From NCBI RefSeq assembly GCF_947489565.1, contig NZ_CANLEA010000020.1, positions 1 through 64,000 of the forward strand: a stretch of 64,000 nt of DNA, given 5' to 3'. Source of the stretch: an uncultured Kordia sp. GTDB taxonomy: Bacteria; Bacteroidota; Bacteroidia; Flavobacteriales; Flavobacteriaceae. The stretch's first letter is position 1, and every line of letters begins with the position of its first letter. A program made the translations under genes and the position numbers. Shown piece by piece: positions 1 through 64,000 of this stretch. The notes under the pieces were generated by a model, which worked only from the letters and a program-made list of their open reading frames with translations, made no database searches and had not been told where the DNA came from.

Positions 1-691
1 CGTCTAAGAGCTTAGTAAGTCTAAGAAGTCTAAAAGCGAAGCATATCTAAAATCAAACATTTCTCGATACAATTTTTTACAAAAATCACTCGAAAAGACG
101 TTTTGAGACAATAATTTTATTGAATAAATCCAAGAACAGAGCAATTCCAAAAGCGAAAGCGCGTCTAAGAGCTTAGCAAGTCTAAGAAGTCTAAAAGCAA
201 AGCGTATCTAAAATCAAACATTTCTCGATACAATTTTTCACAAAAATCACTCGCAAAGACGTTTTGAGTCTATAATTTTATTGAATAAACTCAAGAACAG
301 AGCAAGTCTAAAAGCGAAAGCGCGTCTAAGAGCTTAGCAAGTCTAAGAAGTCTAAAAGCGAAGCGTATCTAAAATCAAACATTTCTCGACACAATTTTTT
401 ACAAAAATCACTCGAAAAGACGTTTTGAGACTATAATTTTATTGAATAAATCCAAGAGTAAAGCAAGTCCAAAAGCGAAAGCGCGTCTAAGAGCATAGCA
501 AGTGTAAGAAGTCTAAAAGAGAAGCGTATCTAAAATCAAACATTTCTCGATACAATTTTTTACAAAAATCACTCGAAAAGACGTTTTGAGACTATAATTC
601 TATTGAATAAACCCAAGAACAAAACAAGTCCAAAAGCGAAAGCGCGTCTAAGAGCATAGCAAGTCTAAGAAGTCTAAAAGCGAAGCGTATC
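1..691. repeat. 161-bp tandem repeat array (about 4.3 copies)
   Basis: Copies begin at 1, 162, 323, 483 and 644, each starting with CGTCTAAGAGC; the period is 160-161 bp and the last copy is cut short just before the serine dehydratase stop codon. Each unit contains short words of the type TCTAAnAGCGAAGCG and a decayed imperfect palindrome (TTCTCGATACAA ... TCACTCGAAAAGACG) that also occurs at about 22003-22053. No coding frame is conserved. The array probably continues to the left of the window. Confidence 0.93.
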
Positions 692-695
692 TACC

Positions 696-2114
696 TTAAC
701 AATCCGCTAAATTCACACCAACAGCCAATCCACCTTCGGAGGTTTCTTTATATTTAGAATTCATGTCTTTTGCAGTTTCCCACATGGTATGAACCACTTT
801 ATCGAGAGGAACTTTGGTATCTTCCGGATTGGTTTCCATAGCCAATTCTGCGGCATTAATTGCTTTGATAGCTCCCATAGAATTACGCTCAATACACGGA
901 ACTTGTACCAAACCACCAATAGGATCGCAGGTCATTCCCAAATGATGTTCCATAGCAATTTCGGCAGCAATCATGACTTGTTCAGGCGAACCTCCATACA
1001 ATTCTGTCAAAGCACCAGCGGCCATTGCAGAAGAAACACCAATTTCAGCTTGGCAACCGCCCATAGCTGCAGAAATAGTAGCTCCTTTTTTGAAAATACT
1101 GCCAATTTCACCAGCAACTAACAAAAATCGTTTGATGTGACTAAAATCAGCTTTATGATTTTCAATCACCATATAATACATTAAAACAGCGGGAATAACG
1201 CCAGCACTTCCATTCGTGGGAGCTGTTACCACACGACCTAAAGAAGCGTTTACTTCATTAACGGCTAGCGCAAAACAACTTACCCATTTAAAAATTTGAC
1301 GGAATCGCACCTTTGTTTTTCGGATGGTTTGCAGCCATTCTTCCGGATTGGAATATGGTAAATCTCCTTTTAACTTTTGATGAATGTCATATGATCTACG
1401 TTTTACATTCAATCCGCCAGGTAAAATACCATGTGTGTGACAACCTGTATACATACATTCAAGCATGGTTTTCCATACACGATTTAATTCAGCATCAATT
1501 TCTTCTGGAAAACGCAATAAAGTTTCGTTTAAGAGAACAATTTCAGAAATCTTTTTTTGTTCCTTTTCGCAAAACTCCAGTAAGTCAGTTGCTTTATTAA
1601 TAGGATATGGAAAAATACGAATAGGATGATCGGTATCATCATGTGTTTCATTTTCTTTGACCACAAATCCGCCACCAATGGAATAGAAAGTTGAAGAATG
1701 TATTTTATGATTTACAATCGCGTGAAATGTGATTCCATTTGGGTGAAATGATAAAAAATCAGAATTGAATATAATGTCTTTACTTGGCGTAAATGAAATG
1801 TCTTTTTCTTGATTAAAAGATAGCGTTTTCGTTGTTGAAATGGTTTCTACAATTTCAGGAATACGATCGGTCGGAACAGTTTCAGGATCGGCTCCATACA
1901 AACCGAGTAATACGGCTAAATCTGTAGCATGTCCCTTTCCAGTCAATGACAAAGAGCCAAATAAATCTACTTTAATAGAGGTAACGTCGTTAAAAAGATT
2001 GGCAGCTTTCAGTTCTTTAATCCAGCTTTCGGCAGCTCTCCAAGGTCCTAAAGTATGGGAACTAGAAGGTCCTACACCAATTTTTAGCATATCAAAAACG
2101 CTGATGTATTCCAT
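696..2114 (-). CDS. sdaA: L-serine ammonia-lyase, iron-sulfur dependent, single chain
   Basis: Converts L-serine to pyruvate and ammonia in the cytoplasm. The 472-residue protein has the usual fused layout: a beta domain at about 1-160 beginning with the [10 protein letters not shown] motif, then the alpha catalytic domain with TAPTNGSAG near 298. Cysteines C354 (GGCQAE), C396 (MTCDPIGG) and C407 (VPCIER) match the three 4Fe-4S ligands of the family, and the protein ends exactly on C472, matching the known tail-in-active-site fourth ligand. It is monocistronic on the minus strand; its stop codon lies directly against the tandem repeat at 1-691. A hairpin at 2178-2212 lies upstream. The assignment is secure from motifs and length. 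Confidence 0.96.
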
Positions 2115-2177
2115 AATAAGTTAGTTGTTCGTGGCTGTAAATATAATTGTATTGTTTGAAACTATACACCTTTATAT

Positions 2178-2212
2178 TTTCCTAGTTAAAGTTTTTTTAA
2201 ACTTGTAGGAAA
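2178..2212. promoter_or_regulatory. Imperfect palindrome upstream of sdaA
   Basis: TTTCCTA (2178-2184) pairs with TAGGAAA (2206-2212), and inside it AAAGTTT faces AAACTT around a T-rich loop. It lies about 65-100 bp upstream of the serine dehydratase start, on the side where a promoter would be. It could be an operator or a 5' UTR hairpin; no regulator can be assigned. Confidence 0.35.
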
Positions 2213-2350
2213 TCATTTCATTTCTCTGTAAATTTAAGTAATCTAGATCAACAGATTTTAATATCATATGTTAAAATGAGTAAAATCTGAATATGAATTC
2301 ATCAATTTTTTTAGTAATCGAACTTCAAAAGTTCATCAAAACACATTATT

Positions 2351-2530
2351 ATGAAAAACAAAAAAGCGAACAAAAAGCTAAGCTTTAAAAAAATTAAAGT
2401 TTCAGAATTAGGAACCTTGAGTATTAAAGGTGGCGGATCATTATTTACTTGTTATTGTTGTACGTCTGATCACTGTCCAAATTCACAAGATCAATGTGAA
2501 ACAATTAGGGGAAATACGTGTTTCTGCTAA
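2351..2530 (+). CDS. RiPP-like precursor peptide, Cys-rich core
   Basis: This 59-residue ORF starts MKNKKANKKLSFKKIKVSEL, a basic leader, followed by a GGG boundary (SIKGGG) and a core with seven cysteines (TCYCCTSDHC ... TCFC at the end). The architecture matches the lanthipeptide/GG-leader precursors found repeatedly in this window, although the leader is more divergent. A strong terminator follows at 2552-2576, so it is its own transcription unit between sdaA and dnaK. No modification enzyme or exporter is adjacent. A peptide product is inferred; the modification type is unknown. Confidence 0.72.
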   Translation: MKNKKANKKLSFKKIKVSELGTLSIKGGGSLFTCYCCTSDHCPNSQDQCETIRGNTCFC

Positions 2531-2551
2531 TCATTTTACAACGTTTTTAGG

Positions 2552-2580
2552 AAATGCTGACATCATGTCAGCATTTTTTT
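2552..2580 (+). terminator. Rho-independent terminator of the 2351 peptide gene
   Basis: Stem AAATGCTGAC / GTCAGCATTT with loop ATCAT, followed by a run of T. Confidence 0.88.
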
Positions 2581-2680
2581 GTTGGCATAGTCATTGACTT
2601 ATTATACTCGCATTAGAAAAGCAAACATTTTTAAAATTAAAGTATAACACAACACAATAGATAAAAGTTTAAAATAAGTT

Positions 2681-4597
2681 ATGAGTAAAATTATTGGAAT
2701 CGATTTAGGAACTACCAACTCATGTGTTTCTGTAATGGAAGGAAACGAGCCAGTAGTAATTGCAAATGCTGAGGGAAGACGTACAACTCCTTCTGTTATT
2801 GCTTTTGTTGAAGGTGGAGAAATTAAAGTTGGAGATCCTGCAAAAAGACAGGCAGTAACAAACCCTACAAAAACGGTTTATTCTATTAAGCGTTTTATGG
2901 GGAACAAATTTTCTGAATCTTCAAAAGAAGCAGGACGTGTTCCTTACAAAGTAGTAAAAGGAGACAACGATACACCAAGAGTTGATATCGATGGACGTTT
3001 ATATACACCACAAGAATTATCAGCAATGATCCTTCAAAAAATGAAGAAAACTGCTGAAGAGTTCTTAGGACAAGATGTTACGGAAGCTGTAGTTACAGTT
3101 CCTGCATACTTTAACGATGCACAACGTCAAGCAACTAAAGAAGCTGGTGAAATTGCTGGTTTAAAAGTAAGAAGAATTATCAATGAGCCAACTGCTGCGG
3201 CATTAGCTTACGGATTAGATAAAAAAGGACAAGACCAAAAAATTGCTGTTTTTGACTTTGGAGGTGGAACACATGATGTTTCTGTCTTAGAATTAGGAGA
3301 TGGAGTTTTTGAAGTATTAGCTACGGATGGAGATACACACTTAGGTGGTGATGACGTAGATGAGAAAATTATCAACTGGTTGGCAGATGAGTTCAACAAT
3401 GATGAAGGAATGGATTTACGTAAAGATCCTATGGCATTGCAACGTTTAAAGGAAGCTGCAGAGAAAGCTAAGATTGAATTATCTAGCTCAACTTCTACAG
3501 AAATTAACTTGCCTTATATTACGGCAACTGCAAGCGGACCTAAGCACTTAGTACGTTCATTATCAAGATCTAAATTTGAGCAATTAATTGACGATTTAGT
3601 AAAAAGAACAATCGAGCCTTGTCAAACTGCCCTTAAGAATGCAGGTTTATCTACAGGAGATATTGATGAAATTATCTTAGTTGGTGGATCAACACGTATT
3701 CCAGCAGTACAAGAAGCTGTTGAAAAATTCTTTGGTAAAAAACCAAGTAAAGGAGTAAACCCTGATGAGGTTGTTGCCGTTGGTGCAGCAATTCAAGGTG
3801 GAGTTTTAACAGGAGATGTTAAAGACGTTTTATTATTAGATGTAACGCCACTTTCATTAGGAATTGAAACGATGGGGAATGTAATGACAAAGTTGATTGA
3901 TGCTAACACAACAATTCCAACGAAAAAGTCACAAGTATTCTCAACTGCAGCAGACAATCAGCCATCTGTGGAAATTCACGTATTACAAGGTGAGCGTCCA
4001 ATGGCAGCACACAATAAAACAATTGGTCGTTTTCACTTGGATGGAATTCCACCAGCACAAAGAGGAGTTCCTCAAATTGAAGTAACGTTTGATATTGATG
4101 CGAACGGAATCATCAATGTTTCTGCAAAAGATAAAGGAACAAACAAAGAGCAAAATATTCGTATTGAAGCTTCTTCAGGATTGACAGAAGAAGAAATTGC
4201 AAAAATGAAGCAAGAAGCAGAAGCAAATGCGGAAGCGGATAAAGCTGCAAAAGAAACGGCTGATAAGTTAAACAGCGCAGATTCTATGATTTTCCAAACA
4301 GAAAAGCAATTAAGCGAATTTGGTGATAAATTATCTGATGATAAGAAAAAGCCAATCGAAGATGCTTTGGAAGAATTGAAGAAAGCGTATGAAACAAAAG
4401 ACATCGCTGTAATCGATCCTGCTTTAGAGAAAATCAACGAAGCATGGAAAGTTGCTAGTGAAGAAATGTACAAAGCACAGGCTGAAGCACAACAAGGTGA
4501 TGCTGGACAAGCTGGACCAGAAGCTTCTGCACCAAGCGGAGATGAAGGGAAAGACGGAGAAGATGTACAAGACGTAGACTTCGAAGAAGTGAAATAA
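2681..4597 (+). CDS. dnaK: Molecular chaperone DnaK (Hsp70)
   Basis: ATP-dependent chaperone of 638 residues, full length for the family. The N-terminal ATPase begins [15 protein letters not shown] (phosphate-1 motif), with [13 protein letters not shown] (phosphate-2) near residue 190 and the adenosine motif [12 protein letters not shown] near 335. The substrate-binding domain follows, then a helical lid and an acidic tail ending [11 protein letters not shown], typical of bacterial DnaK. No grpE or dnaJ is adjacent, so it stands alone, with a strong terminator just downstream. I could not identify a heat-shock operator in the 100 bp upstream. Confidence 0.98.
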
Positions 4598-4620
4598 TTA
4601 TTTCACAGCTATATAAAACA

Positions 4621-4650
4621 AAAAAGCAGCTCAATGAGCTGCTTTTTTTA
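4621..4650 (+). terminator. dnaK terminator
   Basis: AAAAAGCAGCTC / GAGCTGCTTTTT with loop AAT, followed by Ts, 24 bp after the dnaK stop. It may also act for the converging minus-strand gene ending at 4663. Confidence 0.9.
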
Positions 4651-4662
4651 TAGCAATACTTT

Positions 4663-5589
4663 TTAAAAAGAAGTCAAGTGCAACTTTTTATTTTTATAAC
4701 GGAACACAGTTCCTTTTCCTTTTAATTTTGCCTCTTGTTCAGCTTCAATCTTCATGAATTTTTCATAGTATTTAGAAACTTCTGCATTGCTAAGTGTCGG
4801 TTTTCCACCATTTGTAATGGCTTCTGTGATGTATGAATGTAACAATCCTTGGTATGCGTTTTTAAACAAATCGTGCGTTGCAAAGATGTCGCAACCAATA
4901 ATTTTATCGCCAGAAACGGCAATGACTCCAACGACAGAAGATTTATTGATAAGTCTGTTCTTAAAAAAATCTAAATAGGAATTCAAATCTTTGGTGTATG
5001 TTTTTGACTTTGCCAATTCAGCATAGGTTCCTGTACCAGAAGTTGCTTGATTTTTCTTGGTAGTTTCTGCCACATTTGCCCAAACTTTTTGCTGATCTTT
5101 CTCTACCAAAGCTGCTTTTCTAACTTCCTTGCTACTTACATTATAATAACCATTAAAGTTATTTCCAGATTCTTTTTGTTGCCATCTGTGTTGTTCTACG
5201 CAAAACGCTGGAATATTCTTTGTTTCGCCTGGTGCAATCACAACATCTTCTGCAACCAATCGATCTTGTTTTCCGCCTTTTACCACTTCTCCCGCAATGA
5301 TATATACATTTACATTTGAGTTGTTGATGGCAATAAGCGTATTTACAGAACCAGAATCATTGATTTCTATTTTACCAGATTCAATCGCTTTTTTTAAATT
5401 ATCATACTTCCCAATATTTTGATAGGCTTTTTTATAAGCAGTATTGGCTTTAATTGGAATGAGTTGTAAATTTTTGAATACATTTTTTTTCGTATTCATG
5501 ATTTTTAAATTTTTGCTGTTCATCTGCGCCGATACAGAGATAAAACAACAGCAAAATAACGCTACTAACGCATACTTACTATAAGACAT
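4663..5589 (-). CDS. Secreted ARPP-1 (DUF6569)-type protein
   Basis: The first 21 residues (YALVALFCCCFISVSAQ) form a signal peptide, so the 308-residue protein is exported. The mature part shows features of the ARPP-1 family: LKNLQLIPIKA at about 40, VNVYIIAGEVVKGGKQDR at about 93, and PGETKNIPAFCVEQHRWQ near 125, where the CVEQ-RW stretch is the family's hallmark. The family is known mainly from domain surveys and no enzymatic activity is established. It converges on dnaK across the terminator at 4621-4650 and appears monocistronic. Confidence 0.75.
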   Translation of the reverse strand: MSYSKYALVALFCCCFISVSAQMNSKNLKIMNTKKNVFKNLQLIPIKANTAYKKAYQNIGKYDNLKKAIESGKIEINDSGSVNTLIAINNSNVNVYIIAGEVVKGGKQDRLVAEDVVIAPGETKNIPAFCVEQHRWQQKESGNNFNGYYNVSSKEVRKAALVEKDQQKVWANVAETTKKNQATSGTGTYAELAKSKTYTKDLNSYLDFFKNRLINKSSVVGVIAVSGDKIIGCDIFATHDLFKNAYQGLLHSYITEAITNGGKPTLSNAEVSKYYEKFMKIEAEQEAKLKGKGTVFRYKNKKLHLTSF

Positions 5590-5724
5590 GATGTATTGAT
5601 TTTAAGAATTTCCTATGGAAAATAACTTCAATATCTAAGTAAAAAAATATGAAATTAGTCTAGTGTAGTTCTCAGGATGTAAAAACGGCGTATGGGTTAG
5701 GGAAGAAGCTGTATAGAATAGAGA

Positions 5725-5802
5725 AAGCTATTTGAAGAGTCAAATTTTCGTCAAACCAAACTTGATTCAGGATGACGTTTTTAAAGACTTTTCAAATAGC
5801 TT
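5725..5802. repeat. Nested inverted repeat downstream of the lectin/T9SS gene
   Basis: Outer arms AAGCTATTTGAAGAGTC (5725-5741) and GACTTTTCAAATAGCTT (5786-5802) pair along 17 bp with one G:T. Inner arms CGTCA (5749-5753) and TGACG (5773-5777) surround CTTGATTCAGGA, which looks like a decayed copy of a CGTCATCCTGAA-type dispersed palindrome. It lies just 3' of the minus-strand gene ending at 5836 and may serve as its transcription end. Confidence 0.6.
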
Positions 5803-5835
5803 CTGCTCTAAAAATTATGGTGTCTTACTAAGGTT

Positions 5836-7488
5836 TTAGTTTTTCACAATTCGCTTTACAGCAATATTATTTTGAATGTCTTGCAATCGTATAAAATACA
5901 TTCCTGCTGCAAGATTAGAAATATCAATAGTTTTTCCTTCTGAAAGTTGTCCAATATCCGTTGAGGTTTGAAGTATTCTTCCATTTAAATCTGTAATGGC
6001 AATGCTAGCCAAAGAAACATTGGTCACACTATTAATCGTAATCAAACCTTTTGTTGGATTTGGAACCAAATCAATACTGTTTGAAAATGAATTTTCAGTG
6101 ACACTTAAGTTTTCATCTACAGTAACGTCAAAAGAGCACATGACAGCATTTCCTGCCAAATCGGTAATCGTAAATGTATTGGTTGTTGTTCCAATTGGGA
6201 AATCGGCTCCACTAGCTAAACCAGCTGTTTGCGTAGGAATGTAATCAATTTCTAAAAGATATCTGTACGTACTTCCATTAGTAATGTCATTCCAACCGCC
6301 ACTTGATTGTATTACAGTATAATCTTCATTTCCAGCATTATTCGGCTCACCGGGATTCCAGTTGTCATAAGTAGATGTATCTCCACTCTGCCATACAAAA
6401 GTACCTTCGGTGGCAGTATCACTAAATCCAAGTAAAACATCTCCAGCACCTCCAACTTTACTAATTGCTTCTGTAATAGTTGCATTGTCTGTTGCATTTC
6501 TTATTGTTCCCACAAAACCACCTTGTGAAATAGCATCGTTAAATGCATCTGCAGGTGCAAAAGAATTGTCTGATAAATAATACGCTTTCCCATTAATATT
6601 GGTCAATGGCGTAAAATCTGTTAAAGGATTGATCAACACACAATTATCGGTAGGAGATAAGGTGTAATTTACAACGGCGGTCGTATCTCCAAAATTAGCA
6701 GCAGTAATCATAATATCTGCAGGACAACCCGCTACTGGATCTTCATTATCTGTAACTGTTACCGTAAAACTACAGCTAGATACATTATTATCGGAATCGG
6801 TCACGCTCATAAAAACTTCGGTAACTCCAACTGGAAATGCTGAACCAGAAGCTAAACCAGAAGTTACGGTTGGTGTCAACATACCATCTTCTGTATCGTT
6901 GGCAGTGACACTATAGTTTACAACAGCTTCGCATAGTCCTGTAGTGTTATTTACGTTTATGTTTGCAGGACAAGTAATTACTGGTGAATCTCCAATAGAT
7001 TCATACAATTGCACGTCTGCAATTTGATTGATGCTAGATGTACCACAAGTTCCTGTAAAATTAACTCTATAATAGGTATATGAGTTTGTATTTGTAAATG
7101 AAAATGTTCTTGAGAAAAAACGAGTGGAAACACACGGAAGATTTCCAGTAGCAATACTTGTGAAGTTTGTTCCGTCGTTAGAACCAAAAATTTCATAATC
7201 TGTTGGATCTCTTTCAGGCGCGTCATTTGCAGTGACAAATTCCATGGCAATTGCAGTCGCAGAAACGCCTAATAAATCGACTTCAAATCCAATACCATCA
7301 AAAGCATTGAAATCTAAGTATTTTGTATTAGAATTTTGATCAATTACATTCTGAACAGCTTCACCACCAGGAGAATTTACACTACCAAAAGTGGTGGCGG
7401 TATGTATGCTATCGTCAAAAATTCCTTGTGCATAATTGGTGGTTATGCCAGTGATAAAAAGAAATAAAACGAGTAATTTTTTTTTCAT
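5836..7488 (-). CDS. Secreted multidomain protein: discoidin-like, HYR, C-type lectin, T9SS tail
   Basis: A signal peptide (LLVLFLFITGITTNYAQ) leads a 550-residue exported protein. Residues about 25-165 resemble a discoidin/galactose-binding jellyroll. Two HYR (hyalin) modules follow (PVITCPANINVN and DNEDPVAGCPADIMI), the second split by a C-type lectin-like domain with WNPGEPNN, DYTVI and GGWNDI near 370-400. The last 75 residues (LVPNPTKGLITIN ... GMYFIRLQDIQNNIAVKRIVKN) are a type A T9SS sorting domain. Predicted to be cell-surface or released, and to bind glycans. Monocistronic; domain calls are from motifs, the ligand is unknown. Confidence 0.85.
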   Translation of the reverse strand: MKKKLLVLFLFITGITTNYAQGIFDDSIHTATTFGSVNSPGGEAVQNVIDQNSNTKYLDFNAFDGIGFEVDLLGVSATAIAMEFVTANDAPERDPTDYEIFGSNDGTNFTSIATGNLPCVSTRFFSRTFSFTNTNSYTYYRVNFTGTCGTSSINQIADVQLYESIGDSPVITCPANINVNNTTGLCEAVVNYSVTANDTEDGMLTPTVTSGLASGSAFPVGVTEVFMSVTDSDNNVSSCSFTVTVTDNEDPVAGCPADIMITAANFGDTTAVVNYTLSPTDNCVLINPLTDFTPLTNINGKAYYLSDNSFAPADAFNDAISQGGFVGTIRNATDNATITEAISKVGGAGDVLLGFSDTATEGTFVWQSGDTSTYDNWNPGEPNNAGNEDYTVIQSSGGWNDITNGSTYRYLLEIDYIPTQTAGLASGADFPIGTTTNTFTITDLAGNAVMCSFDVTVDENLSVTENSFSNSIDLVPNPTKGLITINSVTNVSLASIAITDLNGRILQTSTDIGQLSEGKTIDISNLAAGMYFIRLQDIQNNIAVKRIVKN

Positions 7489-7706
7489 AATGAGTTGGTT
7501 AAGGTTAATTTTACTTTGAAATTTGTCAGGAAGTTAGTAGAATTTGATTAGACTATCAAATTTTTCATTTAAATTGACTAAAAATTATAAACTTCTCAAA
7601 ATCAACTACATTATAAGGTTATTACTGTGATAAATGCAATCACAGCATAGCTATTTTATCTATCGAACAAATAGATTATGAATGAAGAAAATAAAAATTG
7701 AATGCT

Positions 7707-9809
7707 TTACGATTTTTTCTCGTTTAAAATTGCCAAACCAATCCGAATAGTATTGTATGACATTGCTTCTTGAAAATGTTCAAAATAAGGTTTCAACGTT
7801 TCCGGGTTTGCAAGTTCTTCTTGGGCTTTTCGAATACTATCCAAATCGTGTTTATCAATAAATTGATTCAAGTCGATATTTTCGCCTCCATTGTATAGCT
7901 TGAAAATATGTGAAAAAATAGTACCAACAGCTAATTTTCGTTCTTCAGCTATTTCTTCAAGCGACAAACCTAATTGGTACAATTCAAAAGTTTTCTTTGT
8001 CGTATCTACTTTCCGTTTTTTCTTCTTTTCATTCGTAAAACTGATGATTTCTTTGATGAAAGCATGTCCGTAATTCATCATTTTTACACGACCAACGCCA
8101 CTAATTCGTATAAATTCTTCGTCAGACATTGGACGTTCGGCTTCCATTTCGCGCAATGTAGCATCACTGAAAATTTGGTATGCAGGAACATCTTCCTCTG
8201 TAGAAATTTCCAAACGGATGGCACGTAAACGTTCAAATAACGAATTCTTTGAAACTTTTGGCTTCTTCTTTTTCTGTTCCTCTTTTTCTTTTTCGGCTTC
8301 CACTAAATTTGCTAAATCTACTTTTTGCTGATTAAAGAGTACATCTTTCGCAAAATCAGTGAGTTTTAATTTATTATTTTCATGAAAAGCAATTTCTAAA
8401 TATCCTTGATTAATGAGTTGTGTAATATATTGTTTCCAATCAAGCCAAGCAATATCTTTAGCAATTCCGTAGGTTTTTAATTCTTGATAGCCTTTTTCAT
8501 AAATTGTATTATTTTGTGCGCCACGCAATACGTCAATCACCGTTCCAATAGGTTCTTGGCCGTTTACACGTGCAACAGCAGATAAGGCTTTTTGTGCAAT
8601 GACTGTTCCGTCAAAAAACTGTGGTGGATTGGTACATACATCACAGTTTCCGCAATCTTCACTAATCAATTCACCAAAATAATTCAACAAAATTTTTCGG
8701 CGACAACTCAATGCATCTGCATATTCTTTCATACGGTCGAGTTTGGCCAACTGAACTTCTACATTTCCAGAGCTTTGGGCAAATTTCTTTAATTGAATCA
8801 CATCGCCATAACTATGAAAAAGCAGCGTATTTGAGGGCAATCCGTCACGTCCGGCACGACCAATTTCTTGGTAATAACCTTCTATATTTTTAGGTAAATT
8901 ATAATGAATCACCCAACGAACATTCGATTTGTCAATTCCCATTCCAAAGGCAATAGTAGCACAAATTACTTGGCAGGTATCATTGATAAAATCTTCTTGA
9001 GTTTTAGCGCGAAATTCATGACCAATTCCCGCATGATAAGCAACGGCATTGATGTTTGCATTTTGTAGCTTTTCTGCAACTTTTTCGGTGGCTTTTCTGC
9101 TCAAACAGTAAATAATTCCACTTTCGTTTGGGCGATCGTCTATAAAATTGATGATTTGTTTGATACGATCATTGGCAGGACGTACTTCTAATTTTAAATT
9201 CTTTCGATCAAAAGAAGCAATATGTTGTTTGGCATGCGAAATATTCAACTGACTAGCAATATCTTCGCGTGTTGCTTTATCGGCTGTAGCAGTCAAAGCA
9301 ATTAGTGGAACCTTTGGAAAACGTTTCTTCAAATACCCAAGATTGGTATACGCAGGACGAAAATCGTGTCCCCAAGAAGAAATACAATGCGCTTCATCTA
9401 TGGCAATAAGACTAATAGTTTGACTGTTGAAAATATTTTCTAAATACGATAAACTTTCAGGCGCAGTGTACAATAATTTGAGTTCACCGTTTTCAATTTT
9501 TTTGAAAATTTCTTGTTGTTCTGTTTCGGTCTGACTACTATTTAAAAATGCTGCAGCAATTCCATTTGTGGTCAATCCGTCTACTTGATCTTTCATCAAG
9601 GCAATCAAAGGAGAAATCACAATGGTAATACCATCTAGCAAAATAGCGGGCAGTTGAAAACAAATTGATTTTCCACCACCTGTAGGCATAATCACTAAAT
9701 TATCATTTCCTTTAAAAATGGAATTTATAATTTCTTCTTGTAGTGGTCTAAATTTGTCGTATCCGAAATATTCTTTTAATGTTTTTGTAAGTATAGTTGG
9801 AGCTATCAT
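7707..9809 (-). CDS. recQ: ATP-dependent DNA helicase RecQ
   Basis: A 700-residue 3'-5' DNA helicase for repair and recombination. Walker A PTGGGKS lies at 42-48 and the DEAH box at 138-141, followed by SSWGHDFRPAY, the RecQ aromatic loop. Helicase motif VI reads QEIGRAGRDG. A zinc-binding cysteine set (C-RRKILLNYFGE ... CGNCDVC) near 375-400 and a winged-helix RQC region follow, then an HRDC domain at about 520-600. The end (about 615-690) looks like the helix-turn-helix HTH_40 extension common in Bacteroidetes RecQ. Encoded alone between two minus-strand genes. Confidence 0.96.
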   Translation of the reverse strand: MIAPTILTKTLKEYFGYDKFRPLQEEIINSIFKGNDNLVIMPTGGGKSICFQLPAILLDGITIVISPLIALMKDQVDGLTTNGIAAAFLNSSQTETEQQEIFKKIENGELKLLYTAPESLSYLENIFNSQTISLIAIDEAHCISSWGHDFRPAYTNLGYLKKRFPKVPLIALTATADKATREDIASQLNISHAKQHIASFDRKNLKLEVRPANDRIKQIINFIDDRPNESGIIYCLSRKATEKVAEKLQNANINAVAYHAGIGHEFRAKTQEDFINDTCQVICATIAFGMGIDKSNVRWVIHYNLPKNIEGYYQEIGRAGRDGLPSNTLLFHSYGDVIQLKKFAQSSGNVEVQLAKLDRMKEYADALSCRRKILLNYFGELISEDCGNCDVCTNPPQFFDGTVIAQKALSAVARVNGQEPIGTVIDVLRGAQNNTIYEKGYQELKTYGIAKDIAWLDWKQYITQLINQGYLEIAFHENNKLKLTDFAKDVLFNQQKVDLANLVEAEKEKEEQKKKKPKVSKNSLFERLRAIRLEISTEEDVPAYQIFSDATLREMEAERPMSDEEFIRISGVGRVKMMNYGHAFIKEIISFTNEKKKKRKVDTTKKTFELYQLGLSLEEIAEERKLAVGTIFSHIFKLYNGGENIDLNQFIDKHDLDSIRKAQEELANPETLKPYFEHFQEAMSYNTIRIGLAILNEKKS

Positions 9810-9970
9810 AGCTTACAAAGAAACTAAAAAATAATGTGAGTATTATGCCATTTTTAGTCTTAAACCATGTGCTTGTAGTATAATTAAAAAATAAAGATTC
9901 AGTACTGATATAAAGCTAATAAAGAGAGTATTAGTTTTTCACCTTGTAACCTTTTGATAATGAGTGTAAT

Positions 9971-10006
9971 AAAAAATGCATGATCTTGAAAATCATGCAT
10001 TTTTTT
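9971..10006. terminator. Bidirectional terminator
   Basis: A perfect 14-bp stem AAAAAATGCATGAT / ATCATGCATTTTTT around loop CTTGAAA. The A and T runs on the two sides let it work in both directions; it most likely ends the minus-strand esterase transcript. Confidence 0.8.
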
Positions 10007-10065
10007 GGTTGGTTGATTGGTTATTATAGATGAGACTGAGCTACTTTAGGTTTTTTAGGAAAACT

Positions 10066-10091
10066 AAAAATCATCGCTCAGCGATATTTTT
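10066..10091. terminator. Second terminator-like hairpin 3' of the esterase gene
   Basis: AAAAAT-ATCG / CGATATTTTT around CTCAG, about 80 bp past the esterase stop on the minus strand. Short stem, so weaker than the one at 9971. Confidence 0.5.
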
Positions 10092-10169
10092 CATAGTGTA
10101 AAAGTATATAGAAAAAGGAAAAATGCATTACGTGATCGCCTTACTATATGTAGGTAAGTCCGTTACATT

Positions 10170-10814
10170 TTAAGCTTTTTTTAACATTTCTAAGGCTGTT
10201 TTAGATACTTTGTGCGTGCCTTCGTATGTTTTAAAAGTGTAATTCTTACCAAATAATAATTGCATTTTTTCATGTTCTTGATGCATGCGTTCTTCTGTAA
10301 AATATTCGTCTTGCAAACCTACGATATTCAGTATTTTTGTTTTTTCAGGATTGATAAATGAAAAATCTTCTGTAGTTAATTCTGTGGGAATGCTTCCTGC
10401 ATATATGATCAATTTATCACAAGGAATTTGATAACGCGAAACCCAACGCATTGCTACCGAAACACCTTGCGAAAAGCCTAATACAAAGAAATTTACATGC
10501 TCAGGAATTTGTTCTGCATGATAAATGGCGTTTAAATTTGCCATGACATTTTTGATTTCTGCTTGTGTGTTTTCGCGTGTCAACCAACTTGCACCAACAT
10601 GTTTGTATTCGTTTTTTAAATAGTATTTAGAAGACGCTTGTGGTGCAATGATGTAATTTTCATCCGGATTCAAAGCATCAAAATATTTAATAAAGTAACG
10701 GCTCAAAAAACCAATTCCATGACATACAAACCAAACATTCTTCGTGTTATTGGTCAACGTGTTCATGGTTGAATATGTATTTGTAATTTGATACGCAATT
10801 TCTTTTTCTTCCAT
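10170..10814 (-). CDS. Alpha/beta hydrolase, phospholipase/carboxylesterase type
   Basis: A 214-residue cytoplasmic serine hydrolase without a signal peptide. The nucleophile elbow GFSQG gives S115; GLQDEYF gives D169 and EGTHKVS gives H201, and CHGIG at 31-35 supplies the oxyanion region, so the triad is complete. This spacing fits the carboxylesterase/YpfH group. It is divergent from, and 73 bp from, the menI-like/menF/menD operon. No recognisable MenH is seen in the window, so a role in that pathway is conceivable but unproven; a general esterase is the safer call. Confidence 0.8.
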   Translation of the reverse strand: MEEKEIAYQITNTYSTMNTLTNNTKNVWFVCHGIGFLSRYFIKYFDALNPDENYIIAPQASSKYYLKNEYKHVGASWLTRENTQAEIKNVMANLNAIYHAEQIPEHVNFFVLGFSQGVSVAMRWVSRYQIPCDKLIIYAGSIPTELTTEDFSFINPEKTKILNIVGLQDEYFTEERMHQEHEKMQLLFGKNYTFKTYEGTHKVSKTALEMLKKA

Positions 10815-10887
10815 TAGTATAATTATGCTTAGGGTTTCGTATTTTTGTATTTCAAAAGTAGTCGATAAATTTCCATAAATATATCAA

Positions 10888-11307
10888 ATGAATCTCAATA
10901 AAGAAGCAATTTTAGCACAACTCAATGCAATTGTCCCTAATACTTTGTTAGAAACACTAAAAATTTCCTATACAGATGTAGGTGACGATTTTTTAACCGC
11001 AAAAATGCCCGTAAATCCAAGCGTACATCAACCACAAGGATTATTGCATGGCGGCGCTACTGTAGCATTGGCTGAAACCGTTGGAAGCACAGCTTCTCAT
11101 TTATTTATTGATACGTCAAAGTTTAAAATAAAAGGATTGGAAATTTCTGCCAATCATTTAAAAAGTAAAAAAGATGGCGAAGTGTTTGCAACCGCACGTC
11201 CTATTCACAAAGGACGCACTACACATCTTTGGGAAATTAGAGTGGAAGACGAAGAAGGCAATTTGATTTCCCTTTGTAAATTAACGACCATCGTTTTAGC
11301 GAAGTAA
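10888..11307 (+). CDS. menI: Hotdog thioesterase, probable DHNA-CoA thioesterase
   Basis: A 139-residue PaaI/YbdB-type hotdog protein. HGGATVALAET at 54-64 carries the family's catalytic acid (E63), with VHQPQGLLHGG before it. It starts a tight operon with menF (11 bp gap) and menD, so hydrolysis of 1,4-dihydroxy-2-naphthoyl-CoA, the last CoA step of menaquinone synthesis, is the natural role. The family assignment is firm; the specific substrate is inferred from context. Confidence 0.82.
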   Translation: MNLNKEAILAQLNAIVPNTLLETLKISYTDVGDDFLTAKMPVNPSVHQPQGLLHGGATVALAETVGSTASHLFIDTSKFKIKGLEISANHLKSKKDGEVFATARPIHKGRTTHLWEIRVEDEEGNLISLCKLTTIVLAK

Positions 11308-11318
11308 TATTCATAAAT

Positions 11319-12410
11319 ATGTTAGCAAAGCTATCAGTACAACTTCAAAAACAACTTCCTTTTGTAGCTTACAGAAGACCTAAAAATACTTCGGTAATGC
11401 TAGTTTTTCAGCATACAAATGAATTGCATACAGTTTCAGATTTTACAGAAAGCGGATTTGTATTTGCACCTTTTGACAATACGAAAAAACCAATTCTCAT
11501 ACCATTTGATGAGGTATACTTAGGATCTGCAGACAAAGTTGAATCTGATAGTACGGCAAGCGGCTCTATGAATCCATCTGCGGAAGCATACGAACAACAT
11601 CTCAAATTGGTCAAAAAAGGAGTGGACACAATTCAAAATTCAGACATTGAAAAAATTGTATTGTCACGCACAGAAGAAATTGATTCCACGATACATCCTT
11701 TTGTCATTTTTGAACGCTTGCGAGCGAATTATCCAAACGCTTTTGTGTATTTATGGTATCATCCAAAAGTAGGCATGTGGGCAGGAGCGACACCAGAAAC
11801 ACTCGTAAATGCTAGAAGAACAAATATTACCACCATGTCTTTGGCAGGAACTCGAAAATTTCAAGAAAATGTGGAGGTTTCTTGGAATCAAAAGGAACGA
11901 GAAGAACAGCAAATTGTAACCGATTATATTGTAGATAGTTTGCAAAACATTACGACCAACGTATCCGTTACAGAAGCAAAAACTCACCGAGCAGGAAGTT
12001 TGGTGCACTTATGTGCTATGATTTCTGGAAGAATGGCAGCAAATGTAAATATTGGTGATATTATTACGGCGTTGCATCCTACACCAGCAATTTGTGGTTT
12101 TCCAACGGAAGCAGCGAAATCGTTTATTTTACAAGAAGAAAATTACGATCGCACCTTTTATACAGGTTATTTAGGAGAATTGAATCTAAAGGAAGAAACT
12201 TCGCGAAATCGCAATCGTAAAAATCAGGAAAATAGCGCGTACAAAACCATTCGAAGCTCTTCTGAATTGTATGTAAACTTGCGCTGTATGGAGCTGACAA
12301 CGACAAAAAGAATCCTGTACATTGGTGGCGGAATTACCAAAGACTCGGATCCTGAATCAGAGTGGCAAGAAACACTAGCCAAATCGCAAATAATGAAGCG
12401 AGTATTATAA
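11319..12410 (+). CDS. menF: Isochorismate synthase
   Basis: Converts chorismate to isochorismate, the entry step of menaquinone synthesis. The 363-residue protein is short at the N-terminus compared with E. coli MenF, as is common in Bacteroidetes. The chorismate-binding domain fills residues about 95-360, with TTMSLAGTRKF near 170, HPTPAICGFP near 250 and YTGYLGE near 280. It lies second in the menI-like/menF/menD operon, 11 bp after the thioesterase and 34 bp before menD. Confidence 0.93.
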   Translation: MLAKLSVQLQKQLPFVAYRRPKNTSVMLVFQHTNELHTVSDFTESGFVFAPFDNTKKPILIPFDEVYLGSADKVESDSTASGSMNPSAEAYEQHLKLVKKGVDTIQNSDIEKIVLSRTEEIDSTIHPFVIFERLRANYPNAFVYLWYHPKVGMWAGATPETLVNARRTNITTMSLAGTRKFQENVEVSWNQKEREEQQIVTDYIVDSLQNITTNVSVTEAKTHRAGSLVHLCAMISGRMAANVNIGDIITALHPTPAICGFPTEAAKSFILQEENYDRTFYTGYLGELNLKEETSRNRNRKNQENSAYKTIRSSSELYVNLRCMELTTTKRILYIGGGITKDSDPESEWQETLAKSQIMKRVL

Positions 12411-12444
12411 AAAATACATTGAAATTTGTACTTTTACGCCTCGA

Positions 12445-14193
12445 ATGAAGTATTCAAAAATTCCACTAGCACAAACATTAGTTTCGCTTTGTATAGCCAA
12501 AGGTATCAACCATGTTGTGATTTCCCCAGGTTCACGAAATGCACCCTTAACATTGAGTTTTTCTCAACATCCAAACATTCATGCGTATAGTATTGTAGAT
12601 GAGCGCTGTGCCGCCTTTTTTGCTTTAGGAATGGCACAACAATTACACAAACCTGTCGCAGTTATTTGTACTTCGGGTTCTGCGGTTTTAAATTATTATC
12701 CCGCTATTGCGGAAGCGTATTACAGCAATGTTCCGGTAGTCGTTATTTCAGCAGACAGACCTGAATATTTGATTGATGTTGGTGATGGACAAACCATTCG
12801 ACAAAAACATGTCTTTAAAAGTCATATCAATTATGAAGCAAATTTAAAGCAAGACATTACACATAAAACCACCATTTTAGCAGAAACGCATCAACTTTCG
12901 CCAGAAATGGAGCGCGAACTGCAAAAAAATATTCAAGCATATAACGAGCAAGAAATCAATTTGGCTTTGAATGCTGCCGTTGAAAAAAACGGTCCTGTGC
13001 ATATCAACGCACCATTTGATGAACCTTTGTATGAAATGGAAGAAACACCATCTGTATTTCCAGTAGTGCAACCTTTGGAATTGACAGAAGAAATTGAACA
13101 TGAAAAGATTGCTGCTGTAGCTTCAATTTGGAGGAATTCTACTCAAAAAATGGTCTTGGTTGGAACTTTGCCGCCAAATACGATTGCTGAAAAATACTTG
13201 ACTATTTTGGCAAACGATCCTTCGGTGCTCGTTTTTACGGAAACGACTTCCAATTTACGCGATGATACATTTTTCAATAAAATAGATCAAATGATTTTGC
13301 CGATTGAGAAGAATGAAGCAATGTTGGACGAATTTCAGCCAGAAGTATTGTTAACGCTTGGAGGAATGATTGTTTCTAAGAAAATAAAAGCGATTCTGCG
13401 AAAACGCCAACCCAAACATCATTGGCATATTCATGAAAATAGAGTCTTTGATACATTTTTCTGTTTGGAGCATTTCTTTCAGATGAATCCGAATCATTTC
13501 TTTGAATTATTTTTTGAGCAAGAAACGGCTATTGAAAGTTCGTATAAATCGTTTTGGAATGCTATAAAAGCAGATCGTCAGCAACGTCATGAAATCTATT
13601 TGAAGCAGGCTAATTTTACTGATTTAAAAGCTTTTGAAGCGATATTAGCTTCCTTGCCGTCTTCTATCATTCTGCATTTAGGAAATAGTTCTACCGTTCG
13701 TTATGCACAATTGTTTGAAATTGATGCGAGTATTGAACTGTTTTGTAATCGTGGTACAAGTGGCATTGATGGAAGTACTTCTACCGCTATAGGAACTGCG
13801 GTTGTTGCCGAAAAACAAACCTTATTAATTACAGGTGATTTGAGTTTCTTTTACGACAGCAATGCTTTGTGGAATAATTACATTCCGAAAAACTTCCGAA
13901 TCATCTTGGTCAATAATAGCGGAGGCGGAATTTTTAGAATTCTTCCGGGAAATAAAAATACGGCGAATTTTGATACGTATTTTGAAACCATTCATCCGCA
14001 TACGGCAAAACAATTGGCGGAGATGTATCACTTTGAATACAGTACAGTTTCTGATGAAACATCGCTTCAAGCGGCATTGGTAAATTTCTATGAAGAAAGT
14101 GAACAACCAAAGCTTTTAGAGGTTTTTACGCCAAGAACTGAAAACGACAGTACGTTAATCGATTATTTTAGGTTTTTTAACGAAAAAAAATAA
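12445..14193 (+). CDS. menD: SEPHCHC synthase (MenD)
   Basis: Thiamine-diphosphate enzyme joining isochorismate and 2-oxoglutarate to give SEPHCHC. The 582 residues show the N-terminal HVVISPGSRNAPLTL motif, the conserved VDERCAAFFALGMAQ (catalytic Glu region) and PVVVISADRPEYLID. The C-terminal cofactor domain has TGDLSFFYDSNALWNN, the Mg-ThDP signature, followed by ILVNNSGGGIFRILPG. Full length. Last gene of the operon before a 95-bp gap to the DUF2853 gene. Confidence 0.97.
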   Translation: MKYSKIPLAQTLVSLCIAKGINHVVISPGSRNAPLTLSFSQHPNIHAYSIVDERCAAFFALGMAQQLHKPVAVICTSGSAVLNYYPAIAEAYYSNVPVVVISADRPEYLIDVGDGQTIRQKHVFKSHINYEANLKQDITHKTTILAETHQLSPEMERELQKNIQAYNEQEINLALNAAVEKNGPVHINAPFDEPLYEMEETPSVFPVVQPLELTEEIEHEKIAAVASIWRNSTQKMVLVGTLPPNTIAEKYLTILANDPSVLVFTETTSNLRDDTFFNKIDQMILPIEKNEAMLDEFQPEVLLTLGGMIVSKKIKAILRKRQPKHHWHIHENRVFDTFFCLEHFFQMNPNHFFELFFEQETAIESSYKSFWNAIKADRQQRHEIYLKQANFTDLKAFEAILASLPSSIILHLGNSSTVRYAQLFEIDASIELFCNRGTSGIDGSTSTAIGTAVVAEKQTLLITGDLSFFYDSNALWNNYIPKNFRIILVNNSGGGIFRILPGNKNTANFDTYFETIHPHTAKQLAEMYHFEYSTVSDETSLQAALVNFYEESEQPKLLEVFTPRTENDSTLIDYFRFFNEKK

Positions 14194-14288
14194 CGTGGGC
14201 ATTATGAAAAGTAGGAATATCTTTCAATTCTATACTTTTGATCCCAGATATTATTAGTCAAATTTTACAACAATAAATACACACAATT

Positions 14289-14630
14289 ATGAGCAAAAGA
14301 GACGAGCTAATTACAAAGTACGCTGCTGATTTAAAAGACAAATGTGGAGTAACTCCAGACATGGATTTATTAACAAAAGTAACTATCGGATGTGGACCGG
14401 CTATCTATAACAAAGATGCATCAACTGTTGCAGGATCAGATGAAAAAGAATTAGCAACCGTAAAAAACAATTTCTTAATCAAAAAATTAGGATTGGCTGA
14501 CAGTGCAGATTTAGACAAAGCTATTGACGCAGTTTTAGATCAGTATGGTCGCTCAAACAGATCAAAATATAGAGCTGTTGTATATTACTTATTAACAGTT
14601 CATTTCGGTAAAGAAGCAATCTATAACTAA
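14289..14630 (+). CDS. DUF2853 family protein
   Basis: A small 113-residue cytoplasmic protein matching the DUF2853 family throughout: KYAADLKDKCGVTPDMDLL near the start, then VTIGCGPAIYN, ending VVYYLLTVHFGKEAIYN. The function is unknown. The helical fold is known only from structural genomics. It follows menD by 95 bp and is closed by a strong terminator, so it is probably separately expressed. Confidence 0.88.
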   Translation: MSKRDELITKYAADLKDKCGVTPDMDLLTKVTIGCGPAIYNKDASTVAGSDEKELATVKNNFLIKKLGLADSADLDKAIDAVLDQYGRSNRSKYRAVVYYLLTVHFGKEAIYN

Positions 14631-14673
14631 TATCAGATTGTATTTTAATACTATTATTAAAATCCCTTTTGAA

Positions 14674-14706
14674 AACGCCATCTTAATCTCACGATGGCGT
14701 TTTTTT
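14674..14706 (+). terminator. Terminator of the DUF2853 gene
   Basis: AACGCCATC / GATGGCGTT, loop TTAATCTCAC, then T6. Confidence 0.88.
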
Positions 14707-14822
14707 ATGGAAAAAATTTAATATCACACTAAATAAATTTCTCTTAATGATAATTTCTTCTAAATAATTATACAAAATTGATAACTTTTTAATATATTGT
14801 ATACTAGCAAAACAAGAATAGA

Positions 14823-15296
14823 GTGCACATTCATGATGTAGAAAATAACCAATTAATTGAAGTAGAAATTGTTAGTGCCTTAGGGAAAATGCCTTCTTGT
14901 GATGATGGTTGGAATTTTGAATGGAACGATCTTATCAAAGAGAAAAATACTAAAACGTATATTTTAAAAATAAAAAATGTACCTAATAGTATCGAAGGAA
15001 TATTGCAGTTGCGCATTGAAAATGATATGTTAATTATGAACATTGTAGAAATAGCTCCTTATAATATTGGATCTAATACTAAAAAGTTTGATCGTGTTGC
15101 AGGTTGTTTAATCGCTTTTGCTTGTAGGGAAAGTTTTAAAATTGAAGGAAACTATAAAGGTTTTTTGACATTTGTTTCAAAAACAAAATTAATAGATTGG
15201 TACAGAGATAAATATGGTGCTATTCAAGCATTTGGACAAAGAATGTATATTGATGATGTTGCCGGTTTACGATTGATTGAAGAATATTTGGATTAA
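14823..15296 (+). CDS. Probable toxin, GNAT-like, of a toxin-antitoxin pair
   Basis: A 157-residue cytoplasmic protein. The only reasonable start is GTG at 14823; no in-frame ATG occurs near the N-terminus. The C-terminal half (RVAGCLIAFACRESF ... GFLTFVSKTKLIDWYRDKYG ... RMYID at about 95-145) resembles the acetyl-CoA binding part of GNAT-fold proteins found paired with Xre-type regulators. It lies 12 bp upstream of an HTH gene, the toxin-first order usual for HigBA-like modules. The GNAT relation is by pattern only; activity is unproven. The pair sits as an insertion between DUF2853 and cvfB. Confidence 0.55.
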   Translation: MHIHDVENNQLIEVEIVSALGKMPSCDDGWNFEWNDLIKEKNTKTYILKIKNVPNSIEGILQLRIENDMLIMNIVEIAPYNIGSNTKKFDRVAGCLIAFACRESFKIEGNYKGFLTFVSKTKLIDWYRDKYGAIQAFGQRMYIDDVAGLRLIEEYLD

Positions 15297-15308
15297 AAGT
15301 AGAATGAT

Positions 15309-15788
15309 ATGGAAAAGCAAAAAATAGACAGCAAAAAGGCACAAGTAATTACCGAAAAAATGGAGGTAAATACTAGCGAGTTTGAGATGTTTCAAGCAAT
15401 GCTTTTAAACAAATCAAAACAGCGAACATTAGAACAAAAAGAGAAAATTGAGTTAATGGCACTTACGTTTGAAATGGAAGATTATTTAAAATCAAATGAT
15501 CAAGAGCTAAAATTGGTTGGATATTTTTTGAAAAGTCATTTGAGTACATTTAAAATCAAGCAAAATAAATTTGCAAGCTATATTGGGCAAAAACCATCAA
15601 ACTTATCTAAATTGATTAAAGGAGAGCGTTCCTTGAGTCACGAATTGGCTTTAGTTTTTGGTCAAATATTTAAAAATGATCCAATGCTTTGGCTTGATAT
15701 TCAAGATAAAAATAAGCTATTAGCATTAGAAAAAGCTAAAAGACAGGAGATTGATATGTACTCATTGGAAGACTTGATAAAATTATAA
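15309..15788 (+). CDS. Xre-family HTH antitoxin/regulator
   Basis: A 159-residue protein with an Xre/HigA-type helix-turn-helix at about 85-125: FKIKQNKFASYIGQKPSNLSKLIKGERSLSHELALVFGQIF in consecutive parts, followed by the MLWLDIQDK signature seen in HigA-like antitoxins. The first 75 residues are helical and may bind the partner. It follows the GNAT-like gene by 12 bp and most likely neutralises it and represses the pair. Confidence 0.72.
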   Translation: MEKQKIDSKKAQVITEKMEVNTSEFEMFQAMLLNKSKQRTLEQKEKIELMALTFEMEDYLKSNDQELKLVGYFLKSHLSTFKIKQNKFASYIGQKPSNLSKLIKGERSLSHELALVFGQIFKNDPMLWLDIQDKNKLLALEKAKRQEIDMYSLEDLIKL

Positions 15789-15845
15789 TTCTACGAAATC
15801 TAATTTGAGACAGATAAAGCGTACCTTTGACCGAAATTTAAGAAT

Positions 15846-16676
15846 ATGATTCACTTAGGACAACTTAATACATTAGAGATTTTACGAGAAACGCCTCCTG
15901 GACTTTTCTTAGGCGATGAGGAAGGAAATGAAATTTTGTTGCCAAATAAATATATACCAAGCTCTTTTGAAATAGGAGATAAGTTAACGGTTTTTGCATA
16001 TTTAGATAGTCACGAACGTCCTGTAACTACTACGTTAAAACCTTACATGAAAGTGAATGAATTCGCATTACTTCGTGTGACAGCATTAAGTGATTATGGT
16101 GCGTTTTTAGATTGGGGATTGGAGAAAGATTTGTTTGTTCCGTTTAAAGAACAAGCACGCGATATGCTAGAAGGAAAATGGTATGTAGTGTATTGTTATT
16201 TGGATGAAGAAACGAATCGATTGGTAGCTTCTAGCAAAACAAATAAGTTTTTGAGCAATGAAGAATTGACTGTAGAACGTTTTGAAGAAGTCGATTTGAT
16301 GGTGTCTCGTTTCACAGATTTAGGTGTAGAAATGATCATCAATGAACAACACAAAGGTTTGGTGTATCAGGATGAGATTTTTAAAGAATTGAAACTTGGA
16401 GAGAAACTGAAAGGTGTTATCAAAAAAATTAGAGAAGACAATAAGATTGATCTTTCTTTACAGCAAATTGGATATAAGAACATAGAACCTTCTGCACAAA
16501 CAGTTTTGGATGCTTTACAACAAAATGGAGGAAGCCTGCCTTTGCATGATAAAAGTGATCCAGATGAAATAAAGAGACGTTTAAAAATGAGCAAAAAGAG
16601 CTTCAAGAAAGCAATAGGAAGTCTGTATAAACAACAGCAAATTATTATCAATCCAGACGGAATTGAATTGAAATAA
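15846..16676 (+). CDS. cvfB: S1-like RNA-binding protein, CvfB family
   Basis: A 276-residue cytoplasmic protein with the CvfB layout: two N-terminal S1-like beta barrels (LNTLEILRETPPGLFLGD; ALLRVTALSDYGAFLDWG near 80), a third S1 domain (LVSRFTDLGVEMIIN) and a C-terminal winged helix (RRLKMSKKSFKKAIGSLYKQ). CvfB proteins bind RNA and affect virulence gene expression in firmicutes; the role in flavobacteria is not defined. It is closed by a strong terminator. Confidence 0.88.
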   Translation: MIHLGQLNTLEILRETPPGLFLGDEEGNEILLPNKYIPSSFEIGDKLTVFAYLDSHERPVTTTLKPYMKVNEFALLRVTALSDYGAFLDWGLEKDLFVPFKEQARDMLEGKWYVVYCYLDEETNRLVASSKTNKFLSNEELTVERFEEVDLMVSRFTDLGVEMIINEQHKGLVYQDEIFKELKLGEKLKGVIKKIREDNKIDLSLQQIGYKNIEPSAQTVLDALQQNGGSLPLHDKSDPDEIKRRLKMSKKSFKKAIGSLYKQQQIIINPDGIELK

Positions 16677-16703
16677 GTTGTTTTAACAGACAAAAGAAAT
16701 ATG

Positions 16704-16737
16704 AAAAGGCGCGTTTATCACAAACGCGCCTTTTTGT
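16704..16737. terminator. Bidirectional terminator after cvfB
   Basis: AAAAGGCGCGTTT / AAACGCGCCTTTT around ATCAC. It serves cvfB and probably the converging peptide gene at 16740-16909. Confidence 0.9.
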
Positions 16738-16739
16738 TT

Positions 16740-16909
16740 TTAGCAATAGTTATTGCACCAAGAAGCATTACTTCTGCTTTCAGATGGCTTGCAAATATCA
16801 TTGTCACAATAGCGATACAATTTTGGTGGTTTTCCTCCAGAAACTTGATTCAAATTTCCAGTAACATTTTGCAAAATGCTAACTTTTTTAGTGGCTTCTG
16901 TTTTTTCAT
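16740..16909 (-). pseudogene. RiPP-like precursor broken by one missing A in a homopolymer
   Basis: The ATG at 16909 is followed by six A and gives a 19-residue dead end. Adding one A gives a perfect 56-residue precursor: MKKTEATKKVSILQNVTGN, then NLNQVSGG, then a core with CDNDIC and SWCNNYC at the end. From KVSILQ to the TAA stop at 16740-16742 the frame is open and has the leader and double-glycine layout of the other peptide genes here. Either the gene is disrupted, the tract slips during transcription or replication, or the base is a sequencing error. Its terminator is at 16704-16737. Confidence 0.7.
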
Positions 16910-17028
16910 AATTGATTTTTTATGACTAATGTTGAGGTAAAATTAATCATGTAAATCATTGAAAAAAAGCATTATAAGCTTTGGTTTATGAATCAAAGGT
17001 ATACCGTTTATAAACTGAATGTTACGAA

Positions 17029-17760
17029 TTATTGTTCAAATAAATACGAAACAAATTCTGTAGATTTTGCTTTGCTGTAAATTCGGATATCATCAATACT
17101 TCCACTAAACGGATTTTTACCCGATCCATCGTTTCCAATCAATAATGGTAACGTAGACGTAGAAATTTCTCCTTTTATATATTTCATCAATGCAGGTTTC
17201 CCATTAATGTATAAGTACATAGTATCACCTTTTAACGTGCAAGTAACCATGTACCAAGTATCTTTTTCATAATTAAACTTTCGCAATTCATGCATAATTC
17301 CGTACGGTGCAATCGTAAAAATAATATCGTTGGTAACCACTTCTTCATCTTCTAATGGAGAATAACCAATGGAAATTCCGTACGCAGCTTTTTCAGTTTT
17401 TGCGTCAGAAACATTTTTATAAAGTACTTGTTGTAAATGCGTAACATCTGTTTTTAACCATAAATTGATGGTAAACTCATCGGTAAAATTTAAATGTTCG
17501 TTGGCAGGAATACGAAGATGATCATCCATACCATCAAATCGATATGCAAAATTTGCATTTCCTAAACGATCAAAAGTTCCGCGAACGCCATTTTGTTGAG
17601 CATTAATTCTATACGGACTAAGATCATTGGTGTTTCCGTCAAGCGGATAATACGCAACTAGACTTTCATTAAGATCAAATTGCGGTTCGTCTTCGTCAAT
17701 ACTGCAGCTGCTAAAGGCAAAAAGGATTGCTAGACAGCTAATTAGATAGGTAGTTTTCAT
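17029..17760 (-). CDS. LamG-domain lipoprotein
   Basis: A lipoprotein signal ends in FSSC (C19), followed by the acidic stretch SIDEDEPQFD, which may favour surface display. Residues about 34-240 form a concanavalin A-like LamG/laminin-G3 jellyroll: LVAYYPLDGNTNDLS, FRFDGMDDHL-type (YRFDGMDDHLRIP), FTINLWLKTD, and SIDDIRIYSKA at the end. These domains bind glycans or adhesins; the partner is unknown. 243 residues; likely its own unit, with the C1 peptidase and a membrane protein gene upstream on the same strand. Confidence 0.87.
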   Translation of the reverse strand: MKTTYLISCLAILFAFSSCSIDEDEPQFDLNESLVAYYPLDGNTNDLSPYRINAQQNGVRGTFDRLGNANFAYRFDGMDDHLRIPANEHLNFTDEFTINLWLKTDVTHLQQVLYKNVSDAKTEKAAYGISIGYSPLEDEEVVTNDIIFTIAPYGIMHELRKFNYEKDTWYMVTCTLKGDTMYLYINGKPALMKYIKGEISTSTLPLLIGNDGSGKNPFSGSIDDIRIYSKAKSTEFVSYLFEQ

Positions 17761-17830
17761 GTGGAATCGGTTTTTGTTGACTGATGATTTTATATTTCAA
17801 CTAGCAACAAAAATGATACCAAACCACAAA

Positions 17831-19093
17831 TTATTCTAGAAGATGTTTAAATTCTGGGAATTCTTTTTGATACTGATAAATGTCAGAAGAATACGGAACC
17901 AACGGAGTAGTGGATGCTGAAGATAAGTAATCAACAAACGAATGGTCATATATTTTGGAGTTTATAAGTACATGTTTAATATCATTAATTTGAGTAATTA
18001 TCCTACTGTAAGGACTATCGTAACGAGTATAACCCGATAATGCATTTTGTAGCAAATAATTTCGGCGGCTATCTTTTATACTCAATTTTTTGTCGTCATT
18101 GTCTTCTCCTGCTATTATGAAAAATCGATGGTATTCATATAGAATATCAAGCAGTTCTTTCGCTTCTTTAGAATTTGGTGATACTTGCTTGAGTTGGCGA
18201 TATACATCAATAGGATCTGGATAATATTGAATACCATATCCATCAAACTTGGCAGACTTAAAATTATGAATCAATATTTTTTGAAGCACAATGTCTTTTA
18301 ATGCAATCTTTTTTCGTGTTTCAAATTTTTGCTTCGTATTTAACAATAATTGCTGTAAATCTGGATGATCTAAACATTTTAGTAAAGCAATAGTTTCTGT
18401 CTTATAAGTTATTCCATAATTTTCTTTAGCATTCGAAATTTCATTCTTTAAATAGCTTAGTTCTTTTTCAAAGATTTTTTCATAAGTAATTTTACTATAG
18501 CGCAAATTAGAAACATTTATAAAGCTAAGAGAGATCACACAGAATAAACTAATAAGGAATGCGTACAATTTCCATTTCCAAACCTTAAAATATAGAGAAA
18601 CTTTTATCCAAGCACCTAAAAACAAATACATAGGAATTAGATATAGAAAATATCCGTACTGTTCATACGTGTTTGATCCAACGAGTATAGGGTTTGAAAG
18701 GATTTGAAGTAAAAACTCTACCAACATATACCAACATAAATACTCTATAAACAGAGCATAATTTGTGATGCGAAGTGCTATCTGTTTTCGTGTTTTTTTT
18801 AAATGAAATGTTGGTTGCATAAACCAATAACGTATCATCATATGATTTCCCATGGAAATCGAAATACCTAGCAAAAGTGTATGTTCAAATGCTATAGCAC
18901 TTGAAGATTGATGCGAAATATCAAAAAACATACCTACACGTGTGAGGTTAATGATTTCAAGAATACAAAACACAAAAGCATAAAATATGAAGGCGTAACA
19001 TACTCCCAAAAATATACCTGTCCAAAATCGAGTTTGCCCAATTTTAGCAATTGTTAAATGTGGTTTGAATTGTATGCGCTTTTCATGCTTCAT
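17831..19093 (-). CDS. Integral membrane protein of unknown function
   Basis: I do not recognise the family. The first half of the 420 residues contains about five hydrophobic segments (GIFLGVCYAFIFYAFVFCI, HTLLLGISISMGNHMM, LCWYMLVEFLLQIL, FLYLIPMYLFLGAWI, LYAFLISLFCVISLSFI). The second half (about 200-420) is soluble, Lys- and Tyr-rich and mostly helical. It ends 30 bp before the start of the peptidase gene's transcription-downstream side (19093 against 19124), so the two may form an operon. The topology is clear; the role is not. Confidence 0.7.
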   Translation of the reverse strand: MKHEKRIQFKPHLTIAKIGQTRFWTGIFLGVCYAFIFYAFVFCILEIINLTRVGMFFDISHQSSSAIAFEHTLLLGISISMGNHMMIRYWFMQPTFHLKKTRKQIALRITNYALFIEYLCWYMLVEFLLQILSNPILVGSNTYEQYGYFLYLIPMYLFLGAWIKVSLYFKVWKWKLYAFLISLFCVISLSFINVSNLRYSKITYEKIFEKELSYLKNEISNAKENYGITYKTETIALLKCLDHPDLQQLLLNTKQKFETRKKIALKDIVLQKILIHNFKSAKFDGYGIQYYPDPIDVYRQLKQVSPNSKEAKELLDILYEYHRFFIIAGEDNDDKKLSIKDSRRNYLLQNALSGYTRYDSPYSRIITQINDIKHVLINSKIYDHSFVDYLSSASTTPLVPYSSDIYQYQKEFPEFKHLLE

Positions 19094-19123
19094 ACAATAT
19101 CTGTATAAAATATTGAATAAACG

Positions 19124-20245
19124 TTACAAACCTAGTTTAGAGCGTAAAGCTTTTGGAAGTGCATCTTTGTGTACCATTACAGAAATAGTTTTCAACCTAA
19201 AAAAGGATTCACTCATATTCACATGTCCATCATTTGGTACACGTTTGGTATTGCTTCCCCAAGAATTTTTTACACGGAAATATTCGTTTCCATTTTGATC
19301 TGTAGCCAATCCTGTAATATGCATTAAATGATCGTCTGTCGTAGTGAAATTTTCAAATTCTTGCTGACGATATCTTTCTGAAATTGACTTTTCTTTTCGA
19401 ACTTCTCCAGTAAAACTTTTTCTATCTGCAACAGGAGTTTCCGGAATGGTTGCAATTCCATATTTTGCTGAAAATGTAGCTTCAGAAACATCACAATCCA
19501 ATTCAACTGTATAACCAGTTTTTAAAGCATTTTTAGTCACAGCAACCAATTCGTCCAAAGTCACATTATAAAAACTTCCGTTTGAAAAATTATCAGGAAT
19601 ATTCAAAATAAACGATTTATAATATGGCTGGTGTGTAAACGAAGTAATGGTCACATAATCATCCGGATTAATCTTTGTCATTTCCAAGAATGATTGTGGC
19701 GTATATGTTTTTCCATCATACAAAAATGATGCTGGACGTTCACCTAAATAAATATCCAATACACTTTCAATAGCACGTTTCCAGTTCAATGATAATTTTT
19801 TACCAGGATTTTTTATGTATGCATTTAGCATCGCTTTTAAAACAGCAATCATTTCTACATGATTGTGCGTTTCTTGTAAAATTTGTAAACCTGAATAGGC
19901 ACTGTTAGGAACCAAACCGTTCGATTTTACAGCATTCATTACATCATGTGCCAATCCACCTTCGCTGAATTGTGCTTTTCCTTGTCGCATCACATAATTC
20001 CATGCTTTTTTCGGATATGTATTTCGTACATTATACATTTCCGAAATATCAATCTGCTTTCCTGTCAATCGTATAATTTCAGATTCCAAAAATGAAGAAG
20101 CCGAAAAACTCCAACAAGTTCCAGTACGCCCTTGACTTATTACAGGCGTTGCTTCTAAATCTACCGTAGTTTTGAATTGATAATCTTGTGCAAATGTTAC
20201 AAACGTGAAACAGCTTAAAAAAGCAGCTAAAAGAATTTTTTTCAT
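19124..20245 (-). CDS. Secreted C1-family cysteine peptidase (bleomycin hydrolase/PepC type)
   Basis: Signal peptide (ILLAAFLSCFTFVTFAQ), then a papain-fold peptidase of 373 residues. The active-site Cys is in SQGRTGTCWSFSASSFLES near residue 45, the His in DDHLMHITGLA near 315 and the Asn in YFRVKNSWGSN near 335, so the triad is intact. The order and spacing fit the C1B group, but the signal peptide makes it periplasmic or secreted, unlike cytoplasmic PepC. It precedes the membrane protein gene at 17831-19093 on the same strand. Confidence 0.88.
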   Translation of the reverse strand: MKKILLAAFLSCFTFVTFAQDYQFKTTVDLEATPVISQGRTGTCWSFSASSFLESEIIRLTGKQIDISEMYNVRNTYPKKAWNYVMRQGKAQFSEGGLAHDVMNAVKSNGLVPNSAYSGLQILQETHNHVEMIAVLKAMLNAYIKNPGKKLSLNWKRAIESVLDIYLGERPASFLYDGKTYTPQSFLEMTKINPDDYVTITSFTHQPYYKSFILNIPDNFSNGSFYNVTLDELVAVTKNALKTGYTVELDCDVSEATFSAKYGIATIPETPVADRKSFTGEVRKEKSISERYRQQEFENFTTTDDHLMHITGLATDQNGNEYFRVKNSWGSNTKRVPNDGHVNMSESFFRLKTISVMVHKDALPKALRSKLGL

Positions 20246-20337
20246 GAGAAATTTTAGTGTTTACGAACAAGAATTTGAACCGCGAAATTCTTGATAACTG
20301 TGTAAAATGAATTATTTTTACGCAAAATACTAAAAAT

Positions 20338-21177
20338 ATGAGTAAACCAGATTGGAAAACAGCAAAAGAGTACGATGATATTACCTATAAAAAAGCAGAT
20401 GGTGTCGCAAGAATTGCTTTTAACAGACCAGATGTGCGAAATGCATTTCGTCCGCATACGACTAGCGAATTATTAGATGCTTTCAGAGACGCACATGAAG
20501 ATGTAACTATTGGTGTGGTATTGCTTTCTGCAGAAGGTCCATCGTCAAAAGATGGTGTCTATTCTTTTTGTAGCGGAGGCGATCAAAAAGCACGTGGACA
20601 TCAAGGATATGTTGGACAAGACGGTTACCATAGATTGAATATTTTGGAAGTACAACGTCTAATTCGTTTTATGCCAAAAGCCGTGATTTGCGTTGTGCCA
20701 GGTTGGGCAGTTGGTGGCGGACATAGTTTGCATGTAGTTTGCGATTTAACCTTGGCAAGTAAAGAACATGCCATTTTTAAGCAAACTGATGCTGATGTAA
20801 CAAGTTTTGACGCTGGTTATGGTTCTGCGTATTTAGCGAAAATGGTAGGACAGAAAAAAGCACGCGAAATCTTTTTCTTGGGAAGAAACTACTCTGCACA
20901 AGAAGCCTATGAAATGGGCATGGTCAATGCGGTAATTCCACATGATGAGTTGGAAGATACAGCTTTTGAATGGGCGCAAGAAATCTTAGCAAAATCGCCA
21001 ACATCTATCAAAATGTTGAAGTTCGCGATGAATTTAACCGATGACGGAATGGTTGGACAACAAGTATTTGCAGGAGAAGCAACACGTTTAGCGTATATGA
21101 CTGACGAAGCCAAAGAAGGACGCGATGCATTCTTAGAAAAGCGTAAGCCAAACTTTGAGAAAAAGTGGATTCCTTGA
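20338..21177 (+). CDS. menB: 1,4-dihydroxy-2-naphthoyl-CoA synthase
   Basis: A crotonase-fold enzyme that cyclises o-succinylbenzoyl-CoA in menaquinone synthesis. The 279 residues include IAFNRPDVRNAFRP near 25, FCSGGDQKARG near 78 and VPGWAVGGGHSLHVVCDLTLAS near 120-141 (oxyanion glycines). D/T-rich TSFDAGYGSAYLAKMVGQKKARE follows at about 160, and the tail ends FEKKWIP, the usual MenB C-terminus. Full length. It stands about 6 kb from menD, with accessory genes in between. Confidence 0.97.
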   Translation: MSKPDWKTAKEYDDITYKKADGVARIAFNRPDVRNAFRPHTTSELLDAFRDAHEDVTIGVVLLSAEGPSSKDGVYSFCSGGDQKARGHQGYVGQDGYHRLNILEVQRLIRFMPKAVICVVPGWAVGGGHSLHVVCDLTLASKEHAIFKQTDADVTSFDAGYGSAYLAKMVGQKKAREIFFLGRNYSAQEAYEMGMVNAVIPHDELEDTAFEWAQEILAKSPTSIKMLKFAMNLTDDGMVGQQVFAGEATRLAYMTDEAKEGRDAFLEKRKPNFEKKWIP

Positions 21178-21218
21178 TTTAGTTGCTAGTTGTTGGTTGT
21201 TTGTTTTTAGAAACTGTC

Positions 21219-21238
21219 ATTCCTGCGGAGGCAGGAAT
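21219..21238. repeat. Small perfect hairpin 3' of menB
   Basis: ATTCCTGC (21219-21226) and GCAGGAAT (21231-21238) around GGAG. This is the TCATTCCTGC-GCAGGAATCC word often dispersed in Bacteroidetes genomes. It probably ends or stabilises the menB transcript, though no T run follows. Confidence 0.55.
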
Positions 21239-21280
21239 CCATTCTTTATAAATTAATTATTTCAATATTTTTTGAATACC

Positions 21281-21288
21281 TACGTTTG
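21281..21288 (+). promoter_or_regulatory. Candidate Bacteroidetes -7 box
   Basis: TACGTTTG matches the Bacteroidetes TAnnTTTG consensus and lies 28 bp upstream of the ATG at 21316. A clear -33 TTTG at the right distance is not evident, so this is tentative. Confidence 0.4.
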
Positions 21289-21315
21289 TAGTGTATACAC
21301 TAATCGACTCACACA

Positions 21316-21918
21316 ATGAAAAAGTTCATAGTTTCTATGTTTTTGTTGTCTTTCTTTATAGGAATTGGACAAAATACAGATCGTAAATTTGAAATCGGAT
21401 TGCATTTTCCATTATCTACAGGAGATAACTTTATGGTATTTGCTTATGATGGTTTGATAGGTTTAGATTTTAGATATCAATTTGCAGATACGGAACTGAT
21501 TTCTCCAAAACTGGCATTCTCAGTTGATTATTTCAATTATAACTTTGTAGATGATGTAAATGGTGGTGCTTTTGTGTTGAAACCAAAACTGATTGGTGAA
21601 TTCAATTTAAACAGTCTGCCACAATTCAAACCCTATGTTTCGTTGGGTTGGAGTGTATTTACGACTTCTTTGAATGCTGCCAATGCAAATTTTGATTTTG
21701 GAAGTCCTAATCCTGTCATTCAGCCTAATGGTGATCGATTTAACGATACGCAAAACGGTATCAATTGGGGATTTGGCGCCGCGTACGATCTTACGGAAAC
21801 ATTCTTTGTTGAGGTTTCTGCCGATTTTATCAAGTTAGATTTAGATGGAAATACTTCTGGAAATCGTTATAACGAAAACATTCATACGGTGAATATGGGC
21901 GTTGGATTGAGGTTTTGA
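21316..21918 (+). CDS. Outer membrane beta-barrel protein
   Basis: Signal peptide (FIVSMFLLSFFIGIGQ), then about 180 residues of alternating short amphipathic strands (FEIGLHFPLSTGD, LIGLDFRYQF, LGWSVFTTS, NWGFGAAYDLTETFFVEVSADF), ending on VNMGVGLRF with a terminal Phe, typical of small OmpW/OmpX-like barrels. The function is unknown; predicted to sit in the outer membrane. Single gene with a candidate -7 promoter element upstream. Confidence 0.78.
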   Translation: MKKFIVSMFLLSFFIGIGQNTDRKFEIGLHFPLSTGDNFMVFAYDGLIGLDFRYQFADTELISPKLAFSVDYFNYNFVDDVNGGAFVLKPKLIGEFNLNSLPQFKPYVSLGWSVFTTSLNAANANFDFGSPNPVIQPNGDRFNDTQNGINWGFGAAYDLTETFFVEVSADFIKLDLDGNTSGNRYNENIHTVNMGVGLRF

Positions 21919-21959
21919 TTCTTGAAATTTTAAATGCTAAATGTTGAATTTTAAATTGA

Positions 21960-22178
21960 GAAGTTTCAAATGTCAATTCGAGCGCAGTCGAGAATAGTTT
22001 TGAAATAAAGTACTTCTCGATACAATTTTTCTGCGAAAAATCACTCGAAGTGACGTTTTTTGCTTGAAATAAAAATGATACTTTTTAAGAGTTAAGATCC
22101 AAGACTCAAAAATCTAACTGCGAAGCAGTCTAATATCTAACAGCGTTAGCGGTCTAACAGCAAAGCGTGTCTAAAAAC
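21960..22178. repeat. Composite intergenic repeat abutting the 22179 gene
   Basis: It contains a TCGAGCGCAGTCGAGA word (about 21978), a TTCTCGATACAATTTTT ... TCACTCGAAGTGACG palindromic element (about 22003-22053) shared with the 1-691 array, and tandem words TCTAACTGCGAAGCAG / TCTAACAGCAAAGCG that run up to within 10 bp of the gene's stop codon. Confidence 0.8.
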
Positions 22179-23000
22179 CTATTCCGCCTTCTTCACCACA
22201 AACGTTTCCCAACCATCATAATTTCCATTCATCTCTTTGGCAAGATTGATGAGTTCCGTAGTGAATTTCATGGTGTTTTCTAAAGTCACAGAATTGTCGC
22301 GATAAAACTTGACTTCATGAGGAAATTTATCATTCTTAACTTTCTTCTTATATGCTATAGTATACGAAAGTTTTTGAACAGCATCTGCAAACAAGTTCAT
22401 TTCGTTGATAGTTGAAAACGTAGCATAATGCTCAATTTTCCTAGGTTTTACAACATCATCTCCCGCGTTTTTTAATTGAATTACAGTATCGCGATTGGAC
22501 ATGAAATTTTTGATTTCGTCATTCGGATATAAAAAATTGATATACAAATCCCAAGCAGGATCAGACTTTACAAAGACTTCATATTTTTCACCACGAAACT
22601 TATTTCTAAACAATTTGTCGATATGACGTTCAATATCAGAAGCATCTTTTACATAATAATACTCAAAACGACTTCCGTCATACATAAATGAACCTACATA
22701 ATAACTTTCGTCAGCAACCGATTGCATTTTATCATAAATAGCGTCTTTGATTCGGTATAATTTCTTCAACTTATTCCCAACAGGAAAGTCACTTTCTTTG
22801 GTAACTTTATATTTAATTTTTACATAAAAAAGAAAGTCGTATGCGTTGATAGGCGCTTTTTCAATCAAATCCATTCGCAAATTTGTAGAACTTACACCTT
22901 GTTCTTGTTTGGCTTGATACGTGTTCCAAATTTGAGTTTCTTGCGCATGCACAAAACTAACAGCAAAGAAAAATAAAAAGATGCGTATAACTGTGTTCAT
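22179..23000 (-). CDS. Exported DUF695/RraB-like protein
   Basis: A 273-residue protein with a signal peptide (IFLFFFAVSFVHAQ). The middle (about 25-160) resembles DUF695 (ETQIWNTYQAKQEQG, YDFLFYVKIKYK). The C-terminal part, about 175-270, has the RraB (RNase E inhibitor) hallmark EMNGNYDGWETFVVKK. RraB itself is cytoplasmic, so an exported version cannot act on RNase E and must have another, unknown role. Its stop codon is directly followed by repeat words. Monocistronic. Confidence 0.72.
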   Translation of the reverse strand: MNTVIRIFLFFFAVSFVHAQETQIWNTYQAKQEQGVSSTNLRMDLIEKAPINAYDFLFYVKIKYKVTKESDFPVGNKLKKLYRIKDAIYDKMQSVADESYYVGSFMYDGSRFEYYYVKDASDIERHIDKLFRNKFRGEKYEVFVKSDPAWDLYINFLYPNDEIKNFMSNRDTVIQLKNAGDDVVKPRKIEHYATFSTINEMNLFADAVQKLSYTIAYKKKVKNDKFPHEVKFYRDNSVTLENTMKFTTELINLAKEMNGNYDGWETFVVKKAE

Positions 23001-23150
23001 AGACTAAAAGTAAAACTTGTTGCAATGTAAGTAAAACTCAGAATTGCGCATAAAAATTAATAGAATATTATGATTCAAACCATCGCAAAAACAATACCAA
23101 GTGTTTTTTCAATACTTTTTAAAAGTTATCTTTACAAAAATTAATTGTAC

Positions 23151-24083
23151 ATGATAAAAGCATGGTTAGCTGCTGCACGATTACGAACCTTACCATTGTC
23201 CGTTTCTGGAATTATAGTAGGTTGTTCGTTAGCCAATTTTTCAACAGGTTTACTAAATGAAACGGTTCTTGTGCAAATTCCGCGATTTGAAAAGAATTAC
23301 CTCATTTTTATACTTGCCATTCTCACAACCATCGGTTTTCAAGTATTATCAAATTTTGCCAATGATTACGGTGATGGAATTCGCGGAACAGACGAAGATA
23401 GAGAAGGAGAACAGCGTATGGTAGCTTCGGGAATTATTTCGCCAAAGCAAATGAAAAACGCCATGATTCTTACGGCTATCATAACTCTTTTACTGGCTTT
23501 AGGAGTCATTTATGTAGCTTTTGGAAGTGAAAACTTTAAGTATTCCATTCTCTTTTTATTTTTAGGAATAGCGGCTATTATTGCTGCCGTGAAATACACG
23601 GTTGGGAAAAGTGCCTATGGCTATTCTGGTTTGGGAGATATTTTTGTATTTCTATTTTTTGGATGGTTAAGTGTTGTGGGAAGCTACTTTTTATATACAA
23701 AATCATTGAATTTTGAAATTTTCTTGCCAGCAACGGCCATTGGATTGTTGAGTGTAGCTGTATTGAACTTAAACAATATGCGCGATCGTATCAAAGACAA
23801 AGCACATGGAAAAAATACCTTGGTCGTAAAAATGGGAAGTCAAAATGCAAAACTATATCATTACGCACTGATAATTGGCGCATTGGCTTGTTCGTTGCTG
23901 TACGTCAATCTACAAGGAATTCATTCTTATAAAAATTACATTTTCTTAATAGCTTTTGTACCTTTAATCATGAACATGGTTGTGGTTGGCAAAAACATCA
24001 TTCACAAAGAATTAGATCCAGAACTTAAAAAAGTGGCTTTGAGTACTTTTTTATACGCGATTTTATTCTCAATATTCAACTAA
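23151..24083 (+). CDS. menA: 1,4-dihydroxy-2-naphthoate polyprenyltransferase
   Basis: An inner-membrane UbiA-superfamily prenyltransferase that attaches the isoprenoid tail to DHNA. I chose ATG 23151 over an upstream TTG because MIKAWLAAARLRTLPLSVSG is the family N-terminus. The first Asp motif is NFANDYGDGIRGTDEDREG (N71-D83), the second LNNMRDRIKDKAHGKNT near 200. About eight transmembrane helices, 310 residues. It is followed at 17 bp by the UPF0173 hydrolase gene. Confidence 0.95.
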   Translation: MIKAWLAAARLRTLPLSVSGIIVGCSLANFSTGLLNETVLVQIPRFEKNYLIFILAILTTIGFQVLSNFANDYGDGIRGTDEDREGEQRMVASGIISPKQMKNAMILTAIITLLLALGVIYVAFGSENFKYSILFLFLGIAAIIAAVKYTVGKSAYGYSGLGDIFVFLFFGWLSVVGSYFLYTKSLNFEIFLPATAIGLLSVAVLNLNNMRDRIKDKAHGKNTLVVKMGSQNAKLYHYALIIGALACSLLYVNLQGIHSYKNYIFLIAFVPLIMNMVVVGKNIIHKELDPELKKVALSTFLYAILFSIFN

Positions 24084-24099
24084 AAAAAACAGATATAAT

Positions 24100-24777
24100 A
24101 TGAAAATCACTTATTTAGGACACGCTTCATTACATATTGAATTTAGCGAAACTTCTATTATTGTAGATCCTTTTATTTCAGGAAATCCACTAGCTGCTCA
24201 TATTGATATTAATAACTTACAAGCAGATTATATTCTAGTAACGCACGCACATCAAGATCATATTTTAGATGTAGAAGCGATTGCGAAAAATACAGGTGCA
24301 ACTATTGTATCTAATTATGAAATTGCAATGCATTATGGCGCAAAAGATTTCAACGTTTTTGCGATGAATCACGGTGGAACGTACACAACTGAAACATTTT
24401 CTGCAAAATATGTAAATGCCATTCATACATCATCGTTTCCCGATGGTTCGTATGGAGGACAACCAGGCGGATTTGTATTAACAGCCAATGGAAAATCTAT
24501 TTATATCGCAGGAGATACTGCGTTGACTTACGACATGAAACTCATTCCGATGCAAACAAAATTAGATGTAGCTATTCTACCAATTGGAGATACCTTCACA
24601 ATGGGCGTTGAAGATGCGATTATTGCTAGTGATTTTGTAGAATGCGGCAGAGTTTTAGGATATCATTACGATTCTTTTCCACCAATAGCAATAGACAAAG
24701 AAGCTGCTAAGATTAGGTTTAAAGAAAAAGCAAAATCATTGGTTTTACTTGATATAGGGAAATCTTTGAATGTATAA
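24100..24777 (+). CDS. Metal-dependent hydrolase, UPF0173 (metallo-beta-lactamase fold)
   Basis: A 225-residue cytoplasmic protein with the metallo-beta-lactamase signature HAHQDH (H49, H51, D53, H54), a later SFPDGSYGG loop, and IAGDTALTYDMKL carrying a metal-ligand Asp. The family matches UPF0173/UlaG-like hydrolases; the substrate is unknown. Its place between menA (17 bp) and menC suggests co-transcription with the menaquinone genes, as seen in related flavobacteria, without showing a role in the pathway. Confidence 0.86.
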   Translation: MKITYLGHASLHIEFSETSIIVDPFISGNPLAAHIDINNLQADYILVTHAHQDHILDVEAIAKNTGATIVSNYEIAMHYGAKDFNVFAMNHGGTYTTETFSAKYVNAIHTSSFPDGSYGGQPGGFVLTANGKSIYIAGDTALTYDMKLIPMQTKLDVAILPIGDTFTMGVEDAIIASDFVECGRVLGYHYDSFPPIAIDKEAAKIRFKEKAKSLVLLDIGKSLNV

Positions 24778-24784
24778 TTAATAA

Positions 24785-24888
24785 AATGGCATCTCGACTG
24801 CGCTCGATGTAACAAATGGAGTATAGATTGGTCTAAAATTCTAACAATTCTAATAATTCTAATAATCTAAGAAGTCTAGAAAACATAG
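24785..24888. repeat. Short repeat patch upstream of menC
   Basis: Contains ATCTCGACTGCGCTCGATGT, an instance of the dispersed GAGCGCAGTCGAGA word, and a run of TTCTAAnAA units (about 24836-24875) ending next to the menC start. Related to the TCTAA words found at gene ends elsewhere in the window. Confidence 0.65.
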
Positions 24889-25926
24889 ATGAAAGCAACT
24901 TATCACAAACATATTTTAGATTTTAAACGACCAAGCGGAACATCGCGCGGCATATTAAAACAAAAAGAAACTTGGTTTATCCAGCTTTTTTCAGAAGGAA
25001 AACAAGGAATAGGAGAGTGCGGAATTTTACGAAGTTTGAGTATTGATGATGTGCCTGAATATGAAGAGAAATTACGTTGGACTTGTGAAAACATCACTTT
25101 AGGAGAAGAAGCGCTATTGCAAGCATTAATCGAGTTTCCATCAATTCAGTTTGGCGTAGAGCAAGCATTTCGTTCTTTAGGCTCAACTTCACCTTATATT
25201 TTGCATCCATCAGCATTTACCGAAGGTAACGAAGCTATTGATATCAATGGTTTAATTTGGATGGGCGATGCAACATTTATGAAATCGCAAATCAAAGAGA
25301 AACTTGCCGCAGGTTTTTCCTGTATTAAAATGAAGATTGGTGCTATTGATTTTGAAACAGAACTCAAATTATTACAAAGTATTCGCAATGAATATTCTGT
25401 AAACGATATAGAATTACGCGTAGATGCCAATGGCGCATTTACATCTGAAAACGCCTTAGAAAAGCTCAAACGCTTGTCTCAACTGGATTTACATTCTATA
25501 GAACAACCGATCAAGCAAGGACAATTGGAAGAAATGGCCAGACTTTGCGAAATGACACCATTACCAATTGCTTTAGATGAAGAATTGATTGGTGTTTTTC
25601 ATACATCTGACAAACAAAAAGTATTGGAAACCATTCAGCCACAATTCATTATCTTGAAACCCAGTTTAGTTGGCGGTTATGCCGGAAGTAACGAATGGAT
25701 TTCGTTGGCAGCCAAACAAAATATCGATTGGTGGATTACAAGTGCTTTAGAAAGCAATATTGGTTTAAATGCTATTGCACAATGGACGCATACCTTGCAA
25801 AGTGCGTTGCCACAAGGTTTGGGAACAGGCGGTTTGTATACCAACAATTTTGATTCACCACTAAACATACAAAACGGCGCATTGCATTACAATCCTGAAA
25901 TGTCGTGGGACGTACCATATTTATAA
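24889..25926 (+). CDS. menC: o-Succinylbenzoate synthase
   Basis: An enolase-superfamily enzyme dehydrating SHCHC to o-succinylbenzoate. The 345 residues carry the catalytic lysine pair in CIKMKIG (K147/K149), metal ligands D179 (RVDANGAF), E205 (IEQP) and D230 (ALDEEL), and the second base K257 (ILKPSLVGG). This is the complete muconate-lactonizing-type active site. It is followed within 11 bp by the CPBP protease gene. Confidence 0.95.
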   Translation: MKATYHKHILDFKRPSGTSRGILKQKETWFIQLFSEGKQGIGECGILRSLSIDDVPEYEEKLRWTCENITLGEEALLQALIEFPSIQFGVEQAFRSLGSTSPYILHPSAFTEGNEAIDINGLIWMGDATFMKSQIKEKLAAGFSCIKMKIGAIDFETELKLLQSIRNEYSVNDIELRVDANGAFTSENALEKLKRLSQLDLHSIEQPIKQGQLEEMARLCEMTPLPIALDEELIGVFHTSDKQKVLETIQPQFIILKPSLVGGYAGSNEWISLAAKQNIDWWITSALESNIGLNAIAQWTHTLQSALPQGLGTGGLYTNNFDSPLNIQNGALHYNPEMSWDVPYL

Positions 25927-25937
25927 AAAACAGAAAC

Positions 25938-26882
25938 ATGTTTATACAACAAGCTTACAAAGGAGATAACGCCAATTGGAAAGTGATTCTTACCAGCATA
26001 TTGATGCTTGCAATTTTTATAGTAAACATTATTTATGTATTGTTTGGAGATATTGACACTGCAAAACAAATGGAAGAAATGTACCAACAAGTGTCCAATA
26101 AAAACTTTTGGTTTGTTGTGAACTTATCCTTTTTTGTATTTCTCTTATTGATGCTTTTCGGATTGGTTATTTATTTACATAAACGAAGTCTTGTTTCGTT
26201 GACGACAGCGCGCAGTAAGGTCGATTTAAAACGAATTGCCTTTTCTTTCGGATTGGTACTTTTTTTAGGAATTGCTTCTTTTGCTGTAGAATGTTATCTG
26301 TATCCAGGAATGGTTGTGTTGGACTTTAAACCTGTGAGTTTCTTTATGTTGATTGTATTGAGTTTGATACTTTTTCCTTTTCAAATTGGTTTTGAAGAAT
26401 ACTTATTCAGAGGATATTTCATGCAACAAATCGGAATTCTTGCCAGAAATAGATGGTTTCCGTTACTGCTGACTTCGGTTACGTTTGGTTTGTTACATTC
26501 TGCAAATCCTGAAGTAGCAACGATGGGTGGAGTTACGATGATATTTTATATAGGAACAGGTTTGTTTTTAGGAATCATGACCTTAATGGATGAAGGTTTG
26601 GAACTGGCATTAGGATTTCATTTTGCAAACAACTTTTTAGCTGCAACACTAGCTACTGCAGAATATTCTAGCTTGCGAACCGATTCGTTATTTAAGTACG
26701 TTCCGCAAGAAAGCTCACCATCATTTTTTCATATTTTGGTTCCGATTGTCATTGCATATCCAATTATCTTGCTCATTTTTACAAAAAAATACAAATGGAC
26801 GCATTGGAAAGAAAAGCTATTCGGTCGCGTGCCAAGTGCTTCCGAAAGTACGGTTGTACTTGAAGCTCCATTTAAAAATTAA
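25938..26882 (+). CDS. CPBP (CAAX-like) intramembrane metalloprotease
   Basis: A polytopic inner-membrane protein of 314 residues when started at ATG 25938; an upstream in-frame start would overlap menC and is less likely. The Abi/CPBP motifs are present: EEYLFRGYF (EExxxR), FGLLHSANPE and HFANNFLA, which carry the Glu, Arg and His residues of the active site. The substrate is unknown. It lies 11 bp behind menC and is probably co-transcribed. Confidence 0.9.
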   Translation: MFIQQAYKGDNANWKVILTSILMLAIFIVNIIYVLFGDIDTAKQMEEMYQQVSNKNFWFVVNLSFFVFLLLMLFGLVIYLHKRSLVSLTTARSKVDLKRIAFSFGLVLFLGIASFAVECYLYPGMVVLDFKPVSFFMLIVLSLILFPFQIGFEEYLFRGYFMQQIGILARNRWFPLLLTSVTFGLLHSANPEVATMGGVTMIFYIGTGLFLGIMTLMDEGLELALGFHFANNFLAATLATAEYSSLRTDSLFKYVPQESSPSFFHILVPIVIAYPIILLIFTKKYKWTHWKEKLFGRVPSASESTVVLEAPFKN

Positions 26883-26961
26883 AAAATTAAGGTTGTAAAA
26901 AATTTTGAAGTGATGCTGTCTTACAACCAAATACTATAGTTTAATAAAAATAAATACAGTT

Positions 26962-27366
26962 ATGGATTCTACCCAATCTGATATGCTCTTTGTCATTGTA
27001 ATTATTACCGTATGTGTGATCATTGTCGCTGGACTTTTTAAAACGATCAATGAAAAAGTACTTAACAATCGTGCTCCTGTACTTGAAATTCCTGTAAAAG
27101 TGGTTGAAAAGAGAGTACAAAGACGCAATAGAAACAAGAATCATTCTAGAAATGTATTCAAAGTAATTTTTGAAGATTTAGACACGGCAGAACGACATAC
27201 ATTTTCGGTAACTGAATCAGAATTTGATCAAATGGTAGAAAATGATATTGGCTATTTAAGTTATCAGCGAAAGCGTTTCCATGCTTTTCAACGAGACGAA
27301 CTCGCCGCAGAATTTGAAGATGAGGTTTCTTCAAAAGATGGTTCGCAATTTAAGATTGAAGAATAG
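26962..27366 (+). CDS. DUF2500-like membrane-anchored protein
   Basis: 134 residues: one N-terminal transmembrane segment (MLFVIVIITVCVIIVAGLF, about 8-26), then a small beta domain (IPVKVVEKRVQRR, NVFKVIFEDLDTAERHTFSV, DIGYLSYQRKRFHAFQRDE) that resembles the DUF2500 pattern, and an acidic tail. Function unknown. It starts a short run of same-strand genes (26962-28583) of unclear role. Confidence 0.6.
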   Translation: MDSTQSDMLFVIVIITVCVIIVAGLFKTINEKVLNNRAPVLEIPVKVVEKRVQRRNRNKNHSRNVFKVIFEDLDTAERHTFSVTESEFDQMVENDIGYLSYQRKRFHAFQRDELAAEFEDEVSSKDGSQFKIEE

Positions 27367-27406
27367 TGAAAGTAGCAATTGAAATCATAATGTTAAGATT
27401 GAAAAG

Positions 27407-27856
27407 ATGAGTTTTATAAGTAAATTTTTTAATAAAGAAAAAGTACAGTGTCCACGATGTTTAGGAAAAGGACATGTAGATTTGGACGATATAAAACGCT
27501 TAAACAAAGAATTGAAATGGCTTCCCGGTTCGTGTGCTTATTGTAATGGAAAAGGAAAAGTGAAACCTGAATTAATTTCTAAAATCGCAGTTGATACTAC
27601 ATATTTAACCACCGATTTATCTACTGAAGAAAGAAAGAAACTCATTGCCCATGACGAATTAGCTGTATTAAAAGCAGCATATCACGATATTCATACAGAC
27701 AGTTTTATTGAAGAAATTACATTTTTACACTTTCAAGGAAATCTGGATTCCAACACAATTGCAGCATTTTATCAACTGAATCAAAAAGCACTGAATGCAG
27801 AAGATAAAGCGAAATTAATTGATTATATCAATGAAGTTATAGCACATAAAAAGTAG
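27407..27856 (+). CDS. Small zinc-finger protein with DnaJ-type CxxCxGxG repeats
   Basis: 149 residues. Two cysteine pairs, CPRCLGKGHVD and CAYCNGKGKV (about 16 and 43), form a DnaJ-central-domain-like zinc site. The rest is helical and acidic, with no J domain. Unknown function; possibly a chaperone adaptor. It follows the DUF2500-like gene by 40 bp and precedes the 27897 gene by 40 bp, so the three may be an operon. Confidence 0.65.
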   Translation: MSFISKFFNKEKVQCPRCLGKGHVDLDDIKRLNKELKWLPGSCAYCNGKGKVKPELISKIAVDTTYLTTDLSTEERKKLIAHDELAVLKAAYHDIHTDSFIEEITFLHFQGNLDSNTIAAFYQLNQKALNAEDKAKLIDYINEVIAHKK

Positions 27857-27896
27857 ACGCTAATTCATAAGTTAGGAATCGTAAAACAAACAATTA

Positions 27897-28583
27897 ATGA
27901 CTGATAAGGAAGAAAAAGTATTCGAAAATTCTGAAGAAATTTTTAACTGGACCTATCCTGGTGCTACGCTGTATTATAGAGATTGTGAACTTAAAAGTTC
28001 TGTAACTGAACGATACAAAGAAGGTCAAATTCTAAGAAATGGCTTTTTCCTAGATGTGAGCTGGAAAGGAGCAGGATTGGATAAAAACACCCGATTTATT
28101 GTAGCATCATCCAAAGCAGCAAAGTTATATAAAGTTAATCCGGATGTTGAAAAATATGGACATTGTTGCATTAATGCCAATAGTTACTTTAAGGTGCTGA
28201 ATATTTATAAACTAAACGGTAAAACTCAAATTTTTCTATTACATATTCCTGCAACTGGAGTCGATTTTTTTTCTAAAGTTATTTCTAATATTGACGACCA
28301 ATTTATTGAAAGAGCTAAAAAAAGCTTTGACGAAAAAATTGTAATGAGTCCGTTGCCTGAATTATTGGAAAAAACTTGGGTTGAGAGAACAAATTTCCCT
28401 GTTGGAATGGATGCTTACGACGTTTTTTACCCTCTTGATTCCTTGACACCTCTTCAAAAACAAGCTGAATCGTTATACAACGGTATCAGAAATTTAACCA
28501 ATGATACCACAGATATAAACGTATCAAAAATTACAAAAAAAGAAAGTCCCAAAGGTTTTTTTGGGAAGTTGTTTAGAAAATAA
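27897..28583 (+). CDS. Hypothetical cytoplasmic protein
   Basis: 228 residues without a signal peptide or membrane segment. I do not recognise the family. It begins with an acidic, aromatic region (FENSEEIFNWTYPGATLYYRD), is mixed alpha/beta, and ends in a basic, glycine-containing tail (KESPKGFFGKLFRK). It is third in a possible operon with 26962 and 27407 and converges on the MG2-type gene with only 6 bp between stops. Confidence 0.6.
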   Translation: MTDKEEKVFENSEEIFNWTYPGATLYYRDCELKSSVTERYKEGQILRNGFFLDVSWKGAGLDKNTRFIVASSKAAKLYKVNPDVEKYGHCCINANSYFKVLNIYKLNGKTQIFLLHIPATGVDFFSKVISNIDDQFIERAKKSFDEKIVMSPLPELLEKTWVERTNFPVGMDAYDVFYPLDSLTPLQKQAESLYNGIRNLTNDTTDINVSKITKKESPKGFFGKLFRK

Positions 28584-28589
28584 AATAAC

Positions 28590-31079
28590 TCAATTCACAT
28601 CAAACTGAAAAACAGTTCCGCCTAACAAACCATTTCCATTGGTTCCTTCCAATTTTCCTAAAAAGGTAGTCTGCACATCAGAGGTATAAAAGCTTACTTC
28701 AATCTCGCCGTTTTTATTGGAGACCAAATTTGGCGCCCAAAACAAGGTTTTTCTATTGTCTGGAAACATAGCTTCATCTGGATTTTTATCGTATTGCGGA
28801 CTGTAAAATTCCTTTGCTGGATACAATCCTCGAATTTTTATAAAACGACTGTTTTTAGCACTTTCAGCTTTTGCCTTTTTGAAAATATACGTTACGTATC
28901 TGCCATCATTTAAACGATAGGTTTGGCCATCTTCAGGTTTTCTTCCCGTAGGATGGTTTCTACAATTTAAAATATTAAACTGACATACATAATCTCCGTA
29001 ATTATCGCCAAATTCTCCTTCGCTGCCACGATTTCTATGGCGTCCGCTAAAAGAATCTAAGTTCACTTCGTCCAAAAAATTGGTTTCCGTAAAACTAAAT
29101 TTAGTATCGTATGAAGATTGCTTCTTCTTTTGTATAGCCAAATCATTTTCTGGAAAAGTGAAAGTACATTCTTCCGTCATTTTTTCAATATTTTTAAAAG
29201 GATCGTTAAGTTGAATAACCACATTCTTGTTCTCAAATGGAATAAATACCAACTCTGTTCCTTGTGCTTCTTTGTATGCAGATAACGGTAAATCAAAAGA
29301 AGCCGTTATATCCGTTTTTACGCCTATTGTATAAGTTGGATATGTAACATTAACGGTTGCTTCAGGAGCATTTTGTAAAGCGCCATTGGCTAATTGTTGA
29401 AATACTTTTCCTTTGATAAATGGATCAAATTGTACGGTGTTTATTTCGTGTGAAAGTTGTTTTTTGTTCCAAACATAATTACGCCAACCTTGTGTGAGCA
29501 ATAATAAATCTAAATGTTTTTCCCTCTTTTTATTTTTCGGATTGAAATAATAACCAGCATCATACACATGACCTTTTAATTCTGAAAAGAGATAATAATG
29601 CGGAAACAACGCGTAATCATTGGTTGTATCAGCATATAAATGATCGTGTACACTCATGCTAAAATTTGCAATTGCAGGATTTTTATTTTGATCTGTCACT
29701 TCAAATTTCATAGTAACTTTGTCTTTTTGTGTAAAAGAACTTCGAGAAATTTCTTTGAGTATTACGTTTAATTTTTGATGCATATTCGCATATACCAAGC
29801 GTTCTGCCAAAGGTTGAAAATGCTCGTCAAAAATGGTGACTTCTGCAATTCCTTGTGGAAATTTGTCTAAAGGTAATCTAAAACGAACACGCTCTTTTTC
29901 TAAGGAAGCTGTTGCCATCCAATAGACCAATCCGCGATTTTGCGCTCTGATATACACTTTTTGTGACGGAATATTTTCTGATCGCGTAATGCTAAAATGT
30001 ACGTGCTTTTCATTTCTTCGGTCTACTTGCAATTTAATGCCTTCTGGTAAAATTTTAGGTACTTGAAAAATGCTATCAATTTTAGGTTCGGTTAATTTTA
30101 TGGTATATGTTTGATTTGCTTTCGGATTAAAATTAAACGTGCCCATTCCGTTATGCACAGCGGAAAATGATTGTACTTTTTTTCCGTTTTCAAACAAAAT
30201 ACCTTTTACTTCCACAGGTCGTCCACTAGGATCTAAGGCTTTAAATGCTACCGTATTTGGTAAATTCGCTACTAAACTTCCACCTTCAGGATACATTCCA
30301 AATTGAATTTCGTTCATACTTTTAAAAGGAATCTCAATACGATGAATGGCTTCTTGTCTTTTGTATTTTACACGAAGTTTAATATGTGTCGCTTTATTAC
30401 TTTTTTCGGCAGGAAAGTTAATATTGACAATTCCTTCTTCGTTTGTTTTGATTCGAGTTCGAGCTAATTTTTTCGATCCGTTATACAATTGTGCAATCAC
30501 AGTGGCATTTACATAAGGCGCGCGACCTCTGGAAAATACGGCAATTTCTGCCGCGATGTCTTCATTTCGATGGTATTCTGTTTCAGAAAACTCTGCATCA
30601 ATTAAAATCTTGGGAATGACACTTTGTTTGATCTGAATTTCTTTTACGCCAAGAAACTCTTTTGAGGTACTTTCTAAGGTGTTCTTTGTGTAAATCGCCA
30701 ATTGATACCTTCCAATATCTAAAGTTTCCTTTAAAAATAAATGTCCATTAGCAAAACCATTTGCAGCTTCGTACTTTTCATGGATAATGGTTTTATCTCC
30801 ATCTGGATGTAACTGTGTCAGTGTTACAAAAATCATCTCAGTATTCGTAGATAGCTTTAAGGTATTTCCATTTAGTAAATAAGCTTTAAACCATACGTCT
30901 TCGCCGGGTTCGTAAATATCTTTATCTGTATGAATGTAAATGTTTTCTTTGAGTTGTTGTGTCGCAATATATTCAGGATATTTAACCAAAGAATCGTTGG
31001 CAACTTCACCTAATAATTGTGAATACGAAAGAAAACTACTGAGCAGTAATAGGTAACAAATTGTAGTTTTGTAATTCAT
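28590..31079 (-). CDS. Secreted MG2-domain (alpha-2-macroglobulin-like) protein
   Basis: 829 residues with a signal peptide (TTICYLLLLSSFLSYSQ). Residues about 40-150 form an MG2 domain with the family start ENIYIHTDKDIYEPGEDVWFKAYL, followed by more MG/carboxypeptidase-regulatory beta modules. There is no thioester motif, so it is not a trapping macroglobulin. Such proteins are common in Bacteroidetes envelopes, often near TonB-dependent receptors, with structural or export-related roles that are not settled. Likely periplasmic or outer-membrane attached; monocistronic. Confidence 0.8.
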   Translation of the reverse strand: MNYKTTICYLLLLSSFLSYSQLLGEVANDSLVKYPEYIATQQLKENIYIHTDKDIYEPGEDVWFKAYLLNGNTLKLSTNTEMIFVTLTQLHPDGDKTIIHEKYEAANGFANGHLFLKETLDIGRYQLAIYTKNTLESTSKEFLGVKEIQIKQSVIPKILIDAEFSETEYHRNEDIAAEIAVFSRGRAPYVNATVIAQLYNGSKKLARTRIKTNEEGIVNINFPAEKSNKATHIKLRVKYKRQEAIHRIEIPFKSMNEIQFGMYPEGGSLVANLPNTVAFKALDPSGRPVEVKGILFENGKKVQSFSAVHNGMGTFNFNPKANQTYTIKLTEPKIDSIFQVPKILPEGIKLQVDRRNEKHVHFSITRSENIPSQKVYIRAQNRGLVYWMATASLEKERVRFRLPLDKFPQGIAEVTIFDEHFQPLAERLVYANMHQKLNVILKEISRSSFTQKDKVTMKFEVTDQNKNPAIANFSMSVHDHLYADTTNDYALFPHYYLFSELKGHVYDAGYYFNPKNKKREKHLDLLLLTQGWRNYVWNKKQLSHEINTVQFDPFIKGKVFQQLANGALQNAPEATVNVTYPTYTIGVKTDITASFDLPLSAYKEAQGTELVFIPFENKNVVIQLNDPFKNIEKMTEECTFTFPENDLAIQKKKQSSYDTKFSFTETNFLDEVNLDSFSGRHRNRGSEGEFGDNYGDYVCQFNILNCRNHPTGRKPEDGQTYRLNDGRYVTYIFKKAKAESAKNSRFIKIRGLYPAKEFYSPQYDKNPDEAMFPDNRKTLFWAPNLVSNKNGEIEVSFYTSDVQTTFLGKLEGTNGNGLLGGTVFQFDVN

Positions 31080-31163
31080 ACTTTAGTGGTATTTAATCGG
31101 TTCTTCTAAGATACGAATTTTTCTATTTTTAAAATCTAACTTTATAATATTGAGATCTTACAT

Positions 31164-31202
31164 TAAAAAAAAGTCCGCCATAATTGACGGACTTACTTTT
31201 TG
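31164..31202 (-). terminator. Terminator of the 31223 peptide gene
   Basis: AGTCCG / CGGACT around CCATAATTGA; on the minus strand it is followed by eight T. The same stem occurs at 31592-31620. Confidence 0.85.
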
Positions 31203-31222
31203 TAGGTTTTTGTATGATAGTT

Positions 31223-31456
31223 TTATCTACCATTACACCAATCTGCTTCTTTGCTTAAGCAAATAGAACCATCGTCGTGTCCGATAGTTGGAAGGTCACA
31301 TCCGTCCCATTGAGTACAAGCTGCGATTGAAACAGGAATTGTAATGGTACAAATAACTCCAAGCGTTGGAATTGTTCCTCCTTGGATACTGTTTGAACTT
31401 AAATGAGAAATTGATTTCTTGTTCAATTTTAAGTTTTTAATTTCTTTTTTCTTCAT
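31223..31456 (-). CDS. Class I lanthipeptide-like precursor, tandem copy A
   Basis: 77 residues. The leader MKKKEIKNLKLNKKSISHL has the K-LKLNKK-IS pattern of flavobacterial class I lanthipeptide-type precursors, followed by SIQGG. The core holds four cysteines and several Thr/Ser (VICTITI, ACTQWDGCDLPTIGHDDGS, ADWCNGR). It is a close paralogue of the gene at 31642 (same core with substitutions and a 4-residue insertion near PVSIAA), and the terminator is duplicated too. No LanB/LanC or exporter gene is nearby. Confidence 0.85.
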   Translation of the reverse strand: MKKKEIKNLKLNKKSISHLSSNSIQGGTIPTLGVICTITIPVSIAACTQWDGCDLPTIGHDDGSICLSKEADWCNGR

Positions 31457-31591
31457 AATGGTTGTAATTTATTGATTAATAGTAGATTAAGTTAATGAAA
31501 TATTTTTTGATTTGAAAGAAAAATACTCAAAAAGTATAAATTTTATCTTTCTTTTTAAGGAAGAGAAAAGAAGTTTTATGGAGATTCTATA

Positions 31592-31620
31592 AAAAAAGTC
31601 CGCCATAATTGACGGACTCC
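31592..31620 (-). terminator. Terminator of the 31642 peptide gene
   Basis: Same AGTCCG/CGGACT hairpin as 31164, followed on the minus strand by T7. Confidence 0.85.
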
Positions 31621-31641
31621 TCATTTTTTTTAGGATAGATT

Positions 31642-31863
31642 TTATCTACCGCCACACCAATTGGCTTCTTGACTTAGACAGTTAGAACCATCATCGTGTC
31701 CAATTGTTGGTAAGTCACATCCATTCCAGCGTGTACATACCGCGATTGATACTGTACAAATTACGCCAAGTGTTGGAATAACTCCTCCTTTAATTTCCTT
31801 GGAGTTTAGGTTTGAAATAGACTTCTTGTTTAATTGTAAACTTTTGATCTGTTGTTTTTTCAT
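31642..31863 (-). CDS. Class I lanthipeptide-like precursor, tandem copy B
   Basis: 73 residues, leader MKKQQIKSLQLNKKSISNL, IKGG boundary, then a core sharing TLGVICT, CTRWNGCDLPTIGHDDGS and WCGGR with the copy at 31223. The stop-to-stop spacing is 419 bp, and the shared ATTTGAAAGAAAA upstream (31510 and 31917 regions) shows that the whole transcription unit was duplicated. Copies differ in both leader and core, so divergence is under way. Modification is presumed, not shown. Confidence 0.85.
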   Translation of the reverse strand: MKKQQIKSLQLNKKSISNLNSKEIKGGVIPTLGVICTVSIAVCTRWNGCDLPTIGHDDGSNCLSQEANWCGGR

Positions 31864-31989
31864 AATTGTAATAATTTTTTAATTAATGATGATTTAAATT
31901 ACTACAAAAACAATTTATTTGAAAGAAAAGGATTATTCGTTTTATTAAATAAATATGTTTAATTTATAAAATAGAAAGACAATACGTTG

Positions 31990-32088
31990 CTACTTTTTTT
32001 TCTTGAAACGCTGGTAAATCAAGTTTATAAGTAAAATTATTCCAAGGGCAACGCCTACTAAAAAATGTGGAGGAAAATGATCTAACAT
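31990..32088 (-). CDS. Small single-span membrane protein
   Basis: An unlisted 32-residue ORF: MLDHFPPH, a hydrophobic span FLVGVALGIILLINLIY, then the basic tail QRFKKKK. The positive-inside arrangement and clean start and stop favour a real small membrane protein, but there is no family recognition. It lies between the tandem peptide genes and the inverted repeat at 32138-32219; no partner is evident. Confidence 0.5.
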   Translation of the reverse strand: MLDHFPPHFLVGVALGIILLINLIYQRFKKKK

Positions 32089-32137
32089 GGTTTAAAGTGT
32101 TGGTAATAGAAAGATTGTATATAGTTTAATAACTAAA

Positions 32138-32219
32138 AAATGTCAAATTGAGCGCAGTCGAGATTTAAATGAAACAAAATAGTTTTGTAAGCTTTCTAAC
32201 TGCGCTCGATTTGACATTT
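32138..32219. repeat. REP-like inverted repeat (GAGCGCAGT arms)
   Basis: AAATGTCAAATTGAGCGCAGT (32138-32158) pairs with ACTGCGCTCGATTTGACATTT (32199-32219), 21 bp with one mismatch, around a 40-bp loop. Related GCGCAGTCGAG words occur at about 21978, 24791 and, degenerate, 40554. It lies 3' of the DUF3857 operon. Confidence 0.8.
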
Positions 32220-32254
32220 GTGTTAATTTGCTTAAAATAAAAAGCTATTATTCT

Positions 32255-34204
32255 TTACTCCTTTGGATTCATCAAAATTGCAGCTTTGTTAAAGTCAGAA
32301 GCCGCATTGATCACTTCTCTAAAGCCTTCATATTCAGTAATTTCATATTCAAATTCTTTATAGAATTCTTCAATAGTAATTGTGAGTTTATTTCCGTCTA
32401 GTTTATAATTAGATTCAAACTTACATTTCTGATTTCCTTCTTCATCTAGCAATTCTTTCTTAATGATCAGCGATTCTAAGCCTTCAATTTCATAATCTGA
32501 AGGAATCGTTACTACAATTTCATAATTGTAACGATTTGGATATTGCATCTGAATTGGATTGATACGCTCGGTTTCTTGGTACAATTCACTTTGCGTTCCA
32601 ATGACTTTTCCCACCTGAAAAATATAACTCTCACCAGCTTCTTCCAATAAAGATTCAGAAGTTATGGTACTGCTTACCAAAAATGGTTTGTTGTATTCCA
32701 ATTGCAGCATTTCCTTGTTGGCAGTCTCGTATTTTTTAACCACTTTATCTTCAATTCCAGAACCTGTTAAGTAGTCTTCAAATTCTTTGACAGCTTGTTC
32801 TGGCGCTAGATTTAAGTACGCTCTGTTGTTCATTGCCCAATGTCCGTAATACTCTTGATTCTGGTTAATTTTCACATATTCCATTTCATCTTCAAAAGAA
32901 ATATTCATATTGCGCACAACACGACTATAATCTTGGTCTTTTTGTAGTATTTTATAGAAGCTGAATTGCTTTTTATTGTTCACGAAAATTCCTGTATTCC
33001 CTAAAATATTCGGCGGAATTTCACTCAAACGGTAATCCACTCTATTTGGCGTAATATAGTTGTAGGCTTCTGGAATGTAAATTAAAAATTCGCGCAAAGC
33101 TGTCGGATTAAAGAATTCAGAATCAAATTTATGCTCATATACATCTGACGTAATTACAGGCATATATTCCACTTTTGCAGCTTCTAATAAATGCGAATAT
33201 ACTTTGATGATTCCCAAATCACTTGCCGATTTATTTTTGATAATATAATCAATTTCAGAAAGTTGTGAGTTGTTGTTTTTTACAATTGTATAATTCTTCT
33301 TTACATAATCATCAATCAAATACGCTTTGGTATACGCATCTGTTTTTTGATCTTTAAGAATGCCTGCTACAATTTTTGTAATCTCAGGATTCACTTTTTC
33401 AGGAAACATTCCTTCCGTAATATTCGTCACTACATTGCTCCACAACATATCATCGGTTACTTGTGTTCCAGGACCAAAACATTGAAAAGCAACATAGATT
33501 TTATTAGAATCTGGCGTTGCGTATTCTTCTTCAATCATAGGAACAATATCTTCCAGTACCAGTTGTTTTCCTTCTCTTTTATTATACGTACGATTGTCAA
33601 AATCCGTAAAAGCATTGTATACTTTTGTACGACCAGGCAATTTTCCATAAATAAAATCGTATTCCAGCTTTTTAATCGGATAGCTTTTCTGTAATGTTTC
33701 GCGCCCAAAAGCAGAGTATTCTTTTTCCAACGTATATAAGACTTCAATTTCCGAATCCTTTTCAGCACCTTCAATAGCAAAGATTTTAAAATCGCCGTAT
33801 TCTTCTACATTTTTGACTTCTTTGATATTGTCTTTGTTCAACAAGGTCACTTTTCCATCGGGCGTAATTGTACGTGCTTTAATATCTACAATATTAATGA
33901 CATCGTACATAGAAATATACACCGTATTGTGTGTTTTAATTCCTTTTTCGTCATGTACACGTGCAATCGTATGCGTTGTTTCAAACTTTTGCAGCTCGTT
34001 GCCGAACTTTGGTACTACATATTCTACCATATATTTTTCCATGATTGCAATGGAAGATTCGTTGGCTTCTTTATCAGATAATTTGTGTAGTTTCGGTTTC
34101 TTTGCCCAATCATAATCTTTGTAGAATTGAGAAAATGCTTGTGTTGTACATAAACACAAAAGGATGACAATAACTGCTCTCATAGATGTTAATTTACTTT
34201 TCAA
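32255..34204 (-). CDS. Exported DUF3857 protein with an apparently dead transglutaminase domain
   Basis: 649 residues, signal peptide VIVILLCLCTTQAFSQ, then a DUF3857 beta domain (about 60-240) and a transglutaminase-like region near 280-390. Its partner upstream has RYGDCKD with the catalytic Cys; here the aligned segment reads NKSASDLGIIKVYSHLLEAAKV, without Cys. The domain is therefore probably non-catalytic. It overlaps the end of the upstream DUF3857 gene by 11 bp, so the two are translationally coupled and may act together in the periplasm. Confidence 0.82.
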   Translation of the reverse strand: MKSKLTSMRAVIVILLCLCTTQAFSQFYKDYDWAKKPKLHKLSDKEANESSIAIMEKYMVEYVVPKFGNELQKFETTHTIARVHDEKGIKTHNTVYISMYDVINIVDIKARTITPDGKVTLLNKDNIKEVKNVEEYGDFKIFAIEGAEKDSEIEVLYTLEKEYSAFGRETLQKSYPIKKLEYDFIYGKLPGRTKVYNAFTDFDNRTYNKREGKQLVLEDIVPMIEEEYATPDSNKIYVAFQCFGPGTQVTDDMLWSNVVTNITEGMFPEKVNPEITKIVAGILKDQKTDAYTKAYLIDDYVKKNYTIVKNNNSQLSEIDYIIKNKSASDLGIIKVYSHLLEAAKVEYMPVITSDVYEHKFDSEFFNPTALREFLIYIPEAYNYITPNRVDYRLSEIPPNILGNTGIFVNNKKQFSFYKILQKDQDYSRVVRNMNISFEDEMEYVKINQNQEYYGHWAMNNRAYLNLAPEQAVKEFEDYLTGSGIEDKVVKKYETANKEMLQLEYNKPFLVSSTITSESLLEEAGESYIFQVGKVIGTQSELYQETERINPIQMQYPNRYNYEIVVTIPSDYEIEGLESLIIKKELLDEEGNQKCKFESNYKLDGNKLTITIEEFYKEFEYEITEYEGFREVINAASDFNKAAILMNPKE

Positions 34205-36089
34205 TAATAATACTTTTTTTGTAGGCTTTTATTAATTTTTTGACAAAACTATTCCAAGCTTCAAAATCATTTTTTTCTACACGTAACGTATTGATGTAAA
34301 TGGTTTTGTGTTGAATAATTTTTCCTTCTTTTTGTTCGTAATGAATGTCAAAACCATAAGCTTTTCCGTCATATTTGATAGGTTTTGGCACCGAAGTCAC
34401 TTTGTAACCTTCAGGAACAACAAAAGTAGTTGTGTATTCCTTTTGAAACTGATGATCGATCTTTTTGGCGTATTTACGCGCTTCAATATCAATCTTTTGC
34501 TTCGATAATACGCGGTCAATATTGAGGTTTAAAATGGTCTTTGAACCAATAGTTTTCGCGTAGCTTTCAATCAATAAATCAAAAGATAGCGTCAATGTTT
34601 TATACTTTGATTCTAATGGTGAAACTTTAATATTTTGATACTTTGTTTTGTTATTACCAAGTGCCAAGGTTGTGTTTAAAAACTCTTCTTCTGTATTGTC
34701 TTTTTTCTTGTATAGATAATCTGTGACAAAATCTACTTTTTCGTATCCTGTCATAATACGTTTTTCAGAAGCTTTGATATTGCCATCTTCAAAAGTAATC
34801 GTCGTATTGATAGCAGTTTTACTCTTTTCAGAAGGTTGCACAGGCACTTTTTTAAGGACAAATTTTTCAGGAGAAATTCCAATTAAAGCTTCTTTTGTTT
34901 GCGTAAAGGAACTTGGCATTCCAAAATTGACATAACTATCGGTTCCATCAATAAAAATGGTGTCTTTATCAATCACCGTCGCAGTAATCATATGATTGTC
35001 AACCATTGGTGTTGGTACTTCGTCATACAAATACGGACGATCGCGTGTACCAATCCAAGTTCTATAAGACGGAATTCCCACACGATTCAACATTACATAC
35101 AGTAAATTTGCCATGTCTTTACAATCACCATAACGGTTTTTACAAACACTTGCAGCGCCACGCGGAATGAATCCTCCTAAACCATCTTCAAAAGCTACAT
35201 ACGTAATATTCTCTTGTACCCAATTGTAAATTGCTTCTGCTTTTTCACGATCAGTTTTATATTTTTTAGCAATATCTTCTGCGATTTGATATACTTTTTT
35301 TAAATCATTTTCATCGACTTGTTTGGCTAAAGAAGCGTACCAACTGTACAGATCGTTTACGTTGTTTAAAATTGGAATGGTTTTGTTATTTTCTTTGTAA
35401 TTTTTAATATGTAAAATGACATGTGGTAAGTGATATAATGCAGCTTCGGCATCGTCTTCCATGCTAAATTTTGCTACATTTTCCGTGGTCCATGTATAGA
35501 TATTACTGTTTTTCGTTTCTTCTTTTTGGAAATCAATTTGAATATTTTCGGTGTGAAATTCTTTATAACCAATCTCTACATTTTTAGGAAACTCAATGCG
35601 CAATACTGCTTTTTGTGTTGGCGCGTAGGTTCCAAAACGAAACAAACCTAAAAAGTGTGGTTCGCTGATGACTTCTTTATATTTTAAATCGGTAATAGCG
35701 CCTTTGGTTACTCCTGGAAAGGTGAAGTTTTTCGTTTGCTGATCGCTATAAAAAATACCATCGTCAAACTCGTGCTTTGTTTCTATATAATCAACTTCTA
35801 GCGTTTTCCCAGAAGTTGGTAAATACGTAGTAGCTTCAATATCTTCTAATTTGGTAAAACTGTCAAAATGCAGTACTTCATTCGCAAAATATAGTTTGTT
35901 AGCAGTTATATATTCTGCTTTTTCGTGAATGCTCTTTACAATATTAAAGGAACCTTTTTGCAAGTTGATTTTAATATTTTCGGTGCGTTCTAGGAAACGG
36001 AAATCTTCGTTTGTATTTTTCTGTGCCAAGCAAATATTTGCTACCAAAAACAGCAATACTACAGGGAATTTCATATATGATGTTGTCAT
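34194..36089 (-). CDS. Exported DUF3857/transglutaminase protein
   Basis: 631 residues, signal peptide VVLLFLVANICLAQ. DUF3857 domain at about 30-235, then a transglutaminase-like domain with a full triad: C323 in RYGDCKDMANLL, H366 in DNHMITA and D381 in IFIDGTDS. A DUF2569-like beta tail follows. It is the first gene of a two-gene operon with the paralogue at 32255. Such pairs are widespread in Bacteroidetes; the substrate is unknown. Confidence 0.85.
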   Translation of the reverse strand: MTTSYMKFPVVLLFLVANICLAQKNTNEDFRFLERTENIKINLQKGSFNIVKSIHEKAEYITANKLYFANEVLHFDSFTKLEDIEATTYLPTSGKTLEVDYIETKHEFDDGIFYSDQQTKNFTFPGVTKGAITDLKYKEVISEPHFLGLFRFGTYAPTQKAVLRIEFPKNVEIGYKEFHTENIQIDFQKEETKNSNIYTWTTENVAKFSMEDDAEAALYHLPHVILHIKNYKENNKTIPILNNVNDLYSWYASLAKQVDENDLKKVYQIAEDIAKKYKTDREKAEAIYNWVQENITYVAFEDGLGGFIPRGAASVCKNRYGDCKDMANLLYVMLNRVGIPSYRTWIGTRDRPYLYDEVPTPMVDNHMITATVIDKDTIFIDGTDSYVNFGMPSSFTQTKEALIGISPEKFVLKKVPVQPSEKSKTAINTTITFEDGNIKASEKRIMTGYEKVDFVTDYLYKKKDNTEEEFLNTTLALGNNKTKYQNIKVSPLESKYKTLTLSFDLLIESYAKTIGSKTILNLNIDRVLSKQKIDIEARKYAKKIDHQFQKEYTTTFVVPEGYKVTSVPKPIKYDGKAYGFDIHYEQKEGKIIQHKTIYINTLRVEKNDFEAWNSFVKKLIKAYKKSIIIEK

Positions 36090-36259
36090 AAATTACAATT
36101 TAAAATTGTTGAGGAGAAACTTACTTTATCACAAACAAATCTTCTTCAAAAATATTGTATCGCAAAAAATAAGTGTTATCCACTAAAATACTAAAAACTC
36201 TGCAAGAAATGGGCGATTTCTCGATGTGAATCTTTAATTTTATAGAACAATTAACAAAA

Positions 36260-37348
36260 ATGATTCCAAGCTTTAAAAATATTCATCTAAAGTTTAAATT
36301 AGATGGCAATTACTTCGATAGAGAAGCCTTAAAAGAAGTTGCTTACAGCTTTGTAAAAGAAGGAACATCACATGAACAAACGATGGGTAATTTTTTAATC
36401 GATTGGTTGGATGAGAAACCCTATGTAGATGTTTTTACTTCAGGTTCTACAGGGAAACCAAAGCAAATTCGTTTAGAGAAACAAGCAATGGTACATTCTG
36501 CGTTGGCAACAGGTGATTTTTTCGGAATCAAACCCGGAGCTACCGCGTTGCAATGTTTGCCTTCAAATTTTATTGCTGGAAAAATGATGTTGGTTCGCGC
36601 CATGATTTTAGGATGGTCGTTAGATTTGATAGCACCAACCTCCAATCCTTTAGAGAACCTTCAAAAAGAATATGATTTTGGTGCGATGGTTCCGTTACAA
36701 GTTGAAAATTCAATAGAAAACTTATCGCAAATTAAAACCTTAATCGTTGGTGGTGCGCCAGCTTCATCCGCTTTAATTGAACGTTTGCAAACGGTTTCTT
36801 CTAAGATATTTGCTACGTATGGAATGACAGAAACTATCACGCACATAGCGGCAAAACCATTAAATCATCTCCCGAAAGGAAAGACAGCGAATTATCAAAC
36901 GTTGCCTAAAATTCACATTAGTACAGACGATCGAAACTGTTTGGTGATTAACGCGCCAAGAATTACCAACGAGACAATTGTGACCAATGATGTGGTTGAA
37001 ATCATCTCGCAAACGAAATTCAATTGGTTAGGAAGACATGACAATGTAATTAACAGTGGCGGTATCAAACTACATCCCGAACAAATAGAGGAAAAGCTGA
37101 GTGCCTTGATCAAAACACGATTTTTTGTTGCTGCCATTGACGATGCGCAATTAGGAAAAAAGTTGGTATTGCTAGTGGAAGACACCTTAGAAAATATAAA
37201 TGTTTCTCAACTTTTACAAACCATCAAAGATTCTAAAAAGCTTTCAAAATTCGAAATCCCAAAAGCTATTTTTATAGTAAAAAACTTCTCTGAAACGAAT
37301 ACTGGAAAAGTACAACGTGTTAAAACGCTGGCTTTAGCATGTTTATAA
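36260..37348 (+). CDS. menE: o-Succinylbenzoate-CoA ligase
   Basis: An ANL-superfamily adenylating enzyme that activates OSB with CoA before MenB. 362 residues, shorter than E. coli MenE as usual in Bacteroidetes. The ATP-binding loop TSGSTGKPKQI is at 60-70, ATYGMTET near 190, WLGRHDNVINSGGIKLHPEQIE near 260 and the catalytic-lysine region NTGKVQRVKT near the end. It is separated from menC by about 10 kb of other genes. Confidence 0.94.
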   Translation: MIPSFKNIHLKFKLDGNYFDREALKEVAYSFVKEGTSHEQTMGNFLIDWLDEKPYVDVFTSGSTGKPKQIRLEKQAMVHSALATGDFFGIKPGATALQCLPSNFIAGKMMLVRAMILGWSLDLIAPTSNPLENLQKEYDFGAMVPLQVENSIENLSQIKTLIVGGAPASSALIERLQTVSSKIFATYGMTETITHIAAKPLNHLPKGKTANYQTLPKIHISTDDRNCLVINAPRITNETIVTNDVVEIISQTKFNWLGRHDNVINSGGIKLHPEQIEEKLSALIKTRFFVAAIDDAQLGKKLVLLVEDTLENINVSQLLQTIKDSKKLSKFEIPKAIFIVKNFSETNTGKVQRVKTLALACL

Positions 37349-37390
37349 ATCAAAGTTCCACTTTTGTATGAAGCTTTGACTTTCTCGATA

Positions 37391-37543
37391 TTAACCTTTA
37401 CACTCGCACGTTTCTTCATGAGTACAACACAATTGTTCGGTATTGCAAAGTTCACTACAAGGAAGAACTGGCTTTCCTTTCACACTACATTGTGGCAAAC
37501 CTCCATGTATCTTATGCATAAGGTTTGAAATTCTTTTTTTAAT
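37391..37543 (-). pseudogene. RiPP-like precursor remnant with a missing or non-standard start
   Basis: The open frame reads KKRISNLMHKIHGG, a short leader with the IS-L and GG pattern, then a core with seven cysteines (PQCSVKG, LPCSELC, QLCCTHEETCECKG) to a TAA at 37391. The codon at the expected start is ATT (37543-37541); the only in-frame ATG (37519) would leave a seven-residue leader. It is either a decaying copy or a gene using ATT or the internal ATG. It lies 3' of menE and divergent from the 37636 peptide gene. Confidence 0.6.
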
Positions 37544-37562
37544 ACTCGTAATTGTAAAAATC

Positions 37563-37587
37563 AGACTACTATCAATTTGAAAGTAGT
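37563..37587. promoter_or_regulatory. Inverted repeat upstream of the 37636 peptide gene
   Basis: GACTACT (37563-37569) and AGTAGTC (37581-37587) with an 11-bp spacer, in the short gap between the divergent 37391 remnant and the 37636 gene. Could be an operator; no regulator is assignable. Confidence 0.35.
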
Positions 37588-37635
37588 CAGATCTGTTATA
37601 AATTTTGGGTAATGTTTAATTTAAATTTTATAGTA

Positions 37636-37896
37636 ATGAAGAAAAAAAGGAGTTTAAAAAAGTTGTCGCTAAATAAAAAAGCTATTTCGATGTTACAACC
37701 TGAAAATATAATTTATGGAGGAAATGAAGCAGATGAAGGATCATGGTTATTTTGGTATTGTCACACGCATCCAAGAATTTGTTCAGGAGAACTAACACTA
37801 GGGAATGCCTGTCTCAATTTGACAGAAAGACCAGTTTGTGATGGAGATACAGGTTTGGCATCTCCGTGTCAAGAAACTGTTGTAGACTGTGCTTAA
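37636..37896 (+). CDS. RiPP-like precursor peptide
   Basis: I place the start at ATG 37636 rather than 24 bp upstream because MKKKRSLKKLSLNKKAISML is the window's standard leader. Boundary IIYGG, then a core of about 50 residues with six Cys spaced widely (FWYCHTH, RICSGE, NACLN, PVCDGD, SPCQE, VDCA end). 86 residues. The terminator follows at 37914. No biosynthetic enzymes are adjacent. Confidence 0.8.
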   Translation: MKKKRSLKKLSLNKKAISMLQPENIIYGGNEADEGSWLFWYCHTHPRICSGELTLGNACLNLTERPVCDGDTGLASPCQETVVDCA

Positions 37897-37913
37897 TACA
37901 ATTTAGTTTATAC

Positions 37914-37943
37914 AAAAGCTTCGCATACTTGTGAAGCTTTTAT
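37914..37943 (+). terminator. Terminator of the 37636 peptide gene
   Basis: AAAAGCTTC / GAAGCTTTT with a 10-nt loop GCATACTTGT. Confidence 0.75.
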
Positions 37944-37952
37944 TATGAATGT

Positions 37953-37994
37953 ACAAAACCCAAAACCCAAAACCCAAAACCCAAAACCCAAAAC
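37953..37994. repeat. CCCAAAA heptamer tract
   Basis: About five uninterrupted CCCAAAA units (37957-37993), 95 bp upstream of the VWA gene start. A second, imperfect tract is at 47470-47506. Confidence 0.9.
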
Positions 37995-38088
37995 TCAGTT
38001 CCCTAACTCAAAATAGCACTTCACTCAATTCCAGTTTTTTAACACGGTATGGTTGTTTAGTTTCGTTTAGAACTATTAAAACAATACT

Positions 38089-40008
38089 ATGATGAAAAAG
38101 CTCTTAACACTTTGCATATTCTTGATGATTAGTCAAGTTTGGGCACAAAAAATTGAAGTCAGCGGAAAAGTAACTGACGATTCAGGAATGCCATTACCAG
38201 GTGCATCTATACTGATAAAAGGTACAGCCAAAGGAATGACGACCGATTTTGATGGAAAGTATAAAATCAATACAAATGTCGGTGCAATTTTAGTCTTTTC
38301 CTATGTTGGATATGCAACCCAAGAAGTAGTAGTATCTCAAAAAATAATGAACATTCAACTGAAGCAAGATGCAACGTTGGATGAGGTTGTAGTAACTTCG
38401 TATGGAAGTAAAAATAATTCTGCTAAAGTGTCTTCCGCAGTTAGTACTGTTTCAATGGATCAAGTGCTAAGTGGCGCTGCTGCTGGAGTTAGTGTTAGTT
38501 CTAGTAGTGGGCAACCAAATCTAAGTAAAAGAATAATTATAAGAGGACAAAGCTCAATACAAGGAAATCTGGGATATTACAATCCACAATATCAGGCTTC
38601 AACAGAATCATATAAAGAAATTAATGAAAATACGTTTAAAAGAGCAACCTTAACACCATTATCTACGTTTTCTATTGATGTAGATAAAGCTGCTTATAGC
38701 AATGTGCGACGTATGATTAACAATGGAGAAACAATACCTGTGGATGCGGTGAAAATTGAAGAAATGATCAATTATTTTGAGTACGATTACAAACAACCAA
38801 AAGGAAGACATCCATTAGCTATTCATACAGAAGTTGGCACAACACCTTGGAATACAGATACAAAATTGCTAAAAATTGCTTTGAAAGGGAAAGAAATTCC
38901 TTTACATAAAATTCCGCCATCAAACTTTACCTTCTTAATTGATGTTTCGGGTTCTATGTCGTCACAAAATAAACTACCATTATTAAAATCTGCTTTTAAA
39001 TTAATGGTTGATAAAATGCGAAAAGAAGACAAAGTTGCCATTGTTGTGTATGCAGGTGCTGCCGGAATGGTGTTAGAACCAACATCGGGTGACAATAAAG
39101 AAAAAATCTTAGCAGCGTTAGATAAATTAAGTGCTGGCGGATCAACAGCTGGTGGCGCAGGAATAGAATTGGCTTATAAAATTGCAGCAGAAAATTTCAT
39201 TAAAAAAGGAAACAATCGTGTGATTCTAGCAACAGATGGTGATTTTAATGTAGGACAAACAAGCAAAGATCATATGGAAACCTTGATTGAAGCGAAACGT
39301 GAAACTGGAGTTTATTTATCTGTATTAGGTTTTGGAATGGGGAATTATAAAGATGATCGTTTGGAATTGTTGGCAGACAAAGGAAATGGAAATCATGCAT
39401 ATGTCGATACAATGCAAGAAGCGCATAAGATTTTTGGAAAAGAATTCGGTGGAACTTTATATACAATTGCAAAAGATGTAAAGTTACAATTGGAGTTTAA
39501 CCCAAATACCGTACAAGCGTATCGTTTAATTGGATATGAAAATAGATTGTTAAATGATGAAGATTTTAAAGATGATACAAAAGATGCAGGTGAATTAGGC
39601 GCAGGACATACGGTAACTGCTTTATATGAAATTATTCCTGTTGGTATAAAAACGGAGTATTTGAAAGATGTAGACGATTTAAAATACACCAATAAAAATG
39701 TGGATGTAAAATCATATTCGGACGAATTATTGACAGTGAAAATTCGTTACAAGAAGCCAGATAAAAAAAGAAGTATTCAGTTAAAAGCAGTTGTTGAAAA
39801 TGAAGTAGCTAAAAATGCTTCAGATGATTTCAACTTTACAGCAGCTGTTGCTTTATTCGGAATGCAATTAAGAGGTTCTGAATATCATAACAATTCAAAA
39901 ATAAAGGATGTAGTAAACTTAGCAGAATTGGGTAGAGGAGAAGACAAAAACGGATATAGAGCGGAGTTCATACGATTGGTAAAGGCATCACCAATGCCAA
40001 CTAAGTAA
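38089..40008 (+). CDS. Secreted VWA protein with CarboxypepD_reg and TonB-plug-like N-terminus
   Basis: 639 residues. Signal peptide to residue 20; CarboxypepD_reg-like domain at 21-92 (VSGKVTDDSGMPLPGASILIKG). The stretch LDEVVVTSYGSKNN followed by IIIRGQSSIQG (148-158) copies the start of a SusC-type TonB receptor plug. A VWA N-terminal domain (TPLSTFSIDVDKAAYSNVRR) precedes a VWA domain with MIDAS DVSGSMSS at 285-292 and a DUF3520 C-terminal region. It resembles YfbK-type proteins. Probably periplasmic or surface; the partner is unknown. Confidence 0.87.
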   Translation: MMKKLLTLCIFLMISQVWAQKIEVSGKVTDDSGMPLPGASILIKGTAKGMTTDFDGKYKINTNVGAILVFSYVGYATQEVVVSQKIMNIQLKQDATLDEVVVTSYGSKNNSAKVSSAVSTVSMDQVLSGAAAGVSVSSSSGQPNLSKRIIIRGQSSIQGNLGYYNPQYQASTESYKEINENTFKRATLTPLSTFSIDVDKAAYSNVRRMINNGETIPVDAVKIEEMINYFEYDYKQPKGRHPLAIHTEVGTTPWNTDTKLLKIALKGKEIPLHKIPPSNFTFLIDVSGSMSSQNKLPLLKSAFKLMVDKMRKEDKVAIVVYAGAAGMVLEPTSGDNKEKILAALDKLSAGGSTAGGAGIELAYKIAAENFIKKGNNRVILATDGDFNVGQTSKDHMETLIEAKRETGVYLSVLGFGMGNYKDDRLELLADKGNGNHAYVDTMQEAHKIFGKEFGGTLYTIAKDVKLQLEFNPNTVQAYRLIGYENRLLNDEDFKDDTKDAGELGAGHTVTALYEIIPVGIKTEYLKDVDDLKYTNKNVDVKSYSDELLTVKIRYKKPDKKRSIQLKAVVENEVAKNASDDFNFTAAVALFGMQLRGSEYHNNSKIKDVVNLAELGRGEDKNGYRAEFIRLVKASPMPTK

Positions 40009-40124
40009 GTATATGACTTCACTCACCAATACAGAGCGTTTGCTCAATATGGGTTTCAGAATCAAAAGTAGTAACGTACTTTTAATATAGAATTAACGAA
40101 AGGTTGGTTGTTTAGTTGTTTTGA

Positions 40125-40265
40125 AAAACCTAATAAATACGACCTCATTGAAAATCTTTGAGGAGTATGTAAAGAATTCATTTAAAAAATATCAGGGCAA
40201 GACTCAGATATTAAAAATCTCAATTGTGAGTAAAATTCTGATTTATTAGGTTTTTCTTTTTTTGT
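40125..40265 (+). ncRNA. Candidate structured RNA downstream of the VWA gene
   Basis: A perfect 15-bp closing stem (AAAAACCTAATAAAT 40125-40139 with ATTTATTAGGTTTTT 40242-40256) encloses 102 nt and is followed by CTTTTTTTTG. Inside are nested stems CCTCA/TGAGG (40144 and 40160), AGAATT/AATTCT (40174 and 40235), ACTCA/TGAGT (40203 and 40228) and AGAT/ATCT (40207 and 40218; shares A40207). The closing stem plus T run suits a terminated transcript on the plus strand. It could be a small RNA or a 3' UTR structure of the VWA mRNA. I do not recognise a known family. Confidence 0.55.
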
Positions 40266-40377
40266 TAAATTATTCATAAAAATTATGTAGAATGGCATAG
40301 AATTTGTGACTTTTATAGAAGCGAATCTTTGCTTTCAAACGAAATAAAGATTAGGTTATTTTAGGTTTTTTAGGGGG

Positions 40378-40413
40378 AAAAGGTCTGGTAATTAAGTTAC
40401 TAGGCCTTTTCTT
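40378..40413 (+). terminator. Terminator-like hairpin
   Basis: AAAAGGTCTGGTAA pairs with TTACTAGGCCTTTT (two G:T) around a 5-nt loop TTAAG, then CTTAT. About 120 bp after the candidate RNA; it may mark the end of a second small transcript. Confidence 0.6.
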
Positions 40414-40883
40414 ATATAAGTCATTTAAAAATAAGTTTTTTACAACTTTTGAAGTCATTTCGCTAATTTCTGCGTTTTTTAAAGAATTTTAATACTAAAA
40501 TTAGTAGTGAGAAGTTAGTTTTTAGTATTGAGAGGTTTCAAATGTCAACTTGAGCACAGTTGAAAATACATTAATATAATGACAACTTCAATTTCAACTA
40601 GCATAATAAATTCATACTGCTATAAGTTCAGCCAAACATAACAAATTGACAAACAAGCGAAGCGATCAAAAAAACAAATCAACACTTTTGCAATCCTAAC
40701 AAATCAACAAACAAGCAAAGCGATCAAAAAAACAACATTGAGCGCAGCAAAATAAAAAAATCCAAAGGCAAAGCCGTGTCTAACAATCTAACAGCGAAGC
40801 GATACTAACATTCTAAGAGAAGAGGCAAAGCCGTGTCTAACAATCTAAAAGAGCAACGAGTCCAAAAGCGTCAGCGTATCTAA
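40414..40883. repeat. Low-complexity repeat region abutting the acyl-CoA carboxylase stop
   Basis: No gene. Contains a degenerate TTGAGCACAGTTGAAAA word, two copies of ACAAACAAGC(G/A)AAGCGATCAAAAAAACAA-type units (about 40648 and 40709), then GGCAAAGCCGTGTCTAACAATCTAA units (about 40755 and 40825). They end in CAGCGTATCTAA right against the stop codon at 40884. Confidence 0.85.
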
Positions 40884-42512
40884 CTACACCTGAATAACTC
40901 CCAAATTAAAAGGTTTCTCAATCGGAGCTTGATTCGCAGCTTCAATTCCCATAGAAATCCAAGTACGTGTATCTAACGGATTGATAATAGCATCGGTCCA
41001 TAAACGTGCAGCCGCATAATATGGAGAAATCTGCTTGTCATAGCGTGACTTTATCTTATTGAATAACTCATCTTCTTTCTCTTTCGTAATTTCTTCTCCT
41101 TGTTTCTTCAAAGAAGCAGTTTCAATCTGTAACAATACCTTTGCAGCAGAATTTCCACTCATTACCGCCAATTCAGCACTTGGCCAGGCAGCGATTAATC
41201 TTGGGTCATAGGCTTTTCCGCACATAGCATAATTTCCTGCACCGTACGAATTTCCAATCACAATCGTAAACTTAGGAACCACACTATTACTCACCGCATT
41301 TACCATTTTGGCTCCATCTTTAATAATTCCCCCATGTTCCGATTTACTTCCTACCATAAATCCAGTAACATCTTGTAAAAACACTAACGGAATCTTCTTT
41401 TGGTTACAATTTGCTATAAATCGTGTGGCTTTATCAGCAGAATCAGAATAAATCACACCACCAAACTGCATTTCTCCTTTCTTGGTTTTTACTAACTTTC
41501 GTTGATTTGCCACAATTCCAACAGCCCAACCATCAATTCTCGCGTATGCGGTAATAATACTTTGGCCGTATCCTTCTTTATATTCATCAAACTCAGAATT
41601 ATCAACAATTCGTTTAATGATTTCTTTCATGTCATACTGTTCATGACGTGCTTTTGGAAGAATTCCGAAAATATCATCTGGATTTTCGGTTGGTTTCGCA
41701 GCTTTCTCACGATTATAACCTGTCGGAGTATAATCACCAATCTTACTTACAATATTCTGAATCGTGGTCAACGCATCTTTATCATCTTTCGATTTATAAT
41801 CAGTTACACCCGAAATTTCACAATGCGTAGTAGCACCACCTAAAGTTTCATTATCAATACTTTCACCAATAGCAGCTTTCACTAAATAGCTTCCTGCCAA
41901 GAAAATACTTCCTGTTTTATCAACAATCAACGCTTCATCACTCATAATAGGTAAATATGCGCCACCAGCGACACAACTTCCCATTACGGCAGCAATTTGG
42001 GTAATTCCCATGCTACTCATCACAGCATTATTTCTAAAAATACGTCCAAAGTGTTCCTTATCAGGGAAAATTTCATCCTGCATCGGCAAATACACACCAG
42101 CGCTATCTACCAAATAAATAATAGGCAATCTATTTTCAATAGAAATTTCTTGTGCGCGTAAGTTCTTTTTTGCGGTAATAGGAAACCAAGCACCTGCTTT
42201 CACAGTTGCGTCATTGGCAACCACAATACATTGTTTTCCTTTCACATATCCAATCTTCACAACAACACCGCCAGAAGGGCAACCACCATGTTCTTCATAC
42301 ATTTCATCTCCAACAAAAGCTCCAATTTCAATCGAAGGTTTCTTAGTATCTAACAGAAAATCAATACGTTCGCGAGCAGTCATTTTTCCTTTGCTGTGCA
42401 ATTTATCAATACGTTTCTGTCCGCCGCCCAAAGCTACTTTGGCTAAGCGTTGACGTAATTCTGATGCTAAAAGTCTGTTGTGATCTTCGTTCTTATTGAA
42501 GTTAATGTCCAT
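40884..42512 (-). CDS. Acyl-CoA carboxylase, carboxyltransferase (beta) subunit
   Basis: 542 residues, full length. N-terminal KVALGGGQKRIDKLHSKGKMTARERID and GGCPSGGVV, then VDSAGVYLPMQDEIFPD and the oxyanion region (VMGSCVAGGAYLP). The C-terminal half has LQDVTGFMVGSKSEHGGIIKDGAKM and VIGNSYGAGNYAMCGKAY, as in methylcrotonoyl-CoA carboxylase beta, with related acyl-CoA carboxylases close behind. The biotin subunit is not adjacent. Predicted role in leucine or branched-acyl-CoA breakdown; the substrate is not decided by the sequence alone. Confidence 0.93.
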   Translation of the reverse strand: MDINFNKNEDHNRLLASELRQRLAKVALGGGQKRIDKLHSKGKMTARERIDFLLDTKKPSIEIGAFVGDEMYEEHGGCPSGGVVVKIGYVKGKQCIVVANDATVKAGAWFPITAKKNLRAQEISIENRLPIIYLVDSAGVYLPMQDEIFPDKEHFGRIFRNNAVMSSMGITQIAAVMGSCVAGGAYLPIMSDEALIVDKTGSIFLAGSYLVKAAIGESIDNETLGGATTHCEISGVTDYKSKDDKDALTTIQNIVSKIGDYTPTGYNREKAAKPTENPDDIFGILPKARHEQYDMKEIIKRIVDNSEFDEYKEGYGQSIITAYARIDGWAVGIVANQRKLVKTKKGEMQFGGVIYSDSADKATRFIANCNQKKIPLVFLQDVTGFMVGSKSEHGGIIKDGAKMVNAVSNSVVPKFTIVIGNSYGAGNYAMCGKAYDPRLIAAWPSAELAVMSGNSAAKVLLQIETASLKKQGEEITKEKEDELFNKIKSRYDKQISPYYAAARLWTDAIINPLDTRTWISMGIEAANQAPIEKPFNLGVIQV

Positions 42513-42610
42513 GGTTATAAAATTTTCGCTCGTAAAAATACGAAACTATTATCGCTATTGAAAGTGACAGCGTTTGAAAGTTTTCTTAAAAAATCATTAA
42601 AATATTACAT

Positions 42611-42632
42611 GGAAATAGTTTCCTTGGAAAAT
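42611..42632. promoter_or_regulatory. Palindromic site upstream of the redox operon (candidate MarR operator)
   Basis: TTTCCTTGGAAA (42619-42630), overlapping GGAAATAGTTTCC (42611-42623), 49 bp before the DoxX start. The motif matches the 24-bp perfect palindrome at 44588-44611 in front of the pirin gene of the same cluster. Confidence 0.55.
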
Positions 42633-42678
42633 AAAAATATTTTACGTAGCTTTGTAAAGAATTTAAAAACTAACAAAC

Positions 42679-43038
42679 ATGAAAACTCAAAAAATAATTT
42701 ATTACGTACTTACAGGTTTATTTACAGCATTAATGTTATTTTCGGCAAGTATGTATTTTTTTAAGAATGCCGATATGGTAAAAGGATTTACAAGTTTCGG
42801 ATATCCAACTTACATTATTTATCCATTAGGGATTGCTAAAATTTTAGGATTGATCACCATTTGGCAAACAAAATACAAGACCATCAAAGAATGGGCGTAT
42901 GCAGGTTTCTTTTTTAATGTAGTACTTGCTTTTTTTGCTCACTATATGATTGGTGATGGAGAACAAACAGGTGCAATCATCGCATTAGTGCTTTTACTAA
43001 GCTCTTATTATTTTGGAAAGAAAACAGGAAATATTTAA
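42679..43038 (+). CDS. DoxX-like membrane protein
   Basis: 119 residues with four hydrophobic spans (IIYYVLTGLFTALMLFSASMYFF, YIIYPLGIAKILGLITIW, WAYAGFFFNVVLAFFAH, GAIIALVLLLSSYYFG). Matches the DoxX-like family, linked to redox or thiosulfate handling at the inner membrane. First gene of the operon DoxX, FMN reductase (29 bp), YjdI-CDGSH, MarR, pirin, behind a candidate MarR operator. Confidence 0.84.
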   Translation: MKTQKIIYYVLTGLFTALMLFSASMYFFKNADMVKGFTSFGYPTYIIYPLGIAKILGLITIWQTKYKTIKEWAYAGFFFNVVLAFFAHYMIGDGEQTGAIIALVLLLSSYYFGKKTGNI

Positions 43039-43067
43039 TTGATTAATTACACGATAAAAAATAAAAC

Positions 43068-43604
43068 ATGAAAACAATAATAGCCTTTGCAGGTAGCGAT
43101 AGTAAAACATCGATCAACAAAAAATTAGCCGCATATGCAGCTGGTTTGGTAAAAGATGCAGAAGTAAAAGTATTAGATTTAAACGATTACAAATTGCCAT
43201 TATATGGAATTGATAGAGAAGCGGAAAGTGGCATTCCAGACAATGCACATGCGTTTTTAAACGAAATAAAAGCTGCGGACGGAATTGTATTATCCTTAGC
43301 AGAACACAATGGCGCGTATGCAACAGTCTTTAAAAATATCTTTGATTGGATGTCACGTATTGATGGAAAATTATGGTCCAATGTACCCATGTTATTAATG
43401 GCAACTTCTCCAGGTGGAAGAGGTGGACAAACAGTGTTGGATATTGCTAAAGGAAGATTCCCATACATGGGCGGAAACATTGTAGCTGACTTTTCATTGC
43501 CATCTTTTGGAGATAATTTTTCAGAAAATGGAATAAAGGATGCAGCCTTAGCAGAAAAACTAGAAGAAGCTGTATTTGTATTATCAAAAGCAATTTTTGA
43601 GTAA
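43068..43604 (+). CDS. NAD(P)H-dependent FMN reductase
   Basis: 178-residue flavodoxin-like oxidoreductase. IIAFAGSDSKTSINKKLA is the phosphate-binding N-terminus and LMATSPGGRGGQTVLDIA the flavin loop near 105-125. Cytoplasmic; such enzymes reduce FMN, azo dyes or quinones. Its position with DoxX, Fe-S proteins, MarR and pirin suggests a role in electrophile or quinone stress; this is inference. Confidence 0.9.
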   Translation: MKTIIAFAGSDSKTSINKKLAAYAAGLVKDAEVKVLDLNDYKLPLYGIDREAESGIPDNAHAFLNEIKAADGIVLSLAEHNGAYATVFKNIFDWMSRIDGKLWSNVPMLLMATSPGGRGGQTVLDIAKGRFPYMGGNIVADFSLPSFGDNFSENGIKDAALAEKLEEAVFVLSKAIFE

Positions 43605-43651
43605 TAGCTTTTGTATCTTTAAGGAGCAAGAATCATTAAAAACTAGCAATC

Positions 43652-44080
43652 ATGGCAGAAAAAGAAATCATCAAAGAATACAGTAATGAAGACATTACCG
43701 TGGTTTGGAAACCGAAAACATGTACACATTCCAAAAACTGTTGGAAAGGCTTGTTGCAAGTATTCAATCCGCAAAACAGACCTTGGGTGAATATGGATGG
43801 TGCTAGTACAGAACGTATCAAAAAACAAATTGTGGCCTGTCCATCAGGAGCATTATCATACAGAAGTAACAAAGAAGATGATCCAGAAGAAATGCACTTG
43901 GAAACCAAAGTGGAAGCTATGGAAAACGGACCTTTAATAGTATATGGTACGCTAAACATTACAAATTCTGATGGAACCAAAGAGAAACGCAACAAAACAA
44001 CAGCATTTTGTAGATGTGGAGCTTCTAATAACAAACCGTATTGTGATGGCGCACACATTGCCGCTGGTTTTAAAGGATAA
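43652..44080 (+). CDS. Fusion of YjdI mono-cluster Fe-S domain and CDGSH domain
   Basis: 142 residues. Residues about 8-70 match the YjdI/Fer4_19 domain: KPKTCTHSKNCWKGL ... VACPSGALSY. The C-terminal part (about 120-140) reads FCRCGASNNKPYCDGAH, the CDGSH 2Fe-2S signature with its C-C-C-H ligands. The two domains are often adjacent in one polypeptide in bacteria. Probable redox protein or sensor in the operon; partners unknown. Confidence 0.9.
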   Translation: MAEKEIIKEYSNEDITVVWKPKTCTHSKNCWKGLLQVFNPQNRPWVNMDGASTERIKKQIVACPSGALSYRSNKEDDPEEMHLETKVEAMENGPLIVYGTLNITNSDGTKEKRNKTTAFCRCGASNNKPYCDGAHIAAGFKG

Positions 44081-44100
44081 TTAAAAAGAGACAACAAAGC

Positions 44101-44541
44101 ATGGGAGACATTGCAAAAGACATACAATCAACATTTCCATCTGAAAGAGTGAAAGCGTTTATCAATATAAAATATACCGCAAATTGGATTACGAGTTTAG
44201 AAAATGATTTTTTTAAACCCTACGGAATCTCTCCGCAACAATTCAACATATTGAGAATATTACGTGGAGCAGGAAACGCAATAAAAGTGCAAGAGATCAA
44301 AGACAGAATGATTGAAAGAGCACCAAATGCAACACGCTTGATGGACAAATTATGCAGTAAAAATCTCATAGAACGCATTCGTTGTCCAGAAGATCGGAGA
44401 GTAGTTCATATTGCCATTACCGATGCCGGATTGAACTTATTGAAAGAAATTGACAAAATAGGAGAAAAACGTAAAGTTCTCGACAAATTAACGGAAGAAG
44501 AAGCCAAACAATTAAGTGATCTTTTGGACAAAGTCCGTTAA
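44101..44541 (+). CDS. MarR-family transcriptional regulator
   Basis: 146 residues with the winged HTH: ISPQQFNILRILRGAGNAIKVQEIKDRMIERAPNATRLMDKLCSKNLIERIRCPEDRRVVHIAITDAG in sequence, a textbook MarR core with the wing at EDRRV. Encoded inside the redox operon, 21 bp after the YjdI-CDGSH gene. Likely represses its own operon and the pirin gene through the TTTCC-TGGAAA palindromes at 42619 and 44588; this is inferred from position and symmetry. A single cysteine (C86 region) near the wing could sense electrophiles. Confidence 0.9.
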   Translation: MGDIAKDIQSTFPSERVKAFINIKYTANWITSLENDFFKPYGISPQQFNILRILRGAGNAIKVQEIKDRMIERAPNATRLMDKLCSKNLIERIRCPEDRRVVHIAITDAGLNLLKEIDKIGEKRKVLDKLTEEEAKQLSDLLDKVR

Positions 44542-44554
44542 TACAAGTAATAAA

Positions 44555-44580
44555 AATAGGCTACGAGATAGCCTGTTTTT
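44555..44580 (+). terminator. Weak terminator after the MarR gene
   Basis: AGGCT / AGCCT around ACGAGAT, then GTTTTT. Short stem, so read-through to the pirin gene is possible. Confidence 0.5.
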
Positions 44581-44587
44581 AAAACCA

Positions 44588-44611
44588 AATATTTTCCATG
44601 GAAAATATTTA
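44588..44611. promoter_or_regulatory. 24-bp perfect palindrome before the pirin gene
   Basis: The half-site AAATATTTTCCA is followed by its exact complement, centred on CCATGG. It lies 32 bp upstream of the pirin start and 47 bp past the MarR stop. The core TTTCC-TGGAAA recurs at 42619-42630 before DoxX, so this is a good candidate MarR operator. Confidence 0.7.
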
Positions 44612-44643
44612 AAACACAATTAAAAAAAGAAAGAGTAGAAATC

Positions 44644-45501
44644 ATGAAAACACTAAGAAGCATAGCGTACAAAGGAAAAAGTGACTATGTAAATATGGGC
44701 GGAAATCTAATTCGCCAACCGTTGCCAACACAAGAACTCGATCAAGTAGATCCATTCTTACTGTTGCATCATTACAAATACGATGTAGGACCGTACAGTC
44801 CTGGATTATCATTATCGCCGCATCCACATCGCGGATTTGAGCCGGTAACGTTTCTGTTTCAAGGAGAACAATTACATCGAGATTCTCTAGGGAATGAAGG
44901 CATTTTAAAAGCTGGTGATGTACAATGGATGACTTCTGGAAGCGGAATCATTCATGACGAAGGACCAAGCAAAGACTTTGTCGGAACCATGGAAGGAATT
45001 CAACTTTGGGTAAATCTTCCAAGTGAGTTTAAGATGACAACACCAAAATACCAAGATATCAAAGCGGAAACGATGCCAGTTGTTCCTGTAGACAATGGAA
45101 ATGGAAGCATAAAAGTGGTTGCAGGAGAACTCAACGGACAAAAAGGAGCAGCGAGTACTTTTACTGAAATCAATGCATTTATTGTCAATCTCGAAGCCAA
45201 TGATACCACAACAATTCTGTTGCCAACACATCATGAAGCCTTAATATATTTGGTAGAAGGAGAAACACACGTCAATGACGATCAAACCTTAAAATTAGAT
45301 CAATTGCAAATGCTTAGATTTCACAAAGACGGAGAAGCCATTGCATTGGAAGCCAATAAAAACAGTACGTTACTAATCCTTTCTGGAGCTCCAATTGAGG
45401 AAAAAGTTGCGTCTTGGGGACCGTATGTCATGAACACGCAAACCGAAATCATGGAAGCTTTACGCGATTATCAACAGGGCAAAATGGGACATTTGTATTA
45501 G
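44644..45501 (+). CDS. Pirin family protein
   Basis: 285 residues, two cupin domains. The metal-binding motif SPHPHRGFEPVTFLFQGE (about 58-75) and EGIQLWVNLPSEFKMTTPKYQ (about 117) are diagnostic of pirins; the second cupin lies at about 185-255 (HHEALIYLVEGE). Pirins can act as quercetinases or redox-sensing iron proteins. It is preceded by the perfect palindrome at 44588, so probably under MarR control. It is followed by a 330-bp repeat-rich gap. Confidence 0.92.
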   Translation: MKTLRSIAYKGKSDYVNMGGNLIRQPLPTQELDQVDPFLLLHHYKYDVGPYSPGLSLSPHPHRGFEPVTFLFQGEQLHRDSLGNEGILKAGDVQWMTSGSGIIHDEGPSKDFVGTMEGIQLWVNLPSEFKMTTPKYQDIKAETMPVVPVDNGNGSIKVVAGELNGQKGAASTFTEINAFIVNLEANDTTTILLPTHHEALIYLVEGETHVNDDQTLKLDQLQMLRFHKDGEAIALEANKNSTLLILSGAPIEEKVASWGPYVMNTQTEIMEALRDYQQGKMGHLY

Positions 45502-45833
45502 AGGTTAGATTTGAGTATTGAGTATTGAGAAGTTTCAAAATACATTCTGGTGTTCGCAAAGACAGAAACGTATCAACAAAAAAACAAATAGACAGATCAA
45601 CAAATCAACAAAAAAAACAAATCAACAAAATAAGTTGAATAGTCTATAAATCAAATCAATAGCAGGAAAACAAAGAAACAATGGGCGCAACTCCCGAAAA
45701 AAAACGGGAGTCGCGCTTTCAAGTGTTCTTTATACGGATGAGTAAGCTTGTTGCCTAATTAGAAACGAACATTAACTCATTCTGCGTTTCAGAAAAACAT
45801 AAAAATGATTAAGTTTAAAAAAATCAAAACATA
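45502..45833. repeat. Repeat-rich intergenic region
   Basis: No gene. It contains ATCAACAAAAAAACAAAT-type low-complexity units (about 45575-45640) and, at 45683-45720, a hairpin ACTCCCG-CGGGAGT followed by CGCGCTTTC, shared with 46957-47033 and related to 57425-57475. Confidence 0.8.
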
Positions 45834-46934
45834 ATGAAACGAATACTTTACATACTATTCTTGATATTAAGTCAAACAGTTTTTGGACAAATTAGGTATG
45901 AACCGACCTTCATCAATCAATGTACAGATAAAGTTGAAGAAAACGTCCTTTGGTATGTTACAGATTCAGATACAACATATGGATTTGACTATGAGCAATC
46001 AAAAAGCATTTCATTACCAAAATTAGGGACATATCAGTTACATTATAATTTTGAAGATCCAATAAAAATAGAAATTCTAGATAGCGGCGTCAATAGAGAT
46101 ACATTATTATTGAAAAAAATAAGCCTAGCAATTTATGTAAGTAATCCTCCGCATTCAGAATATTTTGATTGTGATAGTCTTGCAAATGGTAAAATTACAG
46201 ATTTCTATATGAATGGAAATAAGCGAATGCAAGGCGTTTTTAAAAATGGACAGCCAGTTGACAGTCTCTTCTCATATCACAGAAACGGCCAGTTATCAGA
46301 ATTGTTCATACAGAATAAAAAGAGTTGGAAAAAGAGCATTTATTTTAAAAATGGTCAATTGCACTCAGTGTATAATACGAAGAAACGATTTGAAAAAGAG
46401 TATTATCAAAATGGTCAAATAAAAAAAGAAAGATCTTGGTCTAAAAAATACCACGTAAAATCAACAGAATATTTTCAAAATGGACAAATTAGCAAGCAAT
46501 GGAATCGTAGAAAATTAAAAATATTTAACAAAGAAGGAAATCTAATTGAGAAAATAAAAAGAAAAGAATTTTTAGTTTTAAGAAGAATTTTTTCCAAAGA
46601 TCCTTATGAACGAAATAATAGATTCTATAAATACAAATGGGAAACATTTACTCAAAATGAAATGCCTAAAAGAAAAATAGTTTTTCATGAAGAAGGATTT
46701 CTAATGACACCTTTTCCCGACAGTATTCAACAAATAAAACCTTTTTTATTTGACAATATAACGTTCTTTAAAAATGGACAAGAAATCAAAAAACTAGAAT
46801 CAAAATTTGTCCCTGAAAATGGTAAGTACATATATAAATTATTTATTTACAGAAAAGAAGAAAACGAGTGGATTGAAGAAAAAGTAACAGCAATTGATGA
46901 CGTACATAAAATAATTACTGCTTATTCAAAATAA
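45834..46934 (+). CDS. Exported protein with MORN-variant (YwqK-like) repeats
   Basis: 366 residues, signal peptide ILYILFLILSQTVFGQ. Residues about 130-225 carry repeated units of the form YF-NGQ (FKNGQPVDS, YHRNGQLSE, YFKNGQLHSVY, YYQNGQIKKER, YFQNGQISKQW), the MORN_2 / YwqK pattern. The remainder is unrecognised. Proteins with these repeats are often named YwqK-type antitoxins, but here the signal peptide points to the envelope, and no toxin is adjacent. Confidence 0.72.
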   Translation: MKRILYILFLILSQTVFGQIRYEPTFINQCTDKVEENVLWYVTDSDTTYGFDYEQSKSISLPKLGTYQLHYNFEDPIKIEILDSGVNRDTLLLKKISLAIYVSNPPHSEYFDCDSLANGKITDFYMNGNKRMQGVFKNGQPVDSLFSYHRNGQLSELFIQNKKSWKKSIYFKNGQLHSVYNTKKRFEKEYYQNGQIKKERSWSKKYHVKSTEYFQNGQISKQWNRRKLKIFNKEGNLIEKIKRKEFLVLRRIFSKDPYERNNRFYKYKWETFTQNEMPKRKIVFHEEGFLMTPFPDSIQQIKPFLFDNITFFKNGQEIKKLESKFVPENGKYIYKLFIYRKEENEWIEEKVTAIDDVHKIITAYSK

Positions 46935-46956
46935 TTGCGTTGTCTTTTAATGATTA

Positions 46957-47033
46957 TGGCGTAACTCCCGAGAAAATCGGGAGTCGCGCTTTCGAGAGTC
47001 GCTCTCTACGAGGAGCTTCAACAAATCTCTCAA
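46957..47033. repeat. REP-like element
   Basis: ACTCCCGA-GAAAA-TCGGGAGT hairpin followed by CGCGCTTTCGAGAGTCGC and TCTCTACGAGGAGCTTCAACA. The last part recurs inverted at about 57431-57453, and the hairpin at 45683-45720. Confidence 0.8.
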
Positions 47034-47519
47034 TCGCTTACGCGGTTCAAAAAGTATTGAGGTTTTAGTATTGAGTATTGAGAAATTTCAAAGTACAGCC
47101 TCAGACTTTCAAAGACCAAACCAATACTTCGATAGCCTCAACATAAACAAAAAAGAAGTATAAAAGTTTATAAGTTGAACAGTTTACACTAGGTAACAAA
47201 AAGGAAGTAAATAACACAGCCCAAAACAAATCAACAAATAGACGAATCAACAAAAAGAAGTATAAAAGTTTATAAGTTGAACAGTTTACACTAGGTAACA
47301 AAAGGGAAGTAAATAATATAGCCCAAAACAAATCAACAAAAAAGAAGTATAAAAGTTTATAAGTTGAACGGTTTACACTAGGTAACAAAAAGGAAGTAAA
47401 TAACACATCCCAAAACAAATCAACAAAAAAACAAATAGACGAATTAACAAAAAAGAAGTAAATAACTTAACCCAAAACCCAAAACCCAAGACCCAAGACC
47501 CAAAACAAACAACAAAAAA
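47034..47519. repeat. Tandem repeats and heptamer tract before pirin 2
   Basis: No gene. Three copies of an approximately 87-102 bp unit start at 47152, 47254 and 47341 (each AAAGAAGTATAAAAG ... CACTAGGTAACAAAA ... AGTAAATAA). A final partial copy is near 47452. From 47470 to 47506 there is a CCCAAAA/CCCAAGA heptamer run ending 14 bp before the pirin start. Confidence 0.9.
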
Positions 47520-48236
47520 ATGAAAACAACAGTTCACAAAGCAAATACAAGAGGAAAAGCTGACCACGGATGGCTCAAAAGTTACCATAGTTTCAGCTTT
47601 GCAAATTATTACGATCCAGAGCGCATGGGATTTGGACAATTACGCGTCTTAAACGACGATATCGTACAACCAAAAATGGGCTTCGGAACACATCCACATC
47701 AAAATATGGAAATCATTTCTATTCCGTTAAGTGGTGCATTATCACATAAAGACAGTATGGACAATAAAAGAGCCATTACGGTTGGTGAAGTACAAGTCAT
47801 GTCGGCAGGAACAGGTTTGCAACATTCTGAGTTCAATGATAGCAAAACCGATGAGGTCAACTTTTTACAACTATGGATTCAACCACAAGAATTAGGTGTT
47901 GAACCACGTTACGAGCAAAAACAATTTGATCAAAGCAAACGCGAAAATCAATTCCAAACAGTCGTAGCTCCAAAAGATAATGTCATCGATGAAGCACTTT
48001 GGATTCACCAACAAGCATACATTTCATTAGGAAACTTTACGGCATCACAAACAGTAGACTTTCAACTCAATGATGCTTCTCACGGAATCTATGTTTTTAT
48101 CCTAGAAGGTTCCATTGCTATTGGAGGCGAAACGCTTGCTACCAAAGATGCACTAGGCATTTGGGAAACAGGAAATGTAACCATGAATATCAAAGAAGAT
48201 TCTAAAATTTTAGTGGTTGAAGTTCCAATGAATTAA
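47520..48236 (+). CDS. Pirin family protein, YhhW-type
   Basis: 238 residues, a shorter pirin of the YhhW group. The N-terminus has KADHGWLKSYHSFSFANYYDP, the cupin metal motif GTHPHQNMEIISIPLSGALSHKDS (about 58-80), and HSEFNDSKTDEVNFLQLWIQP. A possible quercetin 2,3-dioxygenase or redox protein. The CCCAAAA tract and low-complexity DNA reach to within 14 bp of its ATG, an unusual leader. A terminator follows at 48271. Confidence 0.92.
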   Translation: MKTTVHKANTRGKADHGWLKSYHSFSFANYYDPERMGFGQLRVLNDDIVQPKMGFGTHPHQNMEIISIPLSGALSHKDSMDNKRAITVGEVQVMSAGTGLQHSEFNDSKTDEVNFLQLWIQPQELGVEPRYEQKQFDQSKRENQFQTVVAPKDNVIDEALWIHQQAYISLGNFTASQTVDFQLNDASHGIYVFILEGSIAIGGETLATKDALGIWETGNVTMNIKEDSKILVVEVPMN

Positions 48237-48270
48237 ATAGTTGCTCCACAACAAACGCATATCACACATA

Positions 48271-48311
48271 AAAAAGACTATCTAGAACATGAAGTTATAG
48301 ATAGTCTTTTT
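48271..48311 (+). terminator. Terminator of pirin 2
   Basis: AAAAAGACTATCTA / TAGATAGTCTTTTT, 13-nt loop, then CTTTTT. Confidence 0.88.
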
Positions 48312-48356
48312 CTTTTTCCAACTTTTTATACCTACCTTTTCAAAAAACGAACCACC

Positions 48357-49295
48357 ATGAGCAACACAAATTCATTATTTGGAGGTAGTGATATGATGGG
48401 CGTATGTTACGCTCCTTATCATCAAGCTGCTACCGTAAAAAAATCATCCTACACCAAAGCAGATGTAGATGCAGATTTAAAAATTATTAGTGATTTCAAC
48501 ATGACATTTATTCGTACGTATACAGTACAAGGATGTCAGCAGCATCTCCCCGAATTGTGTAAAGCACACAACATAGGTCTTGCTTTAGGCGCATGGATTT
48601 TTCAAGGCGATAGTGCAAGCACACATACAGAAATAGATACAGCGCTTACGCAAGCAAATGCACATCCAGATATGGTAAAAGTCATTGTCATAGGAAATGA
48701 AGTTGATCTGGCTTCAAATAACTATACGCTTGCAGAAGTAGAGGCAGCTTTTAATTACGCAAAAACACAATTAGTCAACTATCCAAAAATCAGCAATGTT
48801 CCTTTAACTATTTGTATGACCGGATCAGGTCCAATACCTCAGAAAGCACCTAATATTAACTGGTCATCATTATTGCCGCTGATGCAGGACTATGCATTTC
48901 TAACCATTTATCCGTGGTATGGACAAAAAGTGAATAATAAATTTAATCCTAATGATATTACTGCAAACATGCAGTATTCTTATAATAATGGAATGGCACA
49001 AGCTATAGCGGCAGGATTGGAAGTAGTTATTGCAGAAATTGGTTGGCCAACTGCTGGAGATACTACAGCGGATACAAATATAAAAGCATCAGTAGCCAAT
49101 TTTAAAGCAACATGTACATGGATTAACGGCACAAATATATATAAGAAGGCTTTCATTACGATGTGGTTTGAAATGTTTGATGAACCATGGAAAACAGCTG
49201 AAGGCCCTTGGGGACCGCACTGGGGAATTTATGGTTCAGGTGTTTCTCCCGAATTAAAAAAAGATGGTTCAACAAAATTCACCATTTGTAGTTAA
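48357..49295 (+). CDS. GH17-type glucan hydrolase (beta-1,3-glucan active)
   Basis: 312 residues fitting the glycoside hydrolase family 17 TIM barrel: VIVIGNEVDLAS with acid/base E115 and VIAEIGWPTAGD with nucleophile E227, and ITMWFEMFDEPWK plus GPHWGIY at the end. This family cleaves beta-1,3-glucans such as laminarin. It has no signal peptide, so unless it is exported by an unusual route it would act on imported oligosaccharides or host-like glucans in the cytoplasm. Single gene; no transport or SusCD genes adjacent. Confidence 0.88.
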   Translation: MSNTNSLFGGSDMMGVCYAPYHQAATVKKSSYTKADVDADLKIISDFNMTFIRTYTVQGCQQHLPELCKAHNIGLALGAWIFQGDSASTHTEIDTALTQANAHPDMVKVIVIGNEVDLASNNYTLAEVEAAFNYAKTQLVNYPKISNVPLTICMTGSGPIPQKAPNINWSSLLPLMQDYAFLTIYPWYGQKVNNKFNPNDITANMQYSYNNGMAQAIAAGLEVVIAEIGWPTAGDTTADTNIKASVANFKATCTWINGTNIYKKAFITMWFEMFDEPWKTAEGPWGPHWGIYGSGVSPELKKDGSTKFTICS

Positions 49296-49507
49296 ACTAC
49301 ACCTAAAGAATCTAAAATCGAACTTATTGTATGAGGATTTGAAGCAAATTGGAGAATTAACAAAAGAAAAGAAAGCTTTGTTACTAGTATCATAATCATT
49401 AACATAAAAGAAATAATACAAAATGTATAATTTTTAATACATGAGTACTATTTAAAAATCCTCAGAAATTATGAAACAACAGTATAAAATAAAAGCAAAC
49501 CGAATTA

Positions 49508-49544
49508 AGTTAAGATCGAAAGATTTTTTCTTTCGACCTTAACT
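49508..49544. terminator. Hairpin 3' of the 49562 peptide gene
   Basis: AGTTAAG-A-TCGAAAG / CTTTCGA-C-CTTAACT around ATTTTTT (one mismatch). No long T run, so it could also stabilise the mRNA end. Confidence 0.65.
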
Positions 49545-49561
49545 GTATTTAAGCATTTTTT

Positions 49562-49846
49562 CTAATCTAAATCATTGGTCTCTCCGCAATGCAAATCGGA
49601 ATAGTTACATATAAAAATCGTATTCGGATTACAATCATTATAGTCGCTGTTAGTACAATAAAAATTTATAGAAACAATACAGGTATCATGTAATTTTGAA
49701 TGATTATCACAAGTTACATCATAAGAAATATCTGTAGTGCAAGTATTTCCAGCACTATTTGGTCCTTGCCCTTTAATTTGAGCGGATGATAAATTCGATA
49801 CAAGCTTCTTATTGAGCTTTAACGATTTAAGATTCTTTTTTTTCAT
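49562..49846 (-). CDS. Class I lanthipeptide-like precursor with a long core
   Basis: 94 residues, leader MKKKNLKSLKLNKKLVSNL, boundary IKGQG rather than GG. The core is about 65 residues with eight cysteines at broad spacing (NTCTTD, DVTCDN, DTCIVS, FYCTNS, NDCNPN, FICNYS, LHCGET) and many Asn/Asp/Thr. Transcribed away from the GH17 gene; hairpin at 49508 behind it. No modification genes. The unusual core length sets it apart from the others. Confidence 0.82.
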   Translation of the reverse strand: MKKKNLKSLKLNKKLVSNLSSAQIKGQGPNSAGNTCTTDISYDVTCDNHSKLHDTCIVSINFYCTNSDYNDCNPNTIFICNYSDLHCGETNDLD

Positions 49847-50002
49847 GGTTTTAATGTTTATGGTTTATAATAATATAACAAATTAAAACAGTAAATTCCT
49901 ACAGTGAAATAAATAATTAACAATTAAACAGTAGTTATTATGAAAAGGAAACACTTATTAGGCTCTTTAGAAGAAATAAAAAACTAACTTTCTTCTAAAA
50001 GT

Positions 50003-50030
50003 AAAATCCCAACACAACCGTTGAGATTTT
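50003..50030 (+). terminator. Hairpin after the mini-ORF
   Basis: AAAATC-CAAC / GTTG-GATTTT around ACAACC, followed by TATTA. It lies 16 bp past the 49987 stop. Confidence 0.5.
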
Positions 50031-50077
50031 TATTAAGAAGAAATTTCTTAGTACACCATAAGTTAATCAAACTCAAA

Positions 50078-50105
50078 AAGCCCAAGCAAAAGTTTAGGCT
50101 TTTTC
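50078..50105 (+). terminator. Second terminator-like hairpin
   Basis: AAAAAGCC / GGCTTTTT with a loop of about 13 nt, then CTTTTC. Confidence 0.55.
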
Positions 50106-50175
50106 TTTTCAAACAACCACAATTCTTAAGCAATCACCGAAAAATATTCGCCACTTCTCAAAAATTAGTTATATT

Positions 50176-50197
50176 GCATAATGTTATGCGTGCATAA
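50176..50197. promoter_or_regulatory. Overlapping TTATGC/GCATAA palindromes (operator-like)
   Basis: GCATAA-TG-TTATGC (50176-50189) overlaps TTATGC-GT-GCATAA (50184-50197), giving three alternating half-sites. About 70 bp before the reductase ATG at 50266. Symmetric half-sites of this kind suit a dimeric repressor; the regulator is not known. Confidence 0.6.
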
Positions 50198-50265
50198 TAA
50201 AAACAAACGATTCACATTGGTAGAATTATAGTATATTTAATACAACCACAAAACCATCAGCATAG

Positions 50266-52290
<2,025 letters not shown>

Positions 52291-52314
52291 AAGTATAAAT
52301 CCAACACGTATATT

Positions 52315-52851
52315 TTGAGCTCTAAAGATGATTATGCAAACGAACTATTATTTTTTGGAGTAACCTGTATTGTTTGCGCCTTCTATTTTTTTGCACCTAC
52401 CTTATTAACTTCTCAATCATCTTTAATTGAACAGAAAGGTACAGTTATCTATGTGAAAACAACGTATATTCCTGTGGGAGATAGTCGTTCAAAAAGTACA
52501 AAAGCTAGATTGGCAATTCGTCTAGAAAATGATCCTAAATTTTATTCAATCTTCAAAAATATAGGAAACGATCGTTCTTATAAATTATATGAAGACATTG
52601 AAAGGCGACTCGAAAAATCTGGAAGCGCAAGTATTTGGATTCAAGAAGGTGAATTGAAAGACATAGAACCCAAAGTATTTCAAATCGCTACAGGAATAGG
52701 AAACATTCTGTATGATATGGATGATGCAAAGTCAGAATTACGATGGGTATTTCCCTTTTTATTAGTCTGTGGATTTGTAGGAATTGGAGCGTTTGGACAC
52801 CATAAATACCCTGGATTATTCAATAAATTAAAAGAATACTGGAAGTCATAA
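52315..52851 (+). CDS. Membrane protein of unknown function
   Basis: 178 residues, apparently started from TTG 52315, 24 bp after the reductase stop; no in-frame ATG lies at the beginning. Two transmembrane segments (LLFFGVTCIVCAFYFFAPTLL and WVFPFLLVCGFVGIGAFG) surround a polar domain of about 110 residues. I do not recognise the family; the layout recalls DUF3592-like two-span proteins. Probably in an operon with the reductase. Confidence 0.6.
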   Translation: MSSKDDYANELLFFGVTCIVCAFYFFAPTLLTSQSSLIEQKGTVIYVKTTYIPVGDSRSKSTKARLAIRLENDPKFYSIFKNIGNDRSYKLYEDIERRLEKSGSASIWIQEGELKDIEPKVFQIATGIGNILYDMDDAKSELRWVFPFLLVCGFVGIGAFGHHKYPGLFNKLKEYWKS

Positions 52852-52942
52852 AATCCTATTTTATAAGCTAAAAAAATACACGTCCAATTTTCGGTTGCGG
52901 ACTAAACTTCATCATAGTTACTTTGCTTTAAAATATAAAAAG

Positions 52943-53698
52943 ATGGAGTTTAAAAATTTACACAATCAAGATAAACCATTAATAATTGCGAATGTTTGGG
53001 ACGTACCAAGTACGAAAACAGCCGAAGAATTAAACTTTCAAGCAATAGGAACTTCAAGCTCAGCAATTGCCTCACTTTTAGGATATAATGATGGTGAAGA
53101 AATAAAGTTTTCTGAATTGGAATATTTTATAAAACGAATTGTTAGTAACACAAATTTACCTTTGTCGGTCGATTTGGAATCTGGATATAGTCGTGATCCG
53201 GAAAAAATTGTTCAACACATTAAAAAACTATCAGCATTAGGCGTTGTTGGAATTAATATTGAAGATAGTATAGTTAATGAGAAACGAGTTTTATTAGACG
53301 CTAATGACTTTGCAAAGACACTCACGGAAATAATACAACAGTTAAAAAAAGAAAATATAGCTATTTTTATAAATGTGAGAATTGATACGTTTATGTTACT
53401 TCAAGAAAACGTACTTCAAGAAACAAAAAAAAGGATTCAACTATATGAAAATGCTGGCGTAAATGGAGTTTTTGTTCCTTGTATTGAAAAAGAAAATGAT
53501 ATAAAAACGATTGTCAATTCAACAAGTTTGCCCGTCAATGTAATGTGTATGCCAAATCTTCCAAATTTTGAAACACTAACAAAATTAGGCGTCAAACGAA
53601 TAAGCATGGGGAATTTTCTTTTTGACAAGATGTATGATAAATTTGAAGAAACCGTAAAGCATGTGTTAAGTCAGAATTCTTTTAAATCTATTTTTTAA
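52943..53698 (+). CDS. Isocitrate lyase/PEP mutase family protein
   Basis: I start at ATG 52943 (MEFKNLHNQDKP), giving 251 residues; an upstream TTG frame adds only unlikely sequence. The fold is the ICL/PEPM TIM barrel: IANVWDVPSTKTAEELNFQAIGTSSSAIA, then VDLESGYS with metal-ligand Asp near 72, GINIEDS, and MGNF near the end. Functions in this family include carboxyphosphonoenolpyruvate and methylisocitrate lyases; I cannot choose. Its stop (TAA) is directly followed by the ada ATG. Confidence 0.85.
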   Translation: MEFKNLHNQDKPLIIANVWDVPSTKTAEELNFQAIGTSSSAIASLLGYNDGEEIKFSELEYFIKRIVSNTNLPLSVDLESGYSRDPEKIVQHIKKLSALGVVGINIEDSIVNEKRVLLDANDFAKTLTEIIQQLKKENIAIFINVRIDTFMLLQENVLQETKKRIQLYENAGVNGVFVPCIEKENDIKTIVNSTSLPVNVMCMPNLPNFETLTKLGVKRISMGNFLFDKMYDKFEETVKHVLSQNSFKSIF

Positions 53699-54757
53699 AT
53701 GTTAATCACGGATAACAACAAAATTGAAACGTATTATCAAGCGCTGTTAGACAGAAAACAAAGTTTTGTTGGTATTTTCTTTGTTGGAGTAAAAACGACC
53801 TCTATTTTTTGTATTGCGACTTGTAGAGCACGAAAACCCAAGCGGAAGAATGTTGAATTTTATACATCTTTTAAAACGGCTTTAGCTAATGGATACAGAC
53901 CTTGTAAAATTTGTAAACCTACAGAAAATACGAATCAAGCACCTGAAATAGTTGAAAAAGCGATTCAAATGGTAAAAGAGCATCCTACAGACAAAATAAC
54001 GGACTTTCAATTAAGACAAAAAGGAATTAGCCCAGAAGTAGTACGCAGATGGTTTAAAAAGAATTATGGTATGACGTTCCAAGCATATCAGCGAATGTAT
54101 AGAATAAACAATGCTTTTCAAGAATTAAAACAAGGAAAGAATGCGACACATACTGCTTTTGATTCGAGTTATGAATCGTTAAGCGGATTTAATTACACTT
54201 TTAAGAAACTGATAGGAGAATCGCCAAAGCACAGTAAAAATAAAAACATAATCCTCATAAACAGACTCACAACACCGTTAGGTCCCATGTTTGTTTGCGC
54301 AACGGATAACGGAATTTGTTTGCTGGAATTTGTAGATAGACGAATGCTTGAAAAAGAATTCAAAGATTTACAAAAGTTATTGAATGCCACGATCATTTTG
54401 GGCGAGAATCTGCATATTAAACAAGCCAAGAAAGAAGTCAAAGAATACTTTGAAGGAACGAGAAAAGTTTTTGATCTACAACTGGAAACACCTGGAACTG
54501 AATTTCAAAATTCTGTATGGAACTATTTGAAAGATATTGAATATGCTAAAACGGTAACATATCAACAACAAGCAGAAAAAATAGGCAATCCTAAAGCTGT
54601 ACGAGCAGTCGCTTCTGCAAATGGTTGTAATCGAATTGCTATTGTGATACCTTGTCATAGAGTGCTAGGAAAAGATGGAAAAATGACGGGATATAGTGGT
54701 GGAATTGAACGAAAAAAATGGCTTATTGAGCACGAACGAAAAAACTCCAAGTCATAA
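53699..54757 (+). CDS. ada: Bifunctional Ada: methylphosphotriester sensor and O6-methylguanine methyltransferase
   Basis: 352 residues in the E. coli Ada arrangement. The zinc/sensor Cys are C38, C42, C69 and C72, at exactly the E. coli positions, in FCIATCRARK and CKICKP. An AraC-type HTH (about 85-180) follows, then the methyltransferase domain with the active-site Cys C319 in VIPCHRVLG. It repairs O6-methylguanine and turns on its regulon after methylation. Starts immediately after the PEP mutase-like stop, so likely co-transcribed. Confidence 0.95.
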   Translation: MLITDNNKIETYYQALLDRKQSFVGIFFVGVKTTSIFCIATCRARKPKRKNVEFYTSFKTALANGYRPCKICKPTENTNQAPEIVEKAIQMVKEHPTDKITDFQLRQKGISPEVVRRWFKKNYGMTFQAYQRMYRINNAFQELKQGKNATHTAFDSSYESLSGFNYTFKKLIGESPKHSKNKNIILINRLTTPLGPMFVCATDNGICLLEFVDRRMLEKEFKDLQKLLNATIILGENLHIKQAKKEVKEYFEGTRKVFDLQLETPGTEFQNSVWNYLKDIEYAKTVTYQQQAEKIGNPKAVRAVASANGCNRIAIVIPCHRVLGKDGKMTGYSGGIERKKWLIEHERKNSKS

Positions 54758-54778
54758 GAATATTCTAAAAAACATAAA

Positions 54779-54816
54779 AAAATCCGCAGTATTCCAGCAT
54801 GAATATTGCGGATTTT
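54779..54816 (+). terminator. Terminator of ada
   Basis: AAAATCCGCAGTATTC / GAATATTGCGGATTTT around CAGCAT, then CTTTT. Nearly the same stem as at 56198. Confidence 0.88.
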
Positions 54817-54869
54817 CTTTTAAAAAATAGTAAATTTATGGTGTCTTTCCCTCAGATAAAAATTCCTAA

Positions 54870-55580
54870 ATGAAGAAAAATATAGTAACTACTTTCGTAA
54901 TTACACTGCTACTATTAAGTATTGTATTTGCATTACCTAAAGAAAAAACGAAATATACATTACAAGTAGCATCGAATATTGAAATACAGCAAGACACTAT
55001 GTTTACTTATGGAAAAGCATTATTTAAAGAGAATTGCAGAGCCTGTCATTCACAAGATATGATTCGTACATCAACAGCACCGCCATTAGGAGGCGTAACG
55101 AAGAAACGAAACAAAGAATGGTTATACAAATTCACCAAAAACTCATTAAAAATGTATAAAGAAGGAGATAGTCTTGCTGTAGCCATAGGTGATGAATATT
55201 GGGGATTAATGACATCCTTTCCAATGTTAGCGGATAAGGATTTAGATAAAATCTATTATTATGTAGAAAAGCGTTATGAAATGTCGCTACAAGGAATTCC
55301 AGTCCCAATAGAATTTGAATTTAAAGCAGCTGAAAACAACAATGCCAAAGCTTGCACGCATATTTTAATTGATAAAGAAGATATTTTAAACGTATCCGTT
55401 TCAAAGACCAGACATTGGACATTTAGTTGCAAACGTACATCACACAGCAAATCTAACTGGAAAAAAACTACGTTAAAGGCAATGTTTGATTATGATAAAT
55501 CTGTCAATGAAATAGCAGCTTTAGTACATGATTTTTCAGCTTTTAGAAGCTCTAAAACTTCCTATTGGGATTTTAAGTAA
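54870..55580 (+). CDS. Monoheme c-type cytochrome, exported
   Basis: 236 residues, N-terminal hydrophobic segment (IVTTFVITLLLLSIVFA). The heme motif is CRACH (C56, C59, H60) and MTSFPMLADKDLDKIYYYVE offers the distal Met, giving a single class I cytochrome domain of about 45-135. The C-terminal 100 residues (KACTHILIDKEDI ... SSKTSYWDFK) match nothing I know. Probably periplasmic, inner-membrane anchored; partner unknown. Confidence 0.85.
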   Translation: MKKNIVTTFVITLLLLSIVFALPKEKTKYTLQVASNIEIQQDTMFTYGKALFKENCRACHSQDMIRTSTAPPLGGVTKKRNKEWLYKFTKNSLKMYKEGDSLAVAIGDEYWGLMTSFPMLADKDLDKIYYYVEKRYEMSLQGIPVPIEFEFKAAENNNAKACTHILIDKEDILNVSVSKTRHWTFSCKRTSHSKSNWKKTTLKAMFDYDKSVNEIAALVHDFSAFRSSKTSYWDFK

Positions 55581-55664
55581 GTCTCATGGTATCACATATA
55601 AAACAAGTGAAGTTATATAGAAATTTTTATCAGTGTTACACAAAATATAATTAAAGAAAAACCA

Positions 55665-56160
55665 ATGGATAGAAAAGAAATTATAGATAAAAAACAGCTT
55701 TTTGAACTGATTGAATTCATCTTTACAGACACTAAAAACGAGTTTTATGAATCCTATTCAGAAATGGAAAAAAGAGCTTGTTCGAATGCATACATTTTCG
55801 GAGTTTCAACACTATTTTGAAAATGGAATCGCGAATGGAAAAGTACATTTCGGATTTGGCATTTATCATCCTGAATCCAAAGGTAAATTCTTCACTTCAA
55901 AAATAGCACTTGATCCAAAATATTGTAACGGAAACACATTTCGGTATAGAATAGATGGTTGGGCAATCATTGCGATTCACCTTGATTTACAAAATGGAGA
56001 AAACCAGATGGAATGTAATATATCTGTAAACTCAAAGGAAAGAGCTAAAGATTGGAATAATACAAATCCTGAATTTGGAAATCCTGAATTATGGGATTGG
56101 AAGTTTGTAAAAAGTAACGCTCAAAAAATAATTAATCAACTCAAAAAAGTGGCGAAGTAA
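55665..56160 (+). pseudogene. Hypothetical gene split by a homopolymer frameshift
   Basis: ATG 55665 opens a frame MDRKEIIDKKQLFELIEFIF that stops after 51 codons. The following frame (to TAA 56160) encodes ELVRMHTFSEFQHYFENG ... LINQLKKVAK and has no convincing start of its own. The switch lies in GGAAAAAAGAGC (about 55767-55772): removing one A joins SEMEK to ELVRM and yields one protein of about 164 residues. The product is unrecognised; the C-terminal part has a beta-rich domain with RIDGWAIIAIHLDLQ. A true mutation, slippage or base-call error are all possible. Confidence 0.65.
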
Positions 56161-56197
56161 GGAAAATAACCGCCAATCATATCAAAGCACAAAACAT

Positions 56198-56239
56198 AAA
56201 AAATCCGCAATGTTCATTTTAGAATATTGCGGATTTTTT
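56198..56239 (+). terminator. Terminator after the split gene
   Basis: AAAAAATCCGCAATGTTC / GAATATTGCGGATTTTTT around ATTTTA; it copies the ada terminator stem. Confidence 0.85.
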
Positions 56240-56279
56240 TATATCATCTAAAAGTTGTCGCTTTTGCGGGAACAAATAC

Positions 56280-56362
56280 AATTGCGCAGCAATCCAAAGA
56301 GCTCCAATTTCGCAGAAACAATTCTAAAAGCGAAGAGGTCTAACAGCAAAGCGCTCTAAAAC
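56280..56362. repeat. Repeat words abutting the TraB gene stop
   Basis: TTCTAAAAGCGAAGAGGTCTAACAGCAAAGCG units end within about 8 bp of the stop codon. Same word family as at 1-691, 22070-22178 and 40755-40883. Confidence 0.8.
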
Positions 56363-57253
56363 CTAAAGAACCGGTTCCACCGTATATCCTTGCTTTCTCA
56401 ATAAGTTAATCACACCTTGATCTCCTGGCAAATGCAACGCACCAACACCAATAAAAGCAGGCGCTTCTTTTGTAATATTCTCAATTAATGGAATCCAATT
56501 TCTATTGCGTTGATCTACTAAATTATCTTGAAAATCTGCTTCCAAACCTTGTTCTGTCATCACAGATAACAAACCTTCCAAATCTTCTGCATTGTAATAT
56601 TTGGTCATTTCTTCAAAGCTTTTTTTGCTTTCATCCATGCCGCTAGTTGCCATTTCTACCAATGATTTCAATTGTTCTTCGTATGGAATATTATCAAATA
56701 CTTTCATTTGATCAGCAATCGTTTCCAAGCCAATAACATCTTCTTTTTGTTCTTTAGCAACTTTCATAAACTCAGTTTCATACGCAGTTCCATTATCACA
56801 AACAGCCATTTTTGCTGTAATTGCTGAGGTAATTGCTAGCGGTTTCATAGTATTGAAAAACTTTAAATCCATACCAACTTGTTCTTGGAAAAAATCTGAT
56901 AGGGTTTTATAATCTTTATCATTCATCAAGCCTTTGATGGTTTTGCCATCTTCCAAAAAGATATGCTTCATCATATCTGCTTGCAATTTAGGATCGGACA
57001 TGTCAATCTCTAACACCAAACGTTCAGTCTCATCAAATGCTTTTCTAAGCTTATCTGTATAATTATAATCACAGGTTAGGTGAATAGTTCCGTATAGATA
57101 AGAAGGTTTTTCTAAACCATTTCCAGAAATTTTCCAGAGTAACGAATTTTCTAATTTTGCAGTTGTAGTACTTTTAGCAACAGATTTGCTAGAATTACAA
57201 CTCATAAATAATGCGAGTACAGAAAGTACTAATAGGGACAGTTTTTTATTCAT
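56363..57253 (-). CDS. TraB/GumN family lipoprotein
   Basis: 296 residues, lipoprotein signal ALFMSC (C19). The TraB-type domain has YLYGTIHLTC near 50-60, LVLEIDMSDPKLQ near 80, VIGLETIADQMKVFDNIPYEEQL near 170-195, and the C-terminal GVGALHLPGDQGVINLLRKQGYTVEPV. The family is structurally related to EreA/ChaN-like Tiki proteases (metal dependent). Predicted outer membrane or periplasmic. The substrate is unknown. Confidence 0.88.
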   Translation of the reverse strand: MNKKLSLLVLSVLALFMSCNSSKSVAKSTTTAKLENSLLWKISGNGLEKPSYLYGTIHLTCDYNYTDKLRKAFDETERLVLEIDMSDPKLQADMMKHIFLEDGKTIKGLMNDKDYKTLSDFFQEQVGMDLKFFNTMKPLAITSAITAKMAVCDNGTAYETEFMKVAKEQKEDVIGLETIADQMKVFDNIPYEEQLKSLVEMATSGMDESKKSFEEMTKYYNAEDLEGLLSVMTEQGLEADFQDNLVDQRNRNWIPLIENITKEAPAFIGVGALHLPGDQGVINLLRKQGYTVEPVL

Positions 57254-57424
57254 AAATTAAATTTAATGCGTCTGGGAACGCTCTTTTTTTTGATAAAGAT
57301 ACTAAAAATATATGCGTAGACTTGGAAAGCACACTCGAAGTCAATTTGAAATGCTTATATTATTTTTTTTAGTTTTTTAGATTAAAAATTCGATATTTGT
57401 ATTTCACAAAAGCGCAAAGGATAG

Positions 57425-57475
57425 AGGCATTGTTGAAGCTCCTCGCAGAGAGCGACTGCCGAAAGCCTGACTGCA
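57425..57475. repeat. REP-like element copy
   Basis: TGTTGAAGCTCCTCGCAGAGAGCGACTG is the inverted counterpart of part of 46957-47033. It is followed by CCGAAAGCCTGACTGC and a GAGCGGAGTCGAAGTG word. Confidence 0.75.
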
Positions 57476-57527
57476 TAAACACTGAGCGGAGTCGAAGTGT
57501 GTTGCAGATGCGCCAAAATATCAAATT

Positions 57528-57710
57528 ATGGGAATGAATAAAAATACAGTATTAGGTTGGGCTACATTAATAATGATCATAGTCGGCGTAGGTTTAATTG
57601 CACTCGGTGCTTTTCGCTATGACGATGTTGCAGGCTACGGCTTTGCAGCGGTTGGTGTAGGATTTTTTTCTATAGCGTGGGTTTTTAACGCACTAAAAGG
57701 TAGAGTATAA
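57528..57710 (+). CDS. Small membrane protein, CAL67264 type
   Basis: 60 residues, two hydrophobic segments (VLGWATLIMIIVGVGLIALGA and GYGFAAVGVGFFSIAWVFNAL) with FRYDDVAG between. It matches the CAL67264 family of short flavobacterial membrane proteins, of unknown function. Single gene with its own terminator (57738). Confidence 0.85.
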   Translation: MGMNKNTVLGWATLIMIIVGVGLIALGAFRYDDVAGYGFAAVGVGFFSIAWVFNALKGRV

Positions 57711-57737
57711 AATAAATAACCAAATACAATACATGAT

Positions 57738-57766
57738 AAAGCTTCCATATGTTGGAAGCTTTTTTT
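57738..57766 (+). terminator. Terminator of the CAL67264 gene
   Basis: AAAGCTTCCA / TGGAAGCTTT around TATGT, then more T. Confidence 0.88.
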
Positions 57767-57858
57767 TGTTTTAAAAATGAAAATGTAAATGAAAAATTGT
57801 AGATTTAACTCTCTAAATATAAAGGCAACTCTTTCTATTTAAAAAGCAATATAATTTC

Positions 57859-58389
57859 ATGGAGTTAGAGATACTCATTGAACAATTTCAAAATAAAGAC
57901 GCCAAAGCTTTTGAATCGTTATATGAAATGTATAACGAAAGTATTTTTGGTGTGATAAATACGATTGTCAAAAATGATGATATTGCTGCAGAAGTACTAC
58001 AAGATGTTTTTATAAAAGCATGGAATAAATCGGATGCGTATACCGCAAAGAAAGGTCGTTTTTTTACATGGTTGCTCAATATTGCCCGAAACGCTGCTAT
58101 TGACAAAGTCCGTTCAAAATCATTTAAAAACGCACAACAAAACCAAGACATTGATTTCTTCGTACATAGTATTGAAAGCAATGATAATTTAGAGCAAAAA
58201 ATCAACGCAATTGGCATTAAAAAATACATTGGGAAGCTTGCTGAAAAATGCAAGCAGCTCATTGATTTGATATATTTTAAAGGATTCACACAAAAGGAAA
58301 CCGCAGAAACACTCGAAATCCCGTTAGGAACTGTTAAAACTAGAAATAGAAATTGCATAAGTGAACTTAGAAAAGCACTAGAAGTATAA
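57859..58389 (+). CDS. ECF-type RNA polymerase sigma factor
   Basis: 176 residues. Region 2 (KAFESLYEMYNESIFGVINTIV ... LQDVFIKAWNKSDAYTAKKGRFFTWLLNIARNAAIDKVRS) and region 4 (LIYFKGFTQKETAETLEIPLGTVKTR) are both clear. It overlaps the anti-sigma gene by one base (TAATG), a typical translationally coupled sigma/anti-sigma pair. The regulon is not known; candidate targets are not visible from this window. Confidence 0.94.
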   Translation: MELEILIEQFQNKDAKAFESLYEMYNESIFGVINTIVKNDDIAAEVLQDVFIKAWNKSDAYTAKKGRFFTWLLNIARNAAIDKVRSKSFKNAQQNQDIDFFVHSIESNDNLEQKINAIGIKKYIGKLAEKCKQLIDLIYFKGFTQKETAETLEIPLGTVKTRNRNCISELRKALEV

Positions 58390-59201
58390 TGGATAGCAAG
58401 GAATACATAGCATCTGGAATATTAGAACTGTATGTAGCAGGCGCGCTTTCTGAACAAGAAAACGAGCAAGTGCATGCTATGATGCAACAGTATCCGGAAG
58501 TGAAGCAAGAAGTGCTTTCTATTGAAGCTGCTATTGTAGGTTTGACTGCGGCAACGGACCACAGAAAAACAACGATTCCTTTTAGTTCAATTCAAGAGAA
58601 ATTACAACTTTCGGAGAATGATACGAAGGAAACACCTGTAATTCCAATCAAACCGAAACCATCGCTATTTAGTTATGTTGGTTGGGCAGCAGCGATTGTA
58701 TTTGCGGCAGGCTTGGTATTTACTATGATGTTGAAAAACGATGTAGAATCGCAAATAGAAATTGTACGAGCTGAAAGAGAAGCTTTAAAAGAACAAATAT
58801 ATCAAGCAAATAGCGATTTAACAGCGGCAAACGAGTTGTTGAATGTATTACGAACCAAAGACATCATTTCGGTGCCACTTGGCGGACAAGCCGTTTCTCC
58901 AGATTCATACGCCAAAGTATATTGGGATAAAAGTGCGAACAATGTCTACTTAGATTTACAAGGATTGCCAGTACCACCGCCAGGAAAAGTATATCAAGTT
59001 TGGTCTTTAAAGTTAGATCCGCTAACGCCAACGAGTTTAGGTGTCATCGAAGATTTTACTACAGATACAGACAAAGTGTTTGATTTACAAAATGTGAACG
59101 AATCTGAAGCTTTCGGAATTACCCTTGAACCAGCAGGTGGAAGTGAATCACCAACAATGGAACAACTCTATACGCTTGGAGTTGTAGCTTCGAATCCATA
59201 A
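58389..59201 (+). CDS. Anti-sigma factor, RskA type
   Basis: 270 residues. The N-terminal about 80 residues are the helical sigma-binding part (ELYVAGALSEQENEQVHAMMQQ), one transmembrane segment follows (YVGWAAAIVFAAGLVFTMML, about 97-116), then a coiled stretch (QIEIVRAEREALKEQIYQA) and an RskA C-terminal periplasmic domain (SANNVYLDLQGLPVPPPGKVYQVW). Its start overlaps the sigma stop. A membrane-bound inhibitor of the upstream sigma factor. Confidence 0.93.
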   Translation: MDSKEYIASGILELYVAGALSEQENEQVHAMMQQYPEVKQEVLSIEAAIVGLTAATDHRKTTIPFSSIQEKLQLSENDTKETPVIPIKPKPSLFSYVGWAAAIVFAAGLVFTMMLKNDVESQIEIVRAEREALKEQIYQANSDLTAANELLNVLRTKDIISVPLGGQAVSPDSYAKVYWDKSANNVYLDLQGLPVPPPGKVYQVWSLKLDPLTPTSLGVIEDFTTDTDKVFDLQNVNESEAFGITLEPAGGSESPTMEQLYTLGVVASNP

Positions 59202-59226
59202 ACAAAAAGATATAATTTACGGGAAC

Positions 59227-59263
59227 AAAAAATCACGGTTAGAATTTGTTGTTCTAACCGTGA
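59227..59263 (-). terminator. Terminator of the 59306 peptide gene
   Basis: TCACGGTTAGAA / TTCTAACCGTGA around TTTGTTG. On the minus strand it is followed by TTTTTT, so it ends the peptide transcript; it may also help stop the anti-sigma mRNA. Confidence 0.82.
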
Positions 59264-59305
59264 CTTGAATTGTATTCATTAGAAAGATGATCTATCTAAT
59301 CTGCG

Positions 59306-59440
59306 TTAGTTACAACAATTCGATTTACATGTACAGCAATCACAAGTACAATCCTCGTCTTGCATTCCTCCTTTAATGTCTTCTAAATTACAGACTGCTG
59401 TTTTGTTTAATTTCAATGTTTTAATACTGTTTTTTTTCAT
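59306..59440 (-). CDS. Short Cys-dense lanthipeptide-like precursor
   Basis: 44 residues, leader MKKNSIKTLKLNKTAVCNL, DIKGG boundary. The core is only 19 residues and holds seven cysteines (DCTCDCCTC, NCCN end) with just two Ser/Thr partners, a density better suited to disulfides or metal binding than to many lanthionines. The leader itself also has one Cys (AVCNL), unusual among the set. First of four peptide genes or remnants in 2 kb. No modification gene adjacent. Confidence 0.8.
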   Translation of the reverse strand: MKKNSIKTLKLNKTAVCNLEDIKGGMQDEDCTCDCCTCKSNCCN

Positions 59441-59640
59441 GGTATTTATATTTAAATGGTTAATAATACAATAAAGGTATGTCTTAAATTAAGAAAAGTA
59501 TTACATTTATACCATACTATTTTACTCTTATTGTAAGTTAAATAATATAAAAATAAAGAATTAACCCTACTTTGAATATTGTTTAAACGTAAGATTTATC
59601 TTATTTTTAAGGTGTTACTGCTTTTTAATTTGTAAAATAT

Positions 59641-59687
59641 AAAAAAGCGAACCACATATTGACAAGCTCAATGTGAAGTCCGCTTTT
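59641..59687 (-). terminator. Terminator of the 59726 peptide gene
   Basis: AAAAGCG / CGCTTTT outer stem and CACATATTGA / TCAATGTG inner stem; on the minus strand it is followed by T6. Confidence 0.8.
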
Positions 59688-59725
59688 CCAAGGATATTTC
59701 CTTTTTCAGTATTACTAATTCTTTA

Positions 59726-59962
59726 TCAACAATAGTCAGTTTCGCATAAAAAATCTGTATGACATTCAGGGACTTCCGAAAGATGACAATCAGGTTGTTC
59801 AGTATGATGTGGGCATCTGTGTGGTTCTAGAGAGTGACAATCTATGACACTAGGAGGGCAACCTCTTGTAAAATTTGGATCTGTTCCTCCGTAAATCTTT
59901 TTTCCGTTCAATATAGAAATTGTTTGTTTTCTAAAACGCAGACTCTTTAAGTTTGTTTTCAT
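59726..59962 (-). CDS. Lanthipeptide-like precursor with His/Cys-rich core
   Basis: 78 residues, leader MKTNLKSLRFRKQTISIL, KKIYGG boundary. The core repeats a Cys-His pattern: DCHSLEPHRCPHHTE, DCHLSEVPECHTDF and CETDYC, with seven His and eight Cys. This recalls metal-binding peptides as much as lanthipeptides. Most of the other peptides here lack His clusters. Terminator at 59641. Modification and target are unknown. Confidence 0.8.
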   Translation of the reverse strand: MKTNLKSLRFRKQTISILNGKKIYGGTDPNFTRGCPPSVIDCHSLEPHRCPHHTEQPDCHLSEVPECHTDFLCETDYC

Positions 59963-60121
59963 GATATAAAGTTTAAGTTGGACAATACTTTAAGGTAAAA
60001 AAACGAATTGAGAAGTTGTTACGTGAAAACCGTAATTATCAGATAATCAGTATGTTTTGGGCTTTTAGATATAAAAGAGAACTTCTACGGTTCACTTTTT
60101 GTTAGTTGTATATACAGCTCT

Positions 60122-60252
60122 TTAACAAACCCAAGAGCCTCTATTAAAGAAAGAGCTACAATAATCATTGCTACATCCTGTGAGCTGATTACTAGTGCTT
60201 GTGCCATCAATTTTTATATAATGTTAACGATTTAAAACTTCTTCTTTATCAT
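60122..60252 (-). pseudogene. Decayed RiPP-like precursor
   Basis: Three frames are needed to read it: ATG 60252 gives MIKKKF then stop; a second frame gives SFKSLTLYKN, the standard leader pattern; a third reads IDGTSTSNQLTGCSNDYCSSFF ... GSWVC to a TAA at 60122. The core ends with a Trp-x-Cys and CSNDYC like the core at 16740 (CDNDIC, SWCNNYC), so the two are probably old paralogues. The missing leader middle and at least two shifts make it non-functional. Confidence 0.65.
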
Positions 60253-60354
60253 GGTATAATTTTTGGTGAAACAATACCTAATATGTATTAAAAAGCAGCA
60301 GAAGCAGTAGTGATGTGCTTCAATACGAATATGAATAACCAACCAATTCCTTAA

Positions 60355-61068
60355 ATGAAAAATATAAAACTTTTGTATGTATGGTTTCTTTTTGGCTTTC
60401 TTTTTACAGCATGTAATCAGACGCAAGTGAAAAGTGAAGTTCATCAGTCTAAATACTGTACGAATCAAATGAGTTTGTTTTCAGTTCCAGATTCGCTCAA
60501 AAAAATAACAATAGATTATCAATTGGAAGCGAAGCCTTTATTAAAATCTATTGAAGAAAAATTGGATACAAATGTATGCGGAGAACTTGTTGGTTTTGGA
60601 TTAATTCTGGAAAATGAAGATGTAGTCAAAGTGAAGTATCGAAAAATGTGTGATGATGGAATGATAAGTTGTTATTTGGGACGGAAGGAAGCAAACGTAA
60701 TTTTAAACTTAAAAGGTTTATTATTAATAGAACATGAAATTGTTCCGATGGATAGTGTCAAATTTTGGATGCGTAAAAATTTCTTGAAGAAGAAAGTTAT
60801 AAAGTATAAACGAACTTCCGTTTTATGGGATGTGGAAACACCAAAAGATAGTATTGAAAAAGCATTTGCGGCGATTAGAGATGGTTATTTGTTAGTTTAT
60901 GAAAACTTAGCGCAAGAATTGTTTTCTAAGAAAATCTGCGAGCTAAAGACTTCAGAAATAGATACCTTAAAAAAGCGATTGCCGTTTACAGTAGAATTAG
61001 ATTTAAAAAGAACAATTTTGCTTCCGCCACCACCGCCGCCAATTGAAACGACTGAAGAAGAAGAATAA
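60355..61068 (+). CDS. Hypothetical lipoprotein
   Basis: 237 residues; the signal ends LFTAC (C20), so a lipoprotein. The rest is a mixed alpha/beta domain with four or so cysteines (SKYCTN, NVCGEL, RKMCDDGMISC) and a Pro-rich end (LLPPPPPPIE) before an acidic tail. I do not recognise it. It is next to the peptide cluster but on the opposite strand to its members; a link is unproven. Confidence 0.6.
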   Translation: MKNIKLLYVWFLFGFLFTACNQTQVKSEVHQSKYCTNQMSLFSVPDSLKKITIDYQLEAKPLLKSIEEKLDTNVCGELVGFGLILENEDVVKVKYRKMCDDGMISCYLGRKEANVILNLKGLLLIEHEIVPMDSVKFWMRKNFLKKKVIKYKRTSVLWDVETPKDSIEKAFAAIRDGYLLVYENLAQELFSKKICELKTSEIDTLKKRLPFTVELDLKRTILLPPPPPPIETTEEEE

Positions 61069-61069
61069 C

Positions 61070-61100
61070 AAAAAAGACACTTCCTAAAAAGCGCCTTTTC
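61070..61100. terminator. Terminator after 61068 and before 61133
   Basis: AAAAAGACACTT-type arm pairs with AAGCGCCTTTT around CCTAAA. It serves both the 60355 lipoprotein gene and the minus-strand peptide gene. The same sequence recurs at 61390. Confidence 0.8.
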
Positions 61101-61132
61101 ATTAAAACTAATTGTGTTGAGTATACATGTTT

Positions 61133-61318
61133 TTAATCATCACAGATATTCCAAATACTTTCAGTATTACAACCTGGTACATACGAAAATTTACAAATGA
61201 TTTGTCCATTTGGAAGTGGATACGATGTAAATACTGAACCGCCTTTTAGTGAGCTTGGATCAAAATTTGAAATCTCTGTTTTGTTTAATCTTAACGTTTT
61301 TAGATTCTTTTTTTTCAT
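61133..61318 (-). CDS. Lanthipeptide-like precursor with an aromatic-rich core
   Basis: 61 residues, leader MKKKNLKTLRLNKTEISNF, LKGG boundary, then a core of about 34 residues with three Cys (IICKFSY, PGCNTES, NICDD) and many Ser/Thr/Tyr/Phe (SVFTSYPLPNGQ). The low Cys and high Ser/Thr content suits lanthionine chemistry better than the Cys-dense neighbours. It is flanked by the same hairpin repeated at 61070 and 61390. Confidence 0.82.
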   Translation of the reverse strand: MKKKNLKTLRLNKTEISNFDPSSLKGGSVFTSYPLPNGQIICKFSYVPGCNTESIWNICDD

Positions 61319-61389
61319 GGTAGTATGTTTTTGATTATACTATAAATCTACTGAAAGTCAACAGTTTTGTGTTACGGTATGACCATAAA

Positions 61390-61422
61390 ACAAAAAGACA
61401 CTTCCTAAAAAGTGCCTTTTCA
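61390..61422. terminator. Repeated terminator hairpin
   Basis: AAAAGACACTT / AAGTGCCTTTT (one mismatch) around CCTAAA. Repeats 61070-61100, on the far side of the peptide gene, before the TPR gene end. Confidence 0.75.
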
Positions 61423-61471
61423 ATAAAAACCAATCGCCTAACAAAAAGTTAGTTCTTACAAATTATGGGGA

Positions 61472-62767
61472 CTATAATCGTTCTATTTTTTGAGTCATTA
61501 TTGGACCTAATTCAAAACTGCTTTCCAACAATTCAGATTTGATATCTTGTATGGTTGCGGTTTCTCCGTTTGCTTTTAAAATTTCTGCTACATGATACAT
61601 GGCAACAGGTTCAAACGTTTTATCAATTATATGTGCTTTTACAATGTCGAGGGCTTTTGCAGCATCACCTTGTAAATGATATGTCCAAGCTAATAAATCG
61701 TACGCTTGCGGAGTTGGACGAAGTTCAATTTCCTGTTGCGCTATTTCTAAAGCCTTTTCTGTATTGTTCAATTCTTCCGAAAGAACAGAAATCGCATACG
61801 AAGTATACATAACTCCATATTTTTCATCTTCAATAGCTTTCATAAACGCTGCAATATTTTTTTCTTTTTCCGCATTTTCTCCCATGAATTCCGCAATCTC
61901 AGCCTTTAACAAGTAATAATCTGGAGCTTTGTGTTGTGACATGATGGTATTTAAAATTCGCAATGCTTCCGTTGGATTTTTTTCATGTGAAAATACAATC
62001 CAAGCAATTCCTTTTTTAGCATATGCGTCGTTTGGATCTAATTCCAAGGCTTTTAAATAATGTTCATACGCATCTTTAATGCTGCCGGCATGACCGTAAA
62101 AATCAGCCAAGTTTGTATATGACCATTGCTGTAGCGCAGTATTATTTGCTGCTTCGGCTTTCCACATTGCTTTTTCCATCATTTTGATGGCAGCCAGTAA
62201 TTTTCCTTTATGATCGTACCATTTTGACAATCGGATCATGGCATCAAAACTGTTTTCATTCTTAAAAATGTTGAGGTAGGTTTCTGCTTCTTGTATATTT
62301 CCTAATTCTAAATGTACATCAAACAGCATCTTTTGTGTCGCTTGAAGGTTCTCGCCCAATACTTCTGCATTTTGCAATAACACCAAGGCTTCTTGAAAGC
62401 GATGTTGGGAAATATAATTGCGCGTCAAGCTTCTAATATATCCTGCATTTTGATACTTTGTACGTTCATTTACCAATTCTAAATGACGTGCAGCTTCCGC
62501 TAAATGTGTAATGTTTCCTGTGGCGTTAAATAACTGTGTTTCTGCCTTCGCAATTTTGCTATGATACGGATATTGATTTGGAGATTTCTCTAGTTTTTCT
62601 GACCAAAACTTATGAATTTCAGTAGCAGTTTGTGTTGTTCTGTTTTCAGCGATGTCTAAATATGTATTGTACGATTTTGACGCAGTAATTTTTTGTGATG
62701 GAGTAGATGTGCAGCTCATCATAAGCATGCATACTCCAAGAATTTGAAAGGCGATTTTGGTATTCAT
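61472..62767 (-). CDS. TPR-repeat lipoprotein
   Basis: Start at ATG 62767 (MNTKIAFQILGVCMLMMSC), which gives a clean lipobox at C19; a longer frame upstream only adds low-quality residues. 431 residues, mostly TPR helix pairs (ALVLLQNAEVLGENLQATQ, AYEHYLKALELDPNDAYAKKG, ALEIAQQEIELRPTPQAYDLLAWTYHLQGDAAKALDIV). It follows the two DUF4331 genes on the same strand and may be a partner in the same complex, at the outer membrane or periplasm. Confidence 0.85.
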   Translation of the reverse strand: MNTKIAFQILGVCMLMMSCTSTPSQKITASKSYNTYLDIAENRTTQTATEIHKFWSEKLEKSPNQYPYHSKIAKAETQLFNATGNITHLAEAARHLELVNERTKYQNAGYIRSLTRNYISQHRFQEALVLLQNAEVLGENLQATQKMLFDVHLELGNIQEAETYLNIFKNENSFDAMIRLSKWYDHKGKLLAAIKMMEKAMWKAEAANNTALQQWSYTNLADFYGHAGSIKDAYEHYLKALELDPNDAYAKKGIAWIVFSHEKNPTEALRILNTIMSQHKAPDYYLLKAEIAEFMGENAEKEKNIAAFMKAIEDEKYGVMYTSYAISVLSEELNNTEKALEIAQQEIELRPTPQAYDLLAWTYHLQGDAAKALDIVKAHIIDKTFEPVAMYHVAEILKANGETATIQDIKSELLESSFELGPIMTQKIERL

Positions 62768-62929
62768 TAGTTTGACTTTTATAAAAGTTAAGCTAACTCC
62801 GTTGAAAAGCGGAGTCTTGTTTGTATAGTTACATATAATTTTAAAAGAGAGCACCTAGTTTGATCGTTCAACTAAAAAACACGTTAAATTGTGTGACTAA
62901 ATGCTCTCGTAGCAAATCAGATAATTAAA

Positions 62930-63487
62930 TTACCACGGTGTGGCTAAGTATGGAAATGAGGACAAAAAAGGTTTGTCATTGGCGTCAACATGATCATCCG
63001 AAAGATTTGGGTTTTCCATGAAATCTTCGCCGCCAAAAATTAATAGTAATTCTACCGTAATCACGTCATCTGCTAAAGCGCGACCTGTTAATACATTGGT
63101 TCCATCAAAGAAAGTAGTGGTTCCATCCAAAGAAACATTCAAGACATCCGTTGCTAATAAGCCTGTAAAAGCAGCTGCATCTTGTCCCAAAGCATTTTGA
63201 TCACCAGGATTGGCAAACGCTGGACTTAAGGCTGTTAAATTGGTTTGAAACATACTTTGAAAAGCCGCATTCTGTTGTGACGGAATCGTCGTATTGAACG
63301 CATCTTTATTGGCAGAGGATACAAAAACGGTATTCACCGCAGGTCTTCCCATTTGGTCTTGTTGTGAAAATGTTCCTGAAAAATCAGGCATATTGTCAAT
63401 AATAATTGTGTTATCGTCAGAAGAGCAACTTGTCAATAAAAACAGACTTAGTATTACTGTTCCGAATATAGATTGTATAGTTTTCAT
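62930..63487 (-). CDS. DUF4331-family lipoprotein (C-terminal type)
   Basis: 185 residues, lipobox LLTSC (C21). The mature part corresponds to the second half of a DUF4331 protein: VNTVFVSSANKDAFN, then TDVLNVSLDG, TGRALADDVITVELLLIFGG, and NDKPFLSSFPYLATPW at the very end. The upstream gene carries the first-half pattern, so this family appears split into two exported proteins here. Function unknown. Confidence 0.82.
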   Translation of the reverse strand: MKTIQSIFGTVILSLFLLTSCSSDDNTIIIDNMPDFSGTFSQQDQMGRPAVNTVFVSSANKDAFNTTIPSQQNAAFQSMFQTNLTALSPAFANPGDQNALGQDAAAFTGLLATDVLNVSLDGTTTFFDGTNVLTGRALADDVITVELLLIFGGEDFMENPNLSDDHVDANDKPFLSSFPYLATPW

Positions 63488-63519
63488 TTAAATATTTTTT
63501 ATGTGTGAATGTTGATTGA

Positions 63520-64000
63520 TTATTGTTTTCCTTTGGCTTCTGCCCAAACATTAATGGTTCCTGAACCACCAATTTGTGATTTTGGCACTTCTACTACAAT
63601 TGATAGTACATTGCTTCCTGCAAACGTGTCAGTTCCCGGATCATTAAAACTGGTTGCGTTTCCAGCGATAATTTCCCCGTACTGTGCAAAATCCATAAAA
63701 AAAGGATCGTCTCTTGGACCTGCAAAAAATTGCATTCCATTATTCGTAGCAGTGATGGCGTTGCTTCCATATGGAGTAATATCTACTGAAGAAGCTGTTT
63801 CTACAGCTTCAATAACACTATTGAGTCCTGTGGCACTTGGCGCTACTGGTCCAAAAAAGTACATTTTGTCTCCTCTTGGAATTGCTTGAATCACTAAATC
63901 TTCCACACTGTCGCCCGTAGTGTCAATATTAATTTCAATCAATGTGTTTTCGTCAAAAGAAGCATTTCCTGTTGCTGTGGGACTTAATAATCCTTGTGTG
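63520..64000 (-). CDS. DUF4331-family protein, 5' part outside the window
   Basis: The frame is open from the window end to the stop at 63520; internal TTG or ATG codons are not the start. At least 160 residues are seen: GNASFDENTLIEINIDTTG, then EDLVIQAIPRGDKMYFFGP, FFAGPRDDPFFMDFAQY and SNVLSIVVEVPKSQIGG, as in the N-terminal half of DUF4331. It ends VWAEAKGKQ, 32 bp before the next gene. Probably exported. Confidence 0.82.
   Translation of the reverse strand, partial: TQGLLSPTATGNASFDENTLIEINIDTTGDSVEDLVIQAIPRGDKMYFFGPVAPSATGLNSVIEAVETASSVDITPYGSNAITATNNGMQFFAGPRDDPFFMDFAQYGEIIAGNATSFNDPGTDTFAGSNVLSIVVEVPKSQIGGSGTINVWAEAKGKQ

Follow-up and report, generated by a model that had tools for sequence, protein, structure and literature searches.

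The window, a stretch of 64,000 nucleotides on contig C20 of a marine Kordia genome, carries eight intact genes for small precursor peptides. All eight (8/8) had been reported in the earlier note, and each was recovered at its position. The genes, together with two hairpins and three candidate remnants discussed below, are as follows (bits are leader-profile scores unless another model is named).

2351..2530, plus strand: precursor gene, divergent leader MKNKKANKKLSFKKIKVSEL..KGG, Cys-dense core, 19.2 bits
31223..31456, minus strand: precursor gene of the DLPTIGHDDG core family, canonical leader, 35.4 bits
31642..31863, minus strand: neighbouring second copy of the DLPTIGHDDG core family, 42.3 bits
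37636..37896, plus strand: precursor gene, aromatic/Cys-rich core, over the NF038153 cut-off with 24.4 bits
49562..49846, minus strand: precursor gene, canonical leader, GQG boundary, long Asn/Cys-rich core, 33.0 bits
59306..59440, minus strand: precursor gene, short Cys-dense core, 35.8 bits
59726..59962, minus strand: precursor gene, His/Cys-rich core, divergent leader, no NF038153 match, 26.4 bits
61133..61318, minus strand: precursor gene, canonical leader, 43.0 bits
31172..31193, minus strand: terminator-like hairpin after the 31223 gene, passing the strict scan
31597..31618, minus strand: hairpin after the 31642 gene, identical to the preceding one, failing the strict scan
37391..37540, minus strand: remnant with the second leader half, GG and a Cys-rich end, 11.1 bits (best window decoy, 9.3)
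16740..16909, minus strand: possible broken copy, one partial match in each of two frames, scoring 7.6 and 2.6 bits (decoy level)
60122..60245, minus strand: possible broken copy, weak, 7.4 bits (decoy level)

The leader-profile scores of the eight genes ranged from 19.2 to 43.0 bits, compared to 9.3 bits for the best decoy from the reversed window, and are partly high by construction, as the profile was trained on this genome with the window genes among its training rows. In a search independent of that profile, NF038153 (lant_leader_L1a) was matched at E<=1 by seven of the eight peptides, the exception being 59726, and was their sole NCBIfam match at this threshold, but its curated cut-off of 22 bits was passed by one gene of the eight, 37636. 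An ortholog of this gene was seen at the same site in one relative only (G008). No Nif11 family appeared when the eight peptides were scanned against NCBIfam and Pfam at E<=1. The GG boundary, described beforehand as usual, is present in seven of the eight, with GQG at 49562. The statement that most genes have their own terminator was half right: four of the eight pass a strict scan for a hairpin plus T-run, and the hairpin after 31642 failed the T-tail rule even though it is the same as the one after 31223. Of the three proposed remnants, 37391, which lacks the first half of the leader, scored above every window decoy; the other two did not rise above noise, and the visible decay reported for the window thus comes down to this one remnant.

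As far as we searched, no maturase lies near the window genes, in agreement with the earlier note: the LanC, LanB and C39 matches of the genome all fall off C20, and no RiPP enzyme was found in the 30 of 38 ORFs of at least 200 aa that were scanned (Pfam, E<=1e-5). A neighbouring gene of 237 aa at 59-61 kb was found in 3 of 10 relatives, and the stretches examined around it in those genomes held no leader genes.

We then counted the leader family across the genome with the profile, as had been proposed. This gave 262 leader genes in 2.31 Mb of the 6.42-Mb genome, or by extrapolation a total of ∼324 (bootstrap, 268-397), so that the family is ∼33 to 40 times the window's share. In the first 1.51 Mb, 250 real ORFs reached 15 bits, and none from reversed DNA did. 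One of these, C15:204013 (26 aa, 21.1 bits), has no core; it is among the 250 at 15 bits and the 251 at 13.5 bits, and the 250 used in totals are the 251 without it. Core statistics and clustering used 261 rows, namely the 251, C15:204013 included, plus 10 genes from a first random sample; two genes from a second random sample enter the count of 262 only. The window holds 0.125 genes/kb versus ∼0.05/kb genome-wide (about 2.5-fold). This density had been put forward as new, but denser islands exist elsewhere, with up to 10 genes separated by gaps of <2.5 kb, and we therefore rejected the window as a special hot spot.

The leader consensus is about M-K-K-x-x-L-K-x-L-x-L-N-K-K-x-I-S-N-L..GG. Its motif LxLxKx5L was found in 223 of 261 genes in relaxed and 137 in strict form, and GG in 247, which bears out the assignment to a leader class known from flavobacteria, that of Bacteroidota class I lanthipeptides (LxLxKx5L; NF038153). 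The NF038153 cut-off was passed by 43 of 150 scored genome matches; most lie below it, and we counted this against a class I hub. Family members were selected on the leader alone and not on the core, and yet Cys makes up 11.3% of the cores versus 1.1%, and Thr 12.8% versus 5.7%, in other open frames of 201-250 aa, not all of which are real genes. Cores contain Cys in 260 of 261 cases and at least as much Ser+Thr as Cys in 255, while Cys occurs within the leader in only 7. At E 1e-3, the cores fell into 150 groups, 121 of them single; a group of 68 members was rejected as a family because it is a single-linkage chain.

Flanking signals were scanned in 259 of the 261 rows (core of at least 10 aa, both flanks present). 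Terminator-like hairpins were found downstream of 93 and upstream of 16 of these genes, and in none of five shuffles. The motif TANNTTTG, known from flavobacterial promoters, was found in 37 of 259 upstream regions; five shuffles gave 20-33, and the downstream regions 27 of 259. Of the matches, 22 lie 30-39 nt before the start.

We further asked how the cores change between species. In four gene sets that persist across species, core dN/dS was 0.09-0.23; these sets are by nature genes that were kept, and in the four tested the retained cores are under purifying selection. The proposed freedom of the core to diversify is therefore not a simple one, as cores vary from locus to locus and yet are constrained within these retained sets. 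In 6 of 11 genomes, one core family has kept its place next to the same gene, which disfavours a mobile-element reading.

The earlier note had made its reading depend on RiPP enzymes or exporters existing somewhere in the genome, and a full-genome search found them: a split LanB, LanC-like matches and a C39-ABC exporter, all off C20. There is one LanB, split into LanB-N (759 aa) and LanB-C (302 aa), in an operon on contig C2 that consists of LanC, LanB-N, LanB-C, three leader genes, HlyD and C39-ABC. LanB and LanC thus share a cluster with the three C2 precursors, but not with the window genes on C20. The open frames that contain the six LanC-like (PF05147) matches measure 340-427 aa. They are too small to encode a fused LanM, whose model spans about 930 positions, and none qualifies as a class II LanM of the ProcM kind. 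A class V-like kinase/HopA1/LanC set on contig C16 comprises a HopA1 domain, a stand-alone LanC and a kinase that scored 64.9 bits against NF038156 (LxmK kinase equivalog), below its cut-off of 315, and adjoins leader-family genes.

Relatives tie the leader to LanB. All 11 Kordia genomes carry the leader and exactly one LanB. Leader genes were found within 10 kb of LanB at 19 of 20 loci from Kordia, Lacinutrix, Leptobacterium, Psychroserpens, Aquimarina and another flavobacterium. Among 149 Flavobacteriaceae genomes, one per genus, LanB is present in 7 of 8 that bear the leader versus 15 of 149 overall (p 1.7e-7), or 6 of 7 with our own genome removed (p 1.5e-6). LanB can also be present where no leader of this type is detected, as 8 of the 15 LanB-bearing genomes have no NF038153 match at E<=0.01, an observation that counts against a hub at LanB. 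The three leaders beside the LanB of our own genome rank between the 6th and 20th percentile of family scores. The most canonical leaders of this genome thus lie away from LanB, which likewise counts against such a hub. Within LanB loci of Lacinutrix and Aquimarina, leaders reach 35-42 bits.

Taken together, these data suggest, with a probability of about 0.72, that the window genes are orphan substrates of a class I lanthipeptide-type system that acts in trans across the Kordia genome. The earlier proposal of trans-acting enzymes with scattered precursors is thereby supported, as the enzymes are encoded off C20, and amended, as the family is larger and its retained cores are constrained. The common leader would recruit LanB-N/LanB-C and LanC from the C2 operon; Ser/Thr of the Cys/Thr-rich core would be dehydrated and then joined to Cys as thioethers; and cleavage at GG and export of the product would fall to the C39-ABC exporter together with HlyD. 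Small genes with unrelated cores would be duplicated, gained and lost as the repertoire changes, and the cores that are kept would be held by selection. The action of LanB/LanC on the orphans in trans is inferred, as is the thioether chemistry, the latter from known LanB and LanC; export and any extracellular function of the peptides are likewise putative. Some leader genes may not go to LanB, because the leader family also accompanies further LanC sets.

These sets underlie the principal alternative, which we regard as unlikely though well short of negligible: the leader would be a docking tag shared by several synthetases (split LanB/LanC, class V-like kinase/HopA1/LanC, nucleotidyltransferase/LanC), and the window genes would be served by one or more non-LanB sets or by an unrecognised enzyme. 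Besides the leader genes adjoining the C16 set, a leader lies within ∼1.5 kb of a nucleotidyltransferase in 14 of 17 Kordia loci, 9 of these with a LanC-like stretch, where the chance of a leader in a stretch of such length is about 0.11; and enzyme-adjacent leaders, those of LanB included, are less canonical (6th to 33rd percentile). However, LanB occurs once in every one of the 11 Kordia genomes whereas the nucleotidyltransferase is absent from one, and across genera it is LanB that leader presence tracks. A further reading, in which one leader code recruits three chemically different dehydration routes in one cell (LanB, the kinase/HopA1 pair and the nucleotidyltransferase), is somewhat less likely still. 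LanB dehydration is tRNA-dependent; the nucleotidyltransferase would instead activate Ser/Thr by nucleotide transfer, followed by elimination and LanC cyclisation, and if true this route would be a new lanthipeptide class. Our genome has three copies of its cassette of nucleotidyltransferase, LanC and leader, arranged in two gene orders, and the cassette is found again across Kordia. The motif GS..DxD, presumably the catalytic motif of the nucleotidyltransferase fold, is found in 16 of 17 nucleotidyltransferase loci. One LanC branch, readable in four copies, lacks the zinc-ligand motifs, as if it had become a scaffold.

It is improbable that the products are instead unmodified double-glycine peptides, cut and exported by C39 and stabilised by disulfides rather than being lanthipeptides. 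The prevalence of GG, the C39-ABC exporter and some cores unlike known lanthipeptides fit this, but Thr is doubled besides Cys, the Cys number is odd in 113 of 261 cores, and the leader tracks the dehydratase, while C39 is present in 8 of 14 control genomes, all of them without a leader over the cut-off. A picture of the genes as chiefly relics or as a selfish repeat, with leader-coding DNA spreading without product function, can practically be dismissed: the leader DNA does behave as a dispersed repeat in a DNA search, C3:97238 and C3:96944 are near-identical neighbours in both leader and core, and the window has one credible remnant, but 260 of 261 members are open frames that end in a Cys-bearing stretch, and this, core dN/dS far below 1, the core family kept beside one gene and the downstream bias of the hairpins all speak against it.

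The trans-acting class I reading invites comparison with prochlorosins and synechococsins (ProcM, SyncM; PMC10783134, PMC9872173). As far as the available text of these papers goes, both systems have many scattered precursors, which one synthetase serves in the case of ProcA/SyncA and is predicted to serve in Kordia, and both combine a conserved leader with GG, divergent Cys-bearing cores, and tandem as well as solitary genes. They differ in that prochlorosins and synechococsins use a class II LanM and a Nif11 leader, whereas the Kordia system pairs LanC and a split LanB of class I with an LxLxKx5L leader; the highest precursor numbers we found for them in the same text are 79-83, versus at least 262 in Kordia. 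Bacteroidota class I lanthipeptides of the pinensin type share the LxLxKx5L leader, GG, split LanB, LanC and C39, but according to the accessible part of that study 62% of their clusters have a single precursor beside the enzymes, whereas the window genes and most other precursors examined in our genome lie away from any LanB (PMC7268733). The TrRiPP marine survey, in the portion available, uses Kordia to illustrate richness in RiPPs and lanthipeptides, gives up to 176 RiPP precursors on one Bacteroidota genome of unspecified genus, and reports LanC with nucleotidyltransferase around Kordia precursors (PMC11118758). Kordia RiPP richness and LanC-nucleotidyltransferase neighbourhoods are thus already published; in that portion we found no description of orphan precursors served in trans, of a single LanB or of core selection, nor, in the published text available, of the precursor number, the single LanB hub or one leader family beside three enzyme types. 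Enzyme-cluster-based mining would overlook many of these genes, as no enzyme gene lies next to them. The gene sets common to 11 genomes allow a direct test of selection-driven diversification against mere drift. If LanB/LanC do serve the orphans, a single class I set would supply Kordia with a natural library of some three hundred ring-bearing peptides, and class I enzymes of such tolerance, if real, would be useful for peptide engineering. The library would be about three times or more the prochlorosin number, as given in the available text, and if trans action holds, this would be an unusually large one-enzyme, many-products system.

The eight intact genes that the earlier note had placed in the window are all (8/8) real open frames with the common leader. 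A leader profile of 27 positions, built from this genome with the eight among its training rows, gave them 19.2 to 43.0 bits, compared with 9.3 bits for the best of all frames in the reversed window. NF038153, the NCBIfam model of the Bacteroidota class I lanthipeptide leader and independent of our profile, matched seven of the eight at E ≤ 1, with one passing its cut-off; leader divergence is greatest in the genes at 2351 and 59726. Of the three proposed remnants, that at 37391 is credible (11.1 bits, with the second leader half, GG and a Cys-rich end), but by the leader profile those at 16740 and 60122 are no better than decoys. A scan of 30 of the 38 window ORFs of at least 200 aa showed ordinary neighbors: Hsp70, serine dehydratase, RecQ, transglutaminase-like, VWA, carboxyl transferase, pirin, and others. 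The window also holds a tandem array at 1-693 (period 161, 4.3 copies, 93% matches) and, at 32138-32219, a palindromic repeat whose arm contains TTGAGCGCAGTCGAG, with many matches in this and other Kordia genomes.

Across the genome, NF038153 gave at least 150 matches at E ≤ 10 (150 of 289 first-look candidates were scored), and 43 of the 150 passed its cut-off; at this loose E value 5 of 14 control genomes had matches, and none of the 14 had one above the cut-off. Eighty stretches, chosen mostly around NF038153 matches and enzyme loci, were fetched, and an iteratively trained profile was run on their 14,393 small ORFs (1.51 Mb). Here 15 bits were reached by 250 ORFs versus no reversed-DNA decoys, and 251 ORFs reached the working threshold of 13.5 bits, the score of the best decoy. 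After removal of a 26-aa ORF that has no core, 250 remained; with 12 more leader genes from forty random 20-kb stretches in the unfetched part of known contigs (10 in the first twenty, 2 in the second), the profile-based copy count that the earlier note had proposed came directly to 262. Extrapolation, which assumes that never-fetched contigs (∼0.65 Mb) resemble those sampled, gave a genome total of ∼324 (bootstrap 268-397). In the first analysis, 261 genes (the 251 ORFs plus the first 10 random-sample genes) fell into 118 islands, of which 55 consist of one gene.

For LanB, LanC, and C39, the absence of RiPP enzymes and exporters near the window genes held up: profile searches of the whole genome gave no match to any of the three on the window's contig. 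The genome-wide search for RiPP enzymes and C39 exporters, also proposed earlier, did locate LanB, LanC, and C39-ABC away from that contig. LanB (PF04738) occurs once in this genome, as in each of the 11 Kordia genomes, and the protein shares 88-97% identity with those in eight named Kordia records, which suggests that the window belongs to a Kordia species. It sits in an operon-like set with LanC, a regulator, leader genes, and exporter genes:

LanC, 405 aa, WCYG and CHG motifs present
LanB-N, 759 aa
LanB-C, 302 aa, PF14028
TPR/AraC regulator
three leader genes
HlyD and C39-ABC exporter, after the leader genes, on the other strand

We take the WCYG and CHG motifs to carry the zinc ligands of LanC. 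Of 20 related loci, 19 have leader genes within 10 kb of LanB; only an 8-kb Aminicenantes contig (L136) does not. The best-supported reading, predicted from sequence, is that one class I machinery would read the leaders of the dispersed precursors in trans and that a C39 exporter would cleave them at GG. Against this reading, the three leaders adjoining this LanB are among the less canonical of the family (6th to 20th percentile), so that a second reader might serve the canonical leader, although leaders scoring 35-42 bits do occur at LanB loci from Lacinutrix and Aquimarina.

Other enzyme sets adjoin the same leader. On another contig (C16; L099:6182-9579), a class V-like kinase-like protein with an APH domain, scoring far under the LxmK model cut-off, lies with a HopA1-domain protein and LanC beside a same-family leader gene. 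At three places in this genome, in two gene orders and with relatives in other Kordia genomes, a LanC-like gene, a nucleotidyltransferase, and a leader gene occur without LanB:

L100:8075-11063, LanC/nucleotidyltransferase/leader cassette
L101:8221-10230, LanC/nucleotidyltransferase/leader cassette
L102:9450-11271, LanC/nucleotidyltransferase/leader cassette

The nucleotidyltransferase was found at 17 places in 10 of the 11 Kordia genomes (5 places in this one), with a GS..DxD motif in 16 of the 17 loci. A leader gene lies within ∼1.5 kb at 14 of them, the chance for a random stretch of that flank size being ∼0.11; a LanC-like stretch is near 11, and both are near 9. Among the LanC-like proteins, the C2b-type branch lacks both zinc-site motifs in all four one-frame copies (L190, L191, L192, L199); the L193 copy, a fifth, is broken, and a fragment of it was read. 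The C27-type LanC keeps both motifs in L195, L200, and L203. Colocalization of LanC and nucleotidyltransferase around Kordia precursors is already in print, in passages of PMC11118758. A separate RiPP leader type, EL[NT]EEQLE.VAGG, was seen in three genes, in L116 (C5:273470-275042) and L185; a second C39 transporter, at C5:261362, lies ∼12 kb away.

Since selection used the leader alone, the cores provide an independent test. They contain 11.3% Cys and 12.8% Thr, versus 1.1% and 5.7% in other open frames of 201-250 aa. Cys is present in 260 of 261 cores, the sole exception being the coreless ORF, and inside the leader in 7 of 261; Ser plus Thr at least equals Cys in 255. A pure disulfide scheme for these Cys-rich cores is argued against by odd Cys counts in 113 of the 261.

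The earlier suggestion that cores are free to diversify needs narrowing. Core dN/dS was 0.12, 0.23, 0.09, and 0.14 in the four gene sets examined, of which two come from the window, two from the nucleotidyltransferase cassettes, and two include paralogs; these values are rough, with synonymous changes near saturation in some sets, and, coming from retained genes alone, they favor constraint. On these values, purifying selection acts on cores that are retained, and core variety arises between loci. The DLPTIGHDDG core family (window genes 31223 and 31642) lies beside the ortholog of a 649-aa gene (window 32255-34204) in 6 of 11 genomes. This genome has two copies there; G004, G006, G007, G009, and G010 have one each, that of G004 being in the opposite relative orientation. 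In G008 and G001 other leader genes occupy this position, and in G002, G003, and G005 none was found beside the ortholog. On the other flank, the 829-aa gene went undetected in the G001, G003, G007, and G010 stretches, so these delimit the site at one end only. This MG2-domain gene, single here, has at least two adjoining copies in G009 and G004 (L180, L181). Among stretches of 10 relatives, an ortholog of gene 37636 occupies the same site in G008 only.

In 149 Flavobacteriaceae genomes, one per genus, LanB was found in 15, a leader match in 8, and both in 7; the eighth leader match (G065), weak and within a 500-aa frame, looks like chance, and 8 of the 15 LanB genomes had no leader match. Seven leader-bearing Flavobacteriaceae genomes besides this one have one to three matches each at E ≤ 0.01, and each of the 11 Kordia genomes has 23 to 60. 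Among 395 Bacteroidota genomes, 11 had a leader match; per-genome counts were given up to "at least 19" and so do not rank genomes. At least 19 were found in this genome and G358 only, the 19 scored in G358 all lying in one 3.3-kb array (first-look candidates, 55 in G358 versus 192 here).

In the titles, abstract openings, and open-access passages covered here, we found no paper describing orphan precursors of Kordia that depend on a single LanB. The same kinds of passages name Kordia as RiPP-rich and report up to 176 precursors on one Bacteroidota genome (PMC11118758), a lanthipeptide cluster as one of nine in a single Kordia genome, as well as a proteusin from Kordia (PMC7477175, PMC10734526), 79-83 precursors in the SyncM system (PMC10783134, PMC9872173), and, for Bacteroidota, the LxLxKx5L leader with GG, C39, and a split LanB (PMC7268733).
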